Assembly (NCBI GenBank): GCA_017301995.1 | Contig: JAFLEH010000002.1 | Location: 160,839 to 224,838, forward strand | Direction: 5' to 3' | Length of the DNA: 64,000 bases | From: Verrucomicrobiota bacterium | Lineage (GTDB): Bacteria; Verrucomicrobiota; Verrucomicrobiia; Verrucomicrobiales; Akkermansiaceae | Notes under the pieces: model-generated | What the model saw: only the letters and a program-made list of their open reading frames with translations | Databases searched by the model: none | Told to the model about the DNA's origin: nothing | Shown here: piece after piece, positions 1 through 64,000 of the stretch | Position numbering within the stretch: position 1 is the first letter of the stretch | Layout of the letters: each line of letters begins with the position of its first letter | Position numbers and translations under genes: made by a program

Positions 1-868
1 CGAGGAGGCGTTCAAAACCAGTTATATCGAGAACACGCTGACCTCCAACCCGGTGCTCTCGAAACTCGCGGCCCGTTCGCCGCGCGACATTCATCTGCTG
101 CTGCGCGTTATCCTAACCGGATCACGCGATGGCGCGGATTTCGAGGGCAACCACACGCCCGCCGAGGTCGAGGAAATGCTCGCGGTGGTCCGCCATCTGG
201 TTGCGGTTCGTGATGTGATCCTGCGGGTGAATCAGGAATACATCGCAAGCGCCGGCCAAGAGGACAGCTACCGCACGGAACCCCCGTTCCGGCTCCAAGG
301 ATCCTACCGTAACATGAACCGCATCGCGGAAAAGATCCTGCCGCTGATGACGGCCGGGGAAGTCCGCCAGATCGTAATGGACCACTACCGCGGCGAATCG
401 CAGAATCTAACCACCGCGGCCGAGGCCAACATGCTCAAGCTCCGCGAAATGCTGGACACCCTCGACGATACCGGGTCGGCACGCTGGGCCCAGATCAAGA
501 AAGACTTCGGGCGGAAGAAATTGCTAGGCGGTGCCGGCGAATCCGACCCCGTGGCCCGCGTGGTCGCGCAGATGAGCCAGTTCACCGACGGTCTCGACGC
601 CATCCGCGGGCAGATCGCTGACACAGGCGCGCGCTATGGCGAGCCGCAGACCTTGGCGGAGACCACCGTCAACCAGATCACCCGCATCATCGAGGGGCTC
701 CGCGCGGTGCCAGTGCAGGTGGAGATCAAGGTTGTTCCCGTGCAAGACGGAGGACCGGCTCCGGCGCAAAACATCGCACCCGCCGAATCCCCGGTCGCCA
801 TCGCGCCGACGGTGGTTCAGGGGGAGATGCAGGACGCCGGGACTCAAGATGCAACGGACGACGGATAG
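1..868 (+). CDS. DNA repair ATPase (AAA family), C-terminal part, 5' truncated by window edge
   Basis: The reading frame is open from base 2 with no start needed, so this is the C-terminal ~288 residues of a larger protein. A GTG at 53 is internal to the frame and is not the real start. The segment FRLQGSYRNMNRIAEKI, followed by a conserved helical stretch, matches my memory of the C-terminus of the long (about 1600-1800 residue) bacterial 'DNA repair ATPase' family (DUF3686/AAA). The catalytic AAA motifs would lie outside the window. The last ~45 residues are a low-complexity Pro/Ala/Gln/Val tail. DNA for this tail recurs in decayed form at 7715-7807. The gene converges on the helicase gene ending at 973. 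Its role in DNA repair is a family label, not something the sequence proves. Confidence 0.7.
   Translation, partial: EEAFKTSYIENTLTSNPVLSKLAARSPRDIHLLLRVILTGSRDGADFEGNHTPAEVEEMLAVVRHLVAVRDVILRVNQEYIASAGQEDSYRTEPPFRLQGSYRNMNRIAEKILPLMTAGEVRQIVMDHYRGESQNLTTAAEANMLKLREMLDTLDDTGSARWAQIKKDFGRKKLLGGAGESDPVARVVAQMSQFTDGLDAIRGQIADTGARYGEPQTLAETTVNQITRIIEGLRAVPVQVEIKVVPVQDGGPAPAQNIAPAESPVAIAPTVVQGEMQDAGTQDATDDG
737..835 (+). repeat. Direct repeat copy A: 3' end of the ATPase gene
   Basis: Bases 737-750 match 7715-7728 exactly. Bases 779-835 match 7738-7794 at 51 of 57 positions. Between the two blocks copy A has 28 bases and copy B has 9. Both copies have the same orientation and lie about 7 kb apart. 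The convergent helicase and M48-like genes sit between them. Confidence 0.85.
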
Positions 869-972
869 CAGCACATGGACATGTCAAGGCGCCGCGGAGC
901 GCTGGCTTCAGCCGTGGTCTAACGGTTTATGATCGGTCTTCAGCGAACCCCAATCCATCATATACGACCACT

Positions 973-3900
973 TCACCCCACTTCCCGGTAGCCTTTTTTG
1001 AGTTTCTCCGCGATGAGTTTGGCGGTTTCGCGGGCGGCGCGGTGGGCGTCAGGGAACGAGCGCGTTTGCCGCTGGCCGGTGGTGCCGATGCGGCCGAAGG
1101 CGACGGTCATTTCAACGTCGCTCACCGCGATTTCCCAGAACTTTCTGGATCCGCCGCCCACGAATTCGAATCTTCTAACCGAATTCGGCCCGACAGTGGG
1201 CTGCGGCGTGGGTGGGGTCTCCCCGGATGGGGGGAGAGGCGACGGGCGCGCTTCTTCCCCGGCCGGAATTTCTCCCGCACCCGGTTCCTCCACGGGAGGT
1301 TCCTCCTCCGATGCTTCGTTGCGCAGGACCCGTTCGATCCGATCAATGACGGATTGCGGCTGGTGCCACCAGTCGCGGGCCAGCACGGTGACCACCTTCC
1401 AACCAAACGCCTCCAGCACGGAGGGCCGGGTGTGAAACCGTTCCAACGCTCCGCCGGAGCCGCCACCATCTATCAAAACAGCCGCCTGATGGTGCGGGGA
1501 ATCCGCCGCACGGATGGCGAGATCGCACCGGAAACGGCTTTGGCCCACTTCCGGCTCCACGATCCATCCGCGGCGGCCTAGCACGGCGGCGATCTGTCCG
1601 GCCACGGGGTTTTCGGAAACAGTTAGCCCGGACTTGCGGGTGTGGGGGTTCAGCGATTCGAGCACGCGCAGGGCGGCGGTCTCGTCACCGCGCGAATGGC
1701 ATTCGGCGTAGTGGAGGAAGTCCTTCAGCGCGCGGGCGCCGTCGTTGTAGTCGTTGGTGATGTCGGTGTGGCGGATGCCGCTGAGCAGGACCATATGTTT
1801 GCGCGCGCGGCTGAAGATCACATTGAGGCGCTTCTCGCCGCCGCGCTGGTTGATGGGGCCGAAGTTCATCAGCATCCGGCCCGTGACATCGCGGCCGTAG
1901 CAGACGGACATGAGAATGATGTCGCGTTCGTCGCCCTGGATGTTTTCGAGATTTTTCACGAACAGCCCGCAGAACTGGCCGTCCTCCTCGCGGGTGTATT
2001 CGGATTCCAGCCGGGCGCCGAAGGCCGGATCGTCCGCACCGAGGGCATCCAGCGCGCGCTCGATTTCATCCTGCTGGGCTTCGCTGAACGCGGCGATGCC
2101 GATGCTCATGCCGCCGGAGGTGTCGAGGAGTTTTCTAACCATCCTGGCGATGGACGCGGCCTCGCCGGGATTGCGGCGGTTGCCGTAGGGCATGTTTTCG
2201 CAACGCACGAAGGACAGCGGTTGCGATAGGATCGCGGGCACGAGGGGATCTGCCCCTTCGGGAGTAGTTAGACAAAGGCCGGCGTCTTTGGGCACGGCGA
2301 GCCGGCGGTCGGGCACGGTGTAGAGTTCGCCGCCGTAGAACGCGGCGTTGCTAAAGCCGATAAGCGCCTCGTGGCGGCTGCGGTAATGCCATGCCAGCAG
2401 GGTGTTGGGCAGGTTGCGCGCACTCTGGGCGAGAAAGCTGTCCGCATCCATCAGCACGCTGACTTTTTCGCCTTCGTCGTCCTCCATCGAGATTTCGTCC
2501 TCATCGCCGCCTCCGGACGCGCTGAAGAATGATGTGGGCGGCAACTGCATTTCATCGCCCACGACGATGACCTGCTCGGCGCGATAGGCGGCGGGCACGG
2601 CCTCCTCCATCGGAATCTGGCTTGCCTCGTCGAAGATGACCACATCAAACGCGGAAGCGTCGAGCGGCAGGGTGTCGGAAACCGAAAGGGGACTCATCAG
2701 CCAGATCGGCTTGAGATCGCGGATCACCTGACCGCTTTCGCCGGCTGCGAGTTCGCGGATGGCCTTGTAGCGCATGGTTTTGCCGAATTCGTGCTCAAGC
2801 TCGCGGCGGCCGGCGTTGTAGGTCTTTTTGAAAACCTTTTCTTCGGCGGTTAGGGCGGATGCGGCCTGGTTGGTGACGCGCAAATGGGCGGCGAAGCGTT
2901 CCTTCGCGCGGTGTTTGATCCATGCGGCGTTGTGTTCCAGCCATTTGGCGTGGGCGGTGGCCACGCGACCGGTCTTGAGGCGGAGCAGGTGGCCGTCGAA
3001 GCGGTGCAGCGATCTATCGGAATGATAGAGAAAGCCCAGCGTCTTGCGGGCGCAGCGGCTTTCGATCTCCTCAGGGCACAGGGCTTCGTCGCGCACGGCA
3101 TGGACGAGCTTTGGAGGGGCGGTAAGGAGGTCGCGCATGGCGGGCAGCATGGCGGGCAGCGCGTCGAGATCCTCGCGCAGGTCGCGGGTGAGGGCGGCCA
3201 GTTCCGTTAGCCCGCGCGATTCCGGTTCGCAGAGGATCGAGGCGAGGTCCGCGCGCAAGGTGGCATAGTCGGGGGCGAGGGCGGCGAGGTCCTCCACAAT
3301 CGCGGCGGCATCACCGGATTCCATGAGTTTCGCGCGGAGCGCGGCGGCCTCCGCGGATAGGTTGGAGTCCTTCGCCACCAGCGAGTCGCGCAGGGCCGCC
3401 GGGTCTTCGCCGATGAATTCGCTGGCGCAGCGGGCGGAGACCGCTTCGACAGCCGCGGCAGCCATGTGTTCGGCGGCGAGTTGGCCGAGAACGGTTTCCC
3501 AGGTGGGTTTGACCGCGTGTTTGGAAAAATCATAACAACGGTCCAGCACCTTGCGCAGCCGCCACCATGACGGCTTGAGGACGGCAAGGAAGCCCTTGCA
3601 TTCCGCTGTCTGGGCGAGCGCGGCGGCGGTGTCCGAGGGGGTGAGCTTCTCGCGCCAGTGGGCGGTGTGGGAACGCGCGGCGTCCAACAATTTCCGGGAT
3701 TTTGCGAATTCACCGCAGAGGTTGGACAGCGCCGCCGATTGGGTGCTGCGCGCATCCAATAAACCTAACAACCCCTTGCGGGCCAGAGGGCGCAGGACGC
3801 AGGCCGCATCGAGCAAACCGCCCACTCCGGACGGCGAATCCAACAAATTCTCGTCCAGTCCGGTGCGTGCCAGAGCATCGCTGAGGTCGGAGAGTTTTTG

Positions 3901-6450
3901 CTCGAGTCCGTCCAGCGATTTCTCCAACAACCCGACGGGTTCGTCGGCTTGGATCACGCGGTCGGCTAAGCGTGAGAAGGGATGGTTCGCGAAGATCGGG
4001 TCCGCGCCGGATTCCTCGAGCGCGGCGGCCAGACGCAGCACCTGGTCGCTTCCGGCAAGCCATTCTCGGTAGTGCGGGAAGGACTCAATCCAATCGGCCG
4101 CAGGGGCGGTTTCGTCATTTCCGGTGGGAATGCCGCGCAGCGCGATGAGCCTCTGATAGAGCGCGGACACGCTCACGCCGGCCTCGTCCGGGACTGAGTC
4201 GAGCTGTGCGGTGAAGTGGTCCAGCGCGTCGAGTTCGCTTTCGAGGGTGGCCAGCGCAGCCTTGCGTCCAGCGACCGAGGGGCATGGGTCGTTGCCGGTG
4301 GCAATCCAGTGTTCGTAGGTCTGGCGGAGATTCCGGATGAATTCGCGTTTGTCGGTTTGCGAGTCGTGAATGAGGCAGCAGAGTTCGTCGAGGCCCTGCT
4401 GGCGCAGGCGGTGGAAGACCACATCAATCGCCGCGCGCTTCTCACAGACGAAGAGCACGCGCTTGCCAAGGGCGGCGTAGTCCGCGATGAGATTGGTGAT
4501 GGTCTGGGACTTGCCGGTGCCGGGAGGCCCCTGGATGATGAAACTTCCCCCGGCGCGGGCGCGGGCAATGGCCCCGGTCTGCGTGGCGTCCGCCGCGATG
4601 ATCAAATGTTGGCCTGAAGCAGGCACGGCCGGAATGGCGGGCGGATCGACCGGTTTCGGATCTAATGAAAAAATGCGGTCAAAGGCGGCGTTTGGCGCGC
4701 CGCTTTCTATCAACTGGTTGTAATCCCGCACCAGGGTCATTTTGCGGTAGTTGAAATTGGCCAGCGTGACCGAACAGAGGTCGAATTCCCAGGCATAGGG
4801 GTTTCCCCGGGTTTCTCCCATCAGTGCGAACATTCCGCGCTCCGGTTCGCCCGCGCCCGGAGCCATTTGCGGCATGCGCGGCACTGGCGGTGCGCCGGCC
4901 AGATCGCGCAAGGGCAGCGGCGAGGGCATCACTTTCGCACGGAAAACCTGTAGCCCCAAGGGGCGGAAATCCGCGGCTTCATAACTGTAGTCCACCACCG
5001 CTTTCCGGCGGGCGCGGCCGGCTTTCGCCAGACGTCGGCGGTATTGGTCCACACGCTGTTTGGCTCGTTCGTGAATCAGTTGGATGCGCGGCTTATCCAC
5101 CAGCGAGAGCGTGACGCCCGGTTCGGTGGCATGGATGGCTGCATGCAGCGCGGCATGGAAATCGGCCGGCGCGACAGCGCGCAAGTCAACGGTTTCCGGC
5201 AGATCGAGGTTGTAGAGTTGTTTGAGGTGATGGCGCAACGCCGGATTCACCTCTGCCTCGGACGATGGCGCCTCAAGCGTGTAGCGGTCCTTCACGCCGC
5301 GCGTCTTCGCCAGTTCCACCGGCAACAGCAGCAACGGCGAGTGAATCCGCTCTTCGGGCGCCTCCCTCAGATTGTTCCAACGCAGGAAACAAACCACCAT
5401 CCGCAACTGCGAGAACCCATACTCCGCGCGGTCGCGCCTGGCCTCGCTGATGAGCTTGTCGAGCTGGCCCGGCAGATAGGGCGCCTCCTCGCAGCGCAGC
5501 CACCGGTTCAAAGGCAGCGTGGCTCCGGACACGACCTCGCGCGCCAGATCCTCGTGCCAGTAAAACAGGGCCGACGGCTTCACATTGCGGTAGTCCAGCA
5601 CCAGCGGCACGCTTGCGACGGTTAGATTGAGCGTGGACTGGGATGTCTTGAAATGGAGCAGACGGTTGCGCCGCGAAATTTCGAACAGGCGGTCGCGCAA
5701 ATGCGTCTGGATCACGGAGCGGCGGGCGGACTTGGTGCCGCCTTCGAGTCCGGGCAATCTGGCGAGATCCACATCCACCGGCTGGTCGCGGTAGGTTTCC
5801 AACCGTTTGACCAGCGAGGGAATGTCCTGCGCCCTGCGGCGGCGGGACAACTCGGTCATTTCCACGATCACCGCGGCCACCACCGGATGCAGCCGCGTGG
5901 CCAGCGCGAACAGGTTGGAACGCGAGTTGGCGAACAGCTCGACATCATCCGCATCGGAAAAATCCAGTCCGCAGGCCAGGCTGGCGAGGATCATGCCGAG
6001 CGAGAGCACATCCGTCAGCTCGTCGTGGTGGCCGATGGCGTGCTCCCAGGTGACATGGCCGGGCAGATAGACCGGGCGCTTGATCTCATCGGTGCTTTGG
6101 CCGACCTCGAGATTGGTGATATCCCGCGAGAAATCGTCCATGCTGGTCGTGCCGCGCAACTCGCCCACCACTTCGATCGCACGGAACGCGGGCGGATCGA
6201 GTTCATGGATCTTCTCCGTGTTGAGCATCCGCTCCCGCCCTCCGTTTCCCTCGCCCAGTGTAAGCGCCAGACCGTCGCGGGCATGGACCGATCCCACGCC
6301 GCGAAGGGGAGCCACACGGCCGGTCTCATGCAGGGCCGCCACCTCGCGCATCAGCGGCAGCACGGCCGCAAGCACATCCTCCGTCTCAAAGCCCCCGCGC
6401 TCTAGGCCGGACCTAACAAACATATCGTAGGCCGGAGGATCACCGCTCAT
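973..6450 (-). CDS. Kinase-like/DUF4011 superfamily 1 helicase with C-terminal nuclease-like and WGR domains
   Basis: 1825 residues. The start at 6450 is chosen because its ATG overlaps the upstream TGA (ATGA) and a strong GGAGGTGA lies at 6455-6462. A start at 6666 would add 72 residues lying inside the M48 gene. Approximate order: residues 10-230, kinase C-lobe-like (DVLSLGMILASLACG resembles helix F), with no glycine loop, HRD or DFG seen; 235-480, DUF4011 (DRLFEISRRNRLLHF); about 640, Walker A GPPGTGKS; about 1270, Walker B FDEAS, then GDEMQLPP; about 1540, helicase motifs QGDERD and LNVIFSRARK; 1610-1710, a Vsr/MTES_1575-like nuclease fold (CDLAI, then LIDGG, then FGWKVVTVLARDWW) whose usual Glu looks replaced; 1750-1825, WGR. 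WGR and COG1112 domains act on nucleic acids. A DNA/RNA-sensing defence or repair role is inferred. It is co-transcribed with the M48-like gene. Confidence 0.85.
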   Translation of the reverse strand: MSGDPPAYDMFVRSGLERGGFETEDVLAAVLPLMREVAALHETGRVAPLRGVGSVHARDGLALTLGEGNGGRERMLNTEKIHELDPPAFRAIEVVGELRGTTSMDDFSRDITNLEVGQSTDEIKRPVYLPGHVTWEHAIGHHDELTDVLSLGMILASLACGLDFSDADDVELFANSRSNLFALATRLHPVVAAVIVEMTELSRRRRAQDIPSLVKRLETYRDQPVDVDLARLPGLEGGTKSARRSVIQTHLRDRLFEISRRNRLLHFKTSQSTLNLTVASVPLVLDYRNVKPSALFYWHEDLAREVVSGATLPLNRWLRCEEAPYLPGQLDKLISEARRDRAEYGFSQLRMVVCFLRWNNLREAPEERIHSPLLLLPVELAKTRGVKDRYTLEAPSSEAEVNPALRHHLKQLYNLDLPETVDLRAVAPADFHAALHAAIHATEPGVTLSLVDKPRIQLIHERAKQRVDQYRRRLAKAGRARRKAVVDYSYEAADFRPLGLQVFRAKVMPSPLPLRDLAGAPPVPRMPQMAPGAGEPERGMFALMGETRGNPYAWEFDLCSVTLANFNYRKMTLVRDYNQLIESGAPNAAFDRIFSLDPKPVDPPAIPAVPASGQHLIIAADATQTGAIARARAGGSFIIQGPPGTGKSQTITNLIADYAALGKRVLFVCEKRAAIDVVFHRLRQQGLDELCCLIHDSQTDKREFIRNLRQTYEHWIATGNDPCPSVAGRKAALATLESELDALDHFTAQLDSVPDEAGVSVSALYQRLIALRGIPTGNDETAPAADWIESFPHYREWLAGSDQVLRLAAALEESGADPIFANHPFSRLADRVIQADEPVGLLEKSLDGLEQKLSDLSDALARTGLDENLLDSPSGVGGLLDAACVLRPLARKGLLGLLDARSTQSAALSNLCGEFAKSRKLLDAARSHTAHWREKLTPSDTAAALAQTAECKGFLAVLKPSWWRLRKVLDRCYDFSKHAVKPTWETVLGQLAAEHMAAAAVEAVSARCASEFIGEDPAALRDSLVAKDSNLSAEAAALRAKLMESGDAAAIVEDLAALAPDYATLRADLASILCEPESRGLTELAALTRDLREDLDALPAMLPAMRDLLTAPPKLVHAVRDEALCPEEIESRCARKTLGFLYHSDRSLHRFDGHLLRLKTGRVATAHAKWLEHNAAWIKHRAKERFAAHLRVTNQAASALTAEEKVFKKTYNAGRRELEHEFGKTMRYKAIRELAAGESGQVIRDLKPIWLMSPLSVSDTLPLDASAFDVVIFDEASQIPMEEAVPAAYRAEQVIVVGDEMQLPPTSFFSASGGGDEDEISMEDDEGEKVSVLMDADSFLAQSARNLPNTLLAWHYRSRHEALIGFSNAAFYGGELYTVPDRRLAVPKDAGLCLTTPEGADPLVPAILSQPLSFVRCENMPYGNRRNPGEAASIARMVRKLLDTSGGMSIGIAAFSEAQQDEIERALDALGADDPAFGARLESEYTREEDGQFCGLFVKNLENIQGDERDIILMSVCYGRDVTGRMLMNFGPINQRGGEKRLNVIFSRARKHMVLLSGIRHTDITNDYNDGARALKDFLHYAECHSRGDETAALRVLESLNPHTRKSGLTVSENPVAGQIAAVLGRRGWIVEPEVGQSRFRCDLAIRAADSPHHQAAVLIDGGGSGGALERFHTRPSVLEAFGWKVVTVLARDWWHQPQSVIDRIERVLRNEASEEEPPVEEPGAGEIPAGEEARPSPLPPSGETPPTPQPTVGPNSVRRFEFVGGGSRKFWEIAVSDVEMTVAFGRIGTTGQRQTRSFPDAHRAARETAKLIAEKLKKGYREVG

Positions 6451-7616
6451 GGCTTCACCTCCGTTTCCTTGAGCCGTTTCAGGTCGCGCACCTTCATTTT
6501 CAACTCCTTCGCCAGCAGTTTCTCCATCACGCCGAGGCATCCGGTTGCGCGCGCGAAGGCGAGGGCGCGGCCCGCAGCCTGCTCCAACGCGTCCGGGTCC
6601 GACGCACAGAAATCCAACATCACCTGGCATCCATACTCGCGCCACGGCGGCGGCAGATTCTCCCAATCCGCAGTTAGAGAGTCATCCGCCGCGTCAGCCG
6701 GACGGAAATCGGGAAAATACGATTTCGCGAGCGCCAGCGCCTCATCCGAACGCGTCCATTCGGGTCGCAAAAGGTGATGCCACAGCCGGCGCGTGAGTTC
6801 AGTAAGGACATCCTGCTGGAGCAGCGTGAGATCGTCGAGACCGTCGTCGCCATCAAGCATCCGGGCGATCTCGGCGTCCAGCGATTCATCCTGCTCGACC
6901 CACAGCTTCAACGCGCGGGCGCGGATGAACGCCTCCGGGTGGGTCAGTCCGGCGGTCTTCGGGTTCGACTTTGCGAAGATCTCATCCGCCTGCGCCAGAT
7001 AGGACGGCGCGCTCACCTGTGCCAGCCCGGTGAGCGATTTCACCAATCCCGAAACCGCTGGTTCCAGGGTGCCGCAGGCGACATAGGCTCCCCTGTCGGC
7101 GAACAATTCGGTCGCCAGCCGCCACAATCGCGCGCTGCGTTCGTGGGACGGGGCCGCCGCCGGATGGGCGGATGCCGCGTCCAGGATGCGGTCCGCGAGC
7201 AGATAGGCCCCGCCCTCGGACTGCCACAGCATATGGTGGGCCAGTTCGTGGCCGATCACCGCGCGCAATTCATCGTGCGTGAGCAGCGAAAGAATGGGAC
7301 CGGAAAACACCAGATGGGCCTCTCTAGGCAGATGGCAAACGGCCGCGTTGGGAAGCAGTCCGCCCTGTCCCTGATAGAGTGCGAGCGTGGTTTCCAGGCC
7401 CAGCGCCGCGCGCGCCGCCTCCGCCTCGCGGAAGACATCGGGATGGCTTTCGGCATCGAGTCGGTAGGTATCCCGAAGCAGCGACAGGCGCACCGCCTCG
7501 GCGTTTTCGGACTCGTCCTCTTTTTGGGAAAACCACTGCCAGACTTCAGGCTCCATGTGGATGAGCCAGTCGGTGAGGGCGAGGTGCTGGGGCAGCGGCG
7601 TTAGATCGCGGTTCAT
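6447..7616 (-). CDS. M48-like zinc metallopeptidase, soluble
   Basis: 389 residues. The HExxH motif is at residues 123-127 (IGHELAHHM), and a downstream TELFADRGA places the likely third zinc ligand at Glu170. This is the gluzincin pattern of M48-type peptidases. Unlike HtpX, Ste24p or BepA/YfgC, no membrane segment or signal peptide is visible, so it is probably cytoplasmic. The C-terminal half (200-389) is helical and not recognised. It is the first gene of a two-gene unit: its TGA overlaps the helicase ATG. A peptidase coupled to a nucleic-acid-sensing helicase suggests an effector activated by the helicase, but this is inference. No good Shine-Dalgarno precedes the ATG. A TTGACC element lies about 40 bases upstream without a convincing -10. 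Confidence 0.75.
   Translation of the reverse strand: MNRDLTPLPQHLALTDWLIHMEPEVWQWFSQKEDESENAEAVRLSLLRDTYRLDAESHPDVFREAEAARAALGLETTLALYQGQGGLLPNAAVCHLPREAHLVFSGPILSLLTHDELRAVIGHELAHHMLWQSEGGAYLLADRILDAASAHPAAAPSHERSARLWRLATELFADRGAYVACGTLEPAVSGLVKSLTGLAQVSAPSYLAQADEIFAKSNPKTAGLTHPEAFIRARALKLWVEQDESLDAEIARMLDGDDGLDDLTLLQQDVLTELTRRLWHHLLRPEWTRSDEALALAKSYFPDFRPADAADDSLTADWENLPPPWREYGCQVMLDFCASDPDALEQAAGRALAFARATGCLGVMEKLLAKELKMKVRDLKRLKETEVKP
6455..6462 (-). promoter_or_regulatory. Strong ribosome binding site deciding the helicase start
   Basis: The minus strand reads GGAGGTGA followed by AGCC and ATG. It lies inside the 3' end of the M48-like gene and fixes the helicase start at 6450. It supports coupled translation through the ATGA overlap. 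Confidence 0.8.
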
Positions 7617-7714
7617 GCGCGGGACGGAGTGAACCGTGAAAGACCAATGGGGTCAAGCTCGTAGGCACCCGGAGTGAGGACCTCGCAAGCATCAATGGTG
7701 GTTATGGAGCGCTG

Positions 7715-7807
7715 CCCGTGCAAGACGGATCTACGCTCCCACCGAATCGCCCGTAGCCATCGCACCGACGGTGGTTCAGGGAGAGATGCAGGACAGCAGC
7801 AGCCAAT
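7715..7807 (+). pseudogene. Decayed copy of the DNA repair ATPase 3' end (direct repeat copy B)
   Basis: One frame reads ESPVAIAPTVVQGEMQD then SSSQ and TAG at 7805-7807. Copy A reads ESPVAIAPTVVQGEMQDAGT and continues. The upstream VQDG block is in another frame because 19 bases are missing relative to copy A, so the copy is broken. It has no start codon and lies between the M48-like gene (minus) and the acyl-carrier-like gene (plus). It could be the displaced original 3' end left when the helicase/M48 cassette entered, or the remnant of an old gene duplication. Confidence 0.8.
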
Positions 7808-7821
7808 AGAAGGCAAAACCC

Positions 7822-8523
7822 ATGGGGCTCGAAGGAGTTGAAATCGTTCTATCATGCGAGGAGGAGTTCTGTGTCGAACTGACCGACTCCGAGGTGGCGA
7901 CGTTTCTGACGCCTCGTGACATGATTGCGTGTATCTGGCGGAAGATCGAGGACAGGGAAACCGGCGATGATCCGTTCTGCCGGACCCAGGCGGCGTTCTA
8001 TCGGCTGCGTCGGGCGATCGTCAGCGCGTGGGAGGTGCCGCGAGTTTCCGTCAGGCCGGGCACACCGGTTGCGAAGTTGCTGGAGAACCACAAGCCCGCC
8101 GACGCATGGCGCAAGCTCGCGTTGGAGTTGGGGCGTGAGGTGCGACCGCGCCTGGTGCCGCCGAAGTGGCCCCGGCGAACGCTCCTGTTGGGTGGTTTTG
8201 GAGTTCCCGTCTGCGGGATTGCGTGGTGCCCTGGGGTGCTTTCCGTGGACATGGCTTGGGTTGTGTTGCCAGTTGGCTTGTTTATGTTCACTGGAATGCT
8301 CTTGATCGCGGCGGAATCGATAGAGAGACGTATATGCCTGAACCTGCCGGATAATCTTCACGTCTCCGATCTGCTACGCTCGGTTCCGGATCAGTGTGGT
8401 CCGGTGTGGACCCGCGAGACAGTGGCAAACGGGGTCCGAAGAATTGTGATTGAGACCTTGGGAACCGACCAGAACCTTTACCATGAGGACGCGGAGTTCG
8501 TGAGAGACCTCGGGTTAGGCTGA
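7822..8523 (+). CDS. Acyl-carrier-like membrane protein (split ACP-like fold)
   Basis: 233 residues. The N-terminus (GLEGVEIVLSCEEEF then LTDSEVATFLTPRDMI) resembles helices II-IV of an acyl carrier protein. Two hydrophobic segments follow at about residues 115-160. The last 35 residues (VRRIVIETLG then DAEFVRDLGLG) resemble ACP helix I and its loop, and end just where DSL would follow. The two halves are therefore in permuted order, and the phosphopantetheine serine position is Gly at the N-terminus and absent at the C-terminus. I recall similar hypothetical proteins in Planctomycetes and Verrucomicrobia but no assigned function. The start is preceded by a weak GAAGG. Its stop lies five bases from the converging GH5 stop. 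Confidence 0.6.
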   Translation: MGLEGVEIVLSCEEEFCVELTDSEVATFLTPRDMIACIWRKIEDRETGDDPFCRTQAAFYRLRRAIVSAWEVPRVSVRPGTPVAKLLENHKPADAWRKLALELGREVRPRLVPPKWPRRTLLLGGFGVPVCGIAWCPGVLSVDMAWVVLPVGLFMFTGMLLIAAESIERRICLNLPDNLHVSDLLRSVPDQCGPVWTRETVANGVRRIVIETLGTDQNLYHEDAEFVRDLGLG

Positions 8524-8528
8524 TCGAC

Positions 8529-9770
8529 CTAACGACGATGCGCCGGTGCTGTGGGCAGGATTTCATCAAACAGCGTGTTCGGCGCGTAGGTTTCCGCAGT
8601 GGTTCGCCATGCCTTCCAATTGGCGCGGATCGTTTCGGCGGAGTCTTTGGTTAGGTCGGGCGTCCGGGGAACCCGGCCTTTGATCGGATTGAGAAGCCCC
8701 CAGCTTTGGGTGCCGGGGTTCTTGTGTTTGCAGGTCCAGACGGTCCAGCTCAGCCCGGCTTCGTTGTAGCGCCGCACACCGTATCGCCATGCCTCGCGGT
8801 CGCCGAACAGGTTGAACTCGCCGATAAACGCTGGCACGTTCCATGCCTTGAACATCTCGCGGGCCGCAGCAACGTCGCTATCAACCCCGGCCATGCGCCC
8901 GGCGGTGTCCTTCGCGTCCCAATGATACCAATGGAACGAATAGATGACATTCTGATAGCCCGCTTCCCGCGGGTCGCGCAGGCTGCGCCAGTCCCAGATT
9001 CCTTCCATGGCGATCACATGGTCGGGATCGACCGACCGGATCGCGTGATAGAGCCGGTGATACATCGCGAGGATCTGTTTGGACTCGGGACCGGCTTGGC
9101 CGCGGGGTGCGGAATTGTTGGGTTCGTTGAGCAAATCGTAGCAAGCCACCGCGGGGTTGTTGCGGTAGTGCTCCGCCACGCGGATCCAGATGTGGACGGT
9201 TTCGGCGAGCTGCGCCTGATTGCTCCAATAGCCGTCCCGACCGCCGTTCTGGTCGGCGCTCCGTGGTAGGAAGGCGTGGAAATCGAGAATGGTGTACATT
9301 CCGCGCCGCCAGGCCTCGCGAACGCACCGGTCGAGACGATGGAAGGCGTCCATCCGCCAGTTGCCGTTATTGTCTATCAAAGTTGAATACCCGAATGGCA
9401 GGCGGACCGCGTTGAAACCGAACTTCTTCAAATGGTCGAGATCCGCGCCGGTGATCCAGTTCTCCTCGTAGGTGGAGATGAGTTCTTCCGCCACGGAGGG
9501 TCCGAAGCGCTTGGCTAGCAACGACCGCACTTCGAAGTCATAGCCGTTGTGTCCGGGATTGGCATCGCGGAGGGTCTTCGAAGTGTCGATGGGGCACATC
9601 CATTCCTGCCATTCCAGCCAACCGCCGAGATTCGCGCCGCGCAGGACGACCGCATCGCCGGCGCCCCGCTCATTACGCAGGACGGTGCCGGCGGTTTTGA
9701 GAAACGGATCTTTCGCGAGGACCGTGGAACACGCGACGATGGCGGATAGAAGAATACGTATGGGCGTCAT
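8529..9770 (-). CDS. Secreted glycoside hydrolase family 5 (cellulase-like)
   Basis: 413 residues with a signal peptide (residues 1-19, ending VLA). It follows the GH5 (beta/alpha)8 pattern: VVLRGANLGGWLEWQEW at the start of the barrel, FNAVRLPFGYS, the acid/base Glu216 in DLLNEPN, and the nucleophile Glu318 in AFIGEFN. GH5 enzymes retain configuration when cleaving beta-1,4-glucans, mannans and related chains; the exact substrate cannot be read here. It starts 19 bases after the GH127 gene stop, so the two are probably one transcript for plant or algal polysaccharide breakdown outside the cytoplasm. Confidence 0.88.
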   Translation of the reverse strand: MTPIRILLSAIVACSTVLAKDPFLKTAGTVLRNERGAGDAVVLRGANLGGWLEWQEWMCPIDTSKTLRDANPGHNGYDFEVRSLLAKRFGPSVAEELISTYEENWITGADLDHLKKFGFNAVRLPFGYSTLIDNNGNWRMDAFHRLDRCVREAWRRGMYTILDFHAFLPRSADQNGGRDGYWSNQAQLAETVHIWIRVAEHYRNNPAVACYDLLNEPNNSAPRGQAGPESKQILAMYHRLYHAIRSVDPDHVIAMEGIWDWRSLRDPREAGYQNVIYSFHWYHWDAKDTAGRMAGVDSDVAAAREMFKAWNVPAFIGEFNLFGDREAWRYGVRRYNEAGLSWTVWTCKHKNPGTQSWGLLNPIKGRVPRTPDLTKDSAETIRANWKAWRTTAETYAPNTLFDEILPTAPAHRR

Positions 9771-9789
9771 GAATTTGGAAAAGGGATCT

Positions 9790-12144
9790 TCATTTGACGG
9801 CCGCCTTCAGCATCCGCGCTCCGAACAACCCGCCCGCCCAGTTTCCGGGATGGGCCTGGAGACGGATGGTGATCTGCGACTTATCCCGTGTCAGTTTCTC
9901 GGGAATCGGATAGATCACATCAAAGAAGCGGCCGGGTTGGTTGTGGAGCAACTGCTGGGTTCCGATCCTGGAGCCGTTTGCGATGATGTCGAAGTTGCGG
10001 TCGCCGGTTTCGTCGCCCCAGTAGGTGAGGCTGAGTTCGTTTGGTTTTGCCGGGTCACATTTGAGAGAGAACTCGAACCACCCGCCGTCGGTGGCGTGAC
10101 GCCATTTGCGGCCTTGCGCTTCTCCGGCGGATGAGTGTTCGCCGCGCAGATTGTGGTCTCGCTCGGGCTGCATCTCGCCGATGTGGAGTTGGTCGAGCGT
10201 GCGTGCGGCGAGCGCCTGTTCCGCCTCGCGGGCCGCGCGCAGTTCGCTCTCGCGCTCCGCCCACTCGTCGTTTGTGAGAAGGTCCAGATAGACCGTATAA
10301 CGGCGATCATGCAGGCGGTGGAAAGGAACCAATTCCACGTCGCGAGGTTTACCGACATCCGAGGTTCGGAATCGTCCGGCGGATGGATCGACCGGTTTGA
10401 CCCAAGCCTCCACCGGCCGATCCGCGGCAGTCAGAACCGGGACATACATAGGCTGCGATGCCGCAGGATCGTCCACCGGGCCGAGATCGGCGGCCAACAG
10501 GGTGGGGCCGTAAAACACGGCGACCCGGCGAGGATTGTCCGGCATGGACTCGGTGCGCAAGGACATCGGCAAACGGACTTCAACACGATCGCCATTCCGC
10601 CAAGCGCGGCGAATTTCCGCATAGCTGGATGGCGCCGATGCCGCTGGCGCATCCTCGCCATTCACGCGGAGGAACATGCCGGTGAGTGCCCAGTTAGGCC
10701 GGCGGAGGCGAAGGGTGAACTCGGTCGGTCGCTCGCAACCGATGGTGATGGTGGAGGTGTCCGCATCCGGCCAGGCGGTTCCCTGCCGTACCGTGACGCC
10801 CTTGGCCCGCCATTTCAGTTCGGATGCGATGGTTAGATTCACCCACAGGCTTTCCGCATCATGATAGTAAATCCCCTCGCCATAACGGACATGGTTCTCG
10901 AAACCGGTTCCCACACAACACGTGAACGCGTCGTAGGGGGACTGATATTCCTTGTGGTGGCCGGGTTGGAGCGAGAGATTGTAGATCACCCTGCCGTCCG
11001 GATGTTGGGTGGAGCGGATGTGGTTGAGCAGCGCGCGTTCGTGGAAATCCGCGACATCGGCCGTGGGTTTCCAACCGAACACATGGCGGGTGAGTTTCAG
11101 CATGTTGTAAACATTGCACGTTTCCGTCGTCAGCGGGCTGAGCCGGTCGTTCAGCTTGTCGGGAGGACCGAAATGCTCGCGGTCGCAATGCCCGCCGGTG
11201 ACATAACTGTGATGGCAAACGACCCGCTCCCAGAAGAAATCGGCGGTCTTGCGGTCGGCGGGGTCGCCGGCGATCTCGAATCGGTCCGCGAGGCCGATCA
11301 GTTTCGGGATTTGGGTGTTGGCGTGCTTGCCGGGAAGGATGTCCTCGCCGCGGCCGAGCGGGTCGAGGATCTCGCGGTGGTGGAACTTGCGCGATAGATC
11401 CAGATAGACTTTGTCGCCGCTATCCAGATAGAGATCGGCGAAAACCTCATTGAGCCCGCCGTGTTCGCAGGCGAGAACCCGCTGCATCTGTTCGCCGTTG
11501 AGATTGCGGAAGGTGCCGGCGAACCAATCGGCAAGGCGTTTCTCCACCTCCAGCGCCTGTCGGTTTCCGGTGTGCCGCCACGCGTCGCGCAGGCCCGCGA
11601 GCACCTTGTGCTGGGTGTAGTTGGGAACCCAGCAGCCATTGAGATCGAATCCGCCGGAGCGGATATTCCCGGCGGCGACCTCGGCATAGATCTTCTTTCC
11701 GTTAGGAATTGCGCCGACATATCCGTCCTTGTTAGCTTCCTGGCATGCGGCCAGTTCGGACACCATGTAATCCGCGCGCCGTTTGAACTCCGCGTTCCCG
11801 GTGCTTGCGAAGGCCAAAGCGCAGGCGCTCAGGTAGTGTCCGCCGCAGTGACCGGAAACGCCCTGGGCCTCCCAACCGCCGTAGTGGGCCGCCTTCGGTT
11901 GCAACCCGGCCTCCTTGCGGAAATTCGCCAGAAACCGGTCGGGTTCCAGGCTGAGCAGGTATTTCACGGCAATGTCCTGGCCGGTCTTGAACGGGCCTTC
12001 AAGCAACCGGACATCGGCGAGATCGAAGGCGAGCGCCTTCGGTGGCGCTGCCGGAGCGACCGGCGTGGCGATGTTGTCTTCGGCGAGAGCGGTTGATAGA
12101 ACGGCAATCGCGGGGATGGCGAATCGGGGTGACGGGAAATTCAT
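9790..12144 (-). CDS. Secreted GH127 beta-L-arabinofuranosidase-like protein (DUF1680)
   Basis: 784 residues from the ATG at 12144, chosen because it begins a signal peptide (MNFPSPRFAIPAIAVLSTAL). The longer frame to 12192 would bury that signal behind 16 residues. Residues ~40-600 show the (alpha/alpha)6 GH127 family: GHCGGHYLSACA, the Glu341-x-Cys343 pair in TTETCNVYN, and Cys409-Cys410 in FTCCVGTGFENH. These match the zinc/cysteine active site of Bifidobacterium HypBA1, where a Cys is the nucleophile. The C-terminal ~180 residues are a beta-sandwich tail (DUF4986/DUF6805-like; the YWGDETGDRNFDI segment). Likely role: trimming beta-L-arabinofuranose or similar residues. First gene of a pair with GH5. 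Confidence 0.88.
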   Translation of the reverse strand: MNFPSPRFAIPAIAVLSTALAEDNIATPVAPAAPPKALAFDLADVRLLEGPFKTGQDIAVKYLLSLEPDRFLANFRKEAGLQPKAAHYGGWEAQGVSGHCGGHYLSACALAFASTGNAEFKRRADYMVSELAACQEANKDGYVGAIPNGKKIYAEVAAGNIRSGGFDLNGCWVPNYTQHKVLAGLRDAWRHTGNRQALEVEKRLADWFAGTFRNLNGEQMQRVLACEHGGLNEVFADLYLDSGDKVYLDLSRKFHHREILDPLGRGEDILPGKHANTQIPKLIGLADRFEIAGDPADRKTADFFWERVVCHHSYVTGGHCDREHFGPPDKLNDRLSPLTTETCNVYNMLKLTRHVFGWKPTADVADFHERALLNHIRSTQHPDGRVIYNLSLQPGHHKEYQSPYDAFTCCVGTGFENHVRYGEGIYYHDAESLWVNLTIASELKWRAKGVTVRQGTAWPDADTSTITIGCERPTEFTLRLRRPNWALTGMFLRVNGEDAPAASAPSSYAEIRRAWRNGDRVEVRLPMSLRTESMPDNPRRVAVFYGPTLLAADLGPVDDPAASQPMYVPVLTAADRPVEAWVKPVDPSAGRFRTSDVGKPRDVELVPFHRLHDRRYTVYLDLLTNDEWAERESELRAAREAEQALAARTLDQLHIGEMQPERDHNLRGEHSSAGEAQGRKWRHATDGGWFEFSLKCDPAKPNELSLTYWGDETGDRNFDIIANGSRIGTQQLLHNQPGRFFDVIYPIPEKLTRDKSQITIRLQAHPGNWAGGLFGARMLKAAVK

Positions 12145-12210
12145 GGCGGCGTGCGCTTTCGGAAACGGAGGTAATCCGGGGTGGTCTTTCAATCCACCGG
12201 CAGTTATCCC

Positions 12211-12263
12211 GGAAACCGCGAATGAACGCGAATGGACACGAATATGGAATTGAAAATGAATGC
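12211..12263. repeat. Degenerate CGAATGAACGCGAATGGACACGAAT-type dispersed repeat
   Basis: The stretch reads AAACCGCGAATGAACGCGAA then TGGACACGAAT, an approximate 12-base tandem of [CG]CGAATGRACR. I know this style of intergenic repeat from several environmental bacterial genomes. Related copies occur at 63404-63432 and 63501-63546. It sits in the ~250-base gap before the GH127 gene. Confidence 0.55.
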
Positions 12264-12377
12264 GTTCCGACGGATGGGCCGTTCACCTGATGGGTTGACC
12301 ATCCGATCTTGCCAACTCATTGGGAATTCGCGTCAATTGGCGCCCTTTCGCGGTTCCATCTTCCCTTTTTGGGGTAT

Positions 12378-12397
12378 ATCCGCCGGTTGCAGCGGAT
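12378..12397 (-). terminator. Possible hairpin after the six-gene operon
   Basis: ATCCGC and GCGGAT form a 6-bp stem with an 8-base loop, starting two bases past the VWA stop codon. No U-tract follows on the minus strand (ATACCCCAAAAAGGG), so termination activity is doubtful. Confidence 0.3.
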
Positions 12398-12398
12398 G

Positions 12399-14906
12399 TC
12401 ATACCCGCCTGAACACGAGGCCGATGATGAGGGCGGCGAGTGAGACGATGACAAAATGGGGAACCAGGGTGGCGCGGAGGCGGACGGGTGCGAGTCCGGT
12501 GCGGGGCTGTGCGGGATCGAAGACGGTTAGAGCGGAAAGCGCGAGGTCCGGGGTGGTGGAGATCCGGTATTCGGGGGGATAGGGGCGAAGCCATTGGAGC
12601 ACCTTGGCGTTGCCGTGTTCGGTGTCGTGGAGGCGGGCGGTGATCTGGCGCGCGCCGCCGGAAGGGATGGCTGCCTCGTAGCGACCGATTCCGGTCTCGC
12701 GGATGGTGATGGGCAGGGACCTTCCGGACTCGTCGAGCGCGGCGGGTTGCCAGTGAATGCCGGTTAGGGGGCGGGACGCCTCGTCGGTTCGGGTGATGTC
12801 GATCCGTAGGTCACCCGGATCGGCGCGGGTGACGGCGGTGATGCCGGATCCGTCCGCGCGTTTGAGCGTGCCACGGAGGATCTGTGCCCAGAGTTTGCCG
12901 CAGGCACCCCATGACAGCCATTCGCCGCCCCACCTTTCCGATAGATCGGCGGTGAAGCAGACACCGGTGCCCACGCCATAGCGACCGATCGCCAGCAGAG
13001 GATCGCCCGAATCGAGGGCGAGGAGCACCTGCGCGGTTGGCTTGGGCCGAGCCATCACATAACCTAACACAGGTGGCAGCGAGGCATCCGCGAAGCCGCT
13101 TAGGACCGGGTGGTCCGCCACCGCCTGCGGATGGAAAAGATCCTCCTTGATGGCGGATCGCGACGCCTGCATGGTTTCCCGTGTGAAAATCTGCGGGACG
13201 TTCTCCGGGGCGTTGGTTTCATAATAGCGGCCGTTGCCGGTTTCCGCCATGCGGGCCAGCAGTTCGCGCGCGGCTCCGTCGCCCATGGCCACGGTGGAAA
13301 CGGTCATCGAGGCTCCCGCCATCTCCTGGCAGAGCTGGATCAGGGATCCCTCGGGCGTCTGTCCGTCGGTTAGGCCGATGACGTGTTTGAGTTTGGCATT
13401 GCAGCCGCGGAGAATGTCGCGGGCTTCGATCATGGCGGGTTCCATATTGGTGCCGCCGCCCTCGGCGATGGAGTCGATGGCAGCCGCGATCCGGTCGCGG
13501 TTGGCGGCGGGTGTGAGATCGAGAACCAGGGTGGGCTGGTCGTCGAAGGAAATGACGGCGATCTGGTCCTGCGGACTGAGGAGTTCGGCGGCCGACCGTG
13601 CCGCTTGGCGGGCCAGCGCCAGCGGTTGGCCGGACATCGATCCGGAGTGGTCGAGCACCAATACCATGGCGAGAGAGGGTTTCTCTTTCTCCTTTTCAAA
13701 ACGCGAGACCAGCGGGAGGACTTCCTCCACCGGTGTCTTGAAGTAGCCGCCGAGGCCGAAGGTATTCTCCGATCCCAACATAACAAGACCGCCGCCGAAA
13801 TCCGCCACATAACTTTTCAGCCGTGTCATCTGCGCGGCGGACAGCGAAGTGGCGGGAACGTCGGCGAGGATAATCGCGTCGTAGGCGAGCAGATCGCGAA
13901 GTTCCTCCGGCAGACCGCGGGCACCGCGGGTTTCGAGTTCGATACCTTGGCCGCGCAGCAGGCGCTCGGCCGCTCGCATCGCCTGGGGTCGCTCGTGGAG
14001 AGCGAGCACGCGAGGCTTCCCTCTCACCGAAATCGCGACCGCCGCGCGGTTGTTCGCCGGGAAGCGGTCCTCGGGAGGCAGCAGATCCGCCTCCCACACG
14101 GTCTCGCCGGACACGGTCATCTCCACGTCAACCCGCTCGATGGTTTCCTTGTCGGGGCTGAGGGTTACCTCTTTCTCGGCGACGGTCACGCCGCGGTTGG
14201 TGATGCGGAGGCGAGCGTTCATGGCGCGGTTGGCTCCGAGCCGGACCTTTAGTCTGACAATCTCGCCCTCAAAGGCCACGGGTGACGGCGCATCGAGTGA
14301 CAGAACCGCAGCCTCGGGGCTTTCGAGCGGTTCCAGCTTGCGGAAGACGGCGTCGGTCTGTTCGAGGCGGAGTCTTTCTATCAGCGAGGCGGCGGCACCC
14401 TCATGAGCGCCGTCGCTGAAGATCACCAAGCGCCGCGCGCGGTCGGCGGGAAACAGCAGCCGTGCCGAGGAGATCGCGTCGTTGAGGTTGGTGGCGGACC
14501 GGAATGCCGCGTCACCCCGGCCGGCATTGATTTCGGATAGAATATGTTTGGCCTCGGCAATCGATGTTTGGCGGATTCCATTGGCGAACACCGCCACCGA
14601 ATGGGTGTCAGCCCCCGGCAGCGCGGCAACCGCGGTCTCGATATCGGCCAGCGCCCGGCCGATGGCGGCTGGAGAGACCGACTCAGAGACATCGACGAGG
14701 AAAACAAAGTGCGCGCGATCCGGGGTAGTGGTGCGGGACGGGCGGCAGAGCGCCGCAATGAGCAGCAGGATGGAAAGTGTACGGAAAATGTGGGCCGCGA
14801 TCTTGAATCCGGAGGGCCGATCCACCAGAGAGGCGCGCCATGAGAGCGCCGAGATGGCGAACAGCGGTGCGATGAGCCAGAGGGGTGTGTAGGTTAGAAA
14901 GGTCAT
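12399..14906 (-). CDS. VWA domain protein with glutamine-amidotransferase-like domain
   Basis: 835 residues. Two N-terminal membrane segments (about residues 7-23 and 41-57), then a first VWA-like domain (FVFLVDVSESVS, a MIDAS-type DxSxS). A middle beta-rich part precedes a GATase_7-like domain (AYDAIILADVPA and GGGLVMLGSENTFGLGGYF), which lacks an obvious Cys-His-Glu triad. A second VWA follows (LVLDHSGSMSGQPLALARQA), and a last membrane segment (FVIVSLAALIIGLVF) ends at FRRV. This matches the large VWA protein that closes MoxR-DUF58-BatA clusters in Planctomycetes and Verrucomicrobia. It starts 9 bases after the BatA-like stop. Its role is probably a membrane scaffold binding metal-dependent partners remodelled by MoxR. 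Confidence 0.8.
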   Translation of the reverse strand: MTFLTYTPLWLIAPLFAISALSWRASLVDRPSGFKIAAHIFRTLSILLLIAALCRPSRTTTPDRAHFVFLVDVSESVSPAAIGRALADIETAVAALPGADTHSVAVFANGIRQTSIAEAKHILSEINAGRGDAAFRSATNLNDAISSARLLFPADRARRLVIFSDGAHEGAAASLIERLRLEQTDAVFRKLEPLESPEAAVLSLDAPSPVAFEGEIVRLKVRLGANRAMNARLRITNRGVTVAEKEVTLSPDKETIERVDVEMTVSGETVWEADLLPPEDRFPANNRAAVAISVRGKPRVLALHERPQAMRAAERLLRGQGIELETRGARGLPEELRDLLAYDAIILADVPATSLSAAQMTRLKSYVADFGGGLVMLGSENTFGLGGYFKTPVEEVLPLVSRFEKEKEKPSLAMVLVLDHSGSMSGQPLALARQAARSAAELLSPQDQIAVISFDDQPTLVLDLTPAANRDRIAAAIDSIAEGGGTNMEPAMIEARDILRGCNAKLKHVIGLTDGQTPEGSLIQLCQEMAGASMTVSTVAMGDGAARELLARMAETGNGRYYETNAPENVPQIFTRETMQASRSAIKEDLFHPQAVADHPVLSGFADASLPPVLGYVMARPKPTAQVLLALDSGDPLLAIGRYGVGTGVCFTADLSERWGGEWLSWGACGKLWAQILRGTLKRADGSGITAVTRADPGDLRIDITRTDEASRPLTGIHWQPAALDESGRSLPITIRETGIGRYEAAIPSGGARQITARLHDTEHGNAKVLQWLRPYPPEYRISTTPDLALSALTVFDPAQPRTGLAPVRLRATLVPHFVIVSLAALIIGLVFRRV

Positions 14907-14915
14907 GGGCTGGGG

Positions 14916-16649
14916 TCAGCCGGCCTTGCGGCGGTGATAGAGGAACATTTCCGAGGTCAGAAGCGTGATCGCGGCTACCAGCAGCCAGACCAGCGGCGGA
15001 TGGCCGTGGTCGAGCGGTTTCGCCGAATCTGCGGGACCCTTGGCATCGAGAACGGTTTCCGGTTCGGACAGAACTGCTGCCCCGAACCATGTTCCATCGG
15101 GCGTGCGCCAGTGGCCCACCGTTTCCAACACCGGCTGCGGGCCGGCGGGTTTGTCGGAGCCGGGAGGGATCGCGGATGTCAGATCGGCGCGGGAACCGGT
15201 GGGTAAGACCGAGCGAGGTGGGTTTCCGCGACCGGCCAGGTAGGTGGCCGCGTTGTGAACCAGCACGGGAAACCAGGGGGAAAGGAAGAACGATCCTTCG
15301 TCGGGATCCAGATTGATCACCACCGCGCGTCTTCCGTTGGCGGATGAGACCCAGATCAGCGGTATCCCCGATTCCGATGCCGCCAGTTCCATCGAACCGG
15401 GTGATGGCGCGATCTGGCGGGCGCCCTCGAAGCGCAACGCGTCGAAATCCAAATTGGCAAGAACCGGATGGCCGGACTGTTTCCGATCCGTTAGAAGCAC
15501 GGGAGCTACATCGCCGACAGACTGCCAGAACGGTGATTCTCCGGACGGCGCGAAGATCACCGATGCACTGGCTCCCGCAGGAGCTGTGCCGCGACAGAGG
15601 GAGATTTCCGCATCGCCCGTCGCAAGGGCAAGCGCTCCGGTGGCGGCTTGGAACGACTCGACACAGCGTTGGAAAAAATAGCCGTCGGCTTTGGGAATCG
15701 CGACCTTGACGGGGACGCGCGGCGGTAGCGCGAGCGCGACCGAGTCATCGTCCGTTAGAACGTCGCTTGCGGCGAGGCGGGCGATCCAGCGGCCCGGAGT
15801 GGCTCCCTCCAGCTCCACCGTTCCGGAGACCGGTTCTCCGGGAACAAGATTGAGCGGGATCAGGCGGGCCAGGGTGTCGGTCTCCGCATCCCGCAGTTCA
15901 AGGTCGATCCGTTTTGCTTCGGAAAACGACGAGCATACCTGATAGAAGAAGCGCGCCTTATCACCGGAGATTCCGGACCAAGCCAGGTCGGCGGCGGTGA
16001 TGCCGGCGTTCGGCAGGGGACCTGAGACCAAACGGACCACCTCGATATTATCAGAGAGCTCGTCCCAGCCGCGCGCGCCATCGGTTAGAAGGATGAAACG
16101 CGCGCGGTTTTGGGAAGAGCCGGCGGCGGCATTGATCGAGCGGATGGTGGCGGCCGATACCGGTGTGTCGGTTGCGGCGATGCGGTCCACGGTATCCAAC
16201 AGGTCACGCGGGTTGTCGCCGAGGTGGGAGAGAAACGAAAGTTCTCCGGCCGCAAGGCCGACCGCCATGCGGCGCGTTCCGTTCAGAGCTTTGATCGAAT
16301 CCCGGACGGAGATGCGGGCCAATTCGACGACCGGTTTGCCGTTGCCACGGGCCCGCATCGATGGTGAGGCATCGACGATAATGACGAGGTCGCGGTCATC
16401 GGTTTGGCGCAGGCGCGGTGCGGCGGCGGCAAGCACCGCCGCGGCCAGCGCGGCGAGTGTTAGAAGCAGCGAAAGCGCGTCTCGCAGCCGTTGGAAAAGC
16501 GAAGCCGCCTTGCGTTGGCCGAGAATCCGCTGCCAGAGGAAATACGCGGTGACCGGCCGCCGGCGCGGGCGGACGCGGAGCAGATAGACCGCAACCAGCG
16601 GGATGGCGGCCAGCAGTGTCCACAGCCATTGCGGAGCCAGGAAGTTCAT
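14916..16649 (-). CDS. BatA-like VWA membrane protein
   Basis: 577 residues. The start at 16649 overlaps the DUF58 stop as ATGA and is preceded by GGAAGGGAGGG at about nine bases; the longer frame to 16745 lies inside the DUF58 gene. The N-terminus has the BatA signature (FLAPQWLWTLLAAIPLVAVY, then RRRPVTAYFLW). A second membrane helix precedes a VWA domain with DLVIIVDASPSMRARG (MIDAS DxSxS) and FILLTDG. A C-terminal membrane segment (PLVWLLVAAITLLTSEMFLY) follows. BatA-type proteins work with MoxR ATPases and DUF58 proteins at the membrane, historically linked to aerotolerance and stress. Confidence 0.83.
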   Translation of the reverse strand: MNFLAPQWLWTLLAAIPLVAVYLLRVRPRRRPVTAYFLWQRILGQRKAASLFQRLRDALSLLLTLAALAAAVLAAAAPRLRQTDDRDLVIIVDASPSMRARGNGKPVVELARISVRDSIKALNGTRRMAVGLAAGELSFLSHLGDNPRDLLDTVDRIAATDTPVSAATIRSINAAAGSSQNRARFILLTDGARGWDELSDNIEVVRLVSGPLPNAGITAADLAWSGISGDKARFFYQVCSSFSEAKRIDLELRDAETDTLARLIPLNLVPGEPVSGTVELEGATPGRWIARLAASDVLTDDDSVALALPPRVPVKVAIPKADGYFFQRCVESFQAATGALALATGDAEISLCRGTAPAGASASVIFAPSGESPFWQSVGDVAPVLLTDRKQSGHPVLANLDFDALRFEGARQIAPSPGSMELAASESGIPLIWVSSANGRRAVVINLDPDEGSFFLSPWFPVLVHNAATYLAGRGNPPRSVLPTGSRADLTSAIPPGSDKPAGPQPVLETVGHWRTPDGTWFGAAVLSEPETVLDAKGPADSAKPLDHGHPPLVWLLVAAITLLTSEMFLYHRRKAG

Positions 16650-17515
16650 GTGGCGAGCCCTCCCTTCCGAAGGATATCGCGGATCACATCTTCGAACGGG
16701 ATGTCCGGCGAGGTGGTGTTGAAACCGATGCCCCGCTGGGCGCATTCAGCGCGGAGACCGGAATTCCAGTCCGCGATCGCTTTGTGGTAGGCGTCGGCCT
16801 CGCGGGCGGTGACCGTGATTTTTCTGCGCGCGCCGGTTTCGACGCACTCGATTTCCGCGTCGCCCTTCCAATCGCAGCGCAGATCGGTGTCCGATAGAAG
16901 CTGGATCGCGTGAACCTCATGGCCGAGGCCGGACAGGCGCTTGAGGCCGTCGCTGTAGCCACCGGGAAACAGGAAATCGGAGATGACAGCCACCAGCCCC
17001 TTTTTGCGGTGACGGGCCTGGAAAAGACGAGCGCAGGCGGAAAAATCGGTGTCTTTGCCGAACGGCCCGGCCGATTCCAGAGCGCGCAGCATGGGGAAAA
17101 CATGGGCGCGGCCGCGCGACGGCTCCAACAACGGGTGGAGATCGTCGGCCATTCCCAGAATGGTCACCCGGTCCTGGCAGTTGAGCGCGATGTAGGCCAG
17201 AGCCGCAGCCAAACGGACCGCCGCGTCCTGTTTGGCAGCCATCGAGGGCGACAAGTCCAACAACAGATAGAGCGTGGTGTCCTCCTCGATCTCGAACAGT
17301 TTGACTACCAGTTCGTCGGTGCGCGCATAGACCCGCCAGTCGATCGATCGGTAGTCATCGCCGGGACGGTATTCCGCGTAGTCGGCGAAGGTGATCCCCG
17401 CGCCTTTGAGCGGGCTCTTGCGGTCGGCCTGGAGCGAGCCGCCGAGCACGCGGCGGACCAGCAGGAAGAGCGATTCGAGTCGGCGGACGAAGGCCGGATC
17501 AGTTAGGGCACCCAT
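16646..17515 (-). CDS. DUF58 domain protein
   Basis: 289 residues. It carries the DUF58 core: GITFADYAEYRPGDDYRSID, then WRVYARTDELVVKLFE, followed by a VWA-like LLLDLSPSMAAKQ. No membrane segment is visible. It lies between the MoxR and BatA genes, as usual for this module, and is translationally coupled to BatA (ATGA). DUF58 proteins are presumed adaptors or clients of MoxR AAA ATPases; the biochemical role is not settled. Confidence 0.9.
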   Translation of the reverse strand: MGALTDPAFVRRLESLFLLVRRVLGGSLQADRKSPLKGAGITFADYAEYRPGDDYRSIDWRVYARTDELVVKLFEIEEDTTLYLLLDLSPSMAAKQDAAVRLAAALAYIALNCQDRVTILGMADDLHPLLEPSRGRAHVFPMLRALESAGPFGKDTDFSACARLFQARHRKKGLVAVISDFLFPGGYSDGLKRLSGLGHEVHAIQLLSDTDLRCDWKGDAEIECVETGARRKITVTAREADAYHKAIADWNSGLRAECAQRGIGFNTTSPDIPFEDVIRDILRKGGLAT

Positions 17516-17560
17516 CGTTGCGGCGGGAAAGGAATTCGTTGGTTCCGGTCTAGTACGCCG

Positions 17561-18529
17561 TCAATATGCGTTGCGGATGGCGGATTTGACGAGGTCGTCG
17601 GGCTTGATCGCATCGGCTTCGCCTTCGAAGGAAAGGATCATGCGGTGGCGGAGGGCAGGGGCGGCGACGGAATCGACATCCTCGCGGGCGACGTGGAAAC
17701 GCCCGTCTAGGAGGGCTTTGGCGCGTGCGGCCAGGAGCATCGCCTGTGCGGCGCGGGGGCTGGCACCGTGGCGGACGTATTTTCTCACCTTTTCCGGTGA
17801 CTTTTCGTTTTCAGGATGGGTGTTTCTAACAATCCGGATGAGGTGGTCGCGGACTTCGTCGGCCACGGGGACATCGCGGAGCGAATGGCCCATGGCGAGA
17901 ATGTCCTCGCCTGTCGCCACCGGGGTGATTTCGGGCGCGGTGTTTCCGGTGGTGCGGTTGAGGATTTCGGCGAAATGGTCGTGGCCGGGAAGGGTGACGT
18001 GGAGTTTGAAAAAGAAGCGGTCGAGTTGGGCCTCCGGGAGGGGATAGGTGCCATCCTGTTCGATGGGGTTCTGGGTGGCGAGGACGAAGAACGGCGATTG
18101 CAGCGGATGGGTTTCGCCCGCGACTGTGACCCGCTTTTCCTGCATGGTTTCCAACAGCGCGGATTGGGTCTTGGGGGTGGCGCGGTTGATTTCATCCGCG
18201 AGCAGGATGTTGCAGAATACGGGACCGCGCTGGAACTCGAGCGCGCGGCGGTCACCCGAGCCGACCAAAATCTGGGTGCCGACGACATCGCTGGGGAGCA
18301 GGTCCGGGGTGAATTGGATGCGTCCGAACTTCAGATGCAGGGCGCGTGCGAGGGTGTTGACCAGCGCGGTCTTGCCGAGGCCGGGCACGCCTTCCAGCAA
18401 AACATGGCCGCCACAGATGATCGCGATCAGGACGTGGTCGATCACGTCCTCCTGGCCGACGATGAACTTGGCAACCTCCGTGCGGATGGTGTGGAAAACG
18501 GATTGGAATGACTCTGCGGGCGTGGGCAT
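17561..18529 (-). CDS. MoxR family AAA+ ATPase
   Basis: 322 residues from the ATG at 18529. The longer frame to 18655 overlaps the previous gene and adds a low-complexity stretch. Walker A is GVPGLGKT, Walker B is ILLADEINRA, sensor 1 is LATQNPIEQDG, followed by YPLPEAQLDRFFF, all typical of MoxR. The C-terminal lid includes HGASPRAAQAMLLAARA. It acts as a chaperone-like remodeller of VWA proteins, here presumably the DUF58 and two VWA proteins encoded next. It starts 52 bases after the stop of the coiled-coil membrane protein gene. Confidence 0.95.
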   Translation of the reverse strand: MPTPAESFQSVFHTIRTEVAKFIVGQEDVIDHVLIAIICGGHVLLEGVPGLGKTALVNTLARALHLKFGRIQFTPDLLPSDVVGTQILVGSGDRRALEFQRGPVFCNILLADEINRATPKTQSALLETMQEKRVTVAGETHPLQSPFFVLATQNPIEQDGTYPLPEAQLDRFFFKLHVTLPGHDHFAEILNRTTGNTAPEITPVATGEDILAMGHSLRDVPVADEVRDHLIRIVRNTHPENEKSPEKVRKYVRHGASPRAAQAMLLAARAKALLDGRFHVAREDVDSVAAPALRHRMILSFEGEADAIKPDDLVKSAIRNAY

Positions 18530-18581
18530 GGGGATGGGATTGGGGATTTGAAATGTCGCATTTGAACTAAATAAGTTTTCG

Positions 18582-20171
18582 TTATTTGTCCTCCGGGATG
18601 TTATGGATGCGTTCGAAGTATTCGCGGATGCCTTGTTTGAGTTCCTCCGGAACATCGTCGCGGTGGACGAGGGATTCGGTTTGTTTGCGGAAATCGCGTT
18701 CGCGGGCCGACTGGCCGCGACCTGAGACGCCGGTGCCGCTTTCGGCGGACTCGACTGACGACTGGGATTCGCCCTGTCCGAGATTTCCTTCGAGTTTGGT
18801 CATGTTGTTGTTATCCCGGGCCTCGTCTCGCTCGTTGCGTTTGCCGTCGGTGTGGCCGGTGCCGGGCTTGAGGCCGCCGATGCCGGCCATCATTTGTTGG
18901 GCGAGGCCGAGGGTTTGGGATCGTCCCGCGGCGAAGGAATTGGCCTTGGCGGCGCACTTTCCGAGCGCCTTGAGGCGGTTTTTCGCCTTTTCGCCGGCAT
19001 CGAGTTTGCCGAGACGCGCTCGGAGTTGTTGGAGATCCTTGTCGAGTTCTCCCGCTTTCTCCATTTTCTCCATCTCGCCGGGGTCGAGGTCCGCCTGAAG
19101 TTCTTTGTCGGCGGCATCGGCGGCTTGGTCGAGATCCTTGAGGAGTTCGTCCAATTCCTTGGCCTCGCCGGGGAGCCGTTCATTGGCGGGCGTCTTGCCG
19201 AAATCGCGTTTGCGCGCCCCGTTGGCCATGCGTCGGGCGATCTCCTTCATTTTGGCGGAACTTTGGCGCATCTTCGCGAGGTCGTCCGGGTTCGCGTGGT
19301 TGCCTTGTTTCGGCTTCATCTCTCCGAGTTTCTGTTGGGCGGCCTGGAAATCCTTGGCGTCGAGTTTGCGGGCGAGCTGTTTTGCATCGGCGAGTTGTGA
19401 CGCGTCGAGTTCGGCGGCGGCGAGCTTGAGCACCTCCGCGTCCTTGCGTGCTTCGAGGCCGGCGGCGGCGGTGGCGATTTTCTGTTCGAAGCGGGCCACC
19501 GCCTTCATCATGTCGCGCTGGTCCTTGGTGGGGGCGAGTTCCTTCGCCCACGCCCGGAGGGTTTCCGGTTTGAGAACTTCGCGCTCGTGTTCGTCCATGC
19601 CGGCGATGAGTTCCTCTACGATTTGTTGGAGTTCGGTGGCGACGGTGTTGGAGCGATCGAGGGTTTCCTGTTCCGCCCGGAGTTTGGCGGCGACCGCGGG
19701 AGAATGCGGAAGGATGGCGAGGACGGCGGCAACAACGGTTAGGATTGCGCCCAACCACAGCGCGCGGCGGCGGACGCCAAGCGGGATGGTCGCCGGGTCC
19801 TTGCCGGTGATGGCCGCCGCGGTGGCATCGCGCTGCAGTTGATAGATCGGACGTGCGCCATCGGGACGGGCTGCGAAATCCAGATAGGAAACCAGCGCGT
19901 CCTTGAGGCTGAAATGGCGGTCGGCGAATGCGGCGGCGCGGTGGGTGTCCGGGCGGCGCAGAATGGCCATGGCCAGTGCGGCAAGCAACGGAACCGCGGC
20001 GATCCACAGGTAGGCGGCGCGCGGGGCGGCATAGCCGAAACAACGCCACGCGAGCGCCCAGATCAGTGCTCCGGCTGCGCCAGCCACGAGCGCCGCGACA
20101 AGCGAGCGGGCGGTCAGCGCGCGGCTGAGCCGGGAGCGGACTCCGGATAGAAAGCGGTCGGTGATCGGCAT
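18582..20171 (-). CDS. DUF4175-like membrane protein with long coiled coil
   Basis: 529 residues. Three hydrophobic segments lie at about residues 24-44, 50-70 and 135-155, with a short soluble loop containing FADRHFSLKDALVSYLDF. From about residue 165 to 420 the protein is Lys/Glu/Ala/Leu-rich and helical, predicted coiled coil. A polar Gly/Ser/Asn/Asp tail (GHTDGKRNERDEARDNNN) and a short helical end follow. The membrane-plus-coiled-coil plan and its place beside MoxR resemble DUF4175-type proteins of these clusters. It starts 11 bases after the TPR gene stop. No catalytic motif is seen. Confidence 0.65.
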   Translation of the reverse strand: MPITDRFLSGVRSRLSRALTARSLVAALVAGAAGALIWALAWRCFGYAAPRAAYLWIAAVPLLAALAMAILRRPDTHRAAAFADRHFSLKDALVSYLDFAARPDGARPIYQLQRDATAAAITGKDPATIPLGVRRRALWLGAILTVVAAVLAILPHSPAVAAKLRAEQETLDRSNTVATELQQIVEELIAGMDEHEREVLKPETLRAWAKELAPTKDQRDMMKAVARFEQKIATAAAGLEARKDAEVLKLAAAELDASQLADAKQLARKLDAKDFQAAQQKLGEMKPKQGNHANPDDLAKMRQSSAKMKEIARRMANGARKRDFGKTPANERLPGEAKELDELLKDLDQAADAADKELQADLDPGEMEKMEKAGELDKDLQQLRARLGKLDAGEKAKNRLKALGKCAAKANSFAAGRSQTLGLAQQMMAGIGGLKPGTGHTDGKRNERDEARDNNNMTKLEGNLGQGESQSSVESAESGTGVSGRGQSARERDFRKQTESLVHRDDVPEELKQGIREYFERIHNIPEDK

Positions 20172-20182
20172 AAGGGATGGAA

Positions 20183-23100
20183 CTATTGTTTGCGTTTGGG
20201 TGTTTCACCAGCGCGTTGTTTCAGGGTGGCGGCGCGGGCATCGAAGGTTTCGAGAGTTCGCTTGTTGAGCTTGCCGCGGTCGATGGACGGGAGCAGCGCT
20301 TTGGCGTCCGCGTCCTGTTTGGCGTCGATGTAGTAGATAAACCGGCTTGCGCGGGTCATGTCGGAATAGGCGGACGCATGGTGGCGGGCGTCGATTTCCT
20401 CGGCGGCGAGCCAGGTGGCGATGGCCGTCTTGCCGTCGTTTTTGCGCCAGGCGAGGATTCCGGCGAGTTCGGTGAGGTATTCGGGTTTGCGCGGGCAGGT
20501 ATCGGGAACGGCGTTGATCGCGTCTTTGATCGTGTCGAACTTGAACATGCCGGAGGTTTCCATGTCGCTGATGCGGTAGCGCGGGGAGATCTCGATGGCG
20601 GCGATGTCCTTGTCGGTGAGTATCGCGGTGAGAAGGAGGGGTGCGGAGTTTTCGCGGCCGTCGATCTCGAATGTCATGTCTTTCCAGAATTCATAATAGT
20701 TTTCGTGACGGCCCGGCCCGGAAGTGTCATCCGCCGGGGCGAACTTGATCCGGGATCGGACCAGATAGATCTGTTTGTCCAACCAGGGGACGAGATCGGC
20801 GCCCTTGCCCGCCGCAGCGTGTGCGAAGACAAGGAAAGTGCGGAAGTGCTGTTGGTATTGTCTGCCGTATCCATCGTCATTTCCAGTGATGGCCTCGACC
20901 GCGAGAGTCCGTACCGAGGCGAGCCATTTCTCCTTATCTTCGGGCTTGGCATGGAGGATCGAAGTCACACAGCGGGGAGCGAAGAATACCAAAAGGGTGC
21001 GTAGCCGCTCGGTGGCGAACCATGTCTCATCTCCCGTTACCGTCGTTAGACCGGATGCTTGCTTGAAGAATTCCTCCGGGTCTCCCTTGTTGAGGTTGAT
21101 ACTGATGAGGCGGTCGAGGGCGCAGATCCGGTAGTCGATGCGCTGGCGCTCCGCCGAATCGGTGTTGTCGCGCAGTGTGGCGCGGTCTTCGATCATGTCT
21201 CCCATGCGGAGATTGGCGCAGATGGTGCGGAGGGCGTCCGCGAGGGCAAGGTCCTTGCCGGGAGCGATGGCGCAGAGGATCTCGAGACGGGCCTGTTGTT
21301 GGGGCGGAGCCTCGGTCGCAAAGCGCCCGGTCAGTTTCGCGATCCTGTCGGCGCGCGGGGTGGACGGCATCAGTTTTTCGTCCTTGGTCTCGTGATAGAT
21401 ATGCATCAGGCTTTCCACCCGGTAACGCTGCTGCGGGTCCTTGATAGCGGCAAGGAGCGGAGGAAGGGCTTCCTCCATCTTGCGGTCGAATCGGAAGACG
21501 ACCTCGCCGGAGGATCCGCCTCCATAGAGGTAGCAGGAATCGAGGATGAACGGTTCGTGCGGGGGAGGCACGAGCGATGCGGCGATTTCGGGAAGGCCTT
21601 CGAGTGCCAGGCGGGTCAGGTGTTTGAAGTTCGCGGAACAGGCATCCTTGTTGGCGGTGAAAACCTTGGTGATCGCGTTCTTGTCTCCGGAGCGCGCGGC
21701 CATGGCCAGCGATATATCCAGGAGATTCCGCCGGATCCCGGAGGTAGTGTAGCCGGCCCCCAGGGATTCGTTGGCGTCTATGACGGCCGGAATGGTCTTG
21801 GTGGACAGAGTGGCCGCCTGTTCCGGGGTGAAATGGGCCGGGGTTAGGTTGCGCACGGTGTTGAACGCCTGGTTTACGGTCTCTGATTTGGATAGATCGG
21901 CCTTGTCGATGGCGGCGATGAGTTGTGCCGCGAATCGCGGATCCGCGCACGCGTTCCGGTCTCTATCCACCAAGGAGGTGATGATGGGAAGAGCGGAAGC
22001 CGGCGGAAGGGCGGGATGCGAGAGCAGGGCGTGATAGGCGTCCGCGCGGGCCGCCTTCTTTTTGTCGTCGGGGGACCTCATGGCCGCGCTGGCGGTGAGG
22101 CAGCGGATAACCCGGGCGCACAGCGGATTGTGGGGCGCGATTTCCTTGTCGGCCCAGGGGTCGATGGTTTTGGCGGCATCGGTCCGCAGATTGTAGGTCC
22201 AGTTTCCTCCCAGCATGGAGGCCAACAGGTCCGGATTGGATGTTAGATCGGCGTCTTTGATGAAGGCGAAGAATCCGACCATCTTGGATGTTTCGCCTTT
22301 GCCGACGGCCGCCCATTTTTCGGGAACCGGCAGTTGGTCCTCGGATGAGCCTCCGGAAAACACCCGGTCCAGCAAATATCGCAGATAGTTGCTGCGGTCC
22401 GGCGAGATCCTAATGTCGGGGGATGTCAGCATGACAAAGCGGAGGGCCGAGGCCAGGGGTATTCTGGACCGGGATTCTCCGTAGGTGAGGGATTGGACGA
22501 TATTGCTGTAGGTGTTTGAGAGCGAGGTGCCTCTTGTGTCTGCGGCGGCAGCGGCTTTTGACCAACATGCGGCCGCGCGCTCCGGTGCGCGACGGATGAG
22601 GCGGAGGGTAAGGAGGGACGCTTCCTGCTGTGAGCCACCGGTGCTCGCGTTTGCCGTTAGCGCCTTCAGTAGGCGGGATTCGAGGGCTTTGTCGATATCG
22701 CGGGTGGCGGCATCGATCCACGAAGCCAGACCGCCGGACTCAAGTGGCGGCCATGTGGTGATGAGGAACTCCGCGAAGGCCGCCTGTTGGGGTTGCGGCC
22801 ATCGGCGGATCGCCGGGATCTCAGGGGCGACGAGCTTCGCGACCTGGTCGGGTTTGGATTTTGTCAGGAAGCTGGCGGTGACGGAGGCCCAAAAGCGCTC
22901 CGGTCCGGTGACGGCGGCGAGTTCCTTTGCGAGGGCGGTGCGGCAAGGTTCCCGTGGGACGCCGATACACCGGCTAGGGAGGAACGAGCCATCCGCGGAG
23001 AACATGCCGGGGCCGGGCACGAACAACGCCGTTTGCCGGAGATGGGCGGCCATGGAGGCCGCGAGTGCTTCGGCGTTGTCGGGTTTGCGTTCCGCGTAAG

Positions 23101-26100
23101 CCGCCGGGAAGATGTTTGACAGGTGGGAGTCGCCGTCGGGCGTTTGGGAAGGAATGCCATAGGCGTCCAGCAGGCGCTTTCCGAGGTAATTCTGGACTCT
23201 TCCGGATTGCCGGTTGCCACTCGCGATGGTGGTGAAAGCCTGTAACTTCTGATAGGCGGATTGCATTGCCGACGATGATGGATAGGAGCTGTTGCCATCC
23301 CCTGCGATGAACCGGTAGGCGGGCCAGTGTTTTTCCGGGCCCAGGATATCGGTGGCGATTTTGGTGATGCGCTTCCAACCCTCCGCGGGTGGCGCGGTGG
23401 CGATCCAGCGGGTGGTGATGGCCGTGGCGGCCGCGGACAACGGATTGACGCGGTAGGTGCCGGTGTTTGGATCGTAGATCTGACCCGTCCCGGTGAGCAG
23501 CGGAGCCGGACCGATCTTGGTTAGGAGATGTTCGCATGCGGCGCTCGTGTCGCTGCCGTCGAGATCGGTCAGCCAGAGTGCGGCTGAGAGACAATCTGAC
23601 ATGGTGGGGGATGATTCCTTGGGTTCGGAAATCGCGGCGACAAGCTTGCCGATCGCGTCCGGTTCGGGCTTTTTCAGGATGTTGTAGCACTCGCGGACGG
23701 GTTCCGCGGATTTGTCAGGTAGGACCGCCATCAGATCGTCGGCGAGGTTTGGCGGGCGCATGGAAGCCGGGACGCTGGCGAGGAAGGCGTCCGGAGAAAT
23801 GCCGCCGGATAGAGTCGAGCCATAGCTCGCTCCGCCTCCGGAGGATATCCGCGCCCAGAGCGCCTGCTGCTTGCTGAAACCGTATCGACCATCGGATGTC
23901 CCGGCACCCAGCAACCGAGGAAGGGCCCGTTCGAGCGCGGTGACGGCGTGTTTGGCCAAGGTGGCGTCGTCGAGCCCGAATGCCTTGCGCCCGGCGTAGA
24001 GGATCTGGAATGCCTGCTCCGAGGTGCCCGGATGTTTCAGCATTGCGGTGGTTAGATCGCGCAGCAGTTCGACGCGCTGTTCGGCGAGTTTGCCGATTTC
24101 CCGGATTTTCCGGATGTCCTCCTCGTCGTCGTCCTTGCGAGGTTCCGGGAGCGGTTCGGCCAGTCCGGGGAGTTGCCGCTGGGAATCGTTCAGATAGATG
24201 GATTGCGTAAGGGAGAGGATGCTGTTGTTGATCCAGGTGAGGTTCTTGCTGGCGCTTTGGTCGGCGGGGATCGCATCCAGCAGGGCGATGACGGGTTTCC
24301 AACCGGCGAGCCGTTTCGGATAGTCCGCCACGGTGGAGCTGGACGAGTCCTCGCGCTTGAGGAGGCGGCTGCCGAACTCGAAGAGGTCGTTGTCCGGCTG
24401 TGCGGCGACGGATTTGAACAGCTCCGCCTGGTGTTCCGGTTCGGAGGCGAGGCAGAGCAGGGCGAGCGCTTCCGGTGAGTCCGGATTCCCGAGGTGGAGG
24501 CGTTCCAGGTCCTCGCGGTGGTTGGCCGGGTCGTCGATGCGGCAAATGGCGGTTAGAAAAGCGAGCCGTTTCTCGAATGGCGCCTCGTCCGGCGGGCGGA
24601 GCGCTTCGATTTCCTTGGTCAGTTTGAGCTTGGTGGCTTGGGAGATGAGTTCGCGGGTGCTGTAATCGTCGGTGCTGTTGGAAATCCGCTGGAGGAGCAT
24701 GCGTGCGGCGGCGGTTCGGTTGCCATTGCGGACCATGGCCGCCGGGTCGTTGCTGGCGCGCCGGAAGGAGGATAATCCGCTATAACGGGCCGCGAGCGCG
24801 GCGGACGGCGGCTTGCGCAGCGCGGCGGCCACGTCCGTTAGGCCGAGGGTCTTGAAGTTTTTTGCGAACATGGCGCGCTGGTCCGGATTGTAGAGCGACT
24901 TGGAGAGGCGCAGCAGGGCCGATCTTGCCGGATCGAGGTCGAGCGTGGCGCGGGCTTTTTCGTCCAGGCGGAGGGCGGTGGCGGCAAGATGGGTTCGGGC
25001 GAGGTTGGACCATTGGGGCTCCGGTGCGGCGGCGGCGCGGACGGCGAGTTGATAGGCGACCGGAGCGTCGTCGGTGCCGCGGGAGGCGAGCCATGCGGAC
25101 GACCAAAGGAGAACCGGCGTGGCAGGGACCGCCTCCGGTTTTGTCAGATTGGCGATGGCGGCGCGGAGTTCGGGTTGGAAATCGAGCGCGTCGAGAATCA
25201 CGAGTTGGAGCAGTGGTTCGGAGACGGTGGCCAGGGCGGCCAGGAACGCCGGTTTGTCACGCACCTCGAACTTGTCCGGGATGGATTTCGGCGAGGAGTT
25301 CCGCGGGCCGGATGTCGCGGGCTGGGATTTTGCGATTTCATCGAGCAATTCGACGACTTCAGGGGGAATTGGAACCGTGGGGCGGCTGTTTCCGTCGGTG
25401 TTCATGCGGAACGCGCCGAGGAATTCGCAGCCTGAGGAAAGGGCGGCCGAGTACCACACCTGATAGCCCGACTGATTGGCGATCTGCTGGCGGGGGACCG
25501 GCGTGAGTCCCTCGTCGCTGCCGAATGGGTTGAAGGAGCGCGAGGAGTAGTTTTGCCACCGGTTGGATAGGGACGGGTTTTTCGCGGCATCCGCTTTCCA
25601 TTTGGCGATGATCCGGTTGAGGGTTGCGGCCGCTTCCTGATAGCGGCCTGCGGCCACCGCCTCGTTCAATCCACCGAAATCCCGATAGGTCCGGATGCGT
25701 TCGTGGGCAGGGTGGTCGGCCGGGAGTTTTGCGGTGACAAGCGATTCGAGTTCCTTTTGGACGGCCGCGTTTCCGGAGCGGTAGTTCAGCAGGCTGTATG
25801 CCCGGTTTGCAATGACCTCGGCGGAGGCGTTGCGGCAGGCTTCAAGAGTGAGTCTTTCGATCTCCGGGCCGAGGGTTTCCGACTGTTTCGGGTTGCTGGC
25901 GGAGATTCTCGACAGGCATTCGAGCGCTTTGTCCGGGTCGGTGGCGACGAGCGCCTTGGCACTGGCCAGATAGGTTTCCGGTTTGACGACGAGCCGTGCG
26001 GAGTTTTGGGACGGGTTCGCACGGTTGTTTTTCGTCGGCTTGCCGGGCGAGATTTCCGCAAACAGGACGGAAAACATATAACTTGATGAAATTGACAACA

Positions 26101-29100
26101 ACCGGGTATCGGTGGGATTGGCGGCGACGAGCGAATCGAGGGTTTCGGTTTCCGGCATTGTGGCGATCCGTTTCAGGGCGGGTAGAAACGGGACATCCGG
26201 AAGGCGGACCCGGTCGAGGCAGGCGGCGCGTTCGGCCAGCGGCTTGCGGCAGGCGATGGCGAAGCAGTGGACGAGGGATCGGAAACGCAGTTCGAGGCTG
26301 GTGGCGGGGATGTTGAAACGAATCGGGCCATTCGAGCTTCCATAACGCCGGAGCGACGCCTTCGAAATGAATCGGGAGCTGTTGCCCCAGGGATCGCCTG
26401 GATAGGCGGCCTCGATGGCCCTGCTGAGATGGGCGAGCGCCTGGGCCTCGGGGGAGAGCGGCTGCGAAGGGCCCGCAGGTGGCTGATAGCCCGGATAGTA
26501 GCGGCCGGGATTGTAGCCGGAGGGTGTGATGCCGACGGCGGTCGGCGGGAGTTTCAGCTCTCGGGATTCATCGAGCAGCGAGAGAAAGATCGGCAGCGCT
26601 TCGTCAGGGCGGTCGAGTTGTTCGAGGGCTGAGGCTTTCAGATAGGCGATGCGCCAATCCGCCGCGACGTCCGGTTTGGCCCGGGCGATGATTGCCAGCG
26701 CGGTTTCCCAATCGGCGGTTTGGAACGGCCCGAGGGCGAGGGTTTCCAGTTGGCGGGGATCGTTGGCCTCGGCGGCAAGGCGGTTGGTGATGGCATCCGC
26801 CTTTTCGGTCTCGCCATTGCGGAGGTGGAAGGCGGCGAGGCGGCGCAAGGCGTCGGGCGAGGGTTGAATGCGGGCCAGTTCGGATAGAACATTCCCGGCT
26901 TCGTCGGTGGCTCCGTTTTGTTCGAGCTGGTTGGCGTATTGGATCTGGAGGTCGGTATCGGATGGGGCGGTCCGCGCCGCCTGTTCCAGCAACGCGACGG
27001 CCTCCGTGCTGCGGTTCCATGAGTTCAGAAGTTCGCGGAGGACGAGGATGGGCGTGGTGGCTGACGGATTCTCACGGATGCGTTTGCGGAACGTGTCTTC
27101 GAGTTCCTGTTCCCGTCCGCAGGCGGTGGCGGCGGCGGAAAGGGCCGGCACGAGCTTGAGTTTGGCGGCGGGCGTGTCCGCCTCGTCGTGGAGTTGGAGG
27201 GTGATACGGTAGGCTTCCGCGGACGATCCGGAGGCGATGAGAACGGCGGAGAGCTTCTCGCGCAGTTCCGTGTCGTTGCCGAACTTGGCGATGGCGCGGC
27301 GGATCTCCGCGGCGGCATCGGCGGGTTTTCCGAGTTCCGACTGCAGGTCCGATAGAGTCAGGTAGGCCGTTTTGTCGCCTGGCGCGAGGGTTTTCCACTC
27401 GCCGGTGGTGGCGATGGCGTCACTGGTGCGGCCGGCGCGGCGCTGGAGTCCGACAAGCTGGCGGAGATAGGCGGGGGTGCGGTTGCCGGGTATGGTGATG
27501 AGCTGGCGGAGCGTGTCGATGGCGCCGGGCAGGTCGCCGCGGGATTCCAGCAGCGCGATTTTCTGGAGCAGCGCGCAGTGGGAGGTGTCGCCCTCGGCAG
27601 CGGCGGTTAGGGTCTTGGTGGCGGAAAGCGAGTCACCGAGGGATTCGTGGAGTTGGGCCAACAGGCAGAGGCGCTGGACCGACGGTTTGGGCATGTTTGC
27701 GAGATCGCGGATGGTGGCCTCCTCGGCTTGCGCGCGGCGGATGAGCGAGACGGCGATCTGGACGGCGGTCTGGGTTTCGGTGGGGGTGGATGCGAGGTCG
27801 AGAAGCGCGATCGCGCGGGGGACGGCCGAGGCGGCGGCGTCGGTCAGGAGGGCGGCCTGGCACAGCGCGGATAGAACGAGGGGGTCGGCGGAAAAGGCGT
27901 CGGCCCGGGAGGCCAGGACCTGATAGGCCGCATCGGTTTTGCCCTGTGCGGCGAGCGAGCGGGAGAGGCGGAGAAGCTCCTCTCGGGGTGCGGTTTTGGC
28001 CGCTTCGGTCCATATTTCGACGGCCTTGTCGGTTTCCTTGTTGCGCGCGAGGAATTGGGCGAGGGCGTCGGCGGACTCGGAGTGCGGACCGTCCTGTTTG
28101 GCGGCGGCTTCGAGGATCGCGCGGGCCTTGTCGGTTTGTTGGAAGCGCTCGTGGATCTGGGCCGATTGGATACGGCCGGAGGCGTCCGCCGGGAGAAGTT
28201 TGATGGATTGTGAAATGGCGCGGTCGAGGCCGTCCTGGTCCTTGATGGATTGGCAGAGAGAGGCGAGCTGCAGCCAGAGTGCGGCGTCGGCGGGGTTTTG
28301 CTCGGTTAGGAGACGGAGTTCGGCGGCGGCTTCCTTGGTTTGGCCGGCGCGTTCGAGGATGGATGCCAGCGATTGGCGGATGGGAACCGAGTCCGGTGAT
28401 GATTTGAGCAGATCGCGATGGATGGCGATGGCGCGTTCGATATCGCCGGAGGCGAGGGTGTGGGCCGCGAGCGCCAGATGGAGGGCGGTGCGGGTGGGGG
28501 CGGCGGTGATCGCCTGTTCGAGGAACTTCCGGTAACCCTGCTGATTCTGGCCGGAGGCGAACAGTTTTTCCGCGAGGGCGAGGGTTTCCTTTTCCAACCA
28601 GGAATCCTGGGCGGAAAGCGCGAGGATCGCCTGGTATTCCCCGGCGGCGTCCGTTGGTTTGTTGGCGAGGCCGAGGATCTCCGCCAAGCGGAGGCGGCGG
28701 ACGGCATTCTGATAGGGGTCTTTGGTGAGTTCGACGAGTTTGCGCGCGGATTCGACCGCCTGAGCGGTTAGATTCTCCTGGAGCAGGAGGTCGATGAGGT
28801 CTTCGCGCAGGCCGGGATCGTCGGGGTGTTTGGCGAGCAGGCCGTCCCAGGCTTTGAGGGCGTCGTCGGGCTTTCCGGATTGGGCGAGTAGGCGTCCTGC
28901 CAAGGTGGTGGCTTCGAGGTCGAGTTGGGGATCGGCCGCGGCCGCGGTCAGATCGGCCAAAGCGGGTTCTATCCGGAGGATTTTGGCGAGCATTTTGCCC
29001 CTGGCGAGCCGGGCGGCCGGGGTGTCCGGAGCGAGTTTGATTGCCTGGTCGAGGGCGGCGACGGCGGCGGCGTCATTGCCGGTGAACTCGTGGACGGCGG

Positions 29101-29332
29101 CGAGCACCCGCCAGTCCGCCGCGTTTCCGGAGTCGGCCTTTTGTTTGAGAAACGCGATGAGGGCGGCTTGGTCGGACGACTCCAGCCAGGCATCGAGAAA
29201 CCTCGCGACGAGCGCGGGGTTTTCGGGTTTGTTTAGCAGCAGGGCATGGTATCGAACGGCCTTTTCGTCCGGTTCGGAGCGAACGGCGAGGGCGGATGCG
29301 AGGATGAGAACGGGGAGCAGAAGGCGTCTCAT
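20183..29332 (-). CDS. Giant secreted TPR protein (3049 aa), first gene of the MoxR cluster
   Basis: The ATG at 29332 begins a signal peptide (MRRLLLPVLILASALAVRSE); the frame to 29374 adds 14 residues without a signal. Residues ~25-960 carry many tetratricopeptide repeats (AAVAALDQAIKLAPDTPAA, and AIAIHRDLLKSSPDSVPIRQ). A Pro/Tyr/Gly linker near 975 (YNPGRYYPGYQPPAGPS) leads into about 2000 residues of alpha-solenoid-like sequence with no family I recognise and no cysteine-rich or enzymatic motif. It is probably an exported scaffold working with the membrane VWA proteins. The 9.15 kb length is far above usual TPR proteins of such clusters. The four following genes keep short spacing (11, 52, 45 and -4 bases), and the sixth follows after 9, so one operon is likely. 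Confidence 0.8.
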   Translation of the reverse strand: MRRLLLPVLILASALAVRSEPDEKAVRYHALLLNKPENPALVARFLDAWLESSDQAALIAFLKQKADSGNAADWRVLAAVHEFTGNDAAAVAALDQAIKLAPDTPAARLARGKMLAKILRIEPALADLTAAAADPQLDLEATTLAGRLLAQSGKPDDALKAWDGLLAKHPDDPGLREDLIDLLLQENLTAQAVESARKLVELTKDPYQNAVRRLRLAEILGLANKPTDAAGEYQAILALSAQDSWLEKETLALAEKLFASGQNQQGYRKFLEQAITAAPTRTALHLALAAHTLASGDIERAIAIHRDLLKSSPDSVPIRQSLASILERAGQTKEAAAELRLLTEQNPADAALWLQLASLCQSIKDQDGLDRAISQSIKLLPADASGRIQSAQIHERFQQTDKARAILEAAAKQDGPHSESADALAQFLARNKETDKAVEIWTEAAKTAPREELLRLSRSLAAQGKTDAAYQVLASRADAFSADPLVLSALCQAALLTDAAASAVPRAIALLDLASTPTETQTAVQIAVSLIRRAQAEEATIRDLANMPKPSVQRLCLLAQLHESLGDSLSATKTLTAAAEGDTSHCALLQKIALLESRGDLPGAIDTLRQLITIPGNRTPAYLRQLVGLQRRAGRTSDAIATTGEWKTLAPGDKTAYLTLSDLQSELGKPADAAAEIRRAIAKFGNDTELREKLSAVLIASGSSAEAYRITLQLHDEADTPAAKLKLVPALSAAATACGREQELEDTFRKRIRENPSATTPILVLRELLNSWNRSTEAVALLEQAARTAPSDTDLQIQYANQLEQNGATDEAGNVLSELARIQPSPDALRRLAAFHLRNGETEKADAITNRLAAEANDPRQLETLALGPFQTADWETALAIIARAKPDVAADWRIAYLKASALEQLDRPDEALPIFLSLLDESRELKLPPTAVGITPSGYNPGRYYPGYQPPAGPSQPLSPEAQALAHLSRAIEAAYPGDPWGNSSRFISKASLRRYGSSNGPIRFNIPATSLELRFRSLVHCFAIACRKPLAERAACLDRVRLPDVPFLPALKRIATMPETETLDSLVAANPTDTRLLSISSSYMFSVLFAEISPGKPTKNNRANPSQNSARLVVKPETYLASAKALVATDPDKALECLSRISASNPKQSETLGPEIERLTLEACRNASAEVIANRAYSLLNYRSGNAAVQKELESLVTAKLPADHPAHERIRTYRDFGGLNEAVAAGRYQEAAATLNRIIAKWKADAAKNPSLSNRWQNYSSRSFNPFGSDEGLTPVPRQQIANQSGYQVWYSAALSSGCEFLGAFRMNTDGNSRPTVPIPPEVVELLDEIAKSQPATSGPRNSSPKSIPDKFEVRDKPAFLAALATVSEPLLQLVILDALDFQPELRAAIANLTKPEAVPATPVLLWSSAWLASRGTDDAPVAYQLAVRAAAAPEPQWSNLARTHLAATALRLDEKARATLDLDPARSALLRLSKSLYNPDQRAMFAKNFKTLGLTDVAAALRKPPSAALAARYSGLSSFRRASNDPAAMVRNGNRTAAARMLLQRISNSTDDYSTRELISQATKLKLTKEIEALRPPDEAPFEKRLAFLTAICRIDDPANHREDLERLHLGNPDSPEALALLCLASEPEHQAELFKSVAAQPDNDLFEFGSRLLKREDSSSSTVADYPKRLAGWKPVIALLDAIPADQSASKNLTWINNSILSLTQSIYLNDSQRQLPGLAEPLPEPRKDDDEEDIRKIREIGKLAEQRVELLRDLTTAMLKHPGTSEQAFQILYAGRKAFGLDDATLAKHAVTALERALPRLLGAGTSDGRYGFSKQQALWARISSGGGASYGSTLSGGISPDAFLASVPASMRPPNLADDLMAVLPDKSAEPVRECYNILKKPEPDAIGKLVAAISEPKESSPTMSDCLSAALWLTDLDGSDTSAACEHLLTKIGPAPLLTGTGQIYDPNTGTYRVNPLSAAATAITTRWIATAPPAEGWKRITKIATDILGPEKHWPAYRFIAGDGNSSYPSSSAMQSAYQKLQAFTTIASGNRQSGRVQNYLGKRLLDAYGIPSQTPDGDSHLSNIFPAAYAERKPDNAEALAASMAAHLRQTALFVPGPGMFSADGSFLPSRCIGVPREPCRTALAKELAAVTGPERFWASVTASFLTKSKPDQVAKLVAPEIPAIRRWPQPQQAAFAEFLITTWPPLESGGLASWIDAATRDIDKALESRLLKALTANASTGGSQQEASLLTLRLIRRAPERAAACWSKAAAAADTRGTSLSNTYSNIVQSLTYGESRSRIPLASALRFVMLTSPDIRISPDRSNYLRYLLDRVFSGGSSEDQLPVPEKWAAVGKGETSKMVGFFAFIKDADLTSNPDLLASMLGGNWTYNLRTDAAKTIDPWADKEIAPHNPLCARVIRCLTASAAMRSPDDKKKAARADAYHALLSHPALPPASALPIITSLVDRDRNACADPRFAAQLIAAIDKADLSKSETVNQAFNTVRNLTPAHFTPEQAATLSTKTIPAVIDANESLGAGYTTSGIRRNLLDISLAMAARSGDKNAITKVFTANKDACSANFKHLTRLALEGLPEIAASLVPPPHEPFILDSCYLYGGGSSGEVVFRFDRKMEEALPPLLAAIKDPQQRYRVESLMHIYHETKDEKLMPSTPRADRIAKLTGRFATEAPPQQQARLEILCAIAPGKDLALADALRTICANLRMGDMIEDRATLRDNTDSAERQRIDYRICALDRLISINLNKGDPEEFFKQASGLTTVTGDETWFATERLRTLLVFFAPRCVTSILHAKPEDKEKWLASVRTLAVEAITGNDDGYGRQYQQHFRTFLVFAHAAAGKGADLVPWLDKQIYLVRSRIKFAPADDTSGPGRHENYYEFWKDMTFEIDGRENSAPLLLTAILTDKDIAAIEISPRYRISDMETSGMFKFDTIKDAINAVPDTCPRKPEYLTELAGILAWRKNDGKTAIATWLAAEEIDARHHASAYSDMTRASRFIYYIDAKQDADAKALLPSIDRGKLNKRTLETFDARAATLKQRAGETPKRKQ

Positions 29333-29437
29333 GGGATTGGGGTATTCGACCGGAATGGCGGGTGGAAAATTCACACGGGATCGGACGCGGGCGAAAAAAT
29401 GTTGGGTGAATGAAACGGGAATACCGGGAAACCGCGA

Positions 29438-29466
29438 CGGCTAGGCGACGCGGAATCTCCTATCAA
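29438..29466 (-). promoter_or_regulatory. Possible promoter of the TPR-MoxR operon
   Basis: On the minus strand TTGATA (29461-29466) is followed, after exactly 17 bases, by TAGCCG (29438-29443), about 105 bases upstream of the TPR start. The -35 is good but the -10 lacks the final T, so support is weak. Confidence 0.22.
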
Positions 29467-29486
29467 ACCGATCCCGGATGCACAAG

Positions 29487-29511
29487 GAAATTTCTCGCCG
29501 GGCGAGATTTC
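29487..29511 (-). terminator. Hairpin downstream of the beta-propeller gene
   Basis: GAAATTTCTCGCC and GGCGAGATTTC form an imperfect stem of about 11 bp around a single G, with a two-base bulge. It lies ~50 bases past the stop at 29561. No clear U-tract follows, so it may be a terminator or simply an inverted repeat. Confidence 0.35.
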
Positions 29512-29560
29512 GGCGGAACTGATGGTGTTATGCGCCGCTCGGCAGCCGATGTCTGGAGCG

Positions 29561-31432
29561 CTAACGCGGAAATTCGGGAAGCCGGCCAGGTTGTGGCGGG
29601 CGGTGGGAGTCCGGCGGACCGGGACGGTCTCCGGGAGCCATGGCGGGATTGGTTTTGAAGAACATCTTCCATCCGCCCTTCCACGGGATGACATACGGAT
29701 CGGTGATTTGCTCGCCGGTGTCTGCCTTGAGGCGGATGCCGTCCTCGGGGTTCCATGTTAGGCCGTCGGACGAAGTGAAACTGCGGACCGAGTTGGCCTG
29801 CGGAACCCGCTGCTCAAAGGCGTAGAGTCGCAGTTTCCCGCCGGGGAGCGTGACCGGCGCCGTGGTCCCCCAGTTTTCCAGGCCGAGATCCCGCAGATAG
29901 GAAAACCGGCGGCCGTCGCCGGATTCCGCAACGATGGTCCGCTTTCCGGCGAACACATACATCAGCCAGTTGTCTTTTGTGCGGAATACATCGGGATCCA
30001 CCAGCCCGTCGTGAGAAAAGACCGGTCCCGCTTCCTTGAAGCGAAGTCCGTCATCGGAGGTCGCGAGATGGATCGGATGCGGATTGGGCGCTCTTGCGGG
30101 ATCGCCTTGGTGGTCGGACGCCAGATAGTAGAGAAGAAAACGTCCGGCATCGTTGCGGATGATCGAGGGGTCTACGGCCTTGCGTTTGGATAGACCGTCG
30201 ATCCGGAACTCCACGGCCGGTTGGAAGCGGATGCCATCGGTGGAAACCGAGCACGCCACGGATTCGAGCCGTCCCGGTTGGTCGGGCGGCTTGACATAAT
30301 AGATCAGAATGCGCCGGTCTCCGTCGTTGACCGCGCATGGCACGGAGGCGGATTCGATGCGGACGCCGGGATCGCGGGTCCACGACAGGCCGTCGGCGCT
30401 GCTGGCGCTGAGAACCCGGTGCGACGCGAGCCCCCGGTTAGGTGGGTTGGCCTGACCTCCGGGCCGGTTGTTTGGAAGCGCACCCCCGTTGGCCTGCCGC
30501 ATGGATGTGACCAACAGCAGCCATGATCCGTCGCGCCGTTTCACCGCCCCGGGATCGGCGCCTGGAACGGGCACCGGGCGTTCGGTCTCGGTCCAGGTTT
30601 TCCCGTCCTTGCTGGTGATGGGCCACCTTCCGGGGCCGGTGCCGAAGAACGCCAGTCCGCCGGTGGCGTTGGTTAGATTGCCGAGCCATCGTCCACGGCG
30701 GTCCGGCAGGGTTAGATCTTCTATCCGTTCGAAGTGCAGGCCGTCTTTGCTAACGGCATGATAGGCCGACCCGCTTTCGCCGGATGGGTTGTTTCCTCCG
30801 GGAGGGCGTCCGGCGTCCCCGTTGTTGGGAACCACCAGATGATAGACGCCATCGCACAGGGCCGCCGCGCAATCGATCACCATGCGGCCGCGAATGGCGA
30901 AACGCGCGCCGGGTTCGAATTCGTAGTGGATGCCGTCGGCGGAGATCGCGGAGTGGATCGCGGGTTCGCCGGGGCCTCGCGCGCTCCGCTGGTTGGAGGT
31001 GAAGTAGAGCCGGATTTTTCCATCCGGGAGAGGGACAAGGGTCGGGTCGAACGGACGCATCAGCGATGGATCCATGTTGTTGACTTCGATTGGCGCCGCA
31101 TCGGTCCAGGATTCTCCCTCGTCGCCGGAAAACCGGACCGCCACGCGATCGAAAAACCGGTCGTTGTCGTTAGGAAACCACTGGAACGCGGCGATCAGCC
31201 GGCCGTCTTTCGTCCGGGCCACCGTTGGCACGCCCGCGGGGCCGAAATTGGCAAGCTTTTCGGGTGGAGCGCCCGGTGTGATCCGATACGCCACGACATC
31301 GTTGTTCCATGGGCCCGGACCGTTCCGGTTCGGGCCAGATGGCTGATTGCGGGGCGGTTCCTGGGCATGTCCCCCAACGGCGGCAAGGACGAGGGAAAGC
31401 GCGATCCATGTTGGGGTACGAGTGGCATTCAT
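29561..31432 (-). CDS. Secreted sialidase/GH43-like beta-propeller protein
   Basis: 623 residues from the ATG at 31432, which starts a signal peptide (MNATRTPTWIALSLVLAAVGG, ending HAQ). The open frame continues upstream to 31912 but that part is the shadow of the small membrane protein gene. The chain repeats a propeller pattern: FDPTLVPLPDGKIRLYFTSN, AVSKDGLHFERIEDL, TSKDGKTWTETERP, SSADGLSWTRDPG, DPSIIRNDAGRFLLYYLAS and TDPYVIPWKGGWKMFF. These Asp-box-like and DPxxxR motifs suit a five- or six-bladed fold of the sialidase/GH43/GH32 type. Substrate and activity cannot be read. Two Pro/Asn/Gly-rich stretches are present, near the N-terminus and mid-protein. Confidence 0.65.
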   Translation of the reverse strand: MNATRTPTWIALSLVLAAVGGHAQEPPRNQPSGPNRNGPGPWNNDVVAYRITPGAPPEKLANFGPAGVPTVARTKDGRLIAAFQWFPNDNDRFFDRVAVRFSGDEGESWTDAAPIEVNNMDPSLMRPFDPTLVPLPDGKIRLYFTSNQRSARGPGEPAIHSAISADGIHYEFEPGARFAIRGRMVIDCAAALCDGVYHLVVPNNGDAGRPPGGNNPSGESGSAYHAVSKDGLHFERIEDLTLPDRRGRWLGNLTNATGGLAFFGTGPGRWPITSKDGKTWTETERPVPVPGADPGAVKRRDGSWLLLVTSMRQANGGALPNNRPGGQANPPNRGLASHRVLSASSADGLSWTRDPGVRIESASVPCAVNDGDRRILIYYVKPPDQPGRLESVACSVSTDGIRFQPAVEFRIDGLSKRKAVDPSIIRNDAGRFLLYYLASDHQGDPARAPNPHPIHLATSDDGLRFKEAGPVFSHDGLVDPDVFRTKDNWLMYVFAGKRTIVAESGDGRRFSYLRDLGLENWGTTAPVTLPGGKLRLYAFEQRVPQANSVRSFTSSDGLTWNPEDGIRLKADTGEQITDPYVIPWKGGWKMFFKTNPAMAPGDRPGPPDSHRPPQPGRLPEFPR

Positions 31433-31506
31433 GGGTAGCCGGATGAAACACCGGAACGCGAGTCGCGGAAGAACGGAAGTCCCCGCGTCTGCCACCGCGC
31501 GGGGCC

Positions 31507-31839
31507 TCAGAATGGCTTCCGCAGACCCAGCCAAGCGGCGAACATCGCGGCCGCGAGGCAAAGGCCGAAAACCACCGGCGCGGGCAGCACCTTGCGCTTG
31601 GCAAGCACCGGAGCCGCGCCGAGAAACACCCACATCCCCAGCTTGATCATCCACCACGACTGCCCCATCGGCGGCTTCTTCAACATCGCGAAGCCCACGC
31701 CGAGGATCAGCAAAAGGGCGATGCCGTGCAGCATGGAGGCCGCCTTTTTTCCGGAACCGGCCAGCAGCACGGCTCCGAGCGAGGCAAACAGGGCGAAAAC
31801 ACCGGTCAGGTGGAGAGTCTTGAGGAGAAAGGGATCCAT
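31507..31839 (-). CDS. Small four-helix membrane protein
   Basis: 110 residues from the ATG at 31839 (MDPFLLKTLHLTGVFALFAS). The longer frame to 31920 adds a polar, Pro/Arg-rich shadow and would run into the promoter region of the divergent gene. Four hydrophobic segments lie at about 5-25, 35-50, 60-78 and 85-105. No family I can name with confidence; a SirB/CopD-like small membrane protein is possible. It ends about 75 bases before the start of the secreted propeller gene and could share its transcript. Confidence 0.6.
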   Translation of the reverse strand: MDPFLLKTLHLTGVFALFASLGAVLLAGSGKKAASMLHGIALLLILGVGFAMLKKPPMGQSWWMIKLGMWVFLGAAPVLAKRKVLPAPVVFGLCLAAAMFAAWLGLRKPF

Positions 31840-31913
31840 ATCGTTTTTCAGTGAGGCGCGCCCATTCTCGCCGCATCGGGGGATTTTGCAAGGGGGGGAT
31901 CGAAAATTCCACC

Positions 31914-31942
31914 TTGGCATGGCACGGCGGGGGCGCTAGGGT
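31914..31942 (+). promoter_or_regulatory. Likely sigma-70 promoter of the DUF4013 gene
   Basis: TTGGCA (31914-31919), a 17-base spacer, and TAGGGT (31937-31942) lie ~38 bases upstream of the ATG at 31981. The spacing is ideal and the position fits a short leader, so this is the best promoter candidate in the window. Confidence 0.5.
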
Positions 31943-31980
31943 GTCGGCAAGCCCGGATGGCGGGCTGCAATCCGCAAGCC

Positions 31981-32727
31981 ATGAACTACACCGATTCGAT
32001 CAAGGACTTTTTCGCGAGCCCCAGATGGGGGATGAACCTGTTGTTAGGCGCTGTGTGTTCGCTGATTCCGGTGATCGGGCCGATGGTGCTGCTGGGGTGG
32101 TTGTTAGGCGGATTCTGGGGGCGGGACGGTTACCGCGCCAAAGAGTTTCCGCCGTTTGATTTCGGGCGGTTTTCCGACTATCTGATGCGCGGGTTATGGC
32201 CGTTTCTGGTGGCGATGGTGGCGAGCGTGTTGTTTGTGCCGCTGATCTGGCTGGCGTGTTTTGTGCCGATGTTTTTCATCAGCCTGATTGGCGGCCACGG
32301 CCGTCACGGATCGGAAGCGGAGGGGCTGATCGCACTGGCATTGGTGTTGGGGATGTTCGTGGTGATCGCGGTGCTGAGCATTCTGATGATGCTGGTGGTG
32401 AAGCCCCTGATGATCCGCGCGGAGCTGTTGCAGGACTTCGGAAAATCGTTTGATTTCCGCTGGAGTCTGCGGTTTTTGAAACTGACGTGGCTGGAATGCG
32501 TGCTGGCGGCGGCGTTCATCTGGGTGGCCTCGATCGTGCTTTCGATCGTCGGTATGGCGGTGTTCTGCGTGGGGATCTATTTCATCAGCGGGCCGGTTTA
32601 TTTCGCGATGGCCCATCTGGATCGCCAGATCTATCAGCTATTCCTGGCCCGCGGCGGGGAACCGCTGGAAACGAGTCCGAAGCTGCTGGACGGGCCGCCG
32701 CCGCTGAATCCGGCGCCGACCGCATAG
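31981..32727 (+). CDS. DUF4013 family membrane protein
   Basis: 248 residues from the ATG at 31981 (MNYTDSIKDFFASPRWGMNL). The in-frame start at 31957 would sit very close to the promoter and adds eight unsupported residues. The N-terminus GMNLLLGAVCSLIPVIGPMV, followed by GWLLGG and YRAKEFPPFDFGRFSDYLMR, is the DUF4013 pattern. Five or six membrane segments cover the chain, and the C-terminus is a Pro-rich tail. Function is unknown in the family. It faces the small membrane protein gene divergently and converges on the PEP-CTERM gene, with ~195 bases between stops in which I see no clear terminator, only a perfect 12-base palindrome GCTTCCGGAAGC at 32888-32899. Confidence 0.85.
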   Translation: MNYTDSIKDFFASPRWGMNLLLGAVCSLIPVIGPMVLLGWLLGGFWGRDGYRAKEFPPFDFGRFSDYLMRGLWPFLVAMVASVLFVPLIWLACFVPMFFISLIGGHGRHGSEAEGLIALALVLGMFVVIAVLSILMMLVVKPLMIRAELLQDFGKSFDFRWSLRFLKLTWLECVLAAAFIWVASIVLSIVGMAVFCVGIYFISGPVYFAMAHLDRQIYQLFLARGGEPLETSPKLLDGPPPLNPAPTA

Positions 32728-32921
32728 ATCAGTTAGGTTGCGGTGCGGTCCGATCCGGGACGGGATTCAAGTTGTGTTCGAAGACATTGGTATGTTAGAA
32801 GGACGGCAAAACGGACGATATTTTTGTCAGTAGGAATCTTGGGCTTGCTGTGAGTTGGGCGCCCGCCCGGTTCCGATCAGCCAACGCGCTTCCGGAAGCT
32901 GTGGTTCGGTTTCGTCGCATT

Positions 32922-33626
32922 TCACGACAGGTGCGCGAGTTTGGCCACGCCTCCGCCCCGCGCCAATTCGACCGTCAATGGGGTATTTGCGTTTCTGCTG
33001 CGGCGCCACAGAGTCAGCAGGCTCAAGGCGGCCAGCAATGGCGTGGACGGTTCGGGAACACCCTCGATGGTGAGTGACCAACTTTGCAGGGTGCTGGTGG
33101 CTCCCGTCGATTGGTCAGCCAGGTAGAGGGTCCAATGGCCGTTGGCACTCATTCCGTTGAAGCCGGAGAGCATGGCGGGGCGGGCATCCGACGGCCGGAC
33201 GATTAGCGGATCGGTGGCGCGGCCGTCCGGTTGAAAGGTGCCGGTGACCGGACCACCGGACATGGGGACGCTGGTATGGATATCGAAGGCCGCGTCGTCG
33301 CGAAAGGTGATGTTGAGTCCCAAGCTGCCGGCGCCATCCGGATTGGCATCGTCCATACCGGCACGATTCAACAGCACGGCCATGCCGTCGCCGTGCGCCA
33401 GATAGGCGAAGAGGTCGCCATTCCAGCCACCGGCCAGGTTGATCGCCACCGAAACACTGTGAATGTCGGTAATGTCGAGATTGGCCAGCACCTGGGTGAA
33501 GGCCGCTCCGACATCGTCATTATCCGGAATCGGGGTGGAATAGGTCCAGGTCTGGCTGAATGGAGTTGCCGCTAATCCGGCGGATAGCGGGATCGTCGCA
33601 AGCAGGGCGTAAACCAAAGTCTTCAT
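32922..33626 (-). CDS. PEP-CTERM protein with proprotein-convertase P-like domain
   Basis: 234 residues. Signal peptide 1-19 (MKTLVYALLATIPLSAGLA). Residues ~25-190 form a jelly-roll like the convertase P domain: VSVAINLAGGWNGDLFAYLA, then HGDGMAVLLNR, and later NGHWTLYLADQSTGATSTLQ, SWSLTIEG. It then shows VPEPSTPLLAALSLLTLWRR, a PEP-CTERM exosortase recognition signal with short helix and basic stop. Unusually the chain runs 20 residues beyond the RR. It starts only 26 bases after the stop of the giant gene, so it may be read from the same transcript. Exosortase would have to be encoded elsewhere. Confidence 0.85.
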   Translation of the reverse strand: MKTLVYALLATIPLSAGLAATPFSQTWTYSTPIPDNDDVGAAFTQVLANLDITDIHSVSVAINLAGGWNGDLFAYLAHGDGMAVLLNRAGMDDANPDGAGSLGLNITFRDDAAFDIHTSVPMSGGPVTGTFQPDGRATDPLIVRPSDARPAMLSGFNGMSANGHWTLYLADQSTGATSTLQSWSLTIEGVPEPSTPLLAALSLLTLWRRSRNANTPLTVELARGGGVAKLAHLS

Positions 33627-33652
33627 GGGAGGCGATTCGTGTTGGGAGCGGA

Positions 33653-36600
33653 TTACGGTTTGCGGAGGCGGTAGTACGCGCTGCCGGAAGGTGGAGCGGG
33701 ATCGGTGTAGGTCACCATGCCGCTGGAGGTCGCCACCACGGAGCCAACCACGGACCAGGTGGTCATGTCGGTGGTGCGCTGGACTTGATAGGTCCGGCCG
33801 GGAATGCCGCGGAACGACAGACGCACCTTGCCGTCCGGTTGCAGTTCGAGCACCGGCGCGTTGGTTCCAACCCCGGCACCGGGTCTAACGGTCACGGTGA
33901 TGGCACCCGTGACGCTGATGCCGCCGGGATCGCTGATGGTGATAGTGACAGTGTCGGTGCCGGAGAAGCCGGTCGGCGGGGTATAGCGCACCGTGCCGGA
34001 CAGGAGCGCCGCGGTGCCGCCTTGGGCGGTGGCGCCGGTTACCCCAGAAACGGTGAGCGTGTCGCCATCGACATCGGTGGCCGCGGATAGAATCTTGCGC
34101 AGGCTGGCGTCGGTGGCGGTCTCATAGGCGGTGCTGATGGCATATCCCGCGAAGGTGGGAGCCTCGTTGACATTGGTGACGCTGATGGTGAACGCCATTT
34201 CAAAGCCCGCAGCCGGATTGCCGTCGTCGGTTGCCCGGACGCGGATGGCATAACTGCTCTTGGTCTCGAAGTCGGCGACTGGGGTTAGCTTCAGGGTGCT
34301 GCCGTCGAGGGTGAACGAGCCGTTGTCCACATCACCTTCACCGGCGACGAGGCTGAAGGTGTGGGTCTGGCCGGCATCGGCATCCACGGCGCTGAAGGTG
34401 CCGACAGTGGCATTGGCGGCGTTGTTCTCCGCAATGGCCGTGGCGCTGAGCAGGATATTGGTTGGCGCTTCGTTCGCATCGGTGACGGTGACGGTTAGAG
34501 CCTTGGCATAGGTGCCGCCGAGTCCGTCGTCGGCCTGCACGCGCAGACTGTAGGCATTCTTCGTCTCGAAGTCGGCGCTCGGGATGACCGTCAGGTTGGC
34601 GCCGTCGATGGCGAAGGCGGCGTTGTCGGTGTCGCCGTCTCCGCTGACGAGGCTGAAGGTGTGCGCGGCTCCGGCATCCGGATCAATGGCGGTTAGAAAA
34701 CCGACGGTGGCATTGGCGGCGTTGTTTTCCGCGAGCGTGGCCGGTGTGAGCGCGATGTCGGTCGGCGCTTCGTTGGCGTCGAGGATCGTGACGGTTAGGG
34801 TCTTGGCGAATGCACCACCCGCGCCATCGCTGGCCCGGACCCGGAGTTGATAGACGGCTTTGATCTCGAAATCGGCGCTGGCGACGAGTTGGAGACGGTT
34901 GGCGATGATGGCGAAAGCCGCGTTGTCGGCGTCGCCCTCACCCGCGACGAGGGTGAAGCTGTGCGACGATCCGGCATCGGGATCGGCGGCATTCAGGTCG
35001 CCGACGATGGCATAGGGCGCGTTGTTTTCCGTTAGGGTGGCCACTGTGAGCGTGATGTCGGTGGGGGCCTCGTTCACATTGGTGATACTGATGGTCAACT
35101 GCTTGTCCAGGCTGGCCGGAGGAGCGCCACTGTCGGTGGCGCGGATGCGGATGGCGTAGCTGGACTTGGTCTCGAAGTCGGCGCTCGGGATGAGCTTCAG
35201 GGTGGTGCCGTCGATCGTGAACGAATCGTTGTCGGTATCGCCTTCGCCGGTGACAAGGCTGAAGGTGTGGGTAGCTCCGGCATCGGGATCGCCGATTGCG
35301 GTTAGAGAACCGACGGTGGCGTTGGCGGCGTTGTTTTCGGCGATGCTGCTGGCGCTGAGGGCGATGTCGGCCGGCGCTTCATTCACATCGAGGATGGTGA
35401 CGGTCAGCGCTTTGGCGAAGGTGCCGCCCGCGCCGTCGTTGGTCTGCACGCGGAGGCTGTAGGTGCTCTTGGCCTCGAAATTGGCGCCGGAGATGAGCTT
35501 GAGGCTGCTGCCGTCGATGGTGAAGGCCGCGTTATCCGTGTCGCCCGTGCCGGTGACGAGGCTGAAGGCCTGCGTCTGGCCCGCGTCGGCGTCCGTGGCC
35601 GTCAAAGTGCCCACCGTGGCTCCTGGTGCGTTGTTTTCCGCGATGCTGGCCGTGCTGAGCGCGAGGTTCGTCGGCGCGATGTTCGTCGTGGTGATGACAA
35701 AGGTCTGCGCGGCGCTCGAATTCACGCCGCCATTGGCCGTGCCGCCGTCATCCTGCGCCACCACCGTGATGGTGGCCGTGCCGGTGGTCGAACTGGTGGT
35801 GAAGGTGAGCGTGCCCGTGCTGCTGATGGCGGGCTGCACGGAGAAGAGCGCGTTGTTGTTGTTCGTGACATTGAAGCTCACGGTCTGTGCGGATTCGTTC
35901 GGGCCCGGCGAGATGTCGGTGACTGCGGAACTCAAGCTCTGCGTGGTATTGGCGGCGACCGTGAGCGGTGCGGACTTGAGGGCGATGGTGAAGTCGCCTC
36001 CCGCATGCACGCGGCTGACACCGCCGAGCCCTGCGGGGATGTTTTGCTGGCCGCTGCTGTTGGTGCCCCAAACGACCACGGTGCCGTTGCTCTTCACGGC
36101 CACACTGTGTTGGAAGCCTGCGGCGACACCGACCACTCCGGTCAGCCCCGCGGGCACACTGGATTGACCGGCATCATTGCGCTGCCACGCCGCCACGGTT
36201 CCATCGTTTCTGACCGCGAGATTATGATCCCAGGAGCCGGAGGCGATGGCGTTCACGCCGCTCAGGCCGGACGGAATATTGCGCTGCCCCTCATTGTTGG
36301 CGCCCCAGGCCACCAAGGTGCCATCGCTCTTCAAGGCCAGCGCATGGCTTTGTCCGGAAGAAACGGCCACCACACCGGTCAAACCCGCCGGAATGTTGAG
36401 CTGTCCCCAACTGTTGTTGCCCCAGGCCACGACGGTGCCGTCACTCTTGATCGCATAACTGACGACATACCCTGCGGCGATGCCGGTCACATTGTTCAAG
36501 CCCGCCGGGATGTTGCACTGCCCATTGGCATTGCTCCCCCAAGCCATGACGGTGCCGTCACTCTTGAGCGCCAAGCTGTGCGATTGACCAGCGGCAACCG

Positions 36601-39600
36601 CCACCACGCCGCTGAGCCCTGCGGGAACATTGCACTGGGTGTCACCGTTGTAGCCCCAGGCCGCCACGGTTCCATCCGTCTTGACTGCCAGCGCATGATA
36701 GAAGCCTGCCGCGGCCGTTTTCACCTGTCCCAAGCCTGCCGGCACAGTGCTCTGACCATAGGCATTGTGACCCCAGGCGACCACTTCGTAACTGGACCCG
36801 ATCAGCACGGTGCTATTGGCGGTGAAGCTCGGCGCGTCATTCACGCCGGTGATGTCGATGGTGAAGGTGGTGGTGCTGGTGTCCACGCCGCCACTGGCGG
36901 TGCCGCCGCTGTCCTGGGCGACGACGGTGACGGTGGCACTGCCGAAGGCATTGGCTGCCGGGGTGAAGGTGAGCGTGCCGCTGATGTTGATGGCGGGCTG
37001 GGCGCTGAAGAGGGCGTTGTTATTGTTCGTCACCGTGTAGCCCACGAGCGTCTGCGCGGACTCGCTGGCGGGTCCGGGTGAGAAGGTGGCAAAACTGGCC
37101 GCAGAGTAGGCTCCGGAGTCCTCCAGGCGTGTCACGGTGCTCTGCGCGAAGGTGACACTCGGCGGATTGTTCACCGGCGTGATGGTGATGCGGAAGGTTT
37201 GCGCCGCGCTGGTGTCCGCACCGCCATTGGCGACGCCGCCGTTGTCCTGCGCGACGACGGTGACCGTGGCGGTGCCACCAGCGGTCGGAGAGGGCGTGTA
37301 GGACAGCGTGCCCGTGCTGCTGATGGCCGGCTGCACGGTGAAGAGCGCGGTGTTGTCGTTCGTGACGGTGAAGCTGACCGTCTGCGATGACTCATTGGCC
37401 GGACCCGTCGAGATGCTGGTGGCGAAAGCGCTGGATGACTGGGCACCCGCGTTTGCCGCAGCCGTGAGCGTATAGGGCGTGAAGGATCCCGAAGTGTAAA
37501 TCTGGCCATTGGCGACGACAGCCACCAGCTTGCCGCCATCGGCGGAGGAGGCGATGGAACTCCAGTCGCGGTTAGTATCGCGTGCCGTCCAGCTCACCCC
37601 CGAGTCGGTCGAGGTGTAGATTTGTCCGTTGGACACGACCGCAGCGAGCTTGCTGCCGTCGGATGAAGAGGCGACGCCCCACCAGTTGCGACTGCTTTCA
37701 CGCGCCGTCCAGGTCACGCCGGAGTCAGTGGAGGTATAGATTTGGCCACCACGCACGGCGGCGACCAGCTTGGTGCCATCCGCGGAGCAGGCGATGTCCT
37801 GCCAGGTGCGGGCGCTTTCGCGTGCGGTCCAGCTCACGCCGGAGTCCGTCGAGGTGTGAATCTGGCCGGTATATTCTGCGGCGACGAGTTTCGTGCCATC
37901 GGTCGATGAGGCCAGCGCATACCAGTTCCGGTTGTTTTCGCGGGCGGTCCAGTTCACGCCGGAATCCGTCGAGGTGTAAATCTGGCCGCTGCGCACGAAG
38001 GCGGCGAGTTTGGTGCCATCGGCAGATGAGACGACATTCGCCCAGTTGCGGACGTTTTCACGGGCGGTCCAGGTGACACCAGAGTCCGTGGACGTATGAA
38101 CGCGTCCGCCATAGTTACTCACCACCAGCTTGGTGCCATCGGCCGAAGAGGCGATGTAGGATCCGTTGACAGACAAGGAACGCTGCACCCAGGTGGCCCC
38201 GGAATCTGTCGAGGTGAAGAGCAGTGAACCTGTCACCGCAGCGAGCTTGGTGCCGTCGGACGAGGAGGTGACCATGCGCCAATCCCGATTGGAATCCCGC
38301 GCCGTCCACGTGGGTCCCGCCGGGATGCTCGTGCCTGCTGGCACCGCAAAACTCGGCGCGTCATTCACGCTGGTGATGGCGATGGTGAAGGTGGTGGTGC
38401 TGGTGTCCACGCCGCCGTTGGCGGTGCCGCCGCTGTCCTGGGTCACGACGCTGACGGTCGCCGTGCCAAAGGCATTCGCGGCAGGTGTGAAGGTGAGCGT
38501 GCCGCTGGTGTTGATGGCGGGCTGGGCGCTGAAGAGGCTGTTGTTGTTGTTCGTCACCGTGTAGCCGACGAGCGTCTGCGCGAACTCGCTGGCGGGTCCG
38601 GGCGAGAAGGTGGCAAAACTGGCCGCGGAGTAGGCTCCGGAGTCCTCCAAACGGGTCACGGTGTTTTGCGCTAAGGTGACCACGGGCGGATTGTTTGGCT
38701 GGATGATGTTGATCTGGAAGGTTTGCGCCGCGCTGGTGTCCATACCGCCATTGGCGGTGCCGCCATTGTCCTGGGCCACCACGGTGACCGTGGCGGTGCC
38801 GCCTGCCGTGGGAGACGGGGTGAAGGTGAGCGTGCCGTTGCTGCTGATGGTTGGCTGGACGCTAAAGAGCGCGTTGTTGGTGTTGGTGACGTTGAAGCCG
38901 ACCGTTTGCGCGGACTCATTCTCCGGGCCGGGGGAGATGCTGGTGGCGAAGGCCGGCAAGCTGTTCGCGCCAGAGTTGGCCCCGACGGTAATGCTCGATG
39001 GACTGCTTGAATCGAGCGTGATTGTTGTCCCGCCTTGCGCCAAAGCTGCGACCTGAGCGGGAGTGAGAACCGAGTTGTAAAGCCGGATCTGGTCCACGAA
39101 CCCAGACGCATTTTCTCCCCCATCATCACGGAAGAAGTGGAGAATGCCGCCAGACGCGGAGGCCACGTAGTGATTGTTAGTGTCGGTGATCTGACCCTTC
39201 TGCACTCCATCCACATAAGCTGTGGTGACCTTGGTGGTGGCATTCCGGGTCATCACCACCCGATGCGTCTGCCCGGCGTTCATGTCCACCGTGGTGGAAT
39301 TCCCACCGTCAAACGGATAAGGGTAGAAAAAGGCTTTTCCACTATTGCAGTAAAACGCCGGATCAGCCGTCAGTCCATTGAAGTTGATCAGGTTGCGGTA
39401 GCCGCTGGTCTCATTGAACCGGACAAGCATTTCGATCGAGTATTCTGCCGTGTTGGCGAGTGCATTGCTCACATTGGGGCCTTGGCCGGCCCCAAACGTA
39501 TAGCCTGTGGCTCCGAGAGAGCCTCCGTTCGGGACCATGGCAGGTCCACCCAGACTGTCGGTATAACTGCCATTGAATTCATACACACGACTGGCGCCTG

Positions 39601-42600
39601 CCCCATACGCAAAAAGAGTGTTGGGCGCATTTGATCCATTGGGTGAAGTCACGATCACAGAGACCCCAGCATTAATTCCCGCTGGAGTGACGCAGGTGAT
39701 GGACGTTGGGCTGGAAACCACGACATTGGTCGCTGCAACGCCACCAAACGTCACTCCGGTAGTCCCGGTGAAACCACTCCCTGTGATGGTCACGGTTGTT
39801 CCGCCTGCTGTCGTGCCGTTGTTAGGTGAAATTGAGGTGATCGCCGGGCTGGTGAACGAAAAGCCCGGCGCATCATTCACGCTGGTGATGGCGATGGTGA
39901 AGGTGGTGGTGCTGGTGTCCACGCCGCCGTTGGCGGTGCCGCCGCTGTCCTGGGTCACGACGCTGACGGTCGCCGTGCCAAAGGCATTGGCCGCCGGCGT
40001 GAAGGTGAGTGTGCCGCTGGTGTTGATGGCGGGCTGGACGCTGAAGAGGCTGTTGTTGTCGTTCGTCACCGTGTAGCCGAGCAGCGTCTGCGCGGACTCG
40101 CTGGCCGGTCCGGGCGAGAAGGTGGCAAAGCTGGCCGCGGAGTAGGCTCCGGAGTCCTCCAGGCGTGTCACCGTGCTCTGAGCGAGCGTGACCACGGGCG
40201 GATTGTTCACCGGGGTGATGGTGATCTGGAAGATCTGGCCCACGCTGGTGTCCACGCCGCCATTGGCGGTGCCGCCATTGTCCTGGACCACCACGGTGAC
40301 GGTTGCGGTGCCGCTCGCGGTCGGAGAAGGCGTGTAGGTCAGGGTGCCATCAGCGCTGATCGTCGGCTGCACGGTGAAGAGCGCGTTGTTGTTGTTCGTG
40401 ACGCTCACGCTAACCGTCTGCCCGGATTCATTGGCGGAACCGGGCGCGACGCCTGTAAACAACGAGGACACCGACTGCGCACCGGCATTGGCCGCGGTGC
40501 TGATGGAGTACAGGTTCAACGGTGTGGATGTGAAGAGCAGGCCGTTACCCACGGCCGCGAGCTTGGTGCCGTCCGCCGAGGAGGCGAAAGCACCCCAGTA
40601 GCGATTGGTTTGACGCGCGTTCCAAGTGGCTCCGAAGTTGGTGGAGGTTTGAATCAGGCCACCCCAATCGCTCGCGACAATTTTCGAACCGTCCGCCGAA
40701 CAGGCCACGGCGGTGTAGTCGGGGCTGGTGTCGATAGTGGTCCAGTTCACGCCTGAGTCCGAGGAGATGCAAAGCCGACCCTGGCTCGAATTCGAATACT
40801 GACCGGTTACGCCTGCTGAAATGATTTTGGTTCCGTCCGCAGAGCAGGCCACGCCGCGCAAATAAAAGCCGAGGTTTGCATGCTCGCGACGGGTCCAATT
40901 CGCTCCGCCGTCCGTGGAAGTGTAAAGGCCTCCACCATCCGAGGTGGCAACGAGCTTCAAGCCGTCGGCCGAGGATGCGACGCCCATCCACGGCCCGATT
41001 ATGCGGATTGTCCAAGTGGCACCGGAATCCGTGGAGGTGTAGATATAGCCATAGTTGGAGCAGGCGACAAGCCTGGTACCGTCGGCCGATGAGGCGACAT
41101 CACGCCACACATTGTTGTTACCCCGGTCCGTCCAGGTGAAGCCAGAGTCGGTGGAGGTGAAGATATTGCCACCGTAGCGGACAGCGACGAGCTTTGTACC
41201 GTCGGCGCTGGATGCCAAGCCAATGATGTTGGCCTGGGCGAAGCGTTGCGTCCAGGTGGCACCGGAATCCGTGGAGGTGTAGATGTTCGCACCTTCGGCG
41301 GCGACGAGCTTGGTGCCGTCTGCGGAGGAGGCGATATCGCGCCAATCCGTTTTCGTGCCCCGCAGGGTCCAGATGGCACCTGGGTTGCTGTCCGTGGCGC
41401 GGTAACGCAGGGAGTGAGAGATGTTCGAACTCGAGCCAGACGCGATGTAGGTCACTCCGCGCAGCCCCAAGGGAGGCGCTGCCGGTCCGGCCGCATTGTA
41501 TCCCCAGACAACCACAGTGCCGTCACTTTTGAGTGCCAGACTGTGGTCTCTACCCGCCGCGATCGCGGTGACCCCGGTGAGGCCGCCAGGCACCGTGGCC
41601 TGACCGTTCGCATTCTGCCCCCAAGCCACGACCGTGCCGTCGCTCTTGAGCGCCAGGTTGTGATAACCGCCCGCTGCAATGGCCGTCACACCGGTCAAGC
41701 CGCCAGGGATGTTGATTTGCCCTTGGCCATTTAGACCCCATGCCACGACCGTTCCGTCACTCTTGAGTGCCAGACTGTGGTTGGCACCGGCACTAATCGC
41801 GATCACATTGCTCAGCCCGGCAGGAACATTGCACTGCCCGTTATCATTGTATCCCCACGCGGCGACCGTGCCGTTGGTGCGGAGCGCCAAGACATGATAG
41901 GCGCCTGCGGCGATGGCTGTGGCATTCAAGCCTGCGGGGACATTGGCCTGGCCATTGTCACTTTTCCCCCAGACGAACACCGTACCATCGGCCGTGAGTG
42001 CGAGACTTTGCCCCTCGCCTGCCGCGACCGCGGTGACCCTCAAATCGCCAAGGCCAGAGGGCACATTGAGCTGGCCATAATTGTTGCCTCCCCAGGCTAC
42101 AACGGTGCCGTCCTCCTTCAGCGCCAGAGAATGATTGTTTCCGGCGGAGAGAGCCTTCGCCCCCGTCAAGTCCGTGGGAGGAGGACTTACGCCAATCCCC
42201 CAGGAACCAAGATCCAGGTGGGTCGTGCCGGTCTGTGCTCCGGGAGCCACCGTACCGTTCAGCGCAAAGACGGGCGCGTCATTCACGCTGGTCAGGTTGA
42301 TGGTGAAGGTGGTGGTGCCGGTGTCCACGCCGCCATTGGCGGTGCCGCCGTTGTCCTGCGCGGTGACGCTGACCGTGGCCGTGCCAAAGGCATCCGCCGC
42401 AGGGGTGAAGGTGAGTGTGCCCGTGCCGCTGATGGCGGGCTGGACGCTGAACAGGGCGTTGTTGTTGTTCGTGACCGTGAAGCCGCCGACCTGGGTCTGC
42501 GTGTACTCGCGGAGATGACCCGGAGTGAAAGTGGCAAAGCCCGTCGCGGTGTAAGCCGGGGAGTCCTCCCGCAAGGTGACCGCGCTCTGGGCCAGGGTGA

Positions 42601-45600
42601 CCACAGGCGGCTGGTTCGCCGGGGTTAGGGTGATCACAAAGGTCTGCAACGCGGAGTTCGCGCCGCCGTTGGCGTTGCCGCCATCGTCCTGAACGAAGAC
42701 AGAGACAAAGGCCGAGCCGACGGCGCCGGGGACTGGCCTGTAGGTCAGGGTGCCATTGGCGCTGATGGCCGGCTGCACGCTGAAGAGCGCGTTGTTGTTG
42801 TTCGTGACGGTGAAGGTGACCGTCTGCGAGGATTCATCCGCCGGGCCAGACACGATGGCGTTGAAGAGCGAGGTGACCGTCTGCGCCCCGGCATTGCCCG
42901 AGACGGTGTGGGTGTAAAGCGATGGGGTGGCGGCAGAGGTGTAGATTTTGCTGTTCCCCGCCGTGGCGACCAGTTTGCTGCCATCCGCGGAGGAAGCGAT
43001 GCCGGCCCAAAAGCGACCCATGGCGCCGATCTGCCAGGTGGCTCCTGAATCCTGTGAAGTGTAGATCGGGCCATTGGCGCATACCGCTGCCAATTGGGTT
43101 CCGTCCGCCGATGAGGTAACCGCCTGCCAGCCGCGATTATGCTCTTTTTGGGTCCAGGTTACGCCGGAGTCGGATGATGTATAGATTCCTGATTCGCCTT
43201 GAGTTTGACTGGTTCCGAGCAACGCCACGAGTTTGGTGCCGTCCGCCGAGCATGCGATGGCGTTCCAGTAGCGACTGTTTTCCCGCGCGGTCCAGGTGAC
43301 TCCCGAATCGGTGGAGGTGTAGATATTGCCATAATAGGGAACGGCGGCCAGTTTGGTGCCATCGGCGGAAGAGGTCACAGCCCGCCATCCTCTGTTGGTT
43401 TCGCGCGCGGTCCAGTTCACACCGGAATCGGTGGAAGTATAGATCTGGCCATTGTCCACCACAGCCACCAGCTTCGTGCCATCCGCCGAGGAGGCGACAT
43501 CTCTCCAGAGCCGGTTGTTGCCCCGGTCCGTCCAGGTAACGCCGGAGTCGGTGGAAGTGAAGATATTCGCATTGTACGATACGCCTACGAGTTTGGTACC
43601 GTCGGCGGAGGAGGCAACGCGCGAGGATGACTGGCCGGAACGCTGGGTCCAGGTGACACCGGAGTCGGTGGAAGTATGGACGCCCGTGTTTGCCATCGCG
43701 ACGAGCTTGGTGCCATCTGCGGAGGAAGCCACGTCGCCCCAACCACGGACGATGTCACGGGGGATCCATTTGCTGCCGACGCGACCGGTGGTATCGACCG
43801 GAATGAGGGCATAGTTGGTGTATGCGCCCACCGAAATGGAAGCGACGGGGGTCACGGTGCCCGGTGGGAACCGATGGCTGTCGGTGTCCGTGCTGACTCC
43901 TACCATGGAGCCGTCGGCGCGTAGAGCCAGGCTATGGGAGTGACCGCCCGCCACCGCCACCACGCCAGACAAACCAGAGACATTGCACTGACCGTTATCG
44001 TTCCAACCCCAAGCGACCACGGTGCCATTGCTGCGGACTGCAAGGCTGTGGGAACTACCGGCGGCAATCGCCGTGACACCAGTCAAACCTGCCGGCACAT
44101 TCGTCTGACCGTAGTAGTTGTCACCCCAGGCAACCACGGTGCCATCGCTCTTCAGAGCCAGGCTGTGGAGGCCCCTGTGGGCTCCTCCGGCGGCGATTTG
44201 GGCGACACCGGTCAGACCAGCGGGGACGTTGCACTGACCTTCCGAATTCCGCCCCCAAGCCACCACAGTGCCATCGTTCTTGAGAGCAAGGAAGTGATAC
44301 CGGCCAGCCGCGATGGCGGTCACGCCATTGAGGCCTGCAGGCACAGTGGTCTGACCATTGCCGTTGGAGCCCCAGGCAACAACGGTGCCGTCGGCCTTCA
44401 AAGCCAGGCTGGCTCCGTCACCGGCTGCAACGGCGGCCACATTCACGAGTCCAGCGGGCACATTGCATTGGCCTGCGCTGTTGTCGCCCCAGGCTGCGAC
44501 CGTACCGTTGGATTTGACCGCCAGGCCATGGGTGTAGCCGACCGACGCCGACTTCACCAGCCCGAGATCGTCGGGGAAGCTCAACTGCCCGAAATCATTG
44601 TTACCCCAGCCGATAAGGTTGAACTCGTTGTTGCCATAGACCTGGCTGCCGGTGGCGGCGCTGCCTGCCACGGCGCTGTTGAGCGTGAGGACGGGCGCGT
44701 CGTTTACGGGAGTCACCGTGATGGAAACGGTGGCCAGCGGGCTGTTGAAGCTGCCGTCGTTGGTGCGGAAGGTGAAGCTGTCGCTGCCGTTGAAGTTCGC
44801 GGCGGGCGTGTAGGTGCGGCTGGCACCGCTGCCGGTGAGGGTGCCATTCACCGGACCGGTGACGATGCTGTAGGTGAGCGTGGTGCCGGGATTCGGATCG
44901 CTGCCGGTGAGGGTGATGTTGACGGCGGTGTCCTCGTTCGTGGTGACGCTCTGCGCATTGGCCAGCGGCGCGTCATTGCCATCAATGATAGAAACAGTCA
45001 GCGCCTTGGCAAAGATGCCGCCACGGCCGTCATCGGCCTGCACGCGGATGCTGTAGCTAGACTTCGTCTCGTAGTCGGTGACCGGGATGATTTTGAGGGC
45101 GTTGCCAGCGAGGGTGAAGCTGGCGTTGTCGGTGTCGCCCGCGCCGGTGACGAGGCTGAAGGTTTGCGTGTCGTCCTGATTGATGTCGGTGACACTCAGG
45201 GTGCCCACCGTGGCATTGGCGGCGTTGTCCTCCGCGATGCTGGCCGGGCTGAGGGCGATGTTGGTGGGGGCCTGGTTGGCGAGGTAGGTGAAAAGCCCCG
45301 CGCCGGTGCCGCTGCCGAGTTCACCGACCACGACGACATCCACAACGCCCGCAGCGTGCGGCGGGGTGATGGCGGTGATGGTGCCGGAATTGACAACGAC
45401 CACATTGCTGGCTGCATTTCCGCCAAAGGTGACCATGGCCGGCGAGGTAAAGCCGGAGCCGACGATCGTGACTGGCGTGCCGCCGGCCACGCTGCCATCC
45501 GCGGGGTTGCTGGTCTGATAGAGCGCGTAGCTGAAGCCTCCGCCTGCGGCGATCCGGGTGACGCGACCCAGGCCTGCCGGGACATTGATTTGGCCTTCGC

Positions 45601-48600
45601 CATTGCCCCCCCAAGCCACGACCGTGCCGTTGCTCTTGAGCGCCAGGCTATGCGCGTTTCCGGCGGCGACGGCGATGACATCTGTCAGGCCATAAGGGGT
45701 GGTGGTTTCCCCGCCATTATTGGTTCCCCATCCGACGACCGTGCCGTCGCTCTTGAGTGCGAGGTTGTGGCTGTTACCCGCCGCGATGGCGACGACATTG
45801 CTCAGACCCGCGGGCGGATTGGTTCGGCCGTTCCCCGAATATCCCCAGCAGATCACCGTGCCGTCGCTCTTGAGGGCGATTGAGTGACTGCCGCCCGCAG
45901 CAATCGCGATCACGCCGGTGAGTCCGCCTGGGACGGAGCTTTGGCCATCGTAGTTGTTCCCCCAAGCCACGACGGTGCCGTCACTTTTGAGGGCCATGCT
46001 CTGTCCATTACCAGCCGAGATGGCGGTCACGCCACTGAGACCGCCGGGAACATTGCACTGTCCGTTTGAATTGTTACCCCATGCGACCACGGTGCCGTCA
46101 CTCTTCAGCGCCAGGCTGAAGTTAGAGCCTGCGGCGACCCGGGTCACGCCGCTGAGGCCGCCGGGAATATTGATCTGGCCATCGGAATTGTCTCCCCAGC
46201 CCACCACGGTGCCGTCGGGCTTCAAGGCAAGACCATGACCTCCACCGATCGCGATTGCGGTGGGATTGACCGCCGGGGCGGTCAAGCGGCCGGAGACGCT
46301 GGATCCCCAACCGACGGGATTGTTTGTGTAGATCGTGTACGGAACGGTGACGGCCAGCGGTTTGGGGAATTGGACGGTCTGCTCCAGCGAAGGATCGAAG
46401 ATTTCCGCTGTTCTGACCGCCGTGGTGCCATTGGATCCGCCGACGGCGAGCACCTTGCCGTTTTGCAGCTTGGTCATGCCAAAGCCCGCGCGCAGATCGT
46501 TCATGCGCATGTCGCGAGCCACGCTTGAGGCAGAGGTCACGCCCGTGGTGAAGGTATTGAGCGCCGGATCGTAAATCTCGGACGAATCGAGAGCCTGACC
46601 GGCCGCGTTCGTACCGCCCGCGATGAGCACGCGGCCGTCGTTGAGGAGGATCGCGCGGTGATTGTAACGCGGCGTGGCGAGGGATGGGCCGGTGGACCAG
46701 GTGTTTTGGCGTCCGAGGTAATTGGTCGGGCCGTCGGTGTACAATTCACTGCCGCCGACCACGCCGGAACCATTGATGCCGCCGACGACGAGCACTTTGC
46801 CATTTGGAAGCTTCGTCGCCGTGAAGTTGCGGCGCGCCACGCTCATCGGGATGCCGATGGGCGTCCATTGGTTGTTGGAGTCCAGGAAGATGCCGGAACT
46901 CAATGTGGACGAGGCGTTTTGTCCGCCGAGAACCAGCACGCTGTTGCCAAACTCCACCGCGCAGTGGTCGGCCCGCGCCTCGGGCATGCCGTTGAGGCCG
47001 CTCCAGCTCAGGTCGGCAGGATTGAAAAGCTGGAACCCAGCTTGGTAAGTCCCTCCGGTGGAAATGCCGCCCATCATGAACACCCCGCCGCTGCCACGGC
47101 GTGTGACCGCATGGCGTGTGAACGGCCCGACCATCGCCCCGGTGTTGCTCCAGGAGTTGCTCACCGGATCATAGACCTCCGCCGTGCGATCCGCATTCGG
47201 ATCACCCGCCAGGCCGCTGCCACCGGCTGCCAGCACGCGTCCGTCATCGAGCAGGAAAAGCGTGTGTCCGCTGCGGGCATGCGCCATCGGTGGTCCAGCC
47301 GTCCAGGCACCGGTGGCCGGATCGTAGATGTCCACGAGGTTGCTCGGCAGCGTCTCCGTGCCACCCGCGAAAAGCACGCGCCCGTCGAGCAGCGTCACCG
47401 CACCCTCATTCAAAATGGACCCGCGTCCCGCCTGCGTGAGGCTGAGCGTGGGCGTCCACATGCCCAGGACGCGTTTTTCATAGAGGAACGCACTGGCGGC
47501 GGTGATCACGCCGCCGCCGGTGTGAACGGTGACATCCACAAGGCCTTCGACATTTTGCGGGGTGATGACGGTTAGAGTGGTGTCGTTGACAACGGTGGGT
47601 TGAGCCACCATTTCCGCGCCGAAAAACACCTGGCGCACATCCGTGAAGCCCGTGCCGGTGATCGTCACGGTGGTGCCGCCGAGCGGCGTGCCACTGAGCG
47701 GCGAGAGCCGCAGAATGCCCGGAGAGACCTCGGCCGGATTATCCGTGACGCTGATGGCCAGCACCTGCTCATAGGTGGCTGCGGAGCCTGCCATGTCCGT
47801 GGCACGCACGCGGATGCTGTAGGCGGGCTTCGTCTCGAAATTGGTGATGGTGTTGATCTTGAGCGTCTTGCCGGAGATGGAGAAGAGCGAGTTGTCCGTG
47901 CTGCCCGTGCCGCTGACGAGGCTGAAGCTGTGCTCCTGCTCCGCATTCGCATCCGTGGTGCTCAGCGTGCCCACGGTGATGCCGGGCAGGTTGTTTTCCA
48001 AGACTGCCGCAGGTGATAGAGCGATGCTGGTAGGGGCCTCGTTGGGGACATAGGTGTAAAGCCCCGCTCCGATGCCGGTGCCGCCGGTGGTGGTGACACG
48101 CACATCAACCGTGCCCGCCGCCTGGGCGGGAGTTGTGGCATCGAGAGTTTGGTCATCCACCACGGTGACTCGCGTGGCGGCCACGCCGCCGAAATGCACG
48201 CGCGCACCGCTTTCAAAGCCGGTGCCGGTGATGCGAACCACGCGGTTGCTAACCGTGCTGCCGCTGGAAGGCGTGGCTGAGGCAACGGTGGGTGCCGTGC
48301 CGCTGCCATCCACATAGGCGAAAAGGCTTCTGGCCGATCCGGCACCATTGGCCGCAAAGACCGAGACATCCACGAAGCCCGCCGCATGAGCCGGTGTGGT
48401 GGCGGTTAGAGTGGTGTCATTCACCACCGTGACACTGGTGGCCGGGATGCCGTCAAAGAACACGCCAGTGACCGGCGTGAAGCCGCTGCCGGTGAGTGTG
48501 ATCGCGGTCCCGCCCGCCAAGGGCCCGCTGGGCGGGCTGATGCCTAACACGGCGGGGGTTTGTTCGTTCGCCATGTTCGTCACGCTGATGGCAAAGGCCG

Positions 48601-51600
48601 ACTCCGAGGTGGCTGGCGTGCTGCCGTTGTCGGTGGCGTTGATGCGGATGTTGTAGGTGTTCCGTGACTCGTAGTTCAGCAGGCTGCGAACCTTGAGTGC
48701 GTTCCCCACGATCATGAAGGCGCTGCTGTCCGCGTCCGTGCCGAGGCTGAAGGTGTGCGTCTGCCCCGCGTCCTGGTCCGAGGTGCTGAGCAGGCCGATG
48801 GTCGTGCCGGGCGCGCTGTTTTCCGCGATGGCCGCCGCGCTCAGCGAGATCGCGCCGGGCGAGTCATTGATGTCGGTGATGCTGACACTGAAGCTTTGCG
48901 CGGTCGCGAAGCGACCCAGACCGGACTCCGTGGCGGTGACGGTGACTTCATAGATGTTATTGCCATTGCCGTCCGCTGGCGCATCGAAATTCCGCGGACT
49001 GGTGAAAGACAGCACGCCTGTATTGCTATCGAGGTTGAAGAAGCCGGCGTCGTCACCGCTTTTGCTGAAGACAATCGGAGTGAGCGGGAATGAATCACCG
49101 GACGGAATGACCGTCGCGACATAGGTGTCGGCATCTTCCTCTTCCTTGCTGAGGGCGACATTGGCGGAGCCGGCATAGCTGGCGATGGAGAACGGTTGGT
49201 AGCCCAGCAGCGCCAGCGAGTGCTGGCCCGAGCTGCTGGCGGAAAGAATCGAGCGCACAGGCCCTTCGGCGAGCACGCTGGTGCCTGCGACGCGACTGAC
49301 TTCGACGGGGACCATCGTGTTGGTGGTCGAGTTGTTGCCCAACTGGCCGTTTTCGTTGCGACCCCAGGCCGCCACGGTACCGTCTGACAGCAGCGCGAGG
49401 CTGTGATCCTGACCGGCGGCCAGGGCGACGACGGTTTTGCCTTCCAGAGCACTGCCGCTGCCTGCGGGGACCGGTCGCAGCTCATTCCAGCCCGTGTCGC
49501 TGCCGTTTTGGCCGTAGGTGCCATCACCCCAGGCCGCCACCGTGCCCTCGGAGGTTAGAGCGAGACTGTGGTTTCTGCCCACCGCAATGGCGGTGATGGT
49601 CTTGCCGGCGAAAGCGGCTTCCTGAACATGCTGCGGCACGGTTTGTTTGTTTCCATATATCAAACCCCATTGCTTCAGAAATCCGCCGTTCGATCCGTCG
49701 GAAACCAGCGCGACGCTGTGGTTCTCACCGGCCGCGATGGCGGTGACGATCTTGCCACTGAGCGCGCTGCCGCTGGTGGTCACCATCACGGGAGATTTGA
49801 CATCGTCGGGATGTCCCGTGCCGGGAGCAGTTGGCGGTGTGAAGCTCCCATTGCCGATTTGACCCGAGTTGTTGCGACCCCAGGCCGCCACAGTGCCGTC
49901 CGAGCAGAGCGCGAGGTTGTGATACCAGCCCGCCGCGATCGCGACGACGGTTTTTCCGGACAAGGCACCGCCCACCTGCACCGGCAGGGTGCTTTGATTG
50001 AATGTGCCGTCGCCGAGCTGGCCATAGGTGTTGTCACCCCAGGCCGCCACGGTGCCGTCGGAGCACAGCGCGAGGCCGTGACGCCATCCCGCGGCCACTT
50101 GGACCACGAATTTCCCCTGCAGCGCCGTGCCATTGGTTTCCACCTTCGTCGGACGTAGCCCAGGTTGAACCAAACCAAGCTGTGCGCGTTCGTAATCTCC
50201 CCACCCGGCCACGGTGCCATCGGAGCAGAGCGCGAGGCTGAACTCCTCGCCCTGGGTGACCTGAATGATCGTCTTTCCAGCGAGAGCCCCCGCAGGCAGC
50301 ACGGCCCCGGGCACCTTGACATTTTGGTAGGAGTAATCATACAGAGGGGGGCCGTGGCGGTAATCCGCCAACTGGGCCTTGTTGTTACTGCCCCAGCCGG
50401 CGAGCGCCGTGTGACGCCAGAGCAGGACGAGGTCGTTGTTGCCCGTGCCGCCGTAATACCAGGCCACGAACGGATAGGTGACCCCGTTGAACACGAGATC
50501 CAACGCCGCGCCGTTGGTCACATTGGTGAATGAGCCGCTGATGGGGCCGACGCCCGTGTTGCGCAGCACGGTTAGATTGGTGCCGGGTGATGGAGCAAAG
50601 TTCAGCGTGAGATTGAGCGTGCTGCCGGGAATGATGGCGGCGTTGTCGAGCGAGCGCGGCACATCCGCTGCGGAATTGTAGGCAAAGACGATGCTGCCGG
50701 AGGCGGTGAAGAAGGTGCCGGTTTCGGTGTAAGTGGTGGTATTGGCGGTGCGGACAAAGCCGGCGAAGGCATACTCGGTCGCATCCGTCAGACCGGTGGC
50801 CGTCACGGTGAAGGAGCCGGTCTGGCCGCCCGTGGCGAATTTCGTCACCGCCACCCCGCTAACGCGCGGGTTGGCGTTTTCCGACCGCTTTGAAACCACC
50901 ACACCACGCTCGAGCACCAGCGCACCGCCATCCGAGGTGACATCTGCGCCGAGCACGGCCGAATTGATCGTCCTGGCACCCACGACCGGCGAGGTGATGA
51001 CCGGAAGCGGCACGCTCTGCGCGAAGGTTGCGTTGGAGGCGCATCCGGTGTTAGAAAGATCGCAGACATAAGCGGCCAGCAGGGGATTATCCCCCCGTGC
51101 GGCCGTCTCCGCGGGAAGCAGGCGGTCCTCAAAGGTGTAGTCGCCGAGTTGGCCTTCCGTGTTACGGCCCCACAGCACCACACTGCCATCCGTGCAGCGG
51201 ACGAAGCTGTGCGCGGCTCCTGCGGCGATCTCCACCACCGTCCTGCCGTAAAGTGCGCTGCCGCTGGCCGTGCTGACGGGTTCAGGTGTGGTTTTGTTGT
51301 CCGTGCTGCCATTGCCGAGCTGGCCGTTGAGTCCTTTGCCCCAGGCCGCTAGCGTGCCGTCGTCAAACAGAGCCAGCGTGTGATCGGCGCCCGCGACGAT
51401 GCTGGCGAGTGTCTTGCCGCTGAAGGCATTGCCCAAGCTAACAATCACCGGCACGCTGGAACTCGTGGTATTCCCGCGTCCGATCTGTCCCTGATCATTC
51501 GCTCCCCATGCCGCCAGAGTGCCGTCCGAGCAGAGGGCGAGGCTGTGAGACATGCCCGCCGCGATGGCGACCACCGTTTTGCCAAAAAGGATGCTGCCAG

Positions 51601-54600
51601 GTCCGGTGCTAACCGCGACTGGCATGCTGCGGCTCTGCGTCGTGCCGTCGCCGAGCTGACCGTCGCTGTTTTTACCCCACGCGACGAGTGTGCCATCGTA
51701 GCAGACCGCCAGCGTGTGATTGCCACCTGCCGCGATCATTTTCACCCGGCGTTCGTCGCCGCCGTAGAGGGCGCTTTGTGCCACATCGCGTTTCACTTCG
51801 ATGGGCATGTGAAGCAGCGTGTCATTGTCGATTGGCGCGCCCAGCGAGTTGTAGGTCGTGACAAAACCGCGGCCGAGTTCGCCATTCTCATTGTAGCCCC
51901 AGACCATGACGCGGCCCTCGGTCGTGAGCGCGACGCTGTGGTGGGCGCCTGCGGCGATGAAGGCGGTTTTTTTGCCGGCCAGACCGCTGCCTGCGCCGGT
52001 GGGAACCGGCACGGGCGTGGTGGTGGTGTTGCCACTCTGGGCAAAGTAGGCATTCACATCACTTTCGGTTTGCCACGCCGACACGATGCCATCGGCAGAC
52101 AGGGAGAGGTTGTGGTTCCTGCCACGGGCGAGCTGCACCACATTGCCGGTGGCGAGGCCGACGGGCAGCTTTTGGCCATCGCCCCAGCGCCATAGGCTCT
52201 TGTCACGCCAAACCAGCGCGAGGTCATTGCCATCACCGCCATAGTAGGAGACGGTGTAGTTGTAGCTTTTGCCTCCACGGCTCAGCGTGATCTCCGCGCC
52301 GTCCGGATAGATCCCAAATCGGCCCTCGATGGGCGAGGTGCCCGTGTTGCGAATCACCAGGATGTCCTCGCCCGCGATCGGGTCAAAGTCGAGCGTCGGG
52401 GTAAAGTGCGGCCCGACGGTGACGGCTGGCAGCGTCAGCGGCGGCTGGTTGTGGCCTGTTAGGTTCACCACCAGCGTGTCGATCTCCGTGCTGAAGGTGC
52501 CGACGCTGGAATAGGTGGTCACCGTCGCCGCCGGATTGTTAGGATGCGCGGTGATCAGATAACCGGCGAAGGAATAGGTGGTGCCGCTCTGCAAGCCCTC
52601 CGCGGTCACCGTGAAAGCACCGGCGGTGGTGCCTGCGGCGATGGTTTTGGTCACGCCGGTCTCACCGATGCTCGGTGTCGAATCGTCCGAGGTTTTGGAA
52701 ACGACCACGCCTCGTTCGAGAATGGTCGCGCCCGCATCCAGCACGGTGGCACCGAGGACCGCGTGGTCCGCGCGGGCGATTTGCACGATGGGGTCCGTCA
52801 CGGAAGGCGAAGCCGAAACGATCGCGGCGGAATGGCCCGCCGATCCGCCACTCGTCAGTTGGAGAATGGCTCCGCTGCTCAGCGGGCCGCTGGTGCTAAC
52901 GAGTGCGGGGGAAAGGCGTATGTTAGTCGTGCCATCGCCCACCTGACCTTCATCATTCAGGCCCCAGGCTAGCGCGGCATCATCATCCCGCAGGGCGATG
53001 CTGTGGAATTCGCCCGCCGCAAGACTCTTGATGGTCCGGCCATTCAGCACACCGGCAGTACTCACGGCCACGGGCAGGGATTGATCATCCGCCGTGCCAT
53101 CGCCTAACTGCCCGAAGGCATTGCCGCCCCAGGCAGCCACCGTGCCATCGGCGCACAGCGCGAGGCTGTGCTCGCCACCTGCGGCGAGAGATTGGATGGT
53201 TTTGCCTGCCAGGGCGCTGCTCGCCCCCCGGTTCACCAGCACCGGAACCAAGCGGTTCGTGCGCAAATTATCCCCCAACTGGCCCTTCGTGTTGTCGCCC
53301 CAGGCGACCAGCGTGCCGTCGCTGCAAAGCGCCAGCGCATGATTCTTTCCGGCGGCCATGGCGACGACCTTTTTGCCTGTCAACGCCCCGGAATCGATCA
53401 CCGACGCGCTGCCACCCAAGGTGAGCCAGGCAGGATCCCAAGAAATCAGGGCACCATCGGAGCACAGCGCCAGCGCCTGATCGCCACCCGCCGCCACGGC
53501 AATGATCCGGCGGCCTTGGAACGGCGCTTGATTGTTGTTGATGCTGATGCCGGACTCCTGGTTCGCACCCCAGAAGAACAAGGTTCCATCCTCGGTAAGC
53601 GCCATGTTGCGGGTATAACCGGCCGCGATGGCGACGATGCGATGCCCGTCCGTCAGGGTTAAGCTCGGCACCGGAGTGACGAGAACGGGCTGGGTGGTGA
53701 AGGCGGGTGGGTTGCCAGGTTGCGAATAGTAGAGCTGGTGTGCCGAATTATCGCCCCAAGCTGCTACCGAACCGTCAGAACAAAGCGCCAGTGTATGCCG
53801 GCCTCCACGAGCCACCTGCACGACGGTTTTGCCAAACAAAACGCCGCTTTGCCGCACGGCGGCGGGCAGCAGTTGGGACTGCTGGTTGCCGGTGCCGACT
53901 TGTCCATACGGATTGCCACCCCATGCGGCCAAAGCCGTGTCCCGCCACCGCAGCACGAGGTCGTTGCCGCCTTCGCCGCCGTAATACGAGACGATGTAGT
54001 GATAGTCGCGTCCGCCGAAGGTGAAATCCAGGTTCGCGCCGTGGGCGAGGTTGGTGAAGCGGCCTTCGATCGGCTGCAGGCCGCGATTGCGGATCAGCGT
54101 GATGTCCGCAGGCTTCAAAACAACCGTGCCGAGGGTCAGCGTGGCGGTGCTGCCCGCCGCAATCGATACGGATGGCGCATCGATGGTGTAGGCTGTAAAA
54201 TGATCGCTTTGCGTCCAGTTGGCGGAGATGTTGTCAAACTGGGTGAAGAAGCTCGCGGTCTCGGAATACGCGGCGCCATCGTCGGTGACGACATAGGCGG
54301 CGAAGGAGTAGCCGGTATGGGGCTGCAGATTGATGACACCGGTGGTGAAGGCGCCCGTGCCGCCACTGGCAGTTAGATCCAACACATTGGCCTCGCCCAG
54401 CGTGGGAGTGGCGTCATCGGTCGTTTTGGCCAGCACCAGGCCACGCGCCAAAACGGTCTTGCCGCCGTCGGAGAGCACCGTGCCGCCCAGAGTGGCCGTG
54501 GTGGGCGTGACAGCCGAAAACACCGGCAACGCGGCAACGGGGCTCGGTCCGCCAAGGACGCCCGAATGCAGCGAAGTCGAGCCGTGGGCGACGGAAGTGA

Positions 54601-57600
54601 TCGAGACGCCCGCCAGAGCGGTCGTGCGGCTGACTTCCAGCGGAATCGTGCTGGTGTTGGCTCGGCCCAGTTCACCGTAGGTGTTGTTTCCCCAAGAAAG
54701 CAGCTTTCCATCCAAACGCAGCGCCATGCTGTGGCCCTGGCCGGCCGAGATGGACGCCACGGTGTCGAGGCCGATGTCCACGGGGGAGTAGCTGGGTGTC
54801 GTGGTGCCGTTGCCGAGTTGGCCTTCGAGGTTCCGGCCCCAGGTGAGCACGCGATTGCCGAGTGCCAGCGCCATGCTGTGCTCACCGCCTGCGGAGATCG
54901 CCGTGTAGATGCCAGCGAGCGTGACTGGCTTGTGCTCAAGATTGTGATCCACTTCTCCGATGCCGAGCTGGCCCGCCGTGTGGTCACCCCATGCGAAAAG
55001 GGTGCCATCCGTGGCCAGCGCGAGGTTGTGATTCCGGCCCGCAGACACCGTCTTGATTTTTTTGCCGTTGAATGAGGATGCGGGAATCAGGTAGGCCGTG
55101 TTGAAGCCCGTCACATCGCTGCCCGCACCCAACTGACCGAGCGAATTGTCACCCCAGGTTGCCACCGAACCGTCGGCGCACACCACCATGCTGTGAGCGC
55201 GTCCCGCCGAGATGCCGGTCACTCTTTTGCCGAACAGACCGGTGCCGTTGACCACACTGACAGTCACCGGGCTGCTGCTGTCCGTGGTGCTGTCATTGCC
55301 CAACTGGCCGCCGGCATTGGCACCCCATGCTTTGAGTTGTCCATTGGCCAGCAGCGCCAGACTGTGATTCTCGCCCGCCGCGACCGCCACCACGCCTGAT
55401 ATGCCCGCAACAGTCACCGGAGTGCCGCGATCCGTCGTCGTGCCGTCGCCGAGTTGGCCCAGGTGATTTCTGCCCCAGGCCACCACTTGTCCATTAGATA
55501 GCAGGATCAGGCTGTGTTGCCCGCCGCGTGCCATCTGCACCGCCGTGGGTCGGCCTTCCGCGTCCGATTGATCGTAGGCGAGGACCGCTTCGCTCAAAAC
55601 AGCCGCGCCGGGGCCTGCCTGACCGTGGGAGTTGTTCCCCCAGCCAAAGGCGTCCGTGCCTTTCCACAGCAGCACCAGATCATTGCCATCGCCGCCGTAA
55701 TACCACGCCACATAGTCGTAGGTTTTCCCGCCGACGGTTAGGCTCACCGTGGAACCGTGCGCCACATTGCCGAAAGTGCCCGCGATGGGATTGAGGCCGG
55801 TGTTGTTGATGACCGTGAAGTTCCGCCCGGCCTCCGGCGTCCGGCTCAGGCTCAAATTGAGGCTGGCTCCGGATGCGATGCTCACCTCCGGCAGCGTCAA
55901 GGTCGTGAAATAATCGCCGGTGAAGCTGTGGCTCGACACCGCGGTGACAAAAGTGCCGTAGGGGCTGTAGCTCTCGCCCGCCGCATTCTCCGCCATCGCC
56001 ACACAGGCATAAACGGTGGCCGGTTGGAGGCCGGTGACCGCCGTCCAGAACTGCGGCGAGGGATAAAACACATTGGTTTGCGCGGGCAGATCGATCACGC
56101 CGATTTCGCCCTGCACGGGATCCGGATTCGTGGCCGCCAGCGAGACGAGGAAACGCTTGGCCGTGACCGCAAGTCCGCCGTCATCCGCGACGCGTGCCGC
56201 CAGTTCCGCGCCATTCGGGCTGGTGGTTTCCGCCGTGGGCGCAGCATCAAAACGAGGCTTGCCGGACGGGCTGGTGAAGGTGCCGAACTCCGAATAAACC
56301 GTGCCCGTGTTCGTAGTCACATAGCCCGCATACGAATAGCTCGTGTTCGCATCGAGATCGGTCCAAACCAGCGTGCCATTGGCTCCGGCGCTCGTTTTGA
56401 TCCTGACATTGAAGCCATCCACCTCATCCAGCAGCGGACGCGCATCCACCGAGGTCTTCGCCAGCACGATGCCGTGTTCCAGGATGTCGCTGCGGCCCGG
56501 CAGATCGAGACTGACCGTTAGAGAAACGCTGCCGTAGCTCAGAGGTGTCACCACCACCGGCCGGGCGAGCGCAGGCACGGCGCTGAGGATGGCCGAGTGC
56601 TGCGCAAAGGCTCCCTGCGCCAGTCCTGCGGCCCACGCGCCGTCCTGACGATTGAAAACACTGGGTTCCGGGGTCAACGGCCCCGCACCGGTGTTGAGAT
56701 AGACGGGCTGCGCTTTGTCCACCAGCGTGCCATCGCCCAACTGGCCGACATTGTTCGCTCCCCACGATGCGACTGTGCCATCGGAAAACCGCGCCTGGCT
56801 GAATCCGGCACCCGCGGCCACTTCGACGACCCTTTTGGGCTGACCTTGCGCCGTTGTATTGTTAGATAAGCTGCTCACCAGCGTCGGCGAGGCTCCGCCA
56901 CTGCCAAAACCCCATGTGACCACCTGCGCATCCTGTGTGAGCGCCACGACATGGTTGCGGCCTGCGGCGATGGATTTCACCCAGCGATCCCGCAGCGCAC
57001 TGCCGGTGCCACGGTTCACCGCGAGCGGGAGCGACTGGAGACCCGTCACCGCCGAGCCAAGCTGTCCGTTGGCACTGCTGCCCCAGGCCGCCACATTGCC
57101 ATCCGCGCACACCGCGAGGCTGAAACCGGCGCCTGCGGCCACCGCCGTCACTTTCCGGCCCGCGAGCGCACTGCCTGCGGTGGTGCGCACGGCCACCGGG
57201 AGCGATGAACTGCCGGTCGTCACATTGCGCGGCGGACCGTCTCCCAGGCCCAACTGGCCGGAACCATTGCTGCCCCAGCTCACCACGCTGCCATCGGAGC
57301 AAAGTGCCAGGCTGTGATTCTCACCCGCTGCGAGTGACAGCACCGTCTTGCCATTCAAAGCACTGCTTGTGCCGGTGGAAACCTGGGTGGCGTAGGTGCG
57401 GGCGGTCTGCGTGCCGTCTCCCAACTGACCATTCTCGTTAGCGCCCCATGCCCAGACCTTGTTGTCCGATGTCAGGGCCAGATTGTGCGTATAACCCGCC
57501 GCCACCGCTATGACATTTTCGAGCGGTGCATTCGCGCCCTTCATCACTTGCACCGGCACGCCACCGCTGCCTGCCGGATTGCCCAGCGGTCCGCTGCCCC

Positions 57601-60600
57601 AGGCGAAAAGTTTGCCATCGGAACACAGCGCGAGTGTGTGCGTCCCGCCGCGTGCGACCTGCACCACCGTCTTCGTCGCCAGTGCGCCGGTGAAGGTCAC
57701 CAGCGCCGGTTTGTTCACGCTGGCAGGCGTGGGGAAGCCCAGTTGCGCGCTCGCATTGCCACCCCACACCGCCGTCAGCAGTTGGCGCGGACGCAGCACC
57801 AGGTCATTGCCGTCGCCACCGTAATACCACGCGACAAACGGGAAGCTCTTGTTGTCGCGTTGCAAGGTCACTTCCTGGCCATTCAGCAGGCTGCCGTGCG
57901 GTGTGTTGTTAGCGAAACCGGGCGCACGATTTTCGATCACCACGAGGTCCGTCCCCGCTTGTGGCGGGTTTTGCAGCGCCAGCGACCACGGCGCCGGCCC
58001 GGTCGAACCCGCTGGGCTGTCCTGATAAATGGCTGCTTGGCCGGAGTTGGCGGCAAACAAGGTCGAGTTCATGACCGCCGGCCCGGTTTTAAAGGTCCGG
58101 TAGCCGGAGTAGTGCGTGCGGCCGTTGGCGGTCTTCGCATAGGCCGCGTAAGTATAGCCATCGCCCTCGACGAGCCCGGTGGCATCCAGCGGAAAGCCGA
58201 AAGGAATCGCCGGAATGCTCTGCGTGACCGCCAGCGTGGTCACATCGGCTCCTCCCACGGTCGGACGCGAGTTGAGGCTCGTTCTCGACAGGACCACGCC
58301 ATATTCCGTTAGGATAAGTCCTGCGGCAAAATCGACCTCGGCGGCCACCCGGGCCGTGGTGGTGCCGATGCGGATGTTCTCAGGGCTTTTGAAGATCACA
58401 TTCGGCGCGAGCACCAAAGCGGAACGATGCGCCGTGCAGCCGGCGGACAGTTTGGAGACGATGCCATTGCCCAGCACATCATTGGCACTGTTCGCCACAA
58501 GGACGGGCGTCGCGCGGTCGGTCGTGCTGCCATCACCGAGCTGGTTCACATCATTTCGACCCCAAGCGGCCACCGTGCCATCGGAGCACAGCGCCAGGCT
58601 GTGTTCCGCGCCTGCCGCCACACTCTGCACCGTCTTGCCGCCGAGTGTTTCTGAGGTGGAAACCAGTCGCGGTACCGTGCTGTTGCCGCCGCTGCTGCCG
58701 AGCTGGCCTTTCGCATTGTCACCCCAAGCCACTGCTTTGCCGTCGGCACGGATACCGACCGTGTGGGCGATGCCGGCCGCTACCGAAACCAGTCGCGTGC
58801 TCCAACCGCTCACCGCGCTGCCATCCTGGGTCGAGACCGCCACCGGTCGTGAACGGTCCGTGGTGGACGCATCTCCGAGCTGTCCTTTCTCGTTCGCCCC
58901 CCAGGCCGCGGCCGTGCCATCGGAGCAAAGCGCGACGCTGTGATAGGCTCCCGCGCAAACGCTCACGACGACCTTGTCCGTGAGCGCGCTGCCCGCAGCG
59001 GTGTCCACCGCCACCGGACTTAGGCTGGAGCTGGTTGTGCCGTCACCCAACTGGCCTTTCGAGTTGTCGCCCCAGGAGAAGACCGTGCCGTCCGCGCAGA
59101 GAGCAAGGAAATGGTACCCGCCTGCCGCCAGTGACACCACCGTCTTGCCATCCAGCGCGCTGCCTGCGCCATTGATCACCGTCGGTGCCCAGTCGTTCGA
59201 GGTTCCGCCCCAAGTTACCACGGTGCCATCGAGGCAAAGCGCGGCGTTTTGTGTGGCAGATGCCGCGACCGCCACCACCACCCTGCCGCCGAGCACGCTG
59301 CCGCCATCGCGCAGCACATCCACCGGTACGCCGACCTCTGCCGCTTGTCCGAGATTCGTGGGATTGCCCAGTTGACCGTGGAAATTTGATCCCCACGCGG
59401 CGATGGTGCCATCCGCACACAGCGCCAGCGTGTGATGTTCGCCGCGTGCCACCTGGATCACCGTGCGGCCCTGGAGCACGCCCAGGTTCTCCAGTCCGAA
59501 TGGCAGCGTAGTCGGAGACGGATCGCCGTTTTCTAACATCAAGCCATCATTGGCGCCCCATGTCACCGCGGAGGTGCCGTACCATTGCAGCACGAAATCC
59601 TTGCCGCTGTCCCCGCCACGATACGACGCCACATAGCGATAGATTCTGCCGCCGAAGGACATCGTCACGATGTCACCATGCAGCACATTGGCGAAGGTGC
59701 CCTGGATCAGGCTCGCCCCGTTGTTGCGGATCACGGTTAGATCCCTGCCCACCGCCGGTGCGGCCGTTATGGAGAGGCTCAGGACCGCTCCGGGCGTAAT
59801 GACCGCATCCGTGTCCATCACCGTCGCGGGAATTTCACCCGAATCAAAATCTCCCTGGCTCCAGGTGACATTCATGCTAGGAATCTGCGTGCTGAAAACG
59901 CGGATCTTGTCGGTGTAGGTCACGCCATTGACATTCCGCGCGTAGGCCCGATAAACATAGGTTGTGCCGCGTTTCAGATTCACCGCCTTGATGGTGAAGA
60001 CGCCCGGATAGGGCAGATCGGGCTCCACGCCGCCGGGGATGTCCACATGGTAACTCACCACTCCCGACTGGCCGATTTCCAAAGGCACCTCCAGTGGCGG
60101 CGCTTCATCGGTGAACTCGTTGGCCGTGCCGTCGGATCCGCGTTTCAGCGGGCGCATCGTCTTCAGTTCCGCCACCACCACCCCGCGGCGGGTGATATTG
60201 GATCGGCCGTTGAAGGTGATGTTGCCGCCGAGGGTGGCTTCCGTGGTCTTCACCGCCGTGTGGGTGGGCGCGGAGATGTCCGGCAGGCGGGAGGTTAGGA
60301 ATGTCCCGGCCGGCAAAGTGATGCTGTCCCGTGCCGTGGTGCCGGTCTCATAGGGCACAAAGGTGGTCGTGGGCGTGGTGAACACCGTGCCGAAGTCATG
60401 GATGTTGCCATTCGGCATCGCGGCGTTCCGGGCATACACCGTGTAGGAATACCAGGTGTTCAGGCTCAGGTCGGTCGCCTGGGTCGAAAAAGTTCCCGTG
60501 GTGAGCGCGGAGGGATTGGTGCTGGAGGAATCATGATTGTCGGGATCATCCAGCCGCGGATCGGCATTTTCCGCCGTTTTCGCCCACACCATGCCGCGTT

Positions 60601-63034
60601 TCGTGATCGCCGTGCCGCCGTCCGTGGCCACCGTGCCCTGCAAGGTGTAATGGAAACCGCTGACCTCCTGCTGGGTCGCCTGATGCACCTTCGGCGGCGG
60701 CACCAGCAGCAGCGAGGAATGCGATGAAGTGCTCCCGGAGGAAAGTTTGCGGGCGTCACCCGCATTCCAGGCTCCGGCGGCCGATTTGCGCACCACCGTG
60801 GCATACAGCGCATCGGCATTCGGCACCGGAGGGCTCTCGGTGGTGACCACCACCGGCTTCGTGCGGTTCGCCGCGGTGCCGCTGATGCCCAGCTCGCCAT
60901 TTTTGTTCAGTCCCCAGGAAACAACCGTGCCGTCGGAGCACAACGCCAGACTGTGCGCGGCCCCCGCATCCACCGCCACCACCGTCTTGCCATTCAGCGC
61001 GCTTCCCGAAAGGGTTTCGACCGTGATCGGATAAATCGCGTTTTGTGTGGTGCCATTGCCTAACTGCCCGTTGCCGTTGCCACCCCAGGCCGCGAGCGTG
61101 CCGTCCGTGCATAGCGCCAGCGTGTGTTTGCCGCCTGCGGAGATGGATTGCACGGTTTTGCCAAACAGCGCGCTGCCAGCCAGTTGATTCACGGCCTTCG
61201 GATAACGGTTGTTCACCCCCACCGCGACGCCGAGCACCGTCTTGATGATCTTCTGCGCCAGCGGGATCGAGTTGTCCTTGTGCCCGTATTGCAGGGAACT
61301 GTTGTCCCCCCAGGCCGCCAGCGTGCCGTCCGAGCACAGCGCCACATTGTGGTCTCCGCCTGCAGAGATCGCCATGACGATCTTGTTTCTCAGCGCCGTG
61401 TCATAAGCGACATTCGGATAGGTGATGTCCACGCCAGGCATGAAGACCAGGGCGATGTTCGTGGCCGCTTGCAGGTCGATGTAGCGCTCCACCACTTCCA
61501 GATCGTCCGCCGTCACCGTGTCTCCGGAAAACAGATTGATGACGATGGGGACGACGCGGGTCGCCTCGGACAGCGCCTCCTCGGAAAGCGCGGTGATGAT
61601 TGCTTCCTTGAGGGTGTCCACTTTCACCGTCTGGAGCAGTTTGGCGACCCGGTCCGTGTCCGAGGTCACGCGGCCATCAGCCGAATCGGCAGGCATCAAG
61701 CCCTGCTGGATCGCGTAGCTCACGATGAATTCCTCGACCAGCGGCCCGAGCAGGTTGTTCGCGGTCTCCAGCTTCTTGCCGTCGGAGTTCGCCTTGTCCG
61801 CCGCCTGTTGCAGTTTTTGGTCAATCAGCGGCGACAGGGTGCTGTCCATCGCCGCGCTCACCGCCTCGCGGATCAAAGGCAGCGCCACCTCCCGCGCCGT
61901 ATTCTCGGCCACGGGCAGCAGAGCCTCTAGCAAAACGGGCCGCGCGATGCCGCGAAACAGGTCCTGTGCGATCTCGGTGAAAAAACTGGTCGCCTCGACC
62001 CGCATGCCCCGTCGGTTATAGATGTCCGCAGCCAGAACAGGCACCTTCGAGAAGGCGATGTCGCTGTTATCACCCAGTTGATGCAGCTCATTGGTCCCCC
62101 ATACCGCCACTTTGCCCTCGGAGGTCAGCGCCAGGCTGTGCTTGTCGCCCGCGGCAACCGCCACCACCGTTTTGCCTGCCAGAACACCCGCAGTGCTCAC
62201 GGCTACCGGAGCCGCCGAGGAGGTGAGCGAATCATTGCCCAACTGGCCCTTGTTGTTATTCCCCCAGGCCACCACCGAGCCGTCGGAGCACAACGCCAGG
62301 CTGTGCGCGGCACCCGCCGCCACCTGGATCACCGTTTTGCCCGCAAGCGCGCCACCACTCACCCGCACCGGCCGGTTGCGCGCCGTGTAGCTGCCATCGC
62401 CAAGTTGTCCGGAGGCGTTTCCTCCCCATGCCACCACCGTGCCATCGGTGCACAGCGCGAGCGAGTGCGCACCGCCTTGGGCCACTTGCACCACGGTCTT
62501 GCCCGCCAGCAGGCCGGATTGCACTGGCGGCGCCAGCCCGTCAACCCACACCGGCTTGCGGCGCAGGTCGGACGACTTATCGCCGAGCTGGCCGGAAGCG
62601 TTGGCTCCCCAGCCCGTCGGCACCAGGTCCTTCCACAGCAGCACCAGGTCATTGTTGCCCTCGCCGCCGTAATACCACGCCGCATAGCGGTAGGTGAAGC
62701 CGCCGAAGGTCAGATTCACATCGGAGCCGTTCGCCACATTGCCGAAGCTGCCGCTGATGAAACTCCGACCCGTGTTTTTCACGATCATCAGGTCGGCACC
62801 CGGAACCGGCGCGTAATTCAGGGAAATATCAAGGCTTCCGGCAGCGGTGTAGCCTGCCGCCTCGATCGGCACATCGGTGGCTGAGTCGAGGACCGCGGTG
62901 GTAGTCGCCACCGCAGGCAAGCCAGCCATTGCGGTCATCACCAATAGTACCCGGAGCCACGCCGGACACCGAAGTGTTTGCCGACCGGTGGCCGAACATT
63001 CGGACGAGGCCGATGTGGAGACGGGCGTATTCAT
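33653..63034 (-). CDS. Giant secreted multi-beta-propeller protein (9793 aa): RCC1, BNR/YCF48-like, Kelch, cadherin-like, IPT and LamG modules
   Basis: A single uninterrupted frame. The N-terminus has a long polar leader and a hydrophobic signal core ([17 protein letters not shown]). Counting motif copies in the translation gives 15 propellers, each of seven blades: 11 RCC1-type (WGxNxxGQLG or WGxNxxGQxN), three BNR/YCF48-like ([10 protein letters not shown], then [10 protein letters not shown]) and one Kelch. Nucleotide order from the N-terminus: seven leader + RCC1 + Fn3-like super-repeats (62910-49195, the last without an Fn3); cadherin-like/IPT (49190-47470); Kelch (47460-46340); RCC1 (46335-45515); IPT/cadherin/Ig-like; RCC1 and BNR (44650-42915); Ig-like; RCC1 and BNR (42235-40530); Ig-like; IPT; LamG-like (39600-39040); Ig-like; BNR (38330-37485); Ig-like; RCC1 (36800-35960); Ig-like and five cadherin-like repeats (35950-34170); C-terminal domain. 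Probably an envelope-exposed adhesin or matrix protein; function unknown. Confidence 0.85.
34170..35680 (-). repeat. Five tandem cadherin-like repeats
   Basis: Units of about 300-312 bases encode [20 protein letters not shown] then TVGxLxAxDPDAGxTHTFSL, [16 protein letters not shown] and [10 protein letters not shown]. The DNA motif for AENNA recurs near 34413, 34713, 35013, 35325 and 35630. The calcium-binding DxNE-like ends are present, so the array is probably a stiff extracellular stalk near the C-terminus. Confidence 0.85.
38361..39988 (-). repeat. 116-base identical direct repeat inside Ig-like modules
   Basis: Bases 38361-38476 and 39873-39988 are identical over all 116 positions. Related but diverged copies begin near 36831 and 42275. 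They encode the same Ig-like unit ([20 protein letters not shown] and following). The feature spans from the first to the second identical copy. Confidence 0.85.
39040..39600 (-). other. LamG/concanavalin-like module within the giant gene
   Basis: This non-repeated stretch encodes [20 protein letters not shown], then [40 protein letters not shown] and [20 protein letters not shown]. This is the LamG-like jelly-roll pattern of secreted carbohydrate-binding modules. Confidence 0.75.
42915..43785 (-). repeat. First BNR/YCF48-like propeller, seven blades
   Basis: Seven copies of a ~40-residue unit, [15 protein letters not shown] then [14 protein letters not shown]. The Asp-box SxDxGxTW is clear. 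Sister propellers with seven copies each lie at 40530-41385 and 37485-38330. Confidence 0.85.
45515..46335 (-). repeat. Eighth RCC1 propeller, short-blade type
   Basis: Seven ~39-residue blades of the form [21 protein letters not shown], then NNxDGQxNVPGGL. The DNA period is about 117 bases. The other propellers of this short-blade type lie at 43800-44650, 41395-42235 and 35960-36800, each also with seven blades. Confidence 0.85.
46340..47460 (-). repeat. Kelch-type propeller with seven blades
   Basis: Seven double-glycine blades can be counted: LFAGG, LAAGG, FMMGG, LVLGG, LVVGG, LIAGG and LAVGG, with [12 protein letters not shown]-type linkers. It lies between an IPT domain and the eighth RCC1 propeller. 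Confidence 0.85.
49195..62910 (-). repeat. Seven tandem super-repeats: leader module + seven-bladed RCC1 propeller + Fn3-like module
   Basis: Approximate starts of the units on the minus strand are 62910, 59880, 58085, 55930, 54235, 52495 and 50690, about 1.5-3.1 kb each. Each begins with an ~80-residue leader (LTVIRNTG, then GTFxNVxHG, then [13 protein letters not shown]). It continues with seven RCC1 blades of the [15 protein letters not shown] type and, in units 1-6, ends with an Fn3-like module ([11 protein letters not shown] and YSFAGYxxT). Units 1 and 3 carry two Fn3-like modules. Unit 1 also has a helical insertion at about 62030-61400. Boundaries are good to about 30 bases. Confidence 0.8.
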
Positions 63035-63624
63035 GTCGCGATAATAGGTGTCAGTTGGGTTCAGCCGGAGGGCGGGGGAGGCGGTGGCTGGGGCCGCAAT
63101 GGGACGGATGATTAATCAGGATTGGTTCGAAAAAGCAAAATCTGCTTCGATTGCAAGGATGCAAGATGCGGGCCAATCGTCTTTGATCGCAAGAAATAAG
63201 CAAAATATGCGGAGGTTAGTTTTGTTCAGCGATTCCAGATGCGTTTCATTGGGACTGGAGGCACGACAGTCCCGAGCCGAGCTGAAACCATCACCGCTGG
63301 GTAAGATTTGCCGGACTCTATCAACTGTTGCCGGAGGCGCTCGGGGGCAAGCCGCGCCAAGCGGGCCCGAGGTGCTCCGCGTGTCTAACGATAAACCTGG
63401 AAGGGAAAATGAAACCGCGGATGGCCGTTGATTATGTGGCTGTTACGAAAACCCGGCGCTTAACTCCAAGGGTGGGTGGCGCGATGTGCCCAACCTTTTG
63501 ATGATCCGCGTGAATCTACGTCCATCTGCGGTTTGATCCCGGTTTTCAGGAGAAATAGCCAGGAATTCAGCCGGCGCGGGATTACCCCTCCGGGCGGTGT
63601 CGTTCAGGGCCGGTCATTGGCTTT
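63035..63624. other. Intergenic region upstream of the giant gene
   Basis: About 590 bases without a convincing gene. It should hold the promoter of the giant gene, but I find only a TATTAT-like -10 a few bases from the ATG with no matching -35. Other sites are a perfect palindrome TGATTAATCA at 63109-63118 and a short AAGCA-GATTT-TGCTT hairpin near 63136. The segment 63110-63220 is AT-rich compared with the rest. An inverted pair of dispersed-repeat cores lies at 63404-63546. Confidence 0.6.
63404..63546. repeat. Inverted pair of the AACCGC-GATG dispersed repeat
   Basis: The left arm (63404-63432) reads AAACCGCGGATGGCCGTTGA. The right arm (63501-63546), reverse-complemented, reads AAACCGCAGATGGACGTAGA and continues TTCACGCGGATC. 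About 70 bases separate the arms, so a large cruciform or RNA stem is possible. The core resembles the repeat at 12211-12263. Confidence 0.6.
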
Positions 63625-64000
63625 CTAACCTATCGCCAGGAAATTCGCGAGCATGCGTTTGCCGTCCTGGGTGAGGATGGATTCCGGGTGGAACTGGACG
63701 CCGTGGACGGGAAACTCCCGGTGGCGCAGGCCCATGATTTCGCCCTCGGCGGTCCACGCGGTTATTTCGAGACAGTCCGGCAGGGTCTCGCGTTTCACGA
63801 TGAGCGAGTGATAGCGTGTGGCCTCGAAGGGCTCCGGCATGCCCGCGAACACGCTGGTACCGTTGTGGTGGATGGGTGAGGTCTTGCCGTGCATCAGGCG
63901 GTCGGCTCTAACGACCTGGCCGCCGTACACCTGCCCGATGGATTGGTGGCCCAGGCACACGCCGAGGATCGGGGTGGTGGCTCCCAGCGCCTCGATCAGC
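63625..64000 (-). CDS. Anthranilate/aminodeoxychorismate synthase glutamine amidotransferase subunit, partial
   Basis: The C-terminal ~124 residues; the frame runs off the right edge. It shows the class I amidotransferase nucleophile motif [17 protein letters not shown] and the C-terminal catalytic His and Glu in [11 protein letters not shown], with RYHSLIV typical of TrpG/PabA. The subunit releases ammonia from glutamine for the chorismate-using partner (TrpE or PabB). Sequence alone does not separate TrpG from PabA, and many bacteria use one protein for both. It ends 590 bases before the giant gene start on the same strand. Confidence 0.93.

Follow-up and report, generated by a model that had tools for sequence, protein, structure and literature searches.

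The window, by which we mean the whole stretch of 64,000 nucleotides that was analysed, contains a short plus-strand gene that is alone on its strand between minus-strand genes. On one side lie a helicase gene and a smaller gene paired with it, and on the other a glycoside-hydrolase-like gene. The short gene encodes a protein of 233 residues in which we recognise two halves of an acyl carrier protein (ACP) at opposite ends of the chain, and the features of the locus are the following, in window coordinates.

973-6666, minus strand: helicase matching the candidate defence family PDC-S37 (E 9e-200)
6447-7616, minus strand: smaller gene paired with the PDC-S37 helicase, which reads like an M48-type metalloprotease (HELAHH motif)
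7808-7813, plus strand: AGAAGG, putative Shine-Dalgarno-like sequence, by consensus alone
7822-8523, plus strand: whole gene, 233 amino acids plus stop, read as a permuted two-unit pseudo-ACP with a membrane hairpin
7825-7827, plus strand: codon of Gly2, at the position of the phosphopantetheine serine, with the chain break between ACP residues 35 and 36 (profile alignment to 2ehs; codon-open search)
7828-7962, plus strand: terminal unit, second half, with helices II (residues 3-16), III (22-26) and IV (31-47) (NCBIfam match of residues 5-40; AlphaFold2)
7981-8130, plus strand: putative middle unit, first part, with helix I' (residues 54-70) and basic helix II' (92-103) (AlphaFold2; hhalign to the rejoined terminal unit)
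8167-8331, plus strand: transmembrane hairpin, helices 116-135 and 142-170, inserted in the putative middle unit between II' and IV' (AlphaFold2; hydropathy)
8362-8382, plus strand: putative middle unit helix IV', residues 181-187, VSDLLRS (AlphaFold2; aligned with ACP helix IV)
8413-8520, plus strand: terminal unit, first half, with helix I (residues 198-213) and a loop ending FVRDLGLG at the stop (NCBIfam match of residues 199-231; AlphaFold2)
8529-9770, minus strand: glycoside-hydrolase-like gene

The protein begins MGLEGVEIVLSCEEEF and ends EDAEFVRDLGLG, and thereby fits the definition of its family, which starts with M-G-L-[DE]-x-V-E (here MGLEGVE) and stops just after D-[LFI]-G (here FVRDLGLG). 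The start at M-G-L is firm, since the frame is stopped by a TAG at 7807-7809, four codons 5' of the ATG, with no ATG, GTG or TTG in between. An in-frame stop directly precedes the MGL start in relatives as well (L037, L045 and L073), and stops zero to four codons upstream of MGL in many members rule out a missed start or a truncated longer ACP gene.

Searches against the NCBIfam ACP models returned two matches whose halves lie in reversed order: residues 201-231 correspond to positions 4-34 of NF002151 (E 4.7e-8), and residues 5-40 to positions 44-79 of NF002147. Together, the NCBIfam matches of the C-terminal half cover residues 199-231, which is the first half of the ACP model. The scores lie below the curated cut-offs, at 33 bits against 92 for NF002151 and 14.7 bits against 20.8 for PF00550 (residues 5-38 on model positions 34-67), and in a Pfam scan of the protein no model reached its cut-off. 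When we rejoined the halves in silico with the C-terminal one first, the two weak matches (33 bits) gave way to a single contiguous ACP match of 50.3 bits (E 2e-13), still below the curated cut-off. A one-unit relative (L070) treated in the same way scored 78.1 bits with NF002151 and passed the curated cut-off of PRK00982.1-2 (71.9 against 71).

Alignment of the family profile with a solved ACP, 2ehs, places the break precisely. Profile positions 194-225 align with chain residues 3-34 and positions 3-43 with residues 36-76, leaving between the two stretches a single residue of 2ehs, the attachment serine (chain 35), opposite Gly2. Helices in the window chain run II-III-IV ... I, not in the canonical order I-II-III-IV. 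These matches and the predicted helices bear out two proposals of the initial annotation, that the N-terminus begins at the DSL point of an ACP and continues as helices II-IV, and that the C-terminus supplies helix I and stops right before the serine position. We are highly confident that the protein has the anatomy of a circularly permuted ACP, broken at the attachment site and with one half at either end of the chain.

We modelled the protein with AlphaFold2 from an alignment of 44 sequences and obtained a mean pLDDT of 90.3 and a pTM of 0.76, with helices at residues 3-16, 22-26, 31-47, 54-70, 83-86, 92-103, 116-135, 142-170, 181-187 and 198-213. The corresponding values for an 86-residue one-unit protein were 88 and 0.80. 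Foldseek searches with both models placed ACPs at the head of the lists with no E-value below 0.001, a weakness that is expected because the search depends on chain order. The two membrane helices that had been proposed are found at residues 116-135 and 142-170, and the hydropathy of the protein peaks over residues 121-158. The hairpin is missing from relatives of about 180 residues.

With the hairpin set aside, the middle stretch shows the ACP helix order in the AlphaFold2 model (I' at 54-70, II' at 92-103 and IV' at 181-187). Using hhalign, we could align it co-linearly with the rejoined terminal unit over 71 columns, with a score of 24.1 and a pairwise probability of 51%, compared to 13.65 for the best of 150 column shuffles and 10.9 for the reversed profile. 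The middle unit alone has no match in NCBIfam, and a second ACP-like unit would therefore be strongly diverged. Net charge is negative for the terminal half in all 44 alignment rows and positive for the middle unit in 39 of them. With moderate strength, sequence and predicted helices together suggest that residues 54-187 are a second, degenerate and basic ACP-like unit. The description of the fold as split around a membrane segment thus stands insofar as a two-helix hairpin lies between the halves, but the middle would be a degenerate ACP-like unit that carries the hairpin.

The window protein contains no DSL attachment serine, and glycine takes the place of serine in all 44 alignment rows. 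Our first family scan gave Gly2 in 70 of 72 cases, a biased count because the search patterns contained MGL. A further search, of 388 genomes from the same phylum, allowed any of Ala, Cys, Gly, Arg, Ser, Thr and Trp at the second codon; with the returned matches read as loci, Gly2 was present in 14 of 14 family loci (13 genomes, two of the loci, L166 and L180, apparently broken) and Ser in none, and no match with a residue other than Gly at position 2 was a family member. This rules out an artefact of the search pattern as the source of the conservation and upholds the lack of an attachment serine in the window protein as in each of the 14 loci from its phylum. At the other end, the chain stops exactly two residues past the G of DxG in 66 of 83 proteins. 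Conservation of Gly2 and of a stop after DLG, on which the initial annotation had asked for a family alignment, is borne out in the main family, where most members end in DLGx(D/G), whereas derived Bacteroidota groups differ. A profile search in Bacteroidota recovered two members with Gly2 (L122 and L128) and others (L125 and L129-L133) that keep the permuted two-unit hairpin architecture and have lost Gly2, the acidic helix II and the DLG end; the derived groups also include L127, L134 and L135, with a changed N-terminus. As a separate observation, L180, on the minus strand near a contig end, has a 32-codon ORF that fuses the family start MGLDFVELIMAVEEEF directly to an EFVNDLGAG end and is apparently a deletion remnant.

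A family scan that took one genome per species found members in at least ten phyla, including Verrucomicrobiota, Planctomycetota, Lentisphaerota, Kiritimatiellota, Bacteroidota and Acidobacteriota, with further members in Nitrospirota, Pseudomonadota, Thermodesulfobacteriota, Myxococcota and the Melainabacteria/Obscuribacter group. Distribution is rare and patchy, with 13 of 388 genomes in the window's phylum. Relatives in the same order are three proteins of about 180 residues without a membrane segment (L003-L005) and one of 86 residues (L006, the same gene as L070). No relative found carries a complete ACP at either end, an arrangement named beforehand as one that would speak against a split fold; canonical ACPs are separate genes. 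The window's genome holds a single copy, and no close homologue was found in the searched genomes of its genus, as might be expected if the ORF were a chance likeness or broken gene assembled from ACP fragments without function. At least ten phyla share the arrangement together with its invariant residues, and the AlphaFold2 model is confident; the family alignment and permuted matches rule such a reading out, leaving it a negligible probability.

Assigned by length, 15 of 83 family proteins have one unit, 66 have two and 2 have three, and by hydropathy about half of the two-unit proteins and both three-unit proteins have membrane segments. The 86-residue one-unit relatives consist of just the two permuted halves and a short linker. 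The three-unit proteins (L076, 6001-7281, and L077, 6001-7278), a pair spanning Acidobacteriota and Planctomycetota, are about 426 residues long and repeat the middle unit with its hairpin, giving two hairpins each. Unit number changes at least 12 times on the family tree. Two pairs of proteins differ by an excision: L024 (90 residues) equals L005 (178 residues) minus 88 residues, and L059 (89 residues) equals L018 (222 residues) minus the middle unit and hairpin, with the rest 69% identical. The excisions are clean, with an undamaged one-unit permuted ACP remaining, and they show that the terminal unit is maintained in the absence of the middle. Because both halves stay together when the middle is lost, they argue that the halves form one domain.

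Such a domain could also be built between chains, in which case two permuted proteins would form the functional unit as a domain-swapped dimer. In the long forms about 150 residues of sequence separate the halves, and their staying together after loss of the middle is still compatible with inter-chain pairing. However, one-unit relatives (86 residues, AlphaFold2 pTM 0.80) join the halves by a short linker and the middle unit is excised cleanly, both of which suit pairing within a chain, and we consider the swapped dimer distinctly unlikely. A tree of rejoined units and 35 canonical ACPs did not reject a single origin of the permutation (AU p 0.249), in a test that is weak because the alignment has only 80 columns.

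Phage and plasmid collections gave no match for the queries tried. One contig in a viral collection (L203:4001-4700), possibly host DNA, has a permuted two-unit gene closely resembling the one in a Phycisphaerae genome (L058). In Verrucomicrobium sp. BvORR034, a second, frame-broken one-unit copy is found within a few hundred bases of the intact gene (G783:C190:22391-22644, and at the same place in G077).

We clustered the neighbours at about 70 loci and scanned them against Pfam, finding nothing recurrent. No neighbour recurs across clades, which rules out a conserved operon as a clue to function. Several local associations were seen. In Lentisphaerae GWF2_49_21, a one-unit permuted ACP is followed 91 bases on by a canonical ACP with an intact DSL serine (L081:6001-6609). 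Two alphaproteobacterial one-unit genes have a GT2-type glycosyltransferase gene as neighbour, at a distance of about 7-12 bases and with the gene order reversed between the two loci (L052:1529-2556 and L074:5236-6258); the pairing is not carried into a third genome (G789; L162), which has a guanylate-kinase-like gene there instead. Similar SAM-methyltransferase-like genes are near the permuted ACP in an Aquimarina cassette array (L064:3487-4323) and in two Geobacteraceae (L022:6750-7508 and L031:4534-5325), which suggests shared mobile cargo. Flavobacterial copies from different genera (L043, L051, L064, L032, L039, L040, L044, L047 and L060) are mutually close and sit among unrelated small genes. 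At the three loci checked (L043, L051 and L064), the small genes are separated by long attC-like imperfect repeats, and these flavobacterial loci look like an integron-type mobile cassette array.

The patchy distribution, the close flavobacterial copies in arrays of unrelated small genes with attC-like repeats, and the candidate defence helicase adjoining the window copy would all fit an immunity or defence-type accessory protein that travels as an exchangeable single-gene cassette and uses the ACP fold as a mere scaffold. Yet no toxin or defence gene recurs beside the family genes, PADLOC has no match for the permuted protein, and the strict conservation of ACP docking residues would be left unexplained. 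We regard a defence role as unlikely.

The docking residues in question lie in helix II, where positions 4, 7 and 13 are acidic in all 44 alignment rows and L3, V6 and V9 are invariant. We take positions 4, 7 and 13 to correspond to D38, E41 and E47 of E. coli ACP. ACP enzymes recognise their partner by helix II and its acidic residues, and phosphopantetheine has no site on ACP other than the serine. Judged by its sequence, a protein without this serine is predicted to be incapable of phosphopantetheinylation by a PPTase and of acyl transport.

We propose that the two ends would pack together on the cytoplasmic side as a single ACP bundle of four helices, whose chain break falls at the prosthetic-group site. 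The bundle would have no conversion to a holo form and yet would be recognisable via its acidic helix II, which may dock on ACP-dependent enzymes, or on the protein's own basic middle unit, from which a partner would later displace it. Once docked, the pseudo-ACP would block, titrate or tether enzymes, and versions with hairpins would do so at the membrane. For a protein that would be recognised without ever being charged, a docking, decoy or tether function is the most economical reading, and we give this mechanism slightly less than an even chance. Conservation of the acidic residues could in part be inherited from ACP, and no recurrent neighbour gene across clades points to a partner. The derived Bacteroidota without the acidic helix and Gly2 imply that some members can do without the docking face.

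A different use of the same surface would give Gly2 itself the work. After removal of Met, its free amine would receive an acyl or other group from an enzyme docking on helix II, and the protein would thereby be a carrier or sensor that is acylated at its own terminus. This would explain three oddities together: the break exactly at residue 35/36, the invariance of Gly2 although Ala, Cys, Arg, Ser, Thr and Trp were allowed in the search, and the retention of docking residues. On the other hand, no N-acyltransferase recurs among the neighbours, the glycine may merely block phosphopantetheinylation or begin helix II, and derived Bacteroidota groups do without it. We find this quite unlikely, and the fuller version, in which the prosthetic group has been swapped for a chain end whose amine is acylated or sensed by docking enzymes and which the hairpin places at the membrane, improbable. 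Our best overall explanation is a permuted, serine-less ACP acting as a docking pseudo-ACP, with a probability of about 0.5.

Few small proteins are as conserved and as well studied as ACP. To our knowledge, no natural circular permutation of it has been described, we found no publication on one in the open-access literature, and the family is apparently an undescribed one that is widespread in bacteria. With the break at the serine, the glycine fixed and the docking surface kept, it offers a natural experiment in which recognition between ACP and enzymes is separated from the carrying of a cargo. Study of the family could bring to light either a regulator of fatty-acid or envelope synthesis that works as a decoy, or a carrier that uses its terminal amine; the 86-residue one-unit members allow a direct test.

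Three known systems bear comparison. Canonical AcpP (PF00550; NCBIfam PRK00982/TIGR00517) is alike in its helix sequences, in having an acidic helix II and in the DLG loop that precedes the attachment site, and the rejoined halves of the permuted protein score as one ACP. Compared to it, the window protein has its halves reversed, the break at the serine and Gly for Ser; it adds a degenerate second unit and a membrane hairpin, and stays below all curated cut-offs. PP-binding_2 (PF14573, 'Acyl-carrier') weakly matches the N-terminal half of relatives (E 2.7e-4, below the curated cut-off) and, unlike the window family, is not permuted. The third system is that of the protein-binding ACPs, such as the ACP bound to MukB and the mitochondrial ACP of complex I and of the cysteine desulfurase complex, in which the ACP fold serves as a binding partner and whose structures are among our fold-search matches. 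Unlike the window protein, these ACPs retain the canonical order and, as far as is known, the serine with acyl-phosphopantetheine.

What the first reader, a model, noticed from the sequence alone, without database searches (positions are those of the whole stretch)
33653..63034. One polypeptide with 15 beta-propellers, every one of seven blades
Motif counting in the translation gives seven blades in each of 11 RCC1-type, three BNR/YCF48-like and one Kelch propeller: about 105 blades in 9793 residues. Three unrelated blade families all kept at seven suggests selection for closed propellers rather than drifting repeat number. I know no described protein with this composition. It is probably a very long surface fibre with many binding faces.
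Basis: partly seen in the sequence, partly recalled or inferred. Interest (0 to 1): 0.9.

Follow-up and report, generated by a model that had tools for sequence, protein, structure and literature searches.

The report
Giant fifteen-propeller protein with surface partner
A bacterium encodes one enormous, probably exported protein built from fifteen seven-bladed propeller domains, followed by a small gene of a membrane-sorted type, which suggests a giant binding fibre held at the cell surface.

Summary
The minus-strand frame 33653-63034 encodes 9793 aa (about 993 kDa) with 11 RCC1, 3 Asp-box/BNR and 1 Kelch propellers, each of seven blades. Models of three of the fifteen match closed seven-bladed solved structures. 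Seven is, however, the usual number for RCC1, and whole propellers were duplicated, so the fifteen sevens are about four independent counts. The last four RCC1 propellers resemble beta-lactamase inhibitor BLIP-II, but its aromatic binding face is mostly absent.

Large proteins with many RCC1 propellers recur in relatives and in named Verrucomicrobiota (up to 12 or more propellers). Among 39 examined only this one also has BNR and Kelch runs. Exceptions to seven exist: one five-bladed propeller and two unbroken fourteen-blade runs.

New here: the protein ends in a C-terminal tag shared by many large proteins, and a 234-aa P-domain/PEP-CTERM gene starts 26 bp downstream. This partner family follows tagged genes at 22 of 23 testable places, though 12 of these were the seeds and only 5 of the other 10 are complete partners. 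Best reading: an exported multi-face binding fibre whose tag works with an exosortase-sorted partner. Export, anchoring and ligands are inferred, not shown.

The parts
62903..63034 (-). N-terminal signal-peptide-like segment (residues 1-44)
   Evidence: basic stretch then [15 protein letters not shown]; among the top hydropathy windows of the protein; no signal-peptide predictor was run
62612..62902 (-). first of seven copies of a ~95-residue linker that precedes each A-type propeller ([17 protein letters not shown]-type motif)
   Evidence: alignment A1; no Pfam match; matches in 32 of 59 genomes, own included
60680..62617 (-). A1: RCC1 propeller, residues 140-785, split by an insert
61400..62002 (-). 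~200-residue insert within A1 (residues 345-545), helical by my reading; no Pfam family over cut-off
58400..59587 (-). A2: RCC1 propeller, residues 1150-1545
56570..57787 (-). A3: RCC1 propeller, residues 1750-2155
54539..55663 (-). A4: RCC1 propeller, residues 2458-2832; modelled, matches HERC2 RLD2
52811..53947 (-). A5: RCC1 propeller, residues 3030-3408
51026..52213 (-). A6: RCC1 propeller, residues 3608-4003
49193..50428 (-). A7: RCC1 propeller, residues 4203-4614
47483..49192 (-). cadherin and TIG/IPT domains, residues 4615-5184
46355..47482 (-). Kelch propeller, seven repeats, residues 5185-5560
45509..46327 (-). B1: BLIP-II-like RCC1 propeller with ~39-residue blades, residues 5570-5842
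44642..45508 (-). TIG, cadherin-like and Big_9 domains, residues 5843-6131
43799..44641 (-). B2: BLIP-II-like propeller, residues 6132-6412; modelled
42920..43792 (-). N1: Asp-box/BNR propeller, seven blades, residues 6415-6705; modelled
42218..42919 (-). X1: repeated linker, residues 6706-6939 (tandem-95-type repeats lie in this half of the protein)
41399..42217 (-). B3: BLIP-II-like propeller, residues 6940-7212
40517..41398 (-). N2: Asp-box/BNR propeller, residues 7213-7506
39608..40516 (-). X2: repeated linker plus TIG-like segment, residues 7507-7809
39029..39607 (-). LamG_3 / concanavalin-like domain, residues 7810-8002
38333..39028 (-). X3: repeated linker, residues 8003-8234, 81% identical to X2 and to X4 in the aligned parts
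37484..38332 (-). N3: Asp-box/BNR propeller, residues 8235-8517
36800..37483 (-). X4: repeated linker, residues 8518-8745
35975..36799 (-). B4: BLIP-II-like propeller, residues 8746-9020
33947..35974 (-). stalk of cadherin and Big_9 repeats, residues 9021-9696
33656..33946 (-). C-terminal tag (GIPGRxYxVQRS...PPGSAFYRL type), residues 9697-9793, found at the end of many large proteins
32922..33626 (-). partner gene, 234 aa: signal peptide by reading, P-domain, PEP-CTERM tail; starts 26 bp after the giant's stop

Best explanation
The gene makes an exported protein of about 1 MDa. Its N-terminal half is seven RCC1 propellers strung on small linkers. Its C-terminal half mixes BLIP-II-like, Asp-box and Kelch propellers with cadherin, TIG and LamG domains. 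The propellers are closed rigid rings. Each RCC1 ring presents a face lined by two hypervariable residues per blade (G-x-x-H), so the protein offers many different binding sites for proteins or glycans of other cells, surfaces or matrix. It ends in a C-terminal tag. The next gene makes a small P-domain protein with a PEP-CTERM tail, which exosortase would cut and sort to the outer surface. I propose that the tag and this partner act together to retain or place the giant at the cell surface. Shown here: the domains, the blade numbers, the modelled fold of three propellers, the variable positions, and the recurring gene pair. Inferred: export, surface location, tag-partner contact, and binding function.
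For: Domains and blades. Models that match closed seven-bladed structures. In 321 aligned blade cores of nine own-genome proteins the two residues between G and H are the most variable columns (3.5 and 3.4 bits against 0.6 for G and 1.4 for H); they rank first and second in five of the six subsets shown and first and third in C29_3508. Partner: a profile of 12 P-domain/PEP-CTERM proteins finds 26 places in 15 of 59 genomes. Three lie too near a contig end to test. Of the other 23, 19 have a tag match on the same strand within 200 bp upstream and 3 within 489-1234 bp, 1 has none in its ~200 bp of upstream sequence. Twelve of the 22 are the profile's own rows, found because they follow tags, and so circular. 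Of the 10 others, 5 are complete partners with a PEP tail (3 direct, 2 near; in one of these, C13, the tag-bearing frame itself ends at 88567, shortly before the partner), 4 match the P-domain part only inside longer frames without a PEP tail in the sequence read (all 4 direct), and 1 is a broken frame (near). An independent Pfam P-domain search of the own genome gives four small-frame P-domain genes over the cut-off (C12, C13, C17, C64), all four beside tagged genes. The own genome has two exosortase genes.
Against: No ligand, localisation or expression data. The tag often occurs without the partner: of 20 further tagged places read downstream, 10 have the partner 18-46 bp on, 1 is followed by a second tagged gene that has it, and 9 have none of this kind; tag matches occur in 46 of 59 genomes, partner matches in 15. 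One complete partner (G058:C97) has no tag in its ~200 bp of upstream sequence. The partner also follows non-propeller giants, so it says nothing about propellers. Most of the RCC1 proteins of this genome (C7, C29, C4, C56, C17_7326, C17_2613) have no such gene among the next frames read. Variable loop residues are expected in any propeller. The giant itself lacks a PEP-CTERM tail, and no secretion system was identified for it.
Confidence: 0.47

Rival explanations
1. A released extracellular-matrix or flocculation protein: the giant is secreted into exopolysaccharide together with the PEP-CTERM partner and is not anchored to its own cell.
For: PEP-CTERM proteins were proposed to enter extracellular material (PMC1569441, passages read); two partner rows weakly match a flocculation-associated PEP-CTERM model, best E 0.006.
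Against: A recurring pairing of the C-terminal tag with an exosortase substrate suggests placement at the envelope rather than free release; this is an inference.
Confidence: 0.24
2. The propellers are mainly stiff spacers. The repeated rings lengthen a stalk and the faces carry no specific function.
For: Whole-propeller duplication explains the constant blade number without function; propeller number varies widely among relatives.
Against: Variability is concentrated at the two face positions while the scaffold is kept.
Confidence: 0.16
3. The B propellers inhibit beta-lactamases or cell-wall enzymes as BLIP-II does.
For: B1 and B4 match BLIP-II at 6.7e-51 and 4.2e-49; the B2 model is 48% identical over 263 aligned residues.
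Against: At the x-x positions BLIP-II has an aromatic residue in 6 of 7 blades (letters; that these contact the enzyme is recalled, no call); 8 of 25 aligned B blades have one.
Confidence: 0.05
4. Misassembly or pseudogene.
For: The genome is a 65-contig assembly and the gene is repetitive.
Against: Frame open throughout, GC3 0.72-0.84 all along, longest exact direct repeat 116 bp; similar giants in other genomes.
Confidence: 0.03

Closest known systems
RCC1-like domain (RLD) propellers such as RCC1, HERC2 RLD2, RPGR, UVR8
   Same: Seven-bladed closed fold, Pfam RCC1 repeats far over cut-off, last blade closed by the two chain ends
   Different: Bacterial, exported-type, eleven in one chain, joined by lineage-specific linkers. 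Many RCC1-type genes in one bacterium are known (15 in Haliangium ochraceum, PMC3035250, passages read)
BLIP-II, beta-lactamase inhibitory protein II
   Same: Short ~39-residue blades, seven blades, 48% identity in the structural alignment of B2
   Different: Aromatic residues at the x-x positions mostly absent; embedded in a giant protein
Asp-box/BNR propellers: GH74 xyloglucanase, Ycf48, sortilin
   Same: Profile of N1-N3 finds them at 8.5e-13, 1.4e-07 and 3.5e-05
   Different: No catalytic domain recognised; three copies spaced along one chain
Kelch propellers (KEAP1-like and kelch-like proteins, designed SAKe6)
   Same: Kelch_1 five stretches over cut-off; phmmer best 8.6e-28, a designed Kelch protein
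   Different: Seven repeats here; that KEAP1 and SAKe6 have six is recalled
Huge bacterial surface proteins and giant genes of the PVC superphylum
   Same: Size, cadherin/Big_9 content (PMC11573180 and PMC12057145, passages read)
   Different: The main text of PMC11573180 holds neither 'RCC1', 'propeller' nor 'Kelch', that of PMC12057145 no 'RCC1' (term counts)
PEP-CTERM/exosortase system
   Same: Partner gene carries a PEP-CTERM tail just over the Pfam cut-off and the genome has exosortases
   Different: The giant is not itself a PEP-CTERM protein; 'P-domain' does not occur in the main text of the founding paper PMC1569441

Membership tests
RCC1 propeller superfamily (propellers A1-A7, B1-B4) | RCC1 repeats over the curated cut-off | tested here: met
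   PF00415 343-404 bits in the three segments holding A1-A7; PF13540 202.9 bits for B1; B2-B4 not given to Pfam separately, but matched by the own profiles
RCC1 propeller superfamily (propellers A1-A7, B1-B4) | closed seven-bladed fold | tested here: met
   models of A4 and B2 only, 2 of 11
BLIP-II | sequence and fold similarity | tested here: met
   B1 and B4 by sequence, B2 by model
BLIP-II | aromatic face at the G-x-x-H positions | tested here: not met
   8 of 25 B blades against 6 of 7 in BLIP-II
BLIP-II | inhibition of class A beta-lactamases | not testable with these tools
   needs an assay
Asp-box/BNR propeller (N1-N3) | Asp boxes, about one per blade, closed ring | tested here: met
   TSTDSG-type boxes at 18 of 21 blades; seven blades each; N1 model ring-shaped, the other two not modelled. 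Single Pfam BNR models are below cut-off, Sortilin-Vps10 over cut-off in all three
Kelch propeller | Kelch repeats over cut-off, closed ring | tested here: inconclusive
   repeats met, seven by own profile; closure not modelled
PEP-CTERM protein (partner 32922-33626) | C-terminal PEP motif, hydrophobic segment, basic end | tested here: met
   PF07589 20.8 bits against 20.7; 6 of the 12 aligned partners match at 0.01
PEP-CTERM protein (the giant) | C-terminal PEP motif | tested here: not met
   ends in AYYRLRKP; no PEP-CTERM model among its NCBIfam matches
Type IX secretion cargo (the giant) | C-terminal type IX sorting domain | tested here: inconclusive
   no NCBIfam sorting-domain match at 0.01

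The most novel reading that the evidence does not exclude
The C-terminal tag plus the P-domain/PEP-CTERM partner is an undescribed two-gene surface-attachment system of Verrucomicrobiota-like bacteria. Giant exoproteins of unrelated architecture (RCC1-propeller, beta-helix-like and others) carry the same C-terminal receiver, and an exosortase-processed P-domain protein encoded immediately downstream docks it at the outer surface. The fifteen-propeller protein is the most elaborate cargo seen.
Probability: 0.35. Interest if true: 0.8.

Novelty: new variant of a known kind. Interest (0 to 1): 0.6.

Why it matters
It gives a natural set of giant proteins in which RCC1-type rings were copied many times inside one chain, with rare misses (5, 14), so the question of how propellers keep their blade number can be tested within one gene family. 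The tag and partner give a concrete, testable handle on how very large exported proteins of a poorly studied phylum might be held at the surface. If the faces bind, the scaffold is a ready-made library of rings with two variable residues per blade.

Tried and rejected
Selection inferred from fifteen independent sevens: rejected as stated, because propellers were duplicated whole. Pure blade-by-blade amplification: not supported either in the window protein, where within-propeller similarity is not higher than same-position similarity between propellers. Catalytic role for the BNR propellers: no support found. BLIP-II-like inhibition: strong sequence match, face not kept. Misassembly: judged unlikely. 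Further downstream genes as part of the system: a 783-aa BNR_2 protein, a 3063-aa TPR protein and MoxR/VWA genes follow, no link found. A first blade-similarity run was noisy and was replaced. A first entropy script was wrong and crashed; one search replaces both. A link of the partner to RCC1 giants only was dropped: it follows the tag, not the propellers.

Papers. Listings only: most; one search found none. Opened: PMC9218822 (sections 12 and 18, passages), PMC6121496, PMC11573180, PMC12057145, PMC1569441, PMC3035250, PMC3482391 and PMC3192720 (passages only). None of what I saw describes multi-propeller RCC1 giants in bacteria or a P-domain/PEP-CTERM pair; the library lacks most subscription papers and preprints.

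Limits: the rule for 'seven' accepts a weak leading half-blade, and 9 of the 13 flagged groups were called seven by my reading. The own-genome RCC1 list scored 150 of 424 first-look candidates, so nine proteins is a lower bound. BNR and Kelch profiles were built from the window's own blades, so distant ones in relatives may be missed. Only 45 of 51 own-genome propeller groups, and six blades of each, entered; one search used the same filter. L056 and L057 are near-identical and not independent. One of the 12 proteins picked (in L093) had no P-domain and was dropped before alignment A8; 11 of the 12 rows of A8 match the Pfam P-domain at 0.01. Three P-domain matches below the cut-off in the own genome (C9, C12:346388, C39) were not examined.
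Full report
WHAT IS THERE. The window's minus strand holds one frame of 9793 codons (33653-63034), about 993 kDa, pI 5.0. It starts with a signal-peptide-like segment. Then come seven units of linker, RCC1 propeller and Fn3-like piece (fn3 below the Pfam cut-off) over residues 45-4614, cadherin and TIG domains, a Kelch propeller, and a second part in which BLIP-II-like RCC1 propellers (B1-B4) and Asp-box/BNR propellers (N1-N3) alternate with cadherin/Big-type linkers and one LamG domain. A cadherin stalk and a C-terminal tag end it.

BLADE NUMBER. Own profiles for the two halves of an RCC1 blade give six or seven H halves in each of the 11 RCC1 propellers; the seventh blade is made of the first W half and a last, often degenerate H half (missed halves read by eye). 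BNR: 21 motifs, 7 per propeller (own profile 7, 7, 7). Kelch: 7. AlphaFold models of B2+N1 and of the A4 unit have mean pLDDT 82.5 and 79.1. They align with BLIP-II (Z 36.6), with the seven-bladed WRAP-T and tied WD40 rings (Z 29.5) and with HERC2 RLD2 (Z 49.9). Twelve of the 15 propellers were not modelled.

IS SEVEN SPECIAL? The own genome has at least nine proteins with RCC1 repeats. With relatives and named genomes, 39 proteins with four or more H halves were listed (9 own, 18 from the relatives' stretches fetched, 12 from the 11 named loci), and 152 complete RCC1 groups were counted (six groups cut by contig ends left out). The script gave seven for 139. I read the other 13: nine are seven, two are unbroken runs of 14 (C7_4245 and C56_1054 of the own genome), one is five (first propeller of G035C278), and one is cut short by a stop near a contig end. 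Seven is a strong rule, not an absolute one. The sevens are not independent. Blades at equal positions of different propellers are more alike than permuted ones for BNR (0.519 against a null mean of 0.431; 0 of 5000), A-type (6 of 5000) and B-type (42 of 5000), and for two of six paralogues tested (C7_4245 and C17_7326, 0 of 5000 each), while C17_5884 (1142), C17_2613 (1558), C29_3508 (1669) and C4_1425 (4276) show nothing. Whole rings were therefore copied in this gene. Pereira and Lupas (PMC9218822; sections 12 and 18 and passages read) state that lineages mostly keep a preferred blade number without a counting system, which covers this case.

RELATIVES. The A-type linker profile matches 32 of 59 genomes searched, own included. 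Large examples: 8360+ aa with 12 complete RCC1 propellers and a thirteenth cut by the contig end (G028C464) and 7218 aa with 11, one of them five-bladed (G035C278). Of the 39 proteins only the window's has BNR or Kelch runs by the same profiles. A B+N tandem profile matches B-type or N-type parts singly in relatives; in the rows listed no relative has one match covering both.

FACE POSITIONS. In 321 aligned blade cores from the nine own-genome proteins, the pair between G and H is the most variable (3.5 and 3.4 bits; G 0.6, H 1.4). The two positions rank first and second in five of the six subsets shown, and first and third in C29_3508. In BLIP-II the same pairs read YF, NY, AW, VY, IF, EW, PN (letters); that they form the inhibitor's contact face is recalled, not from a call. 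Of the 25 aligned B blades 8 have an aromatic residue there. Hence: BLIP-II relatives in fold and sequence, not evidently inhibitors.

THE DOWNSTREAM GENE. A 234-aa gene starts 26 bp after the giant's stop: signal peptide by reading, P-domain (PF01483 29.0 bits, cut-off 21), PEP-CTERM (20.8 bits, cut-off 20.7). The giant's last ~100 residues match 20 places in the own genome, itself included. Of the 17 places other than this gene and the two on C17, 15 end within 18 residues of a stop; in two (C13, C34) the frame runs on. The same kind of downstream gene follows C17_1533; it was not seen among the next frames of C7, C29, C4, C56, C17_7326 and C17_2613, and C17_5884 is followed by C17_1533. Reading downstream of 20 further tagged places, 10 have a P-domain/PEP-CTERM gene starting 18-46 bp on, 1 (C64a) is followed by a second tagged gene that has it, and 9 have none of this kind, one of them (G019C665) with a different PEP-CTERM protein 333 bp on.

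HOW TIGHT IS THE PAIR? A profile of 12 partners finds 26 places in 15 of 59 genomes at 1e-15. Three lie at contig ends (G011:C1, G019:C482, G019:C381). One complete partner, G058:C97, has about 200 bp upstream and no tag there. Of the other 22, 19 have a tag match within 200 bp on the same strand and 3 at 489, 720 and 1234 bp (tag profile). Twelve of the 22 are the seeds. Of the 10 unseeded, five are complete partners of 208-243 residues from the match start with a PEP tail: G028:C889, G025:C8 and G035:C193 directly, G035:C119 and C13 at a distance, the tag-bearing frame of C13 ending at 88567. Four (C23, G055, G052, G009:C2) match only the P-domain part in longer frames without a PEP tail in what I read, all directly after a tag. 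One (G035:C136) is a broken frame. The independent Pfam search of the own genome gives four small-frame P-domain genes over the cut-off (C12, C13, C17, C64), all beside tagged genes; the other matches over the cut-off are in frames of 1116-1640 aa on C19 and C31 and were not tied to the tag. Tagged proteins with the partner include RCC1 proteins (here, C17_1533, G025:C8) and giants of 6115 and 7501 aa without propellers, beta-helix-like by my reading. Two exosortase genes are present. The partner profile matches no solved structure at 0.01, and the tag profile's only match below 0.01 (4.9e-05) covers its cadherin-like first half.

MECHANISM. Shown: domain order, blade number, three modelled folds, variable positions, recurring gene pair. 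Inferred: Sec export, exosortase processing of the partner, docking of the tag on the partner, and binding of outside ligands by the rings. I give 0.47 to the whole.

NOVELTY. Each part belongs to a known family or is a repeat of this group. The combination in one chain, the recurrence of multi-ring RCC1 giants, and the tag/partner pair were not found in the searches of the held library. Multiple RCC1-type genes per genome are known from myxobacteria (PMC3035250, passages).

Noticed in passing
L016 (own genome C56:137640-140801) and L009 (C7_4245 residues 3313-4114): Two paralogues carry an unbroken run of 14 RCC1 blades with no linker: two rings of seven back to back, or a larger ring.
   Followed up: partly
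L033/L032 (G035C278 protein, residues ~143-410): An RCC1 propeller with only five blades at the start of a 7218-aa relative: an exception to seven.
   Followed up: partly
window 61400-62002: About 200 residues, helical by reading, inserted between blades 3 and 4 of the first propeller; best Pfam hit DUF7375 at 0.0042, below its cut-off.
   Followed up: partly
own genome C17:43139-115060 (L010-L013): Four RCC1 proteins (1533, 5884, 7326, 2613 aa) lie within ~72 kb of one contig, same strand.
   Followed up: no
window 62612-62902 and relatives: A ~95-residue linker ([13 protein letters not shown]-type motif) precedes A-type propellers across the group and has no Pfam match.
   Followed up: partly
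window 12399-29374: A 3063-aa TPR-repeat protein (20183-29374) beside MoxR/BatA/VWA genes (12399-18655).
   Followed up: no
window 8529-12192: A GH5 cellulase-like and a GH127 beta-L-arabinofuranosidase-like gene next to each other, a plant-polysaccharide hint for the lifestyle.
   Followed up: no
G009:C11 and G009:C13 (L114-L116): Two giants of 6115 and 7501 aa without propellers carry the same C-terminal tag and are followed by the P-domain/PEP-CTERM partner.
   Followed up: partly
L103, L108, L109, L111 (own C23; G055:C134; G052:C154; G009:C2): P-domain-like stretches directly after a tagged gene but inside longer frames without a PEP tail: perhaps a fused or alternative form of the partner.
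   Followed up: no
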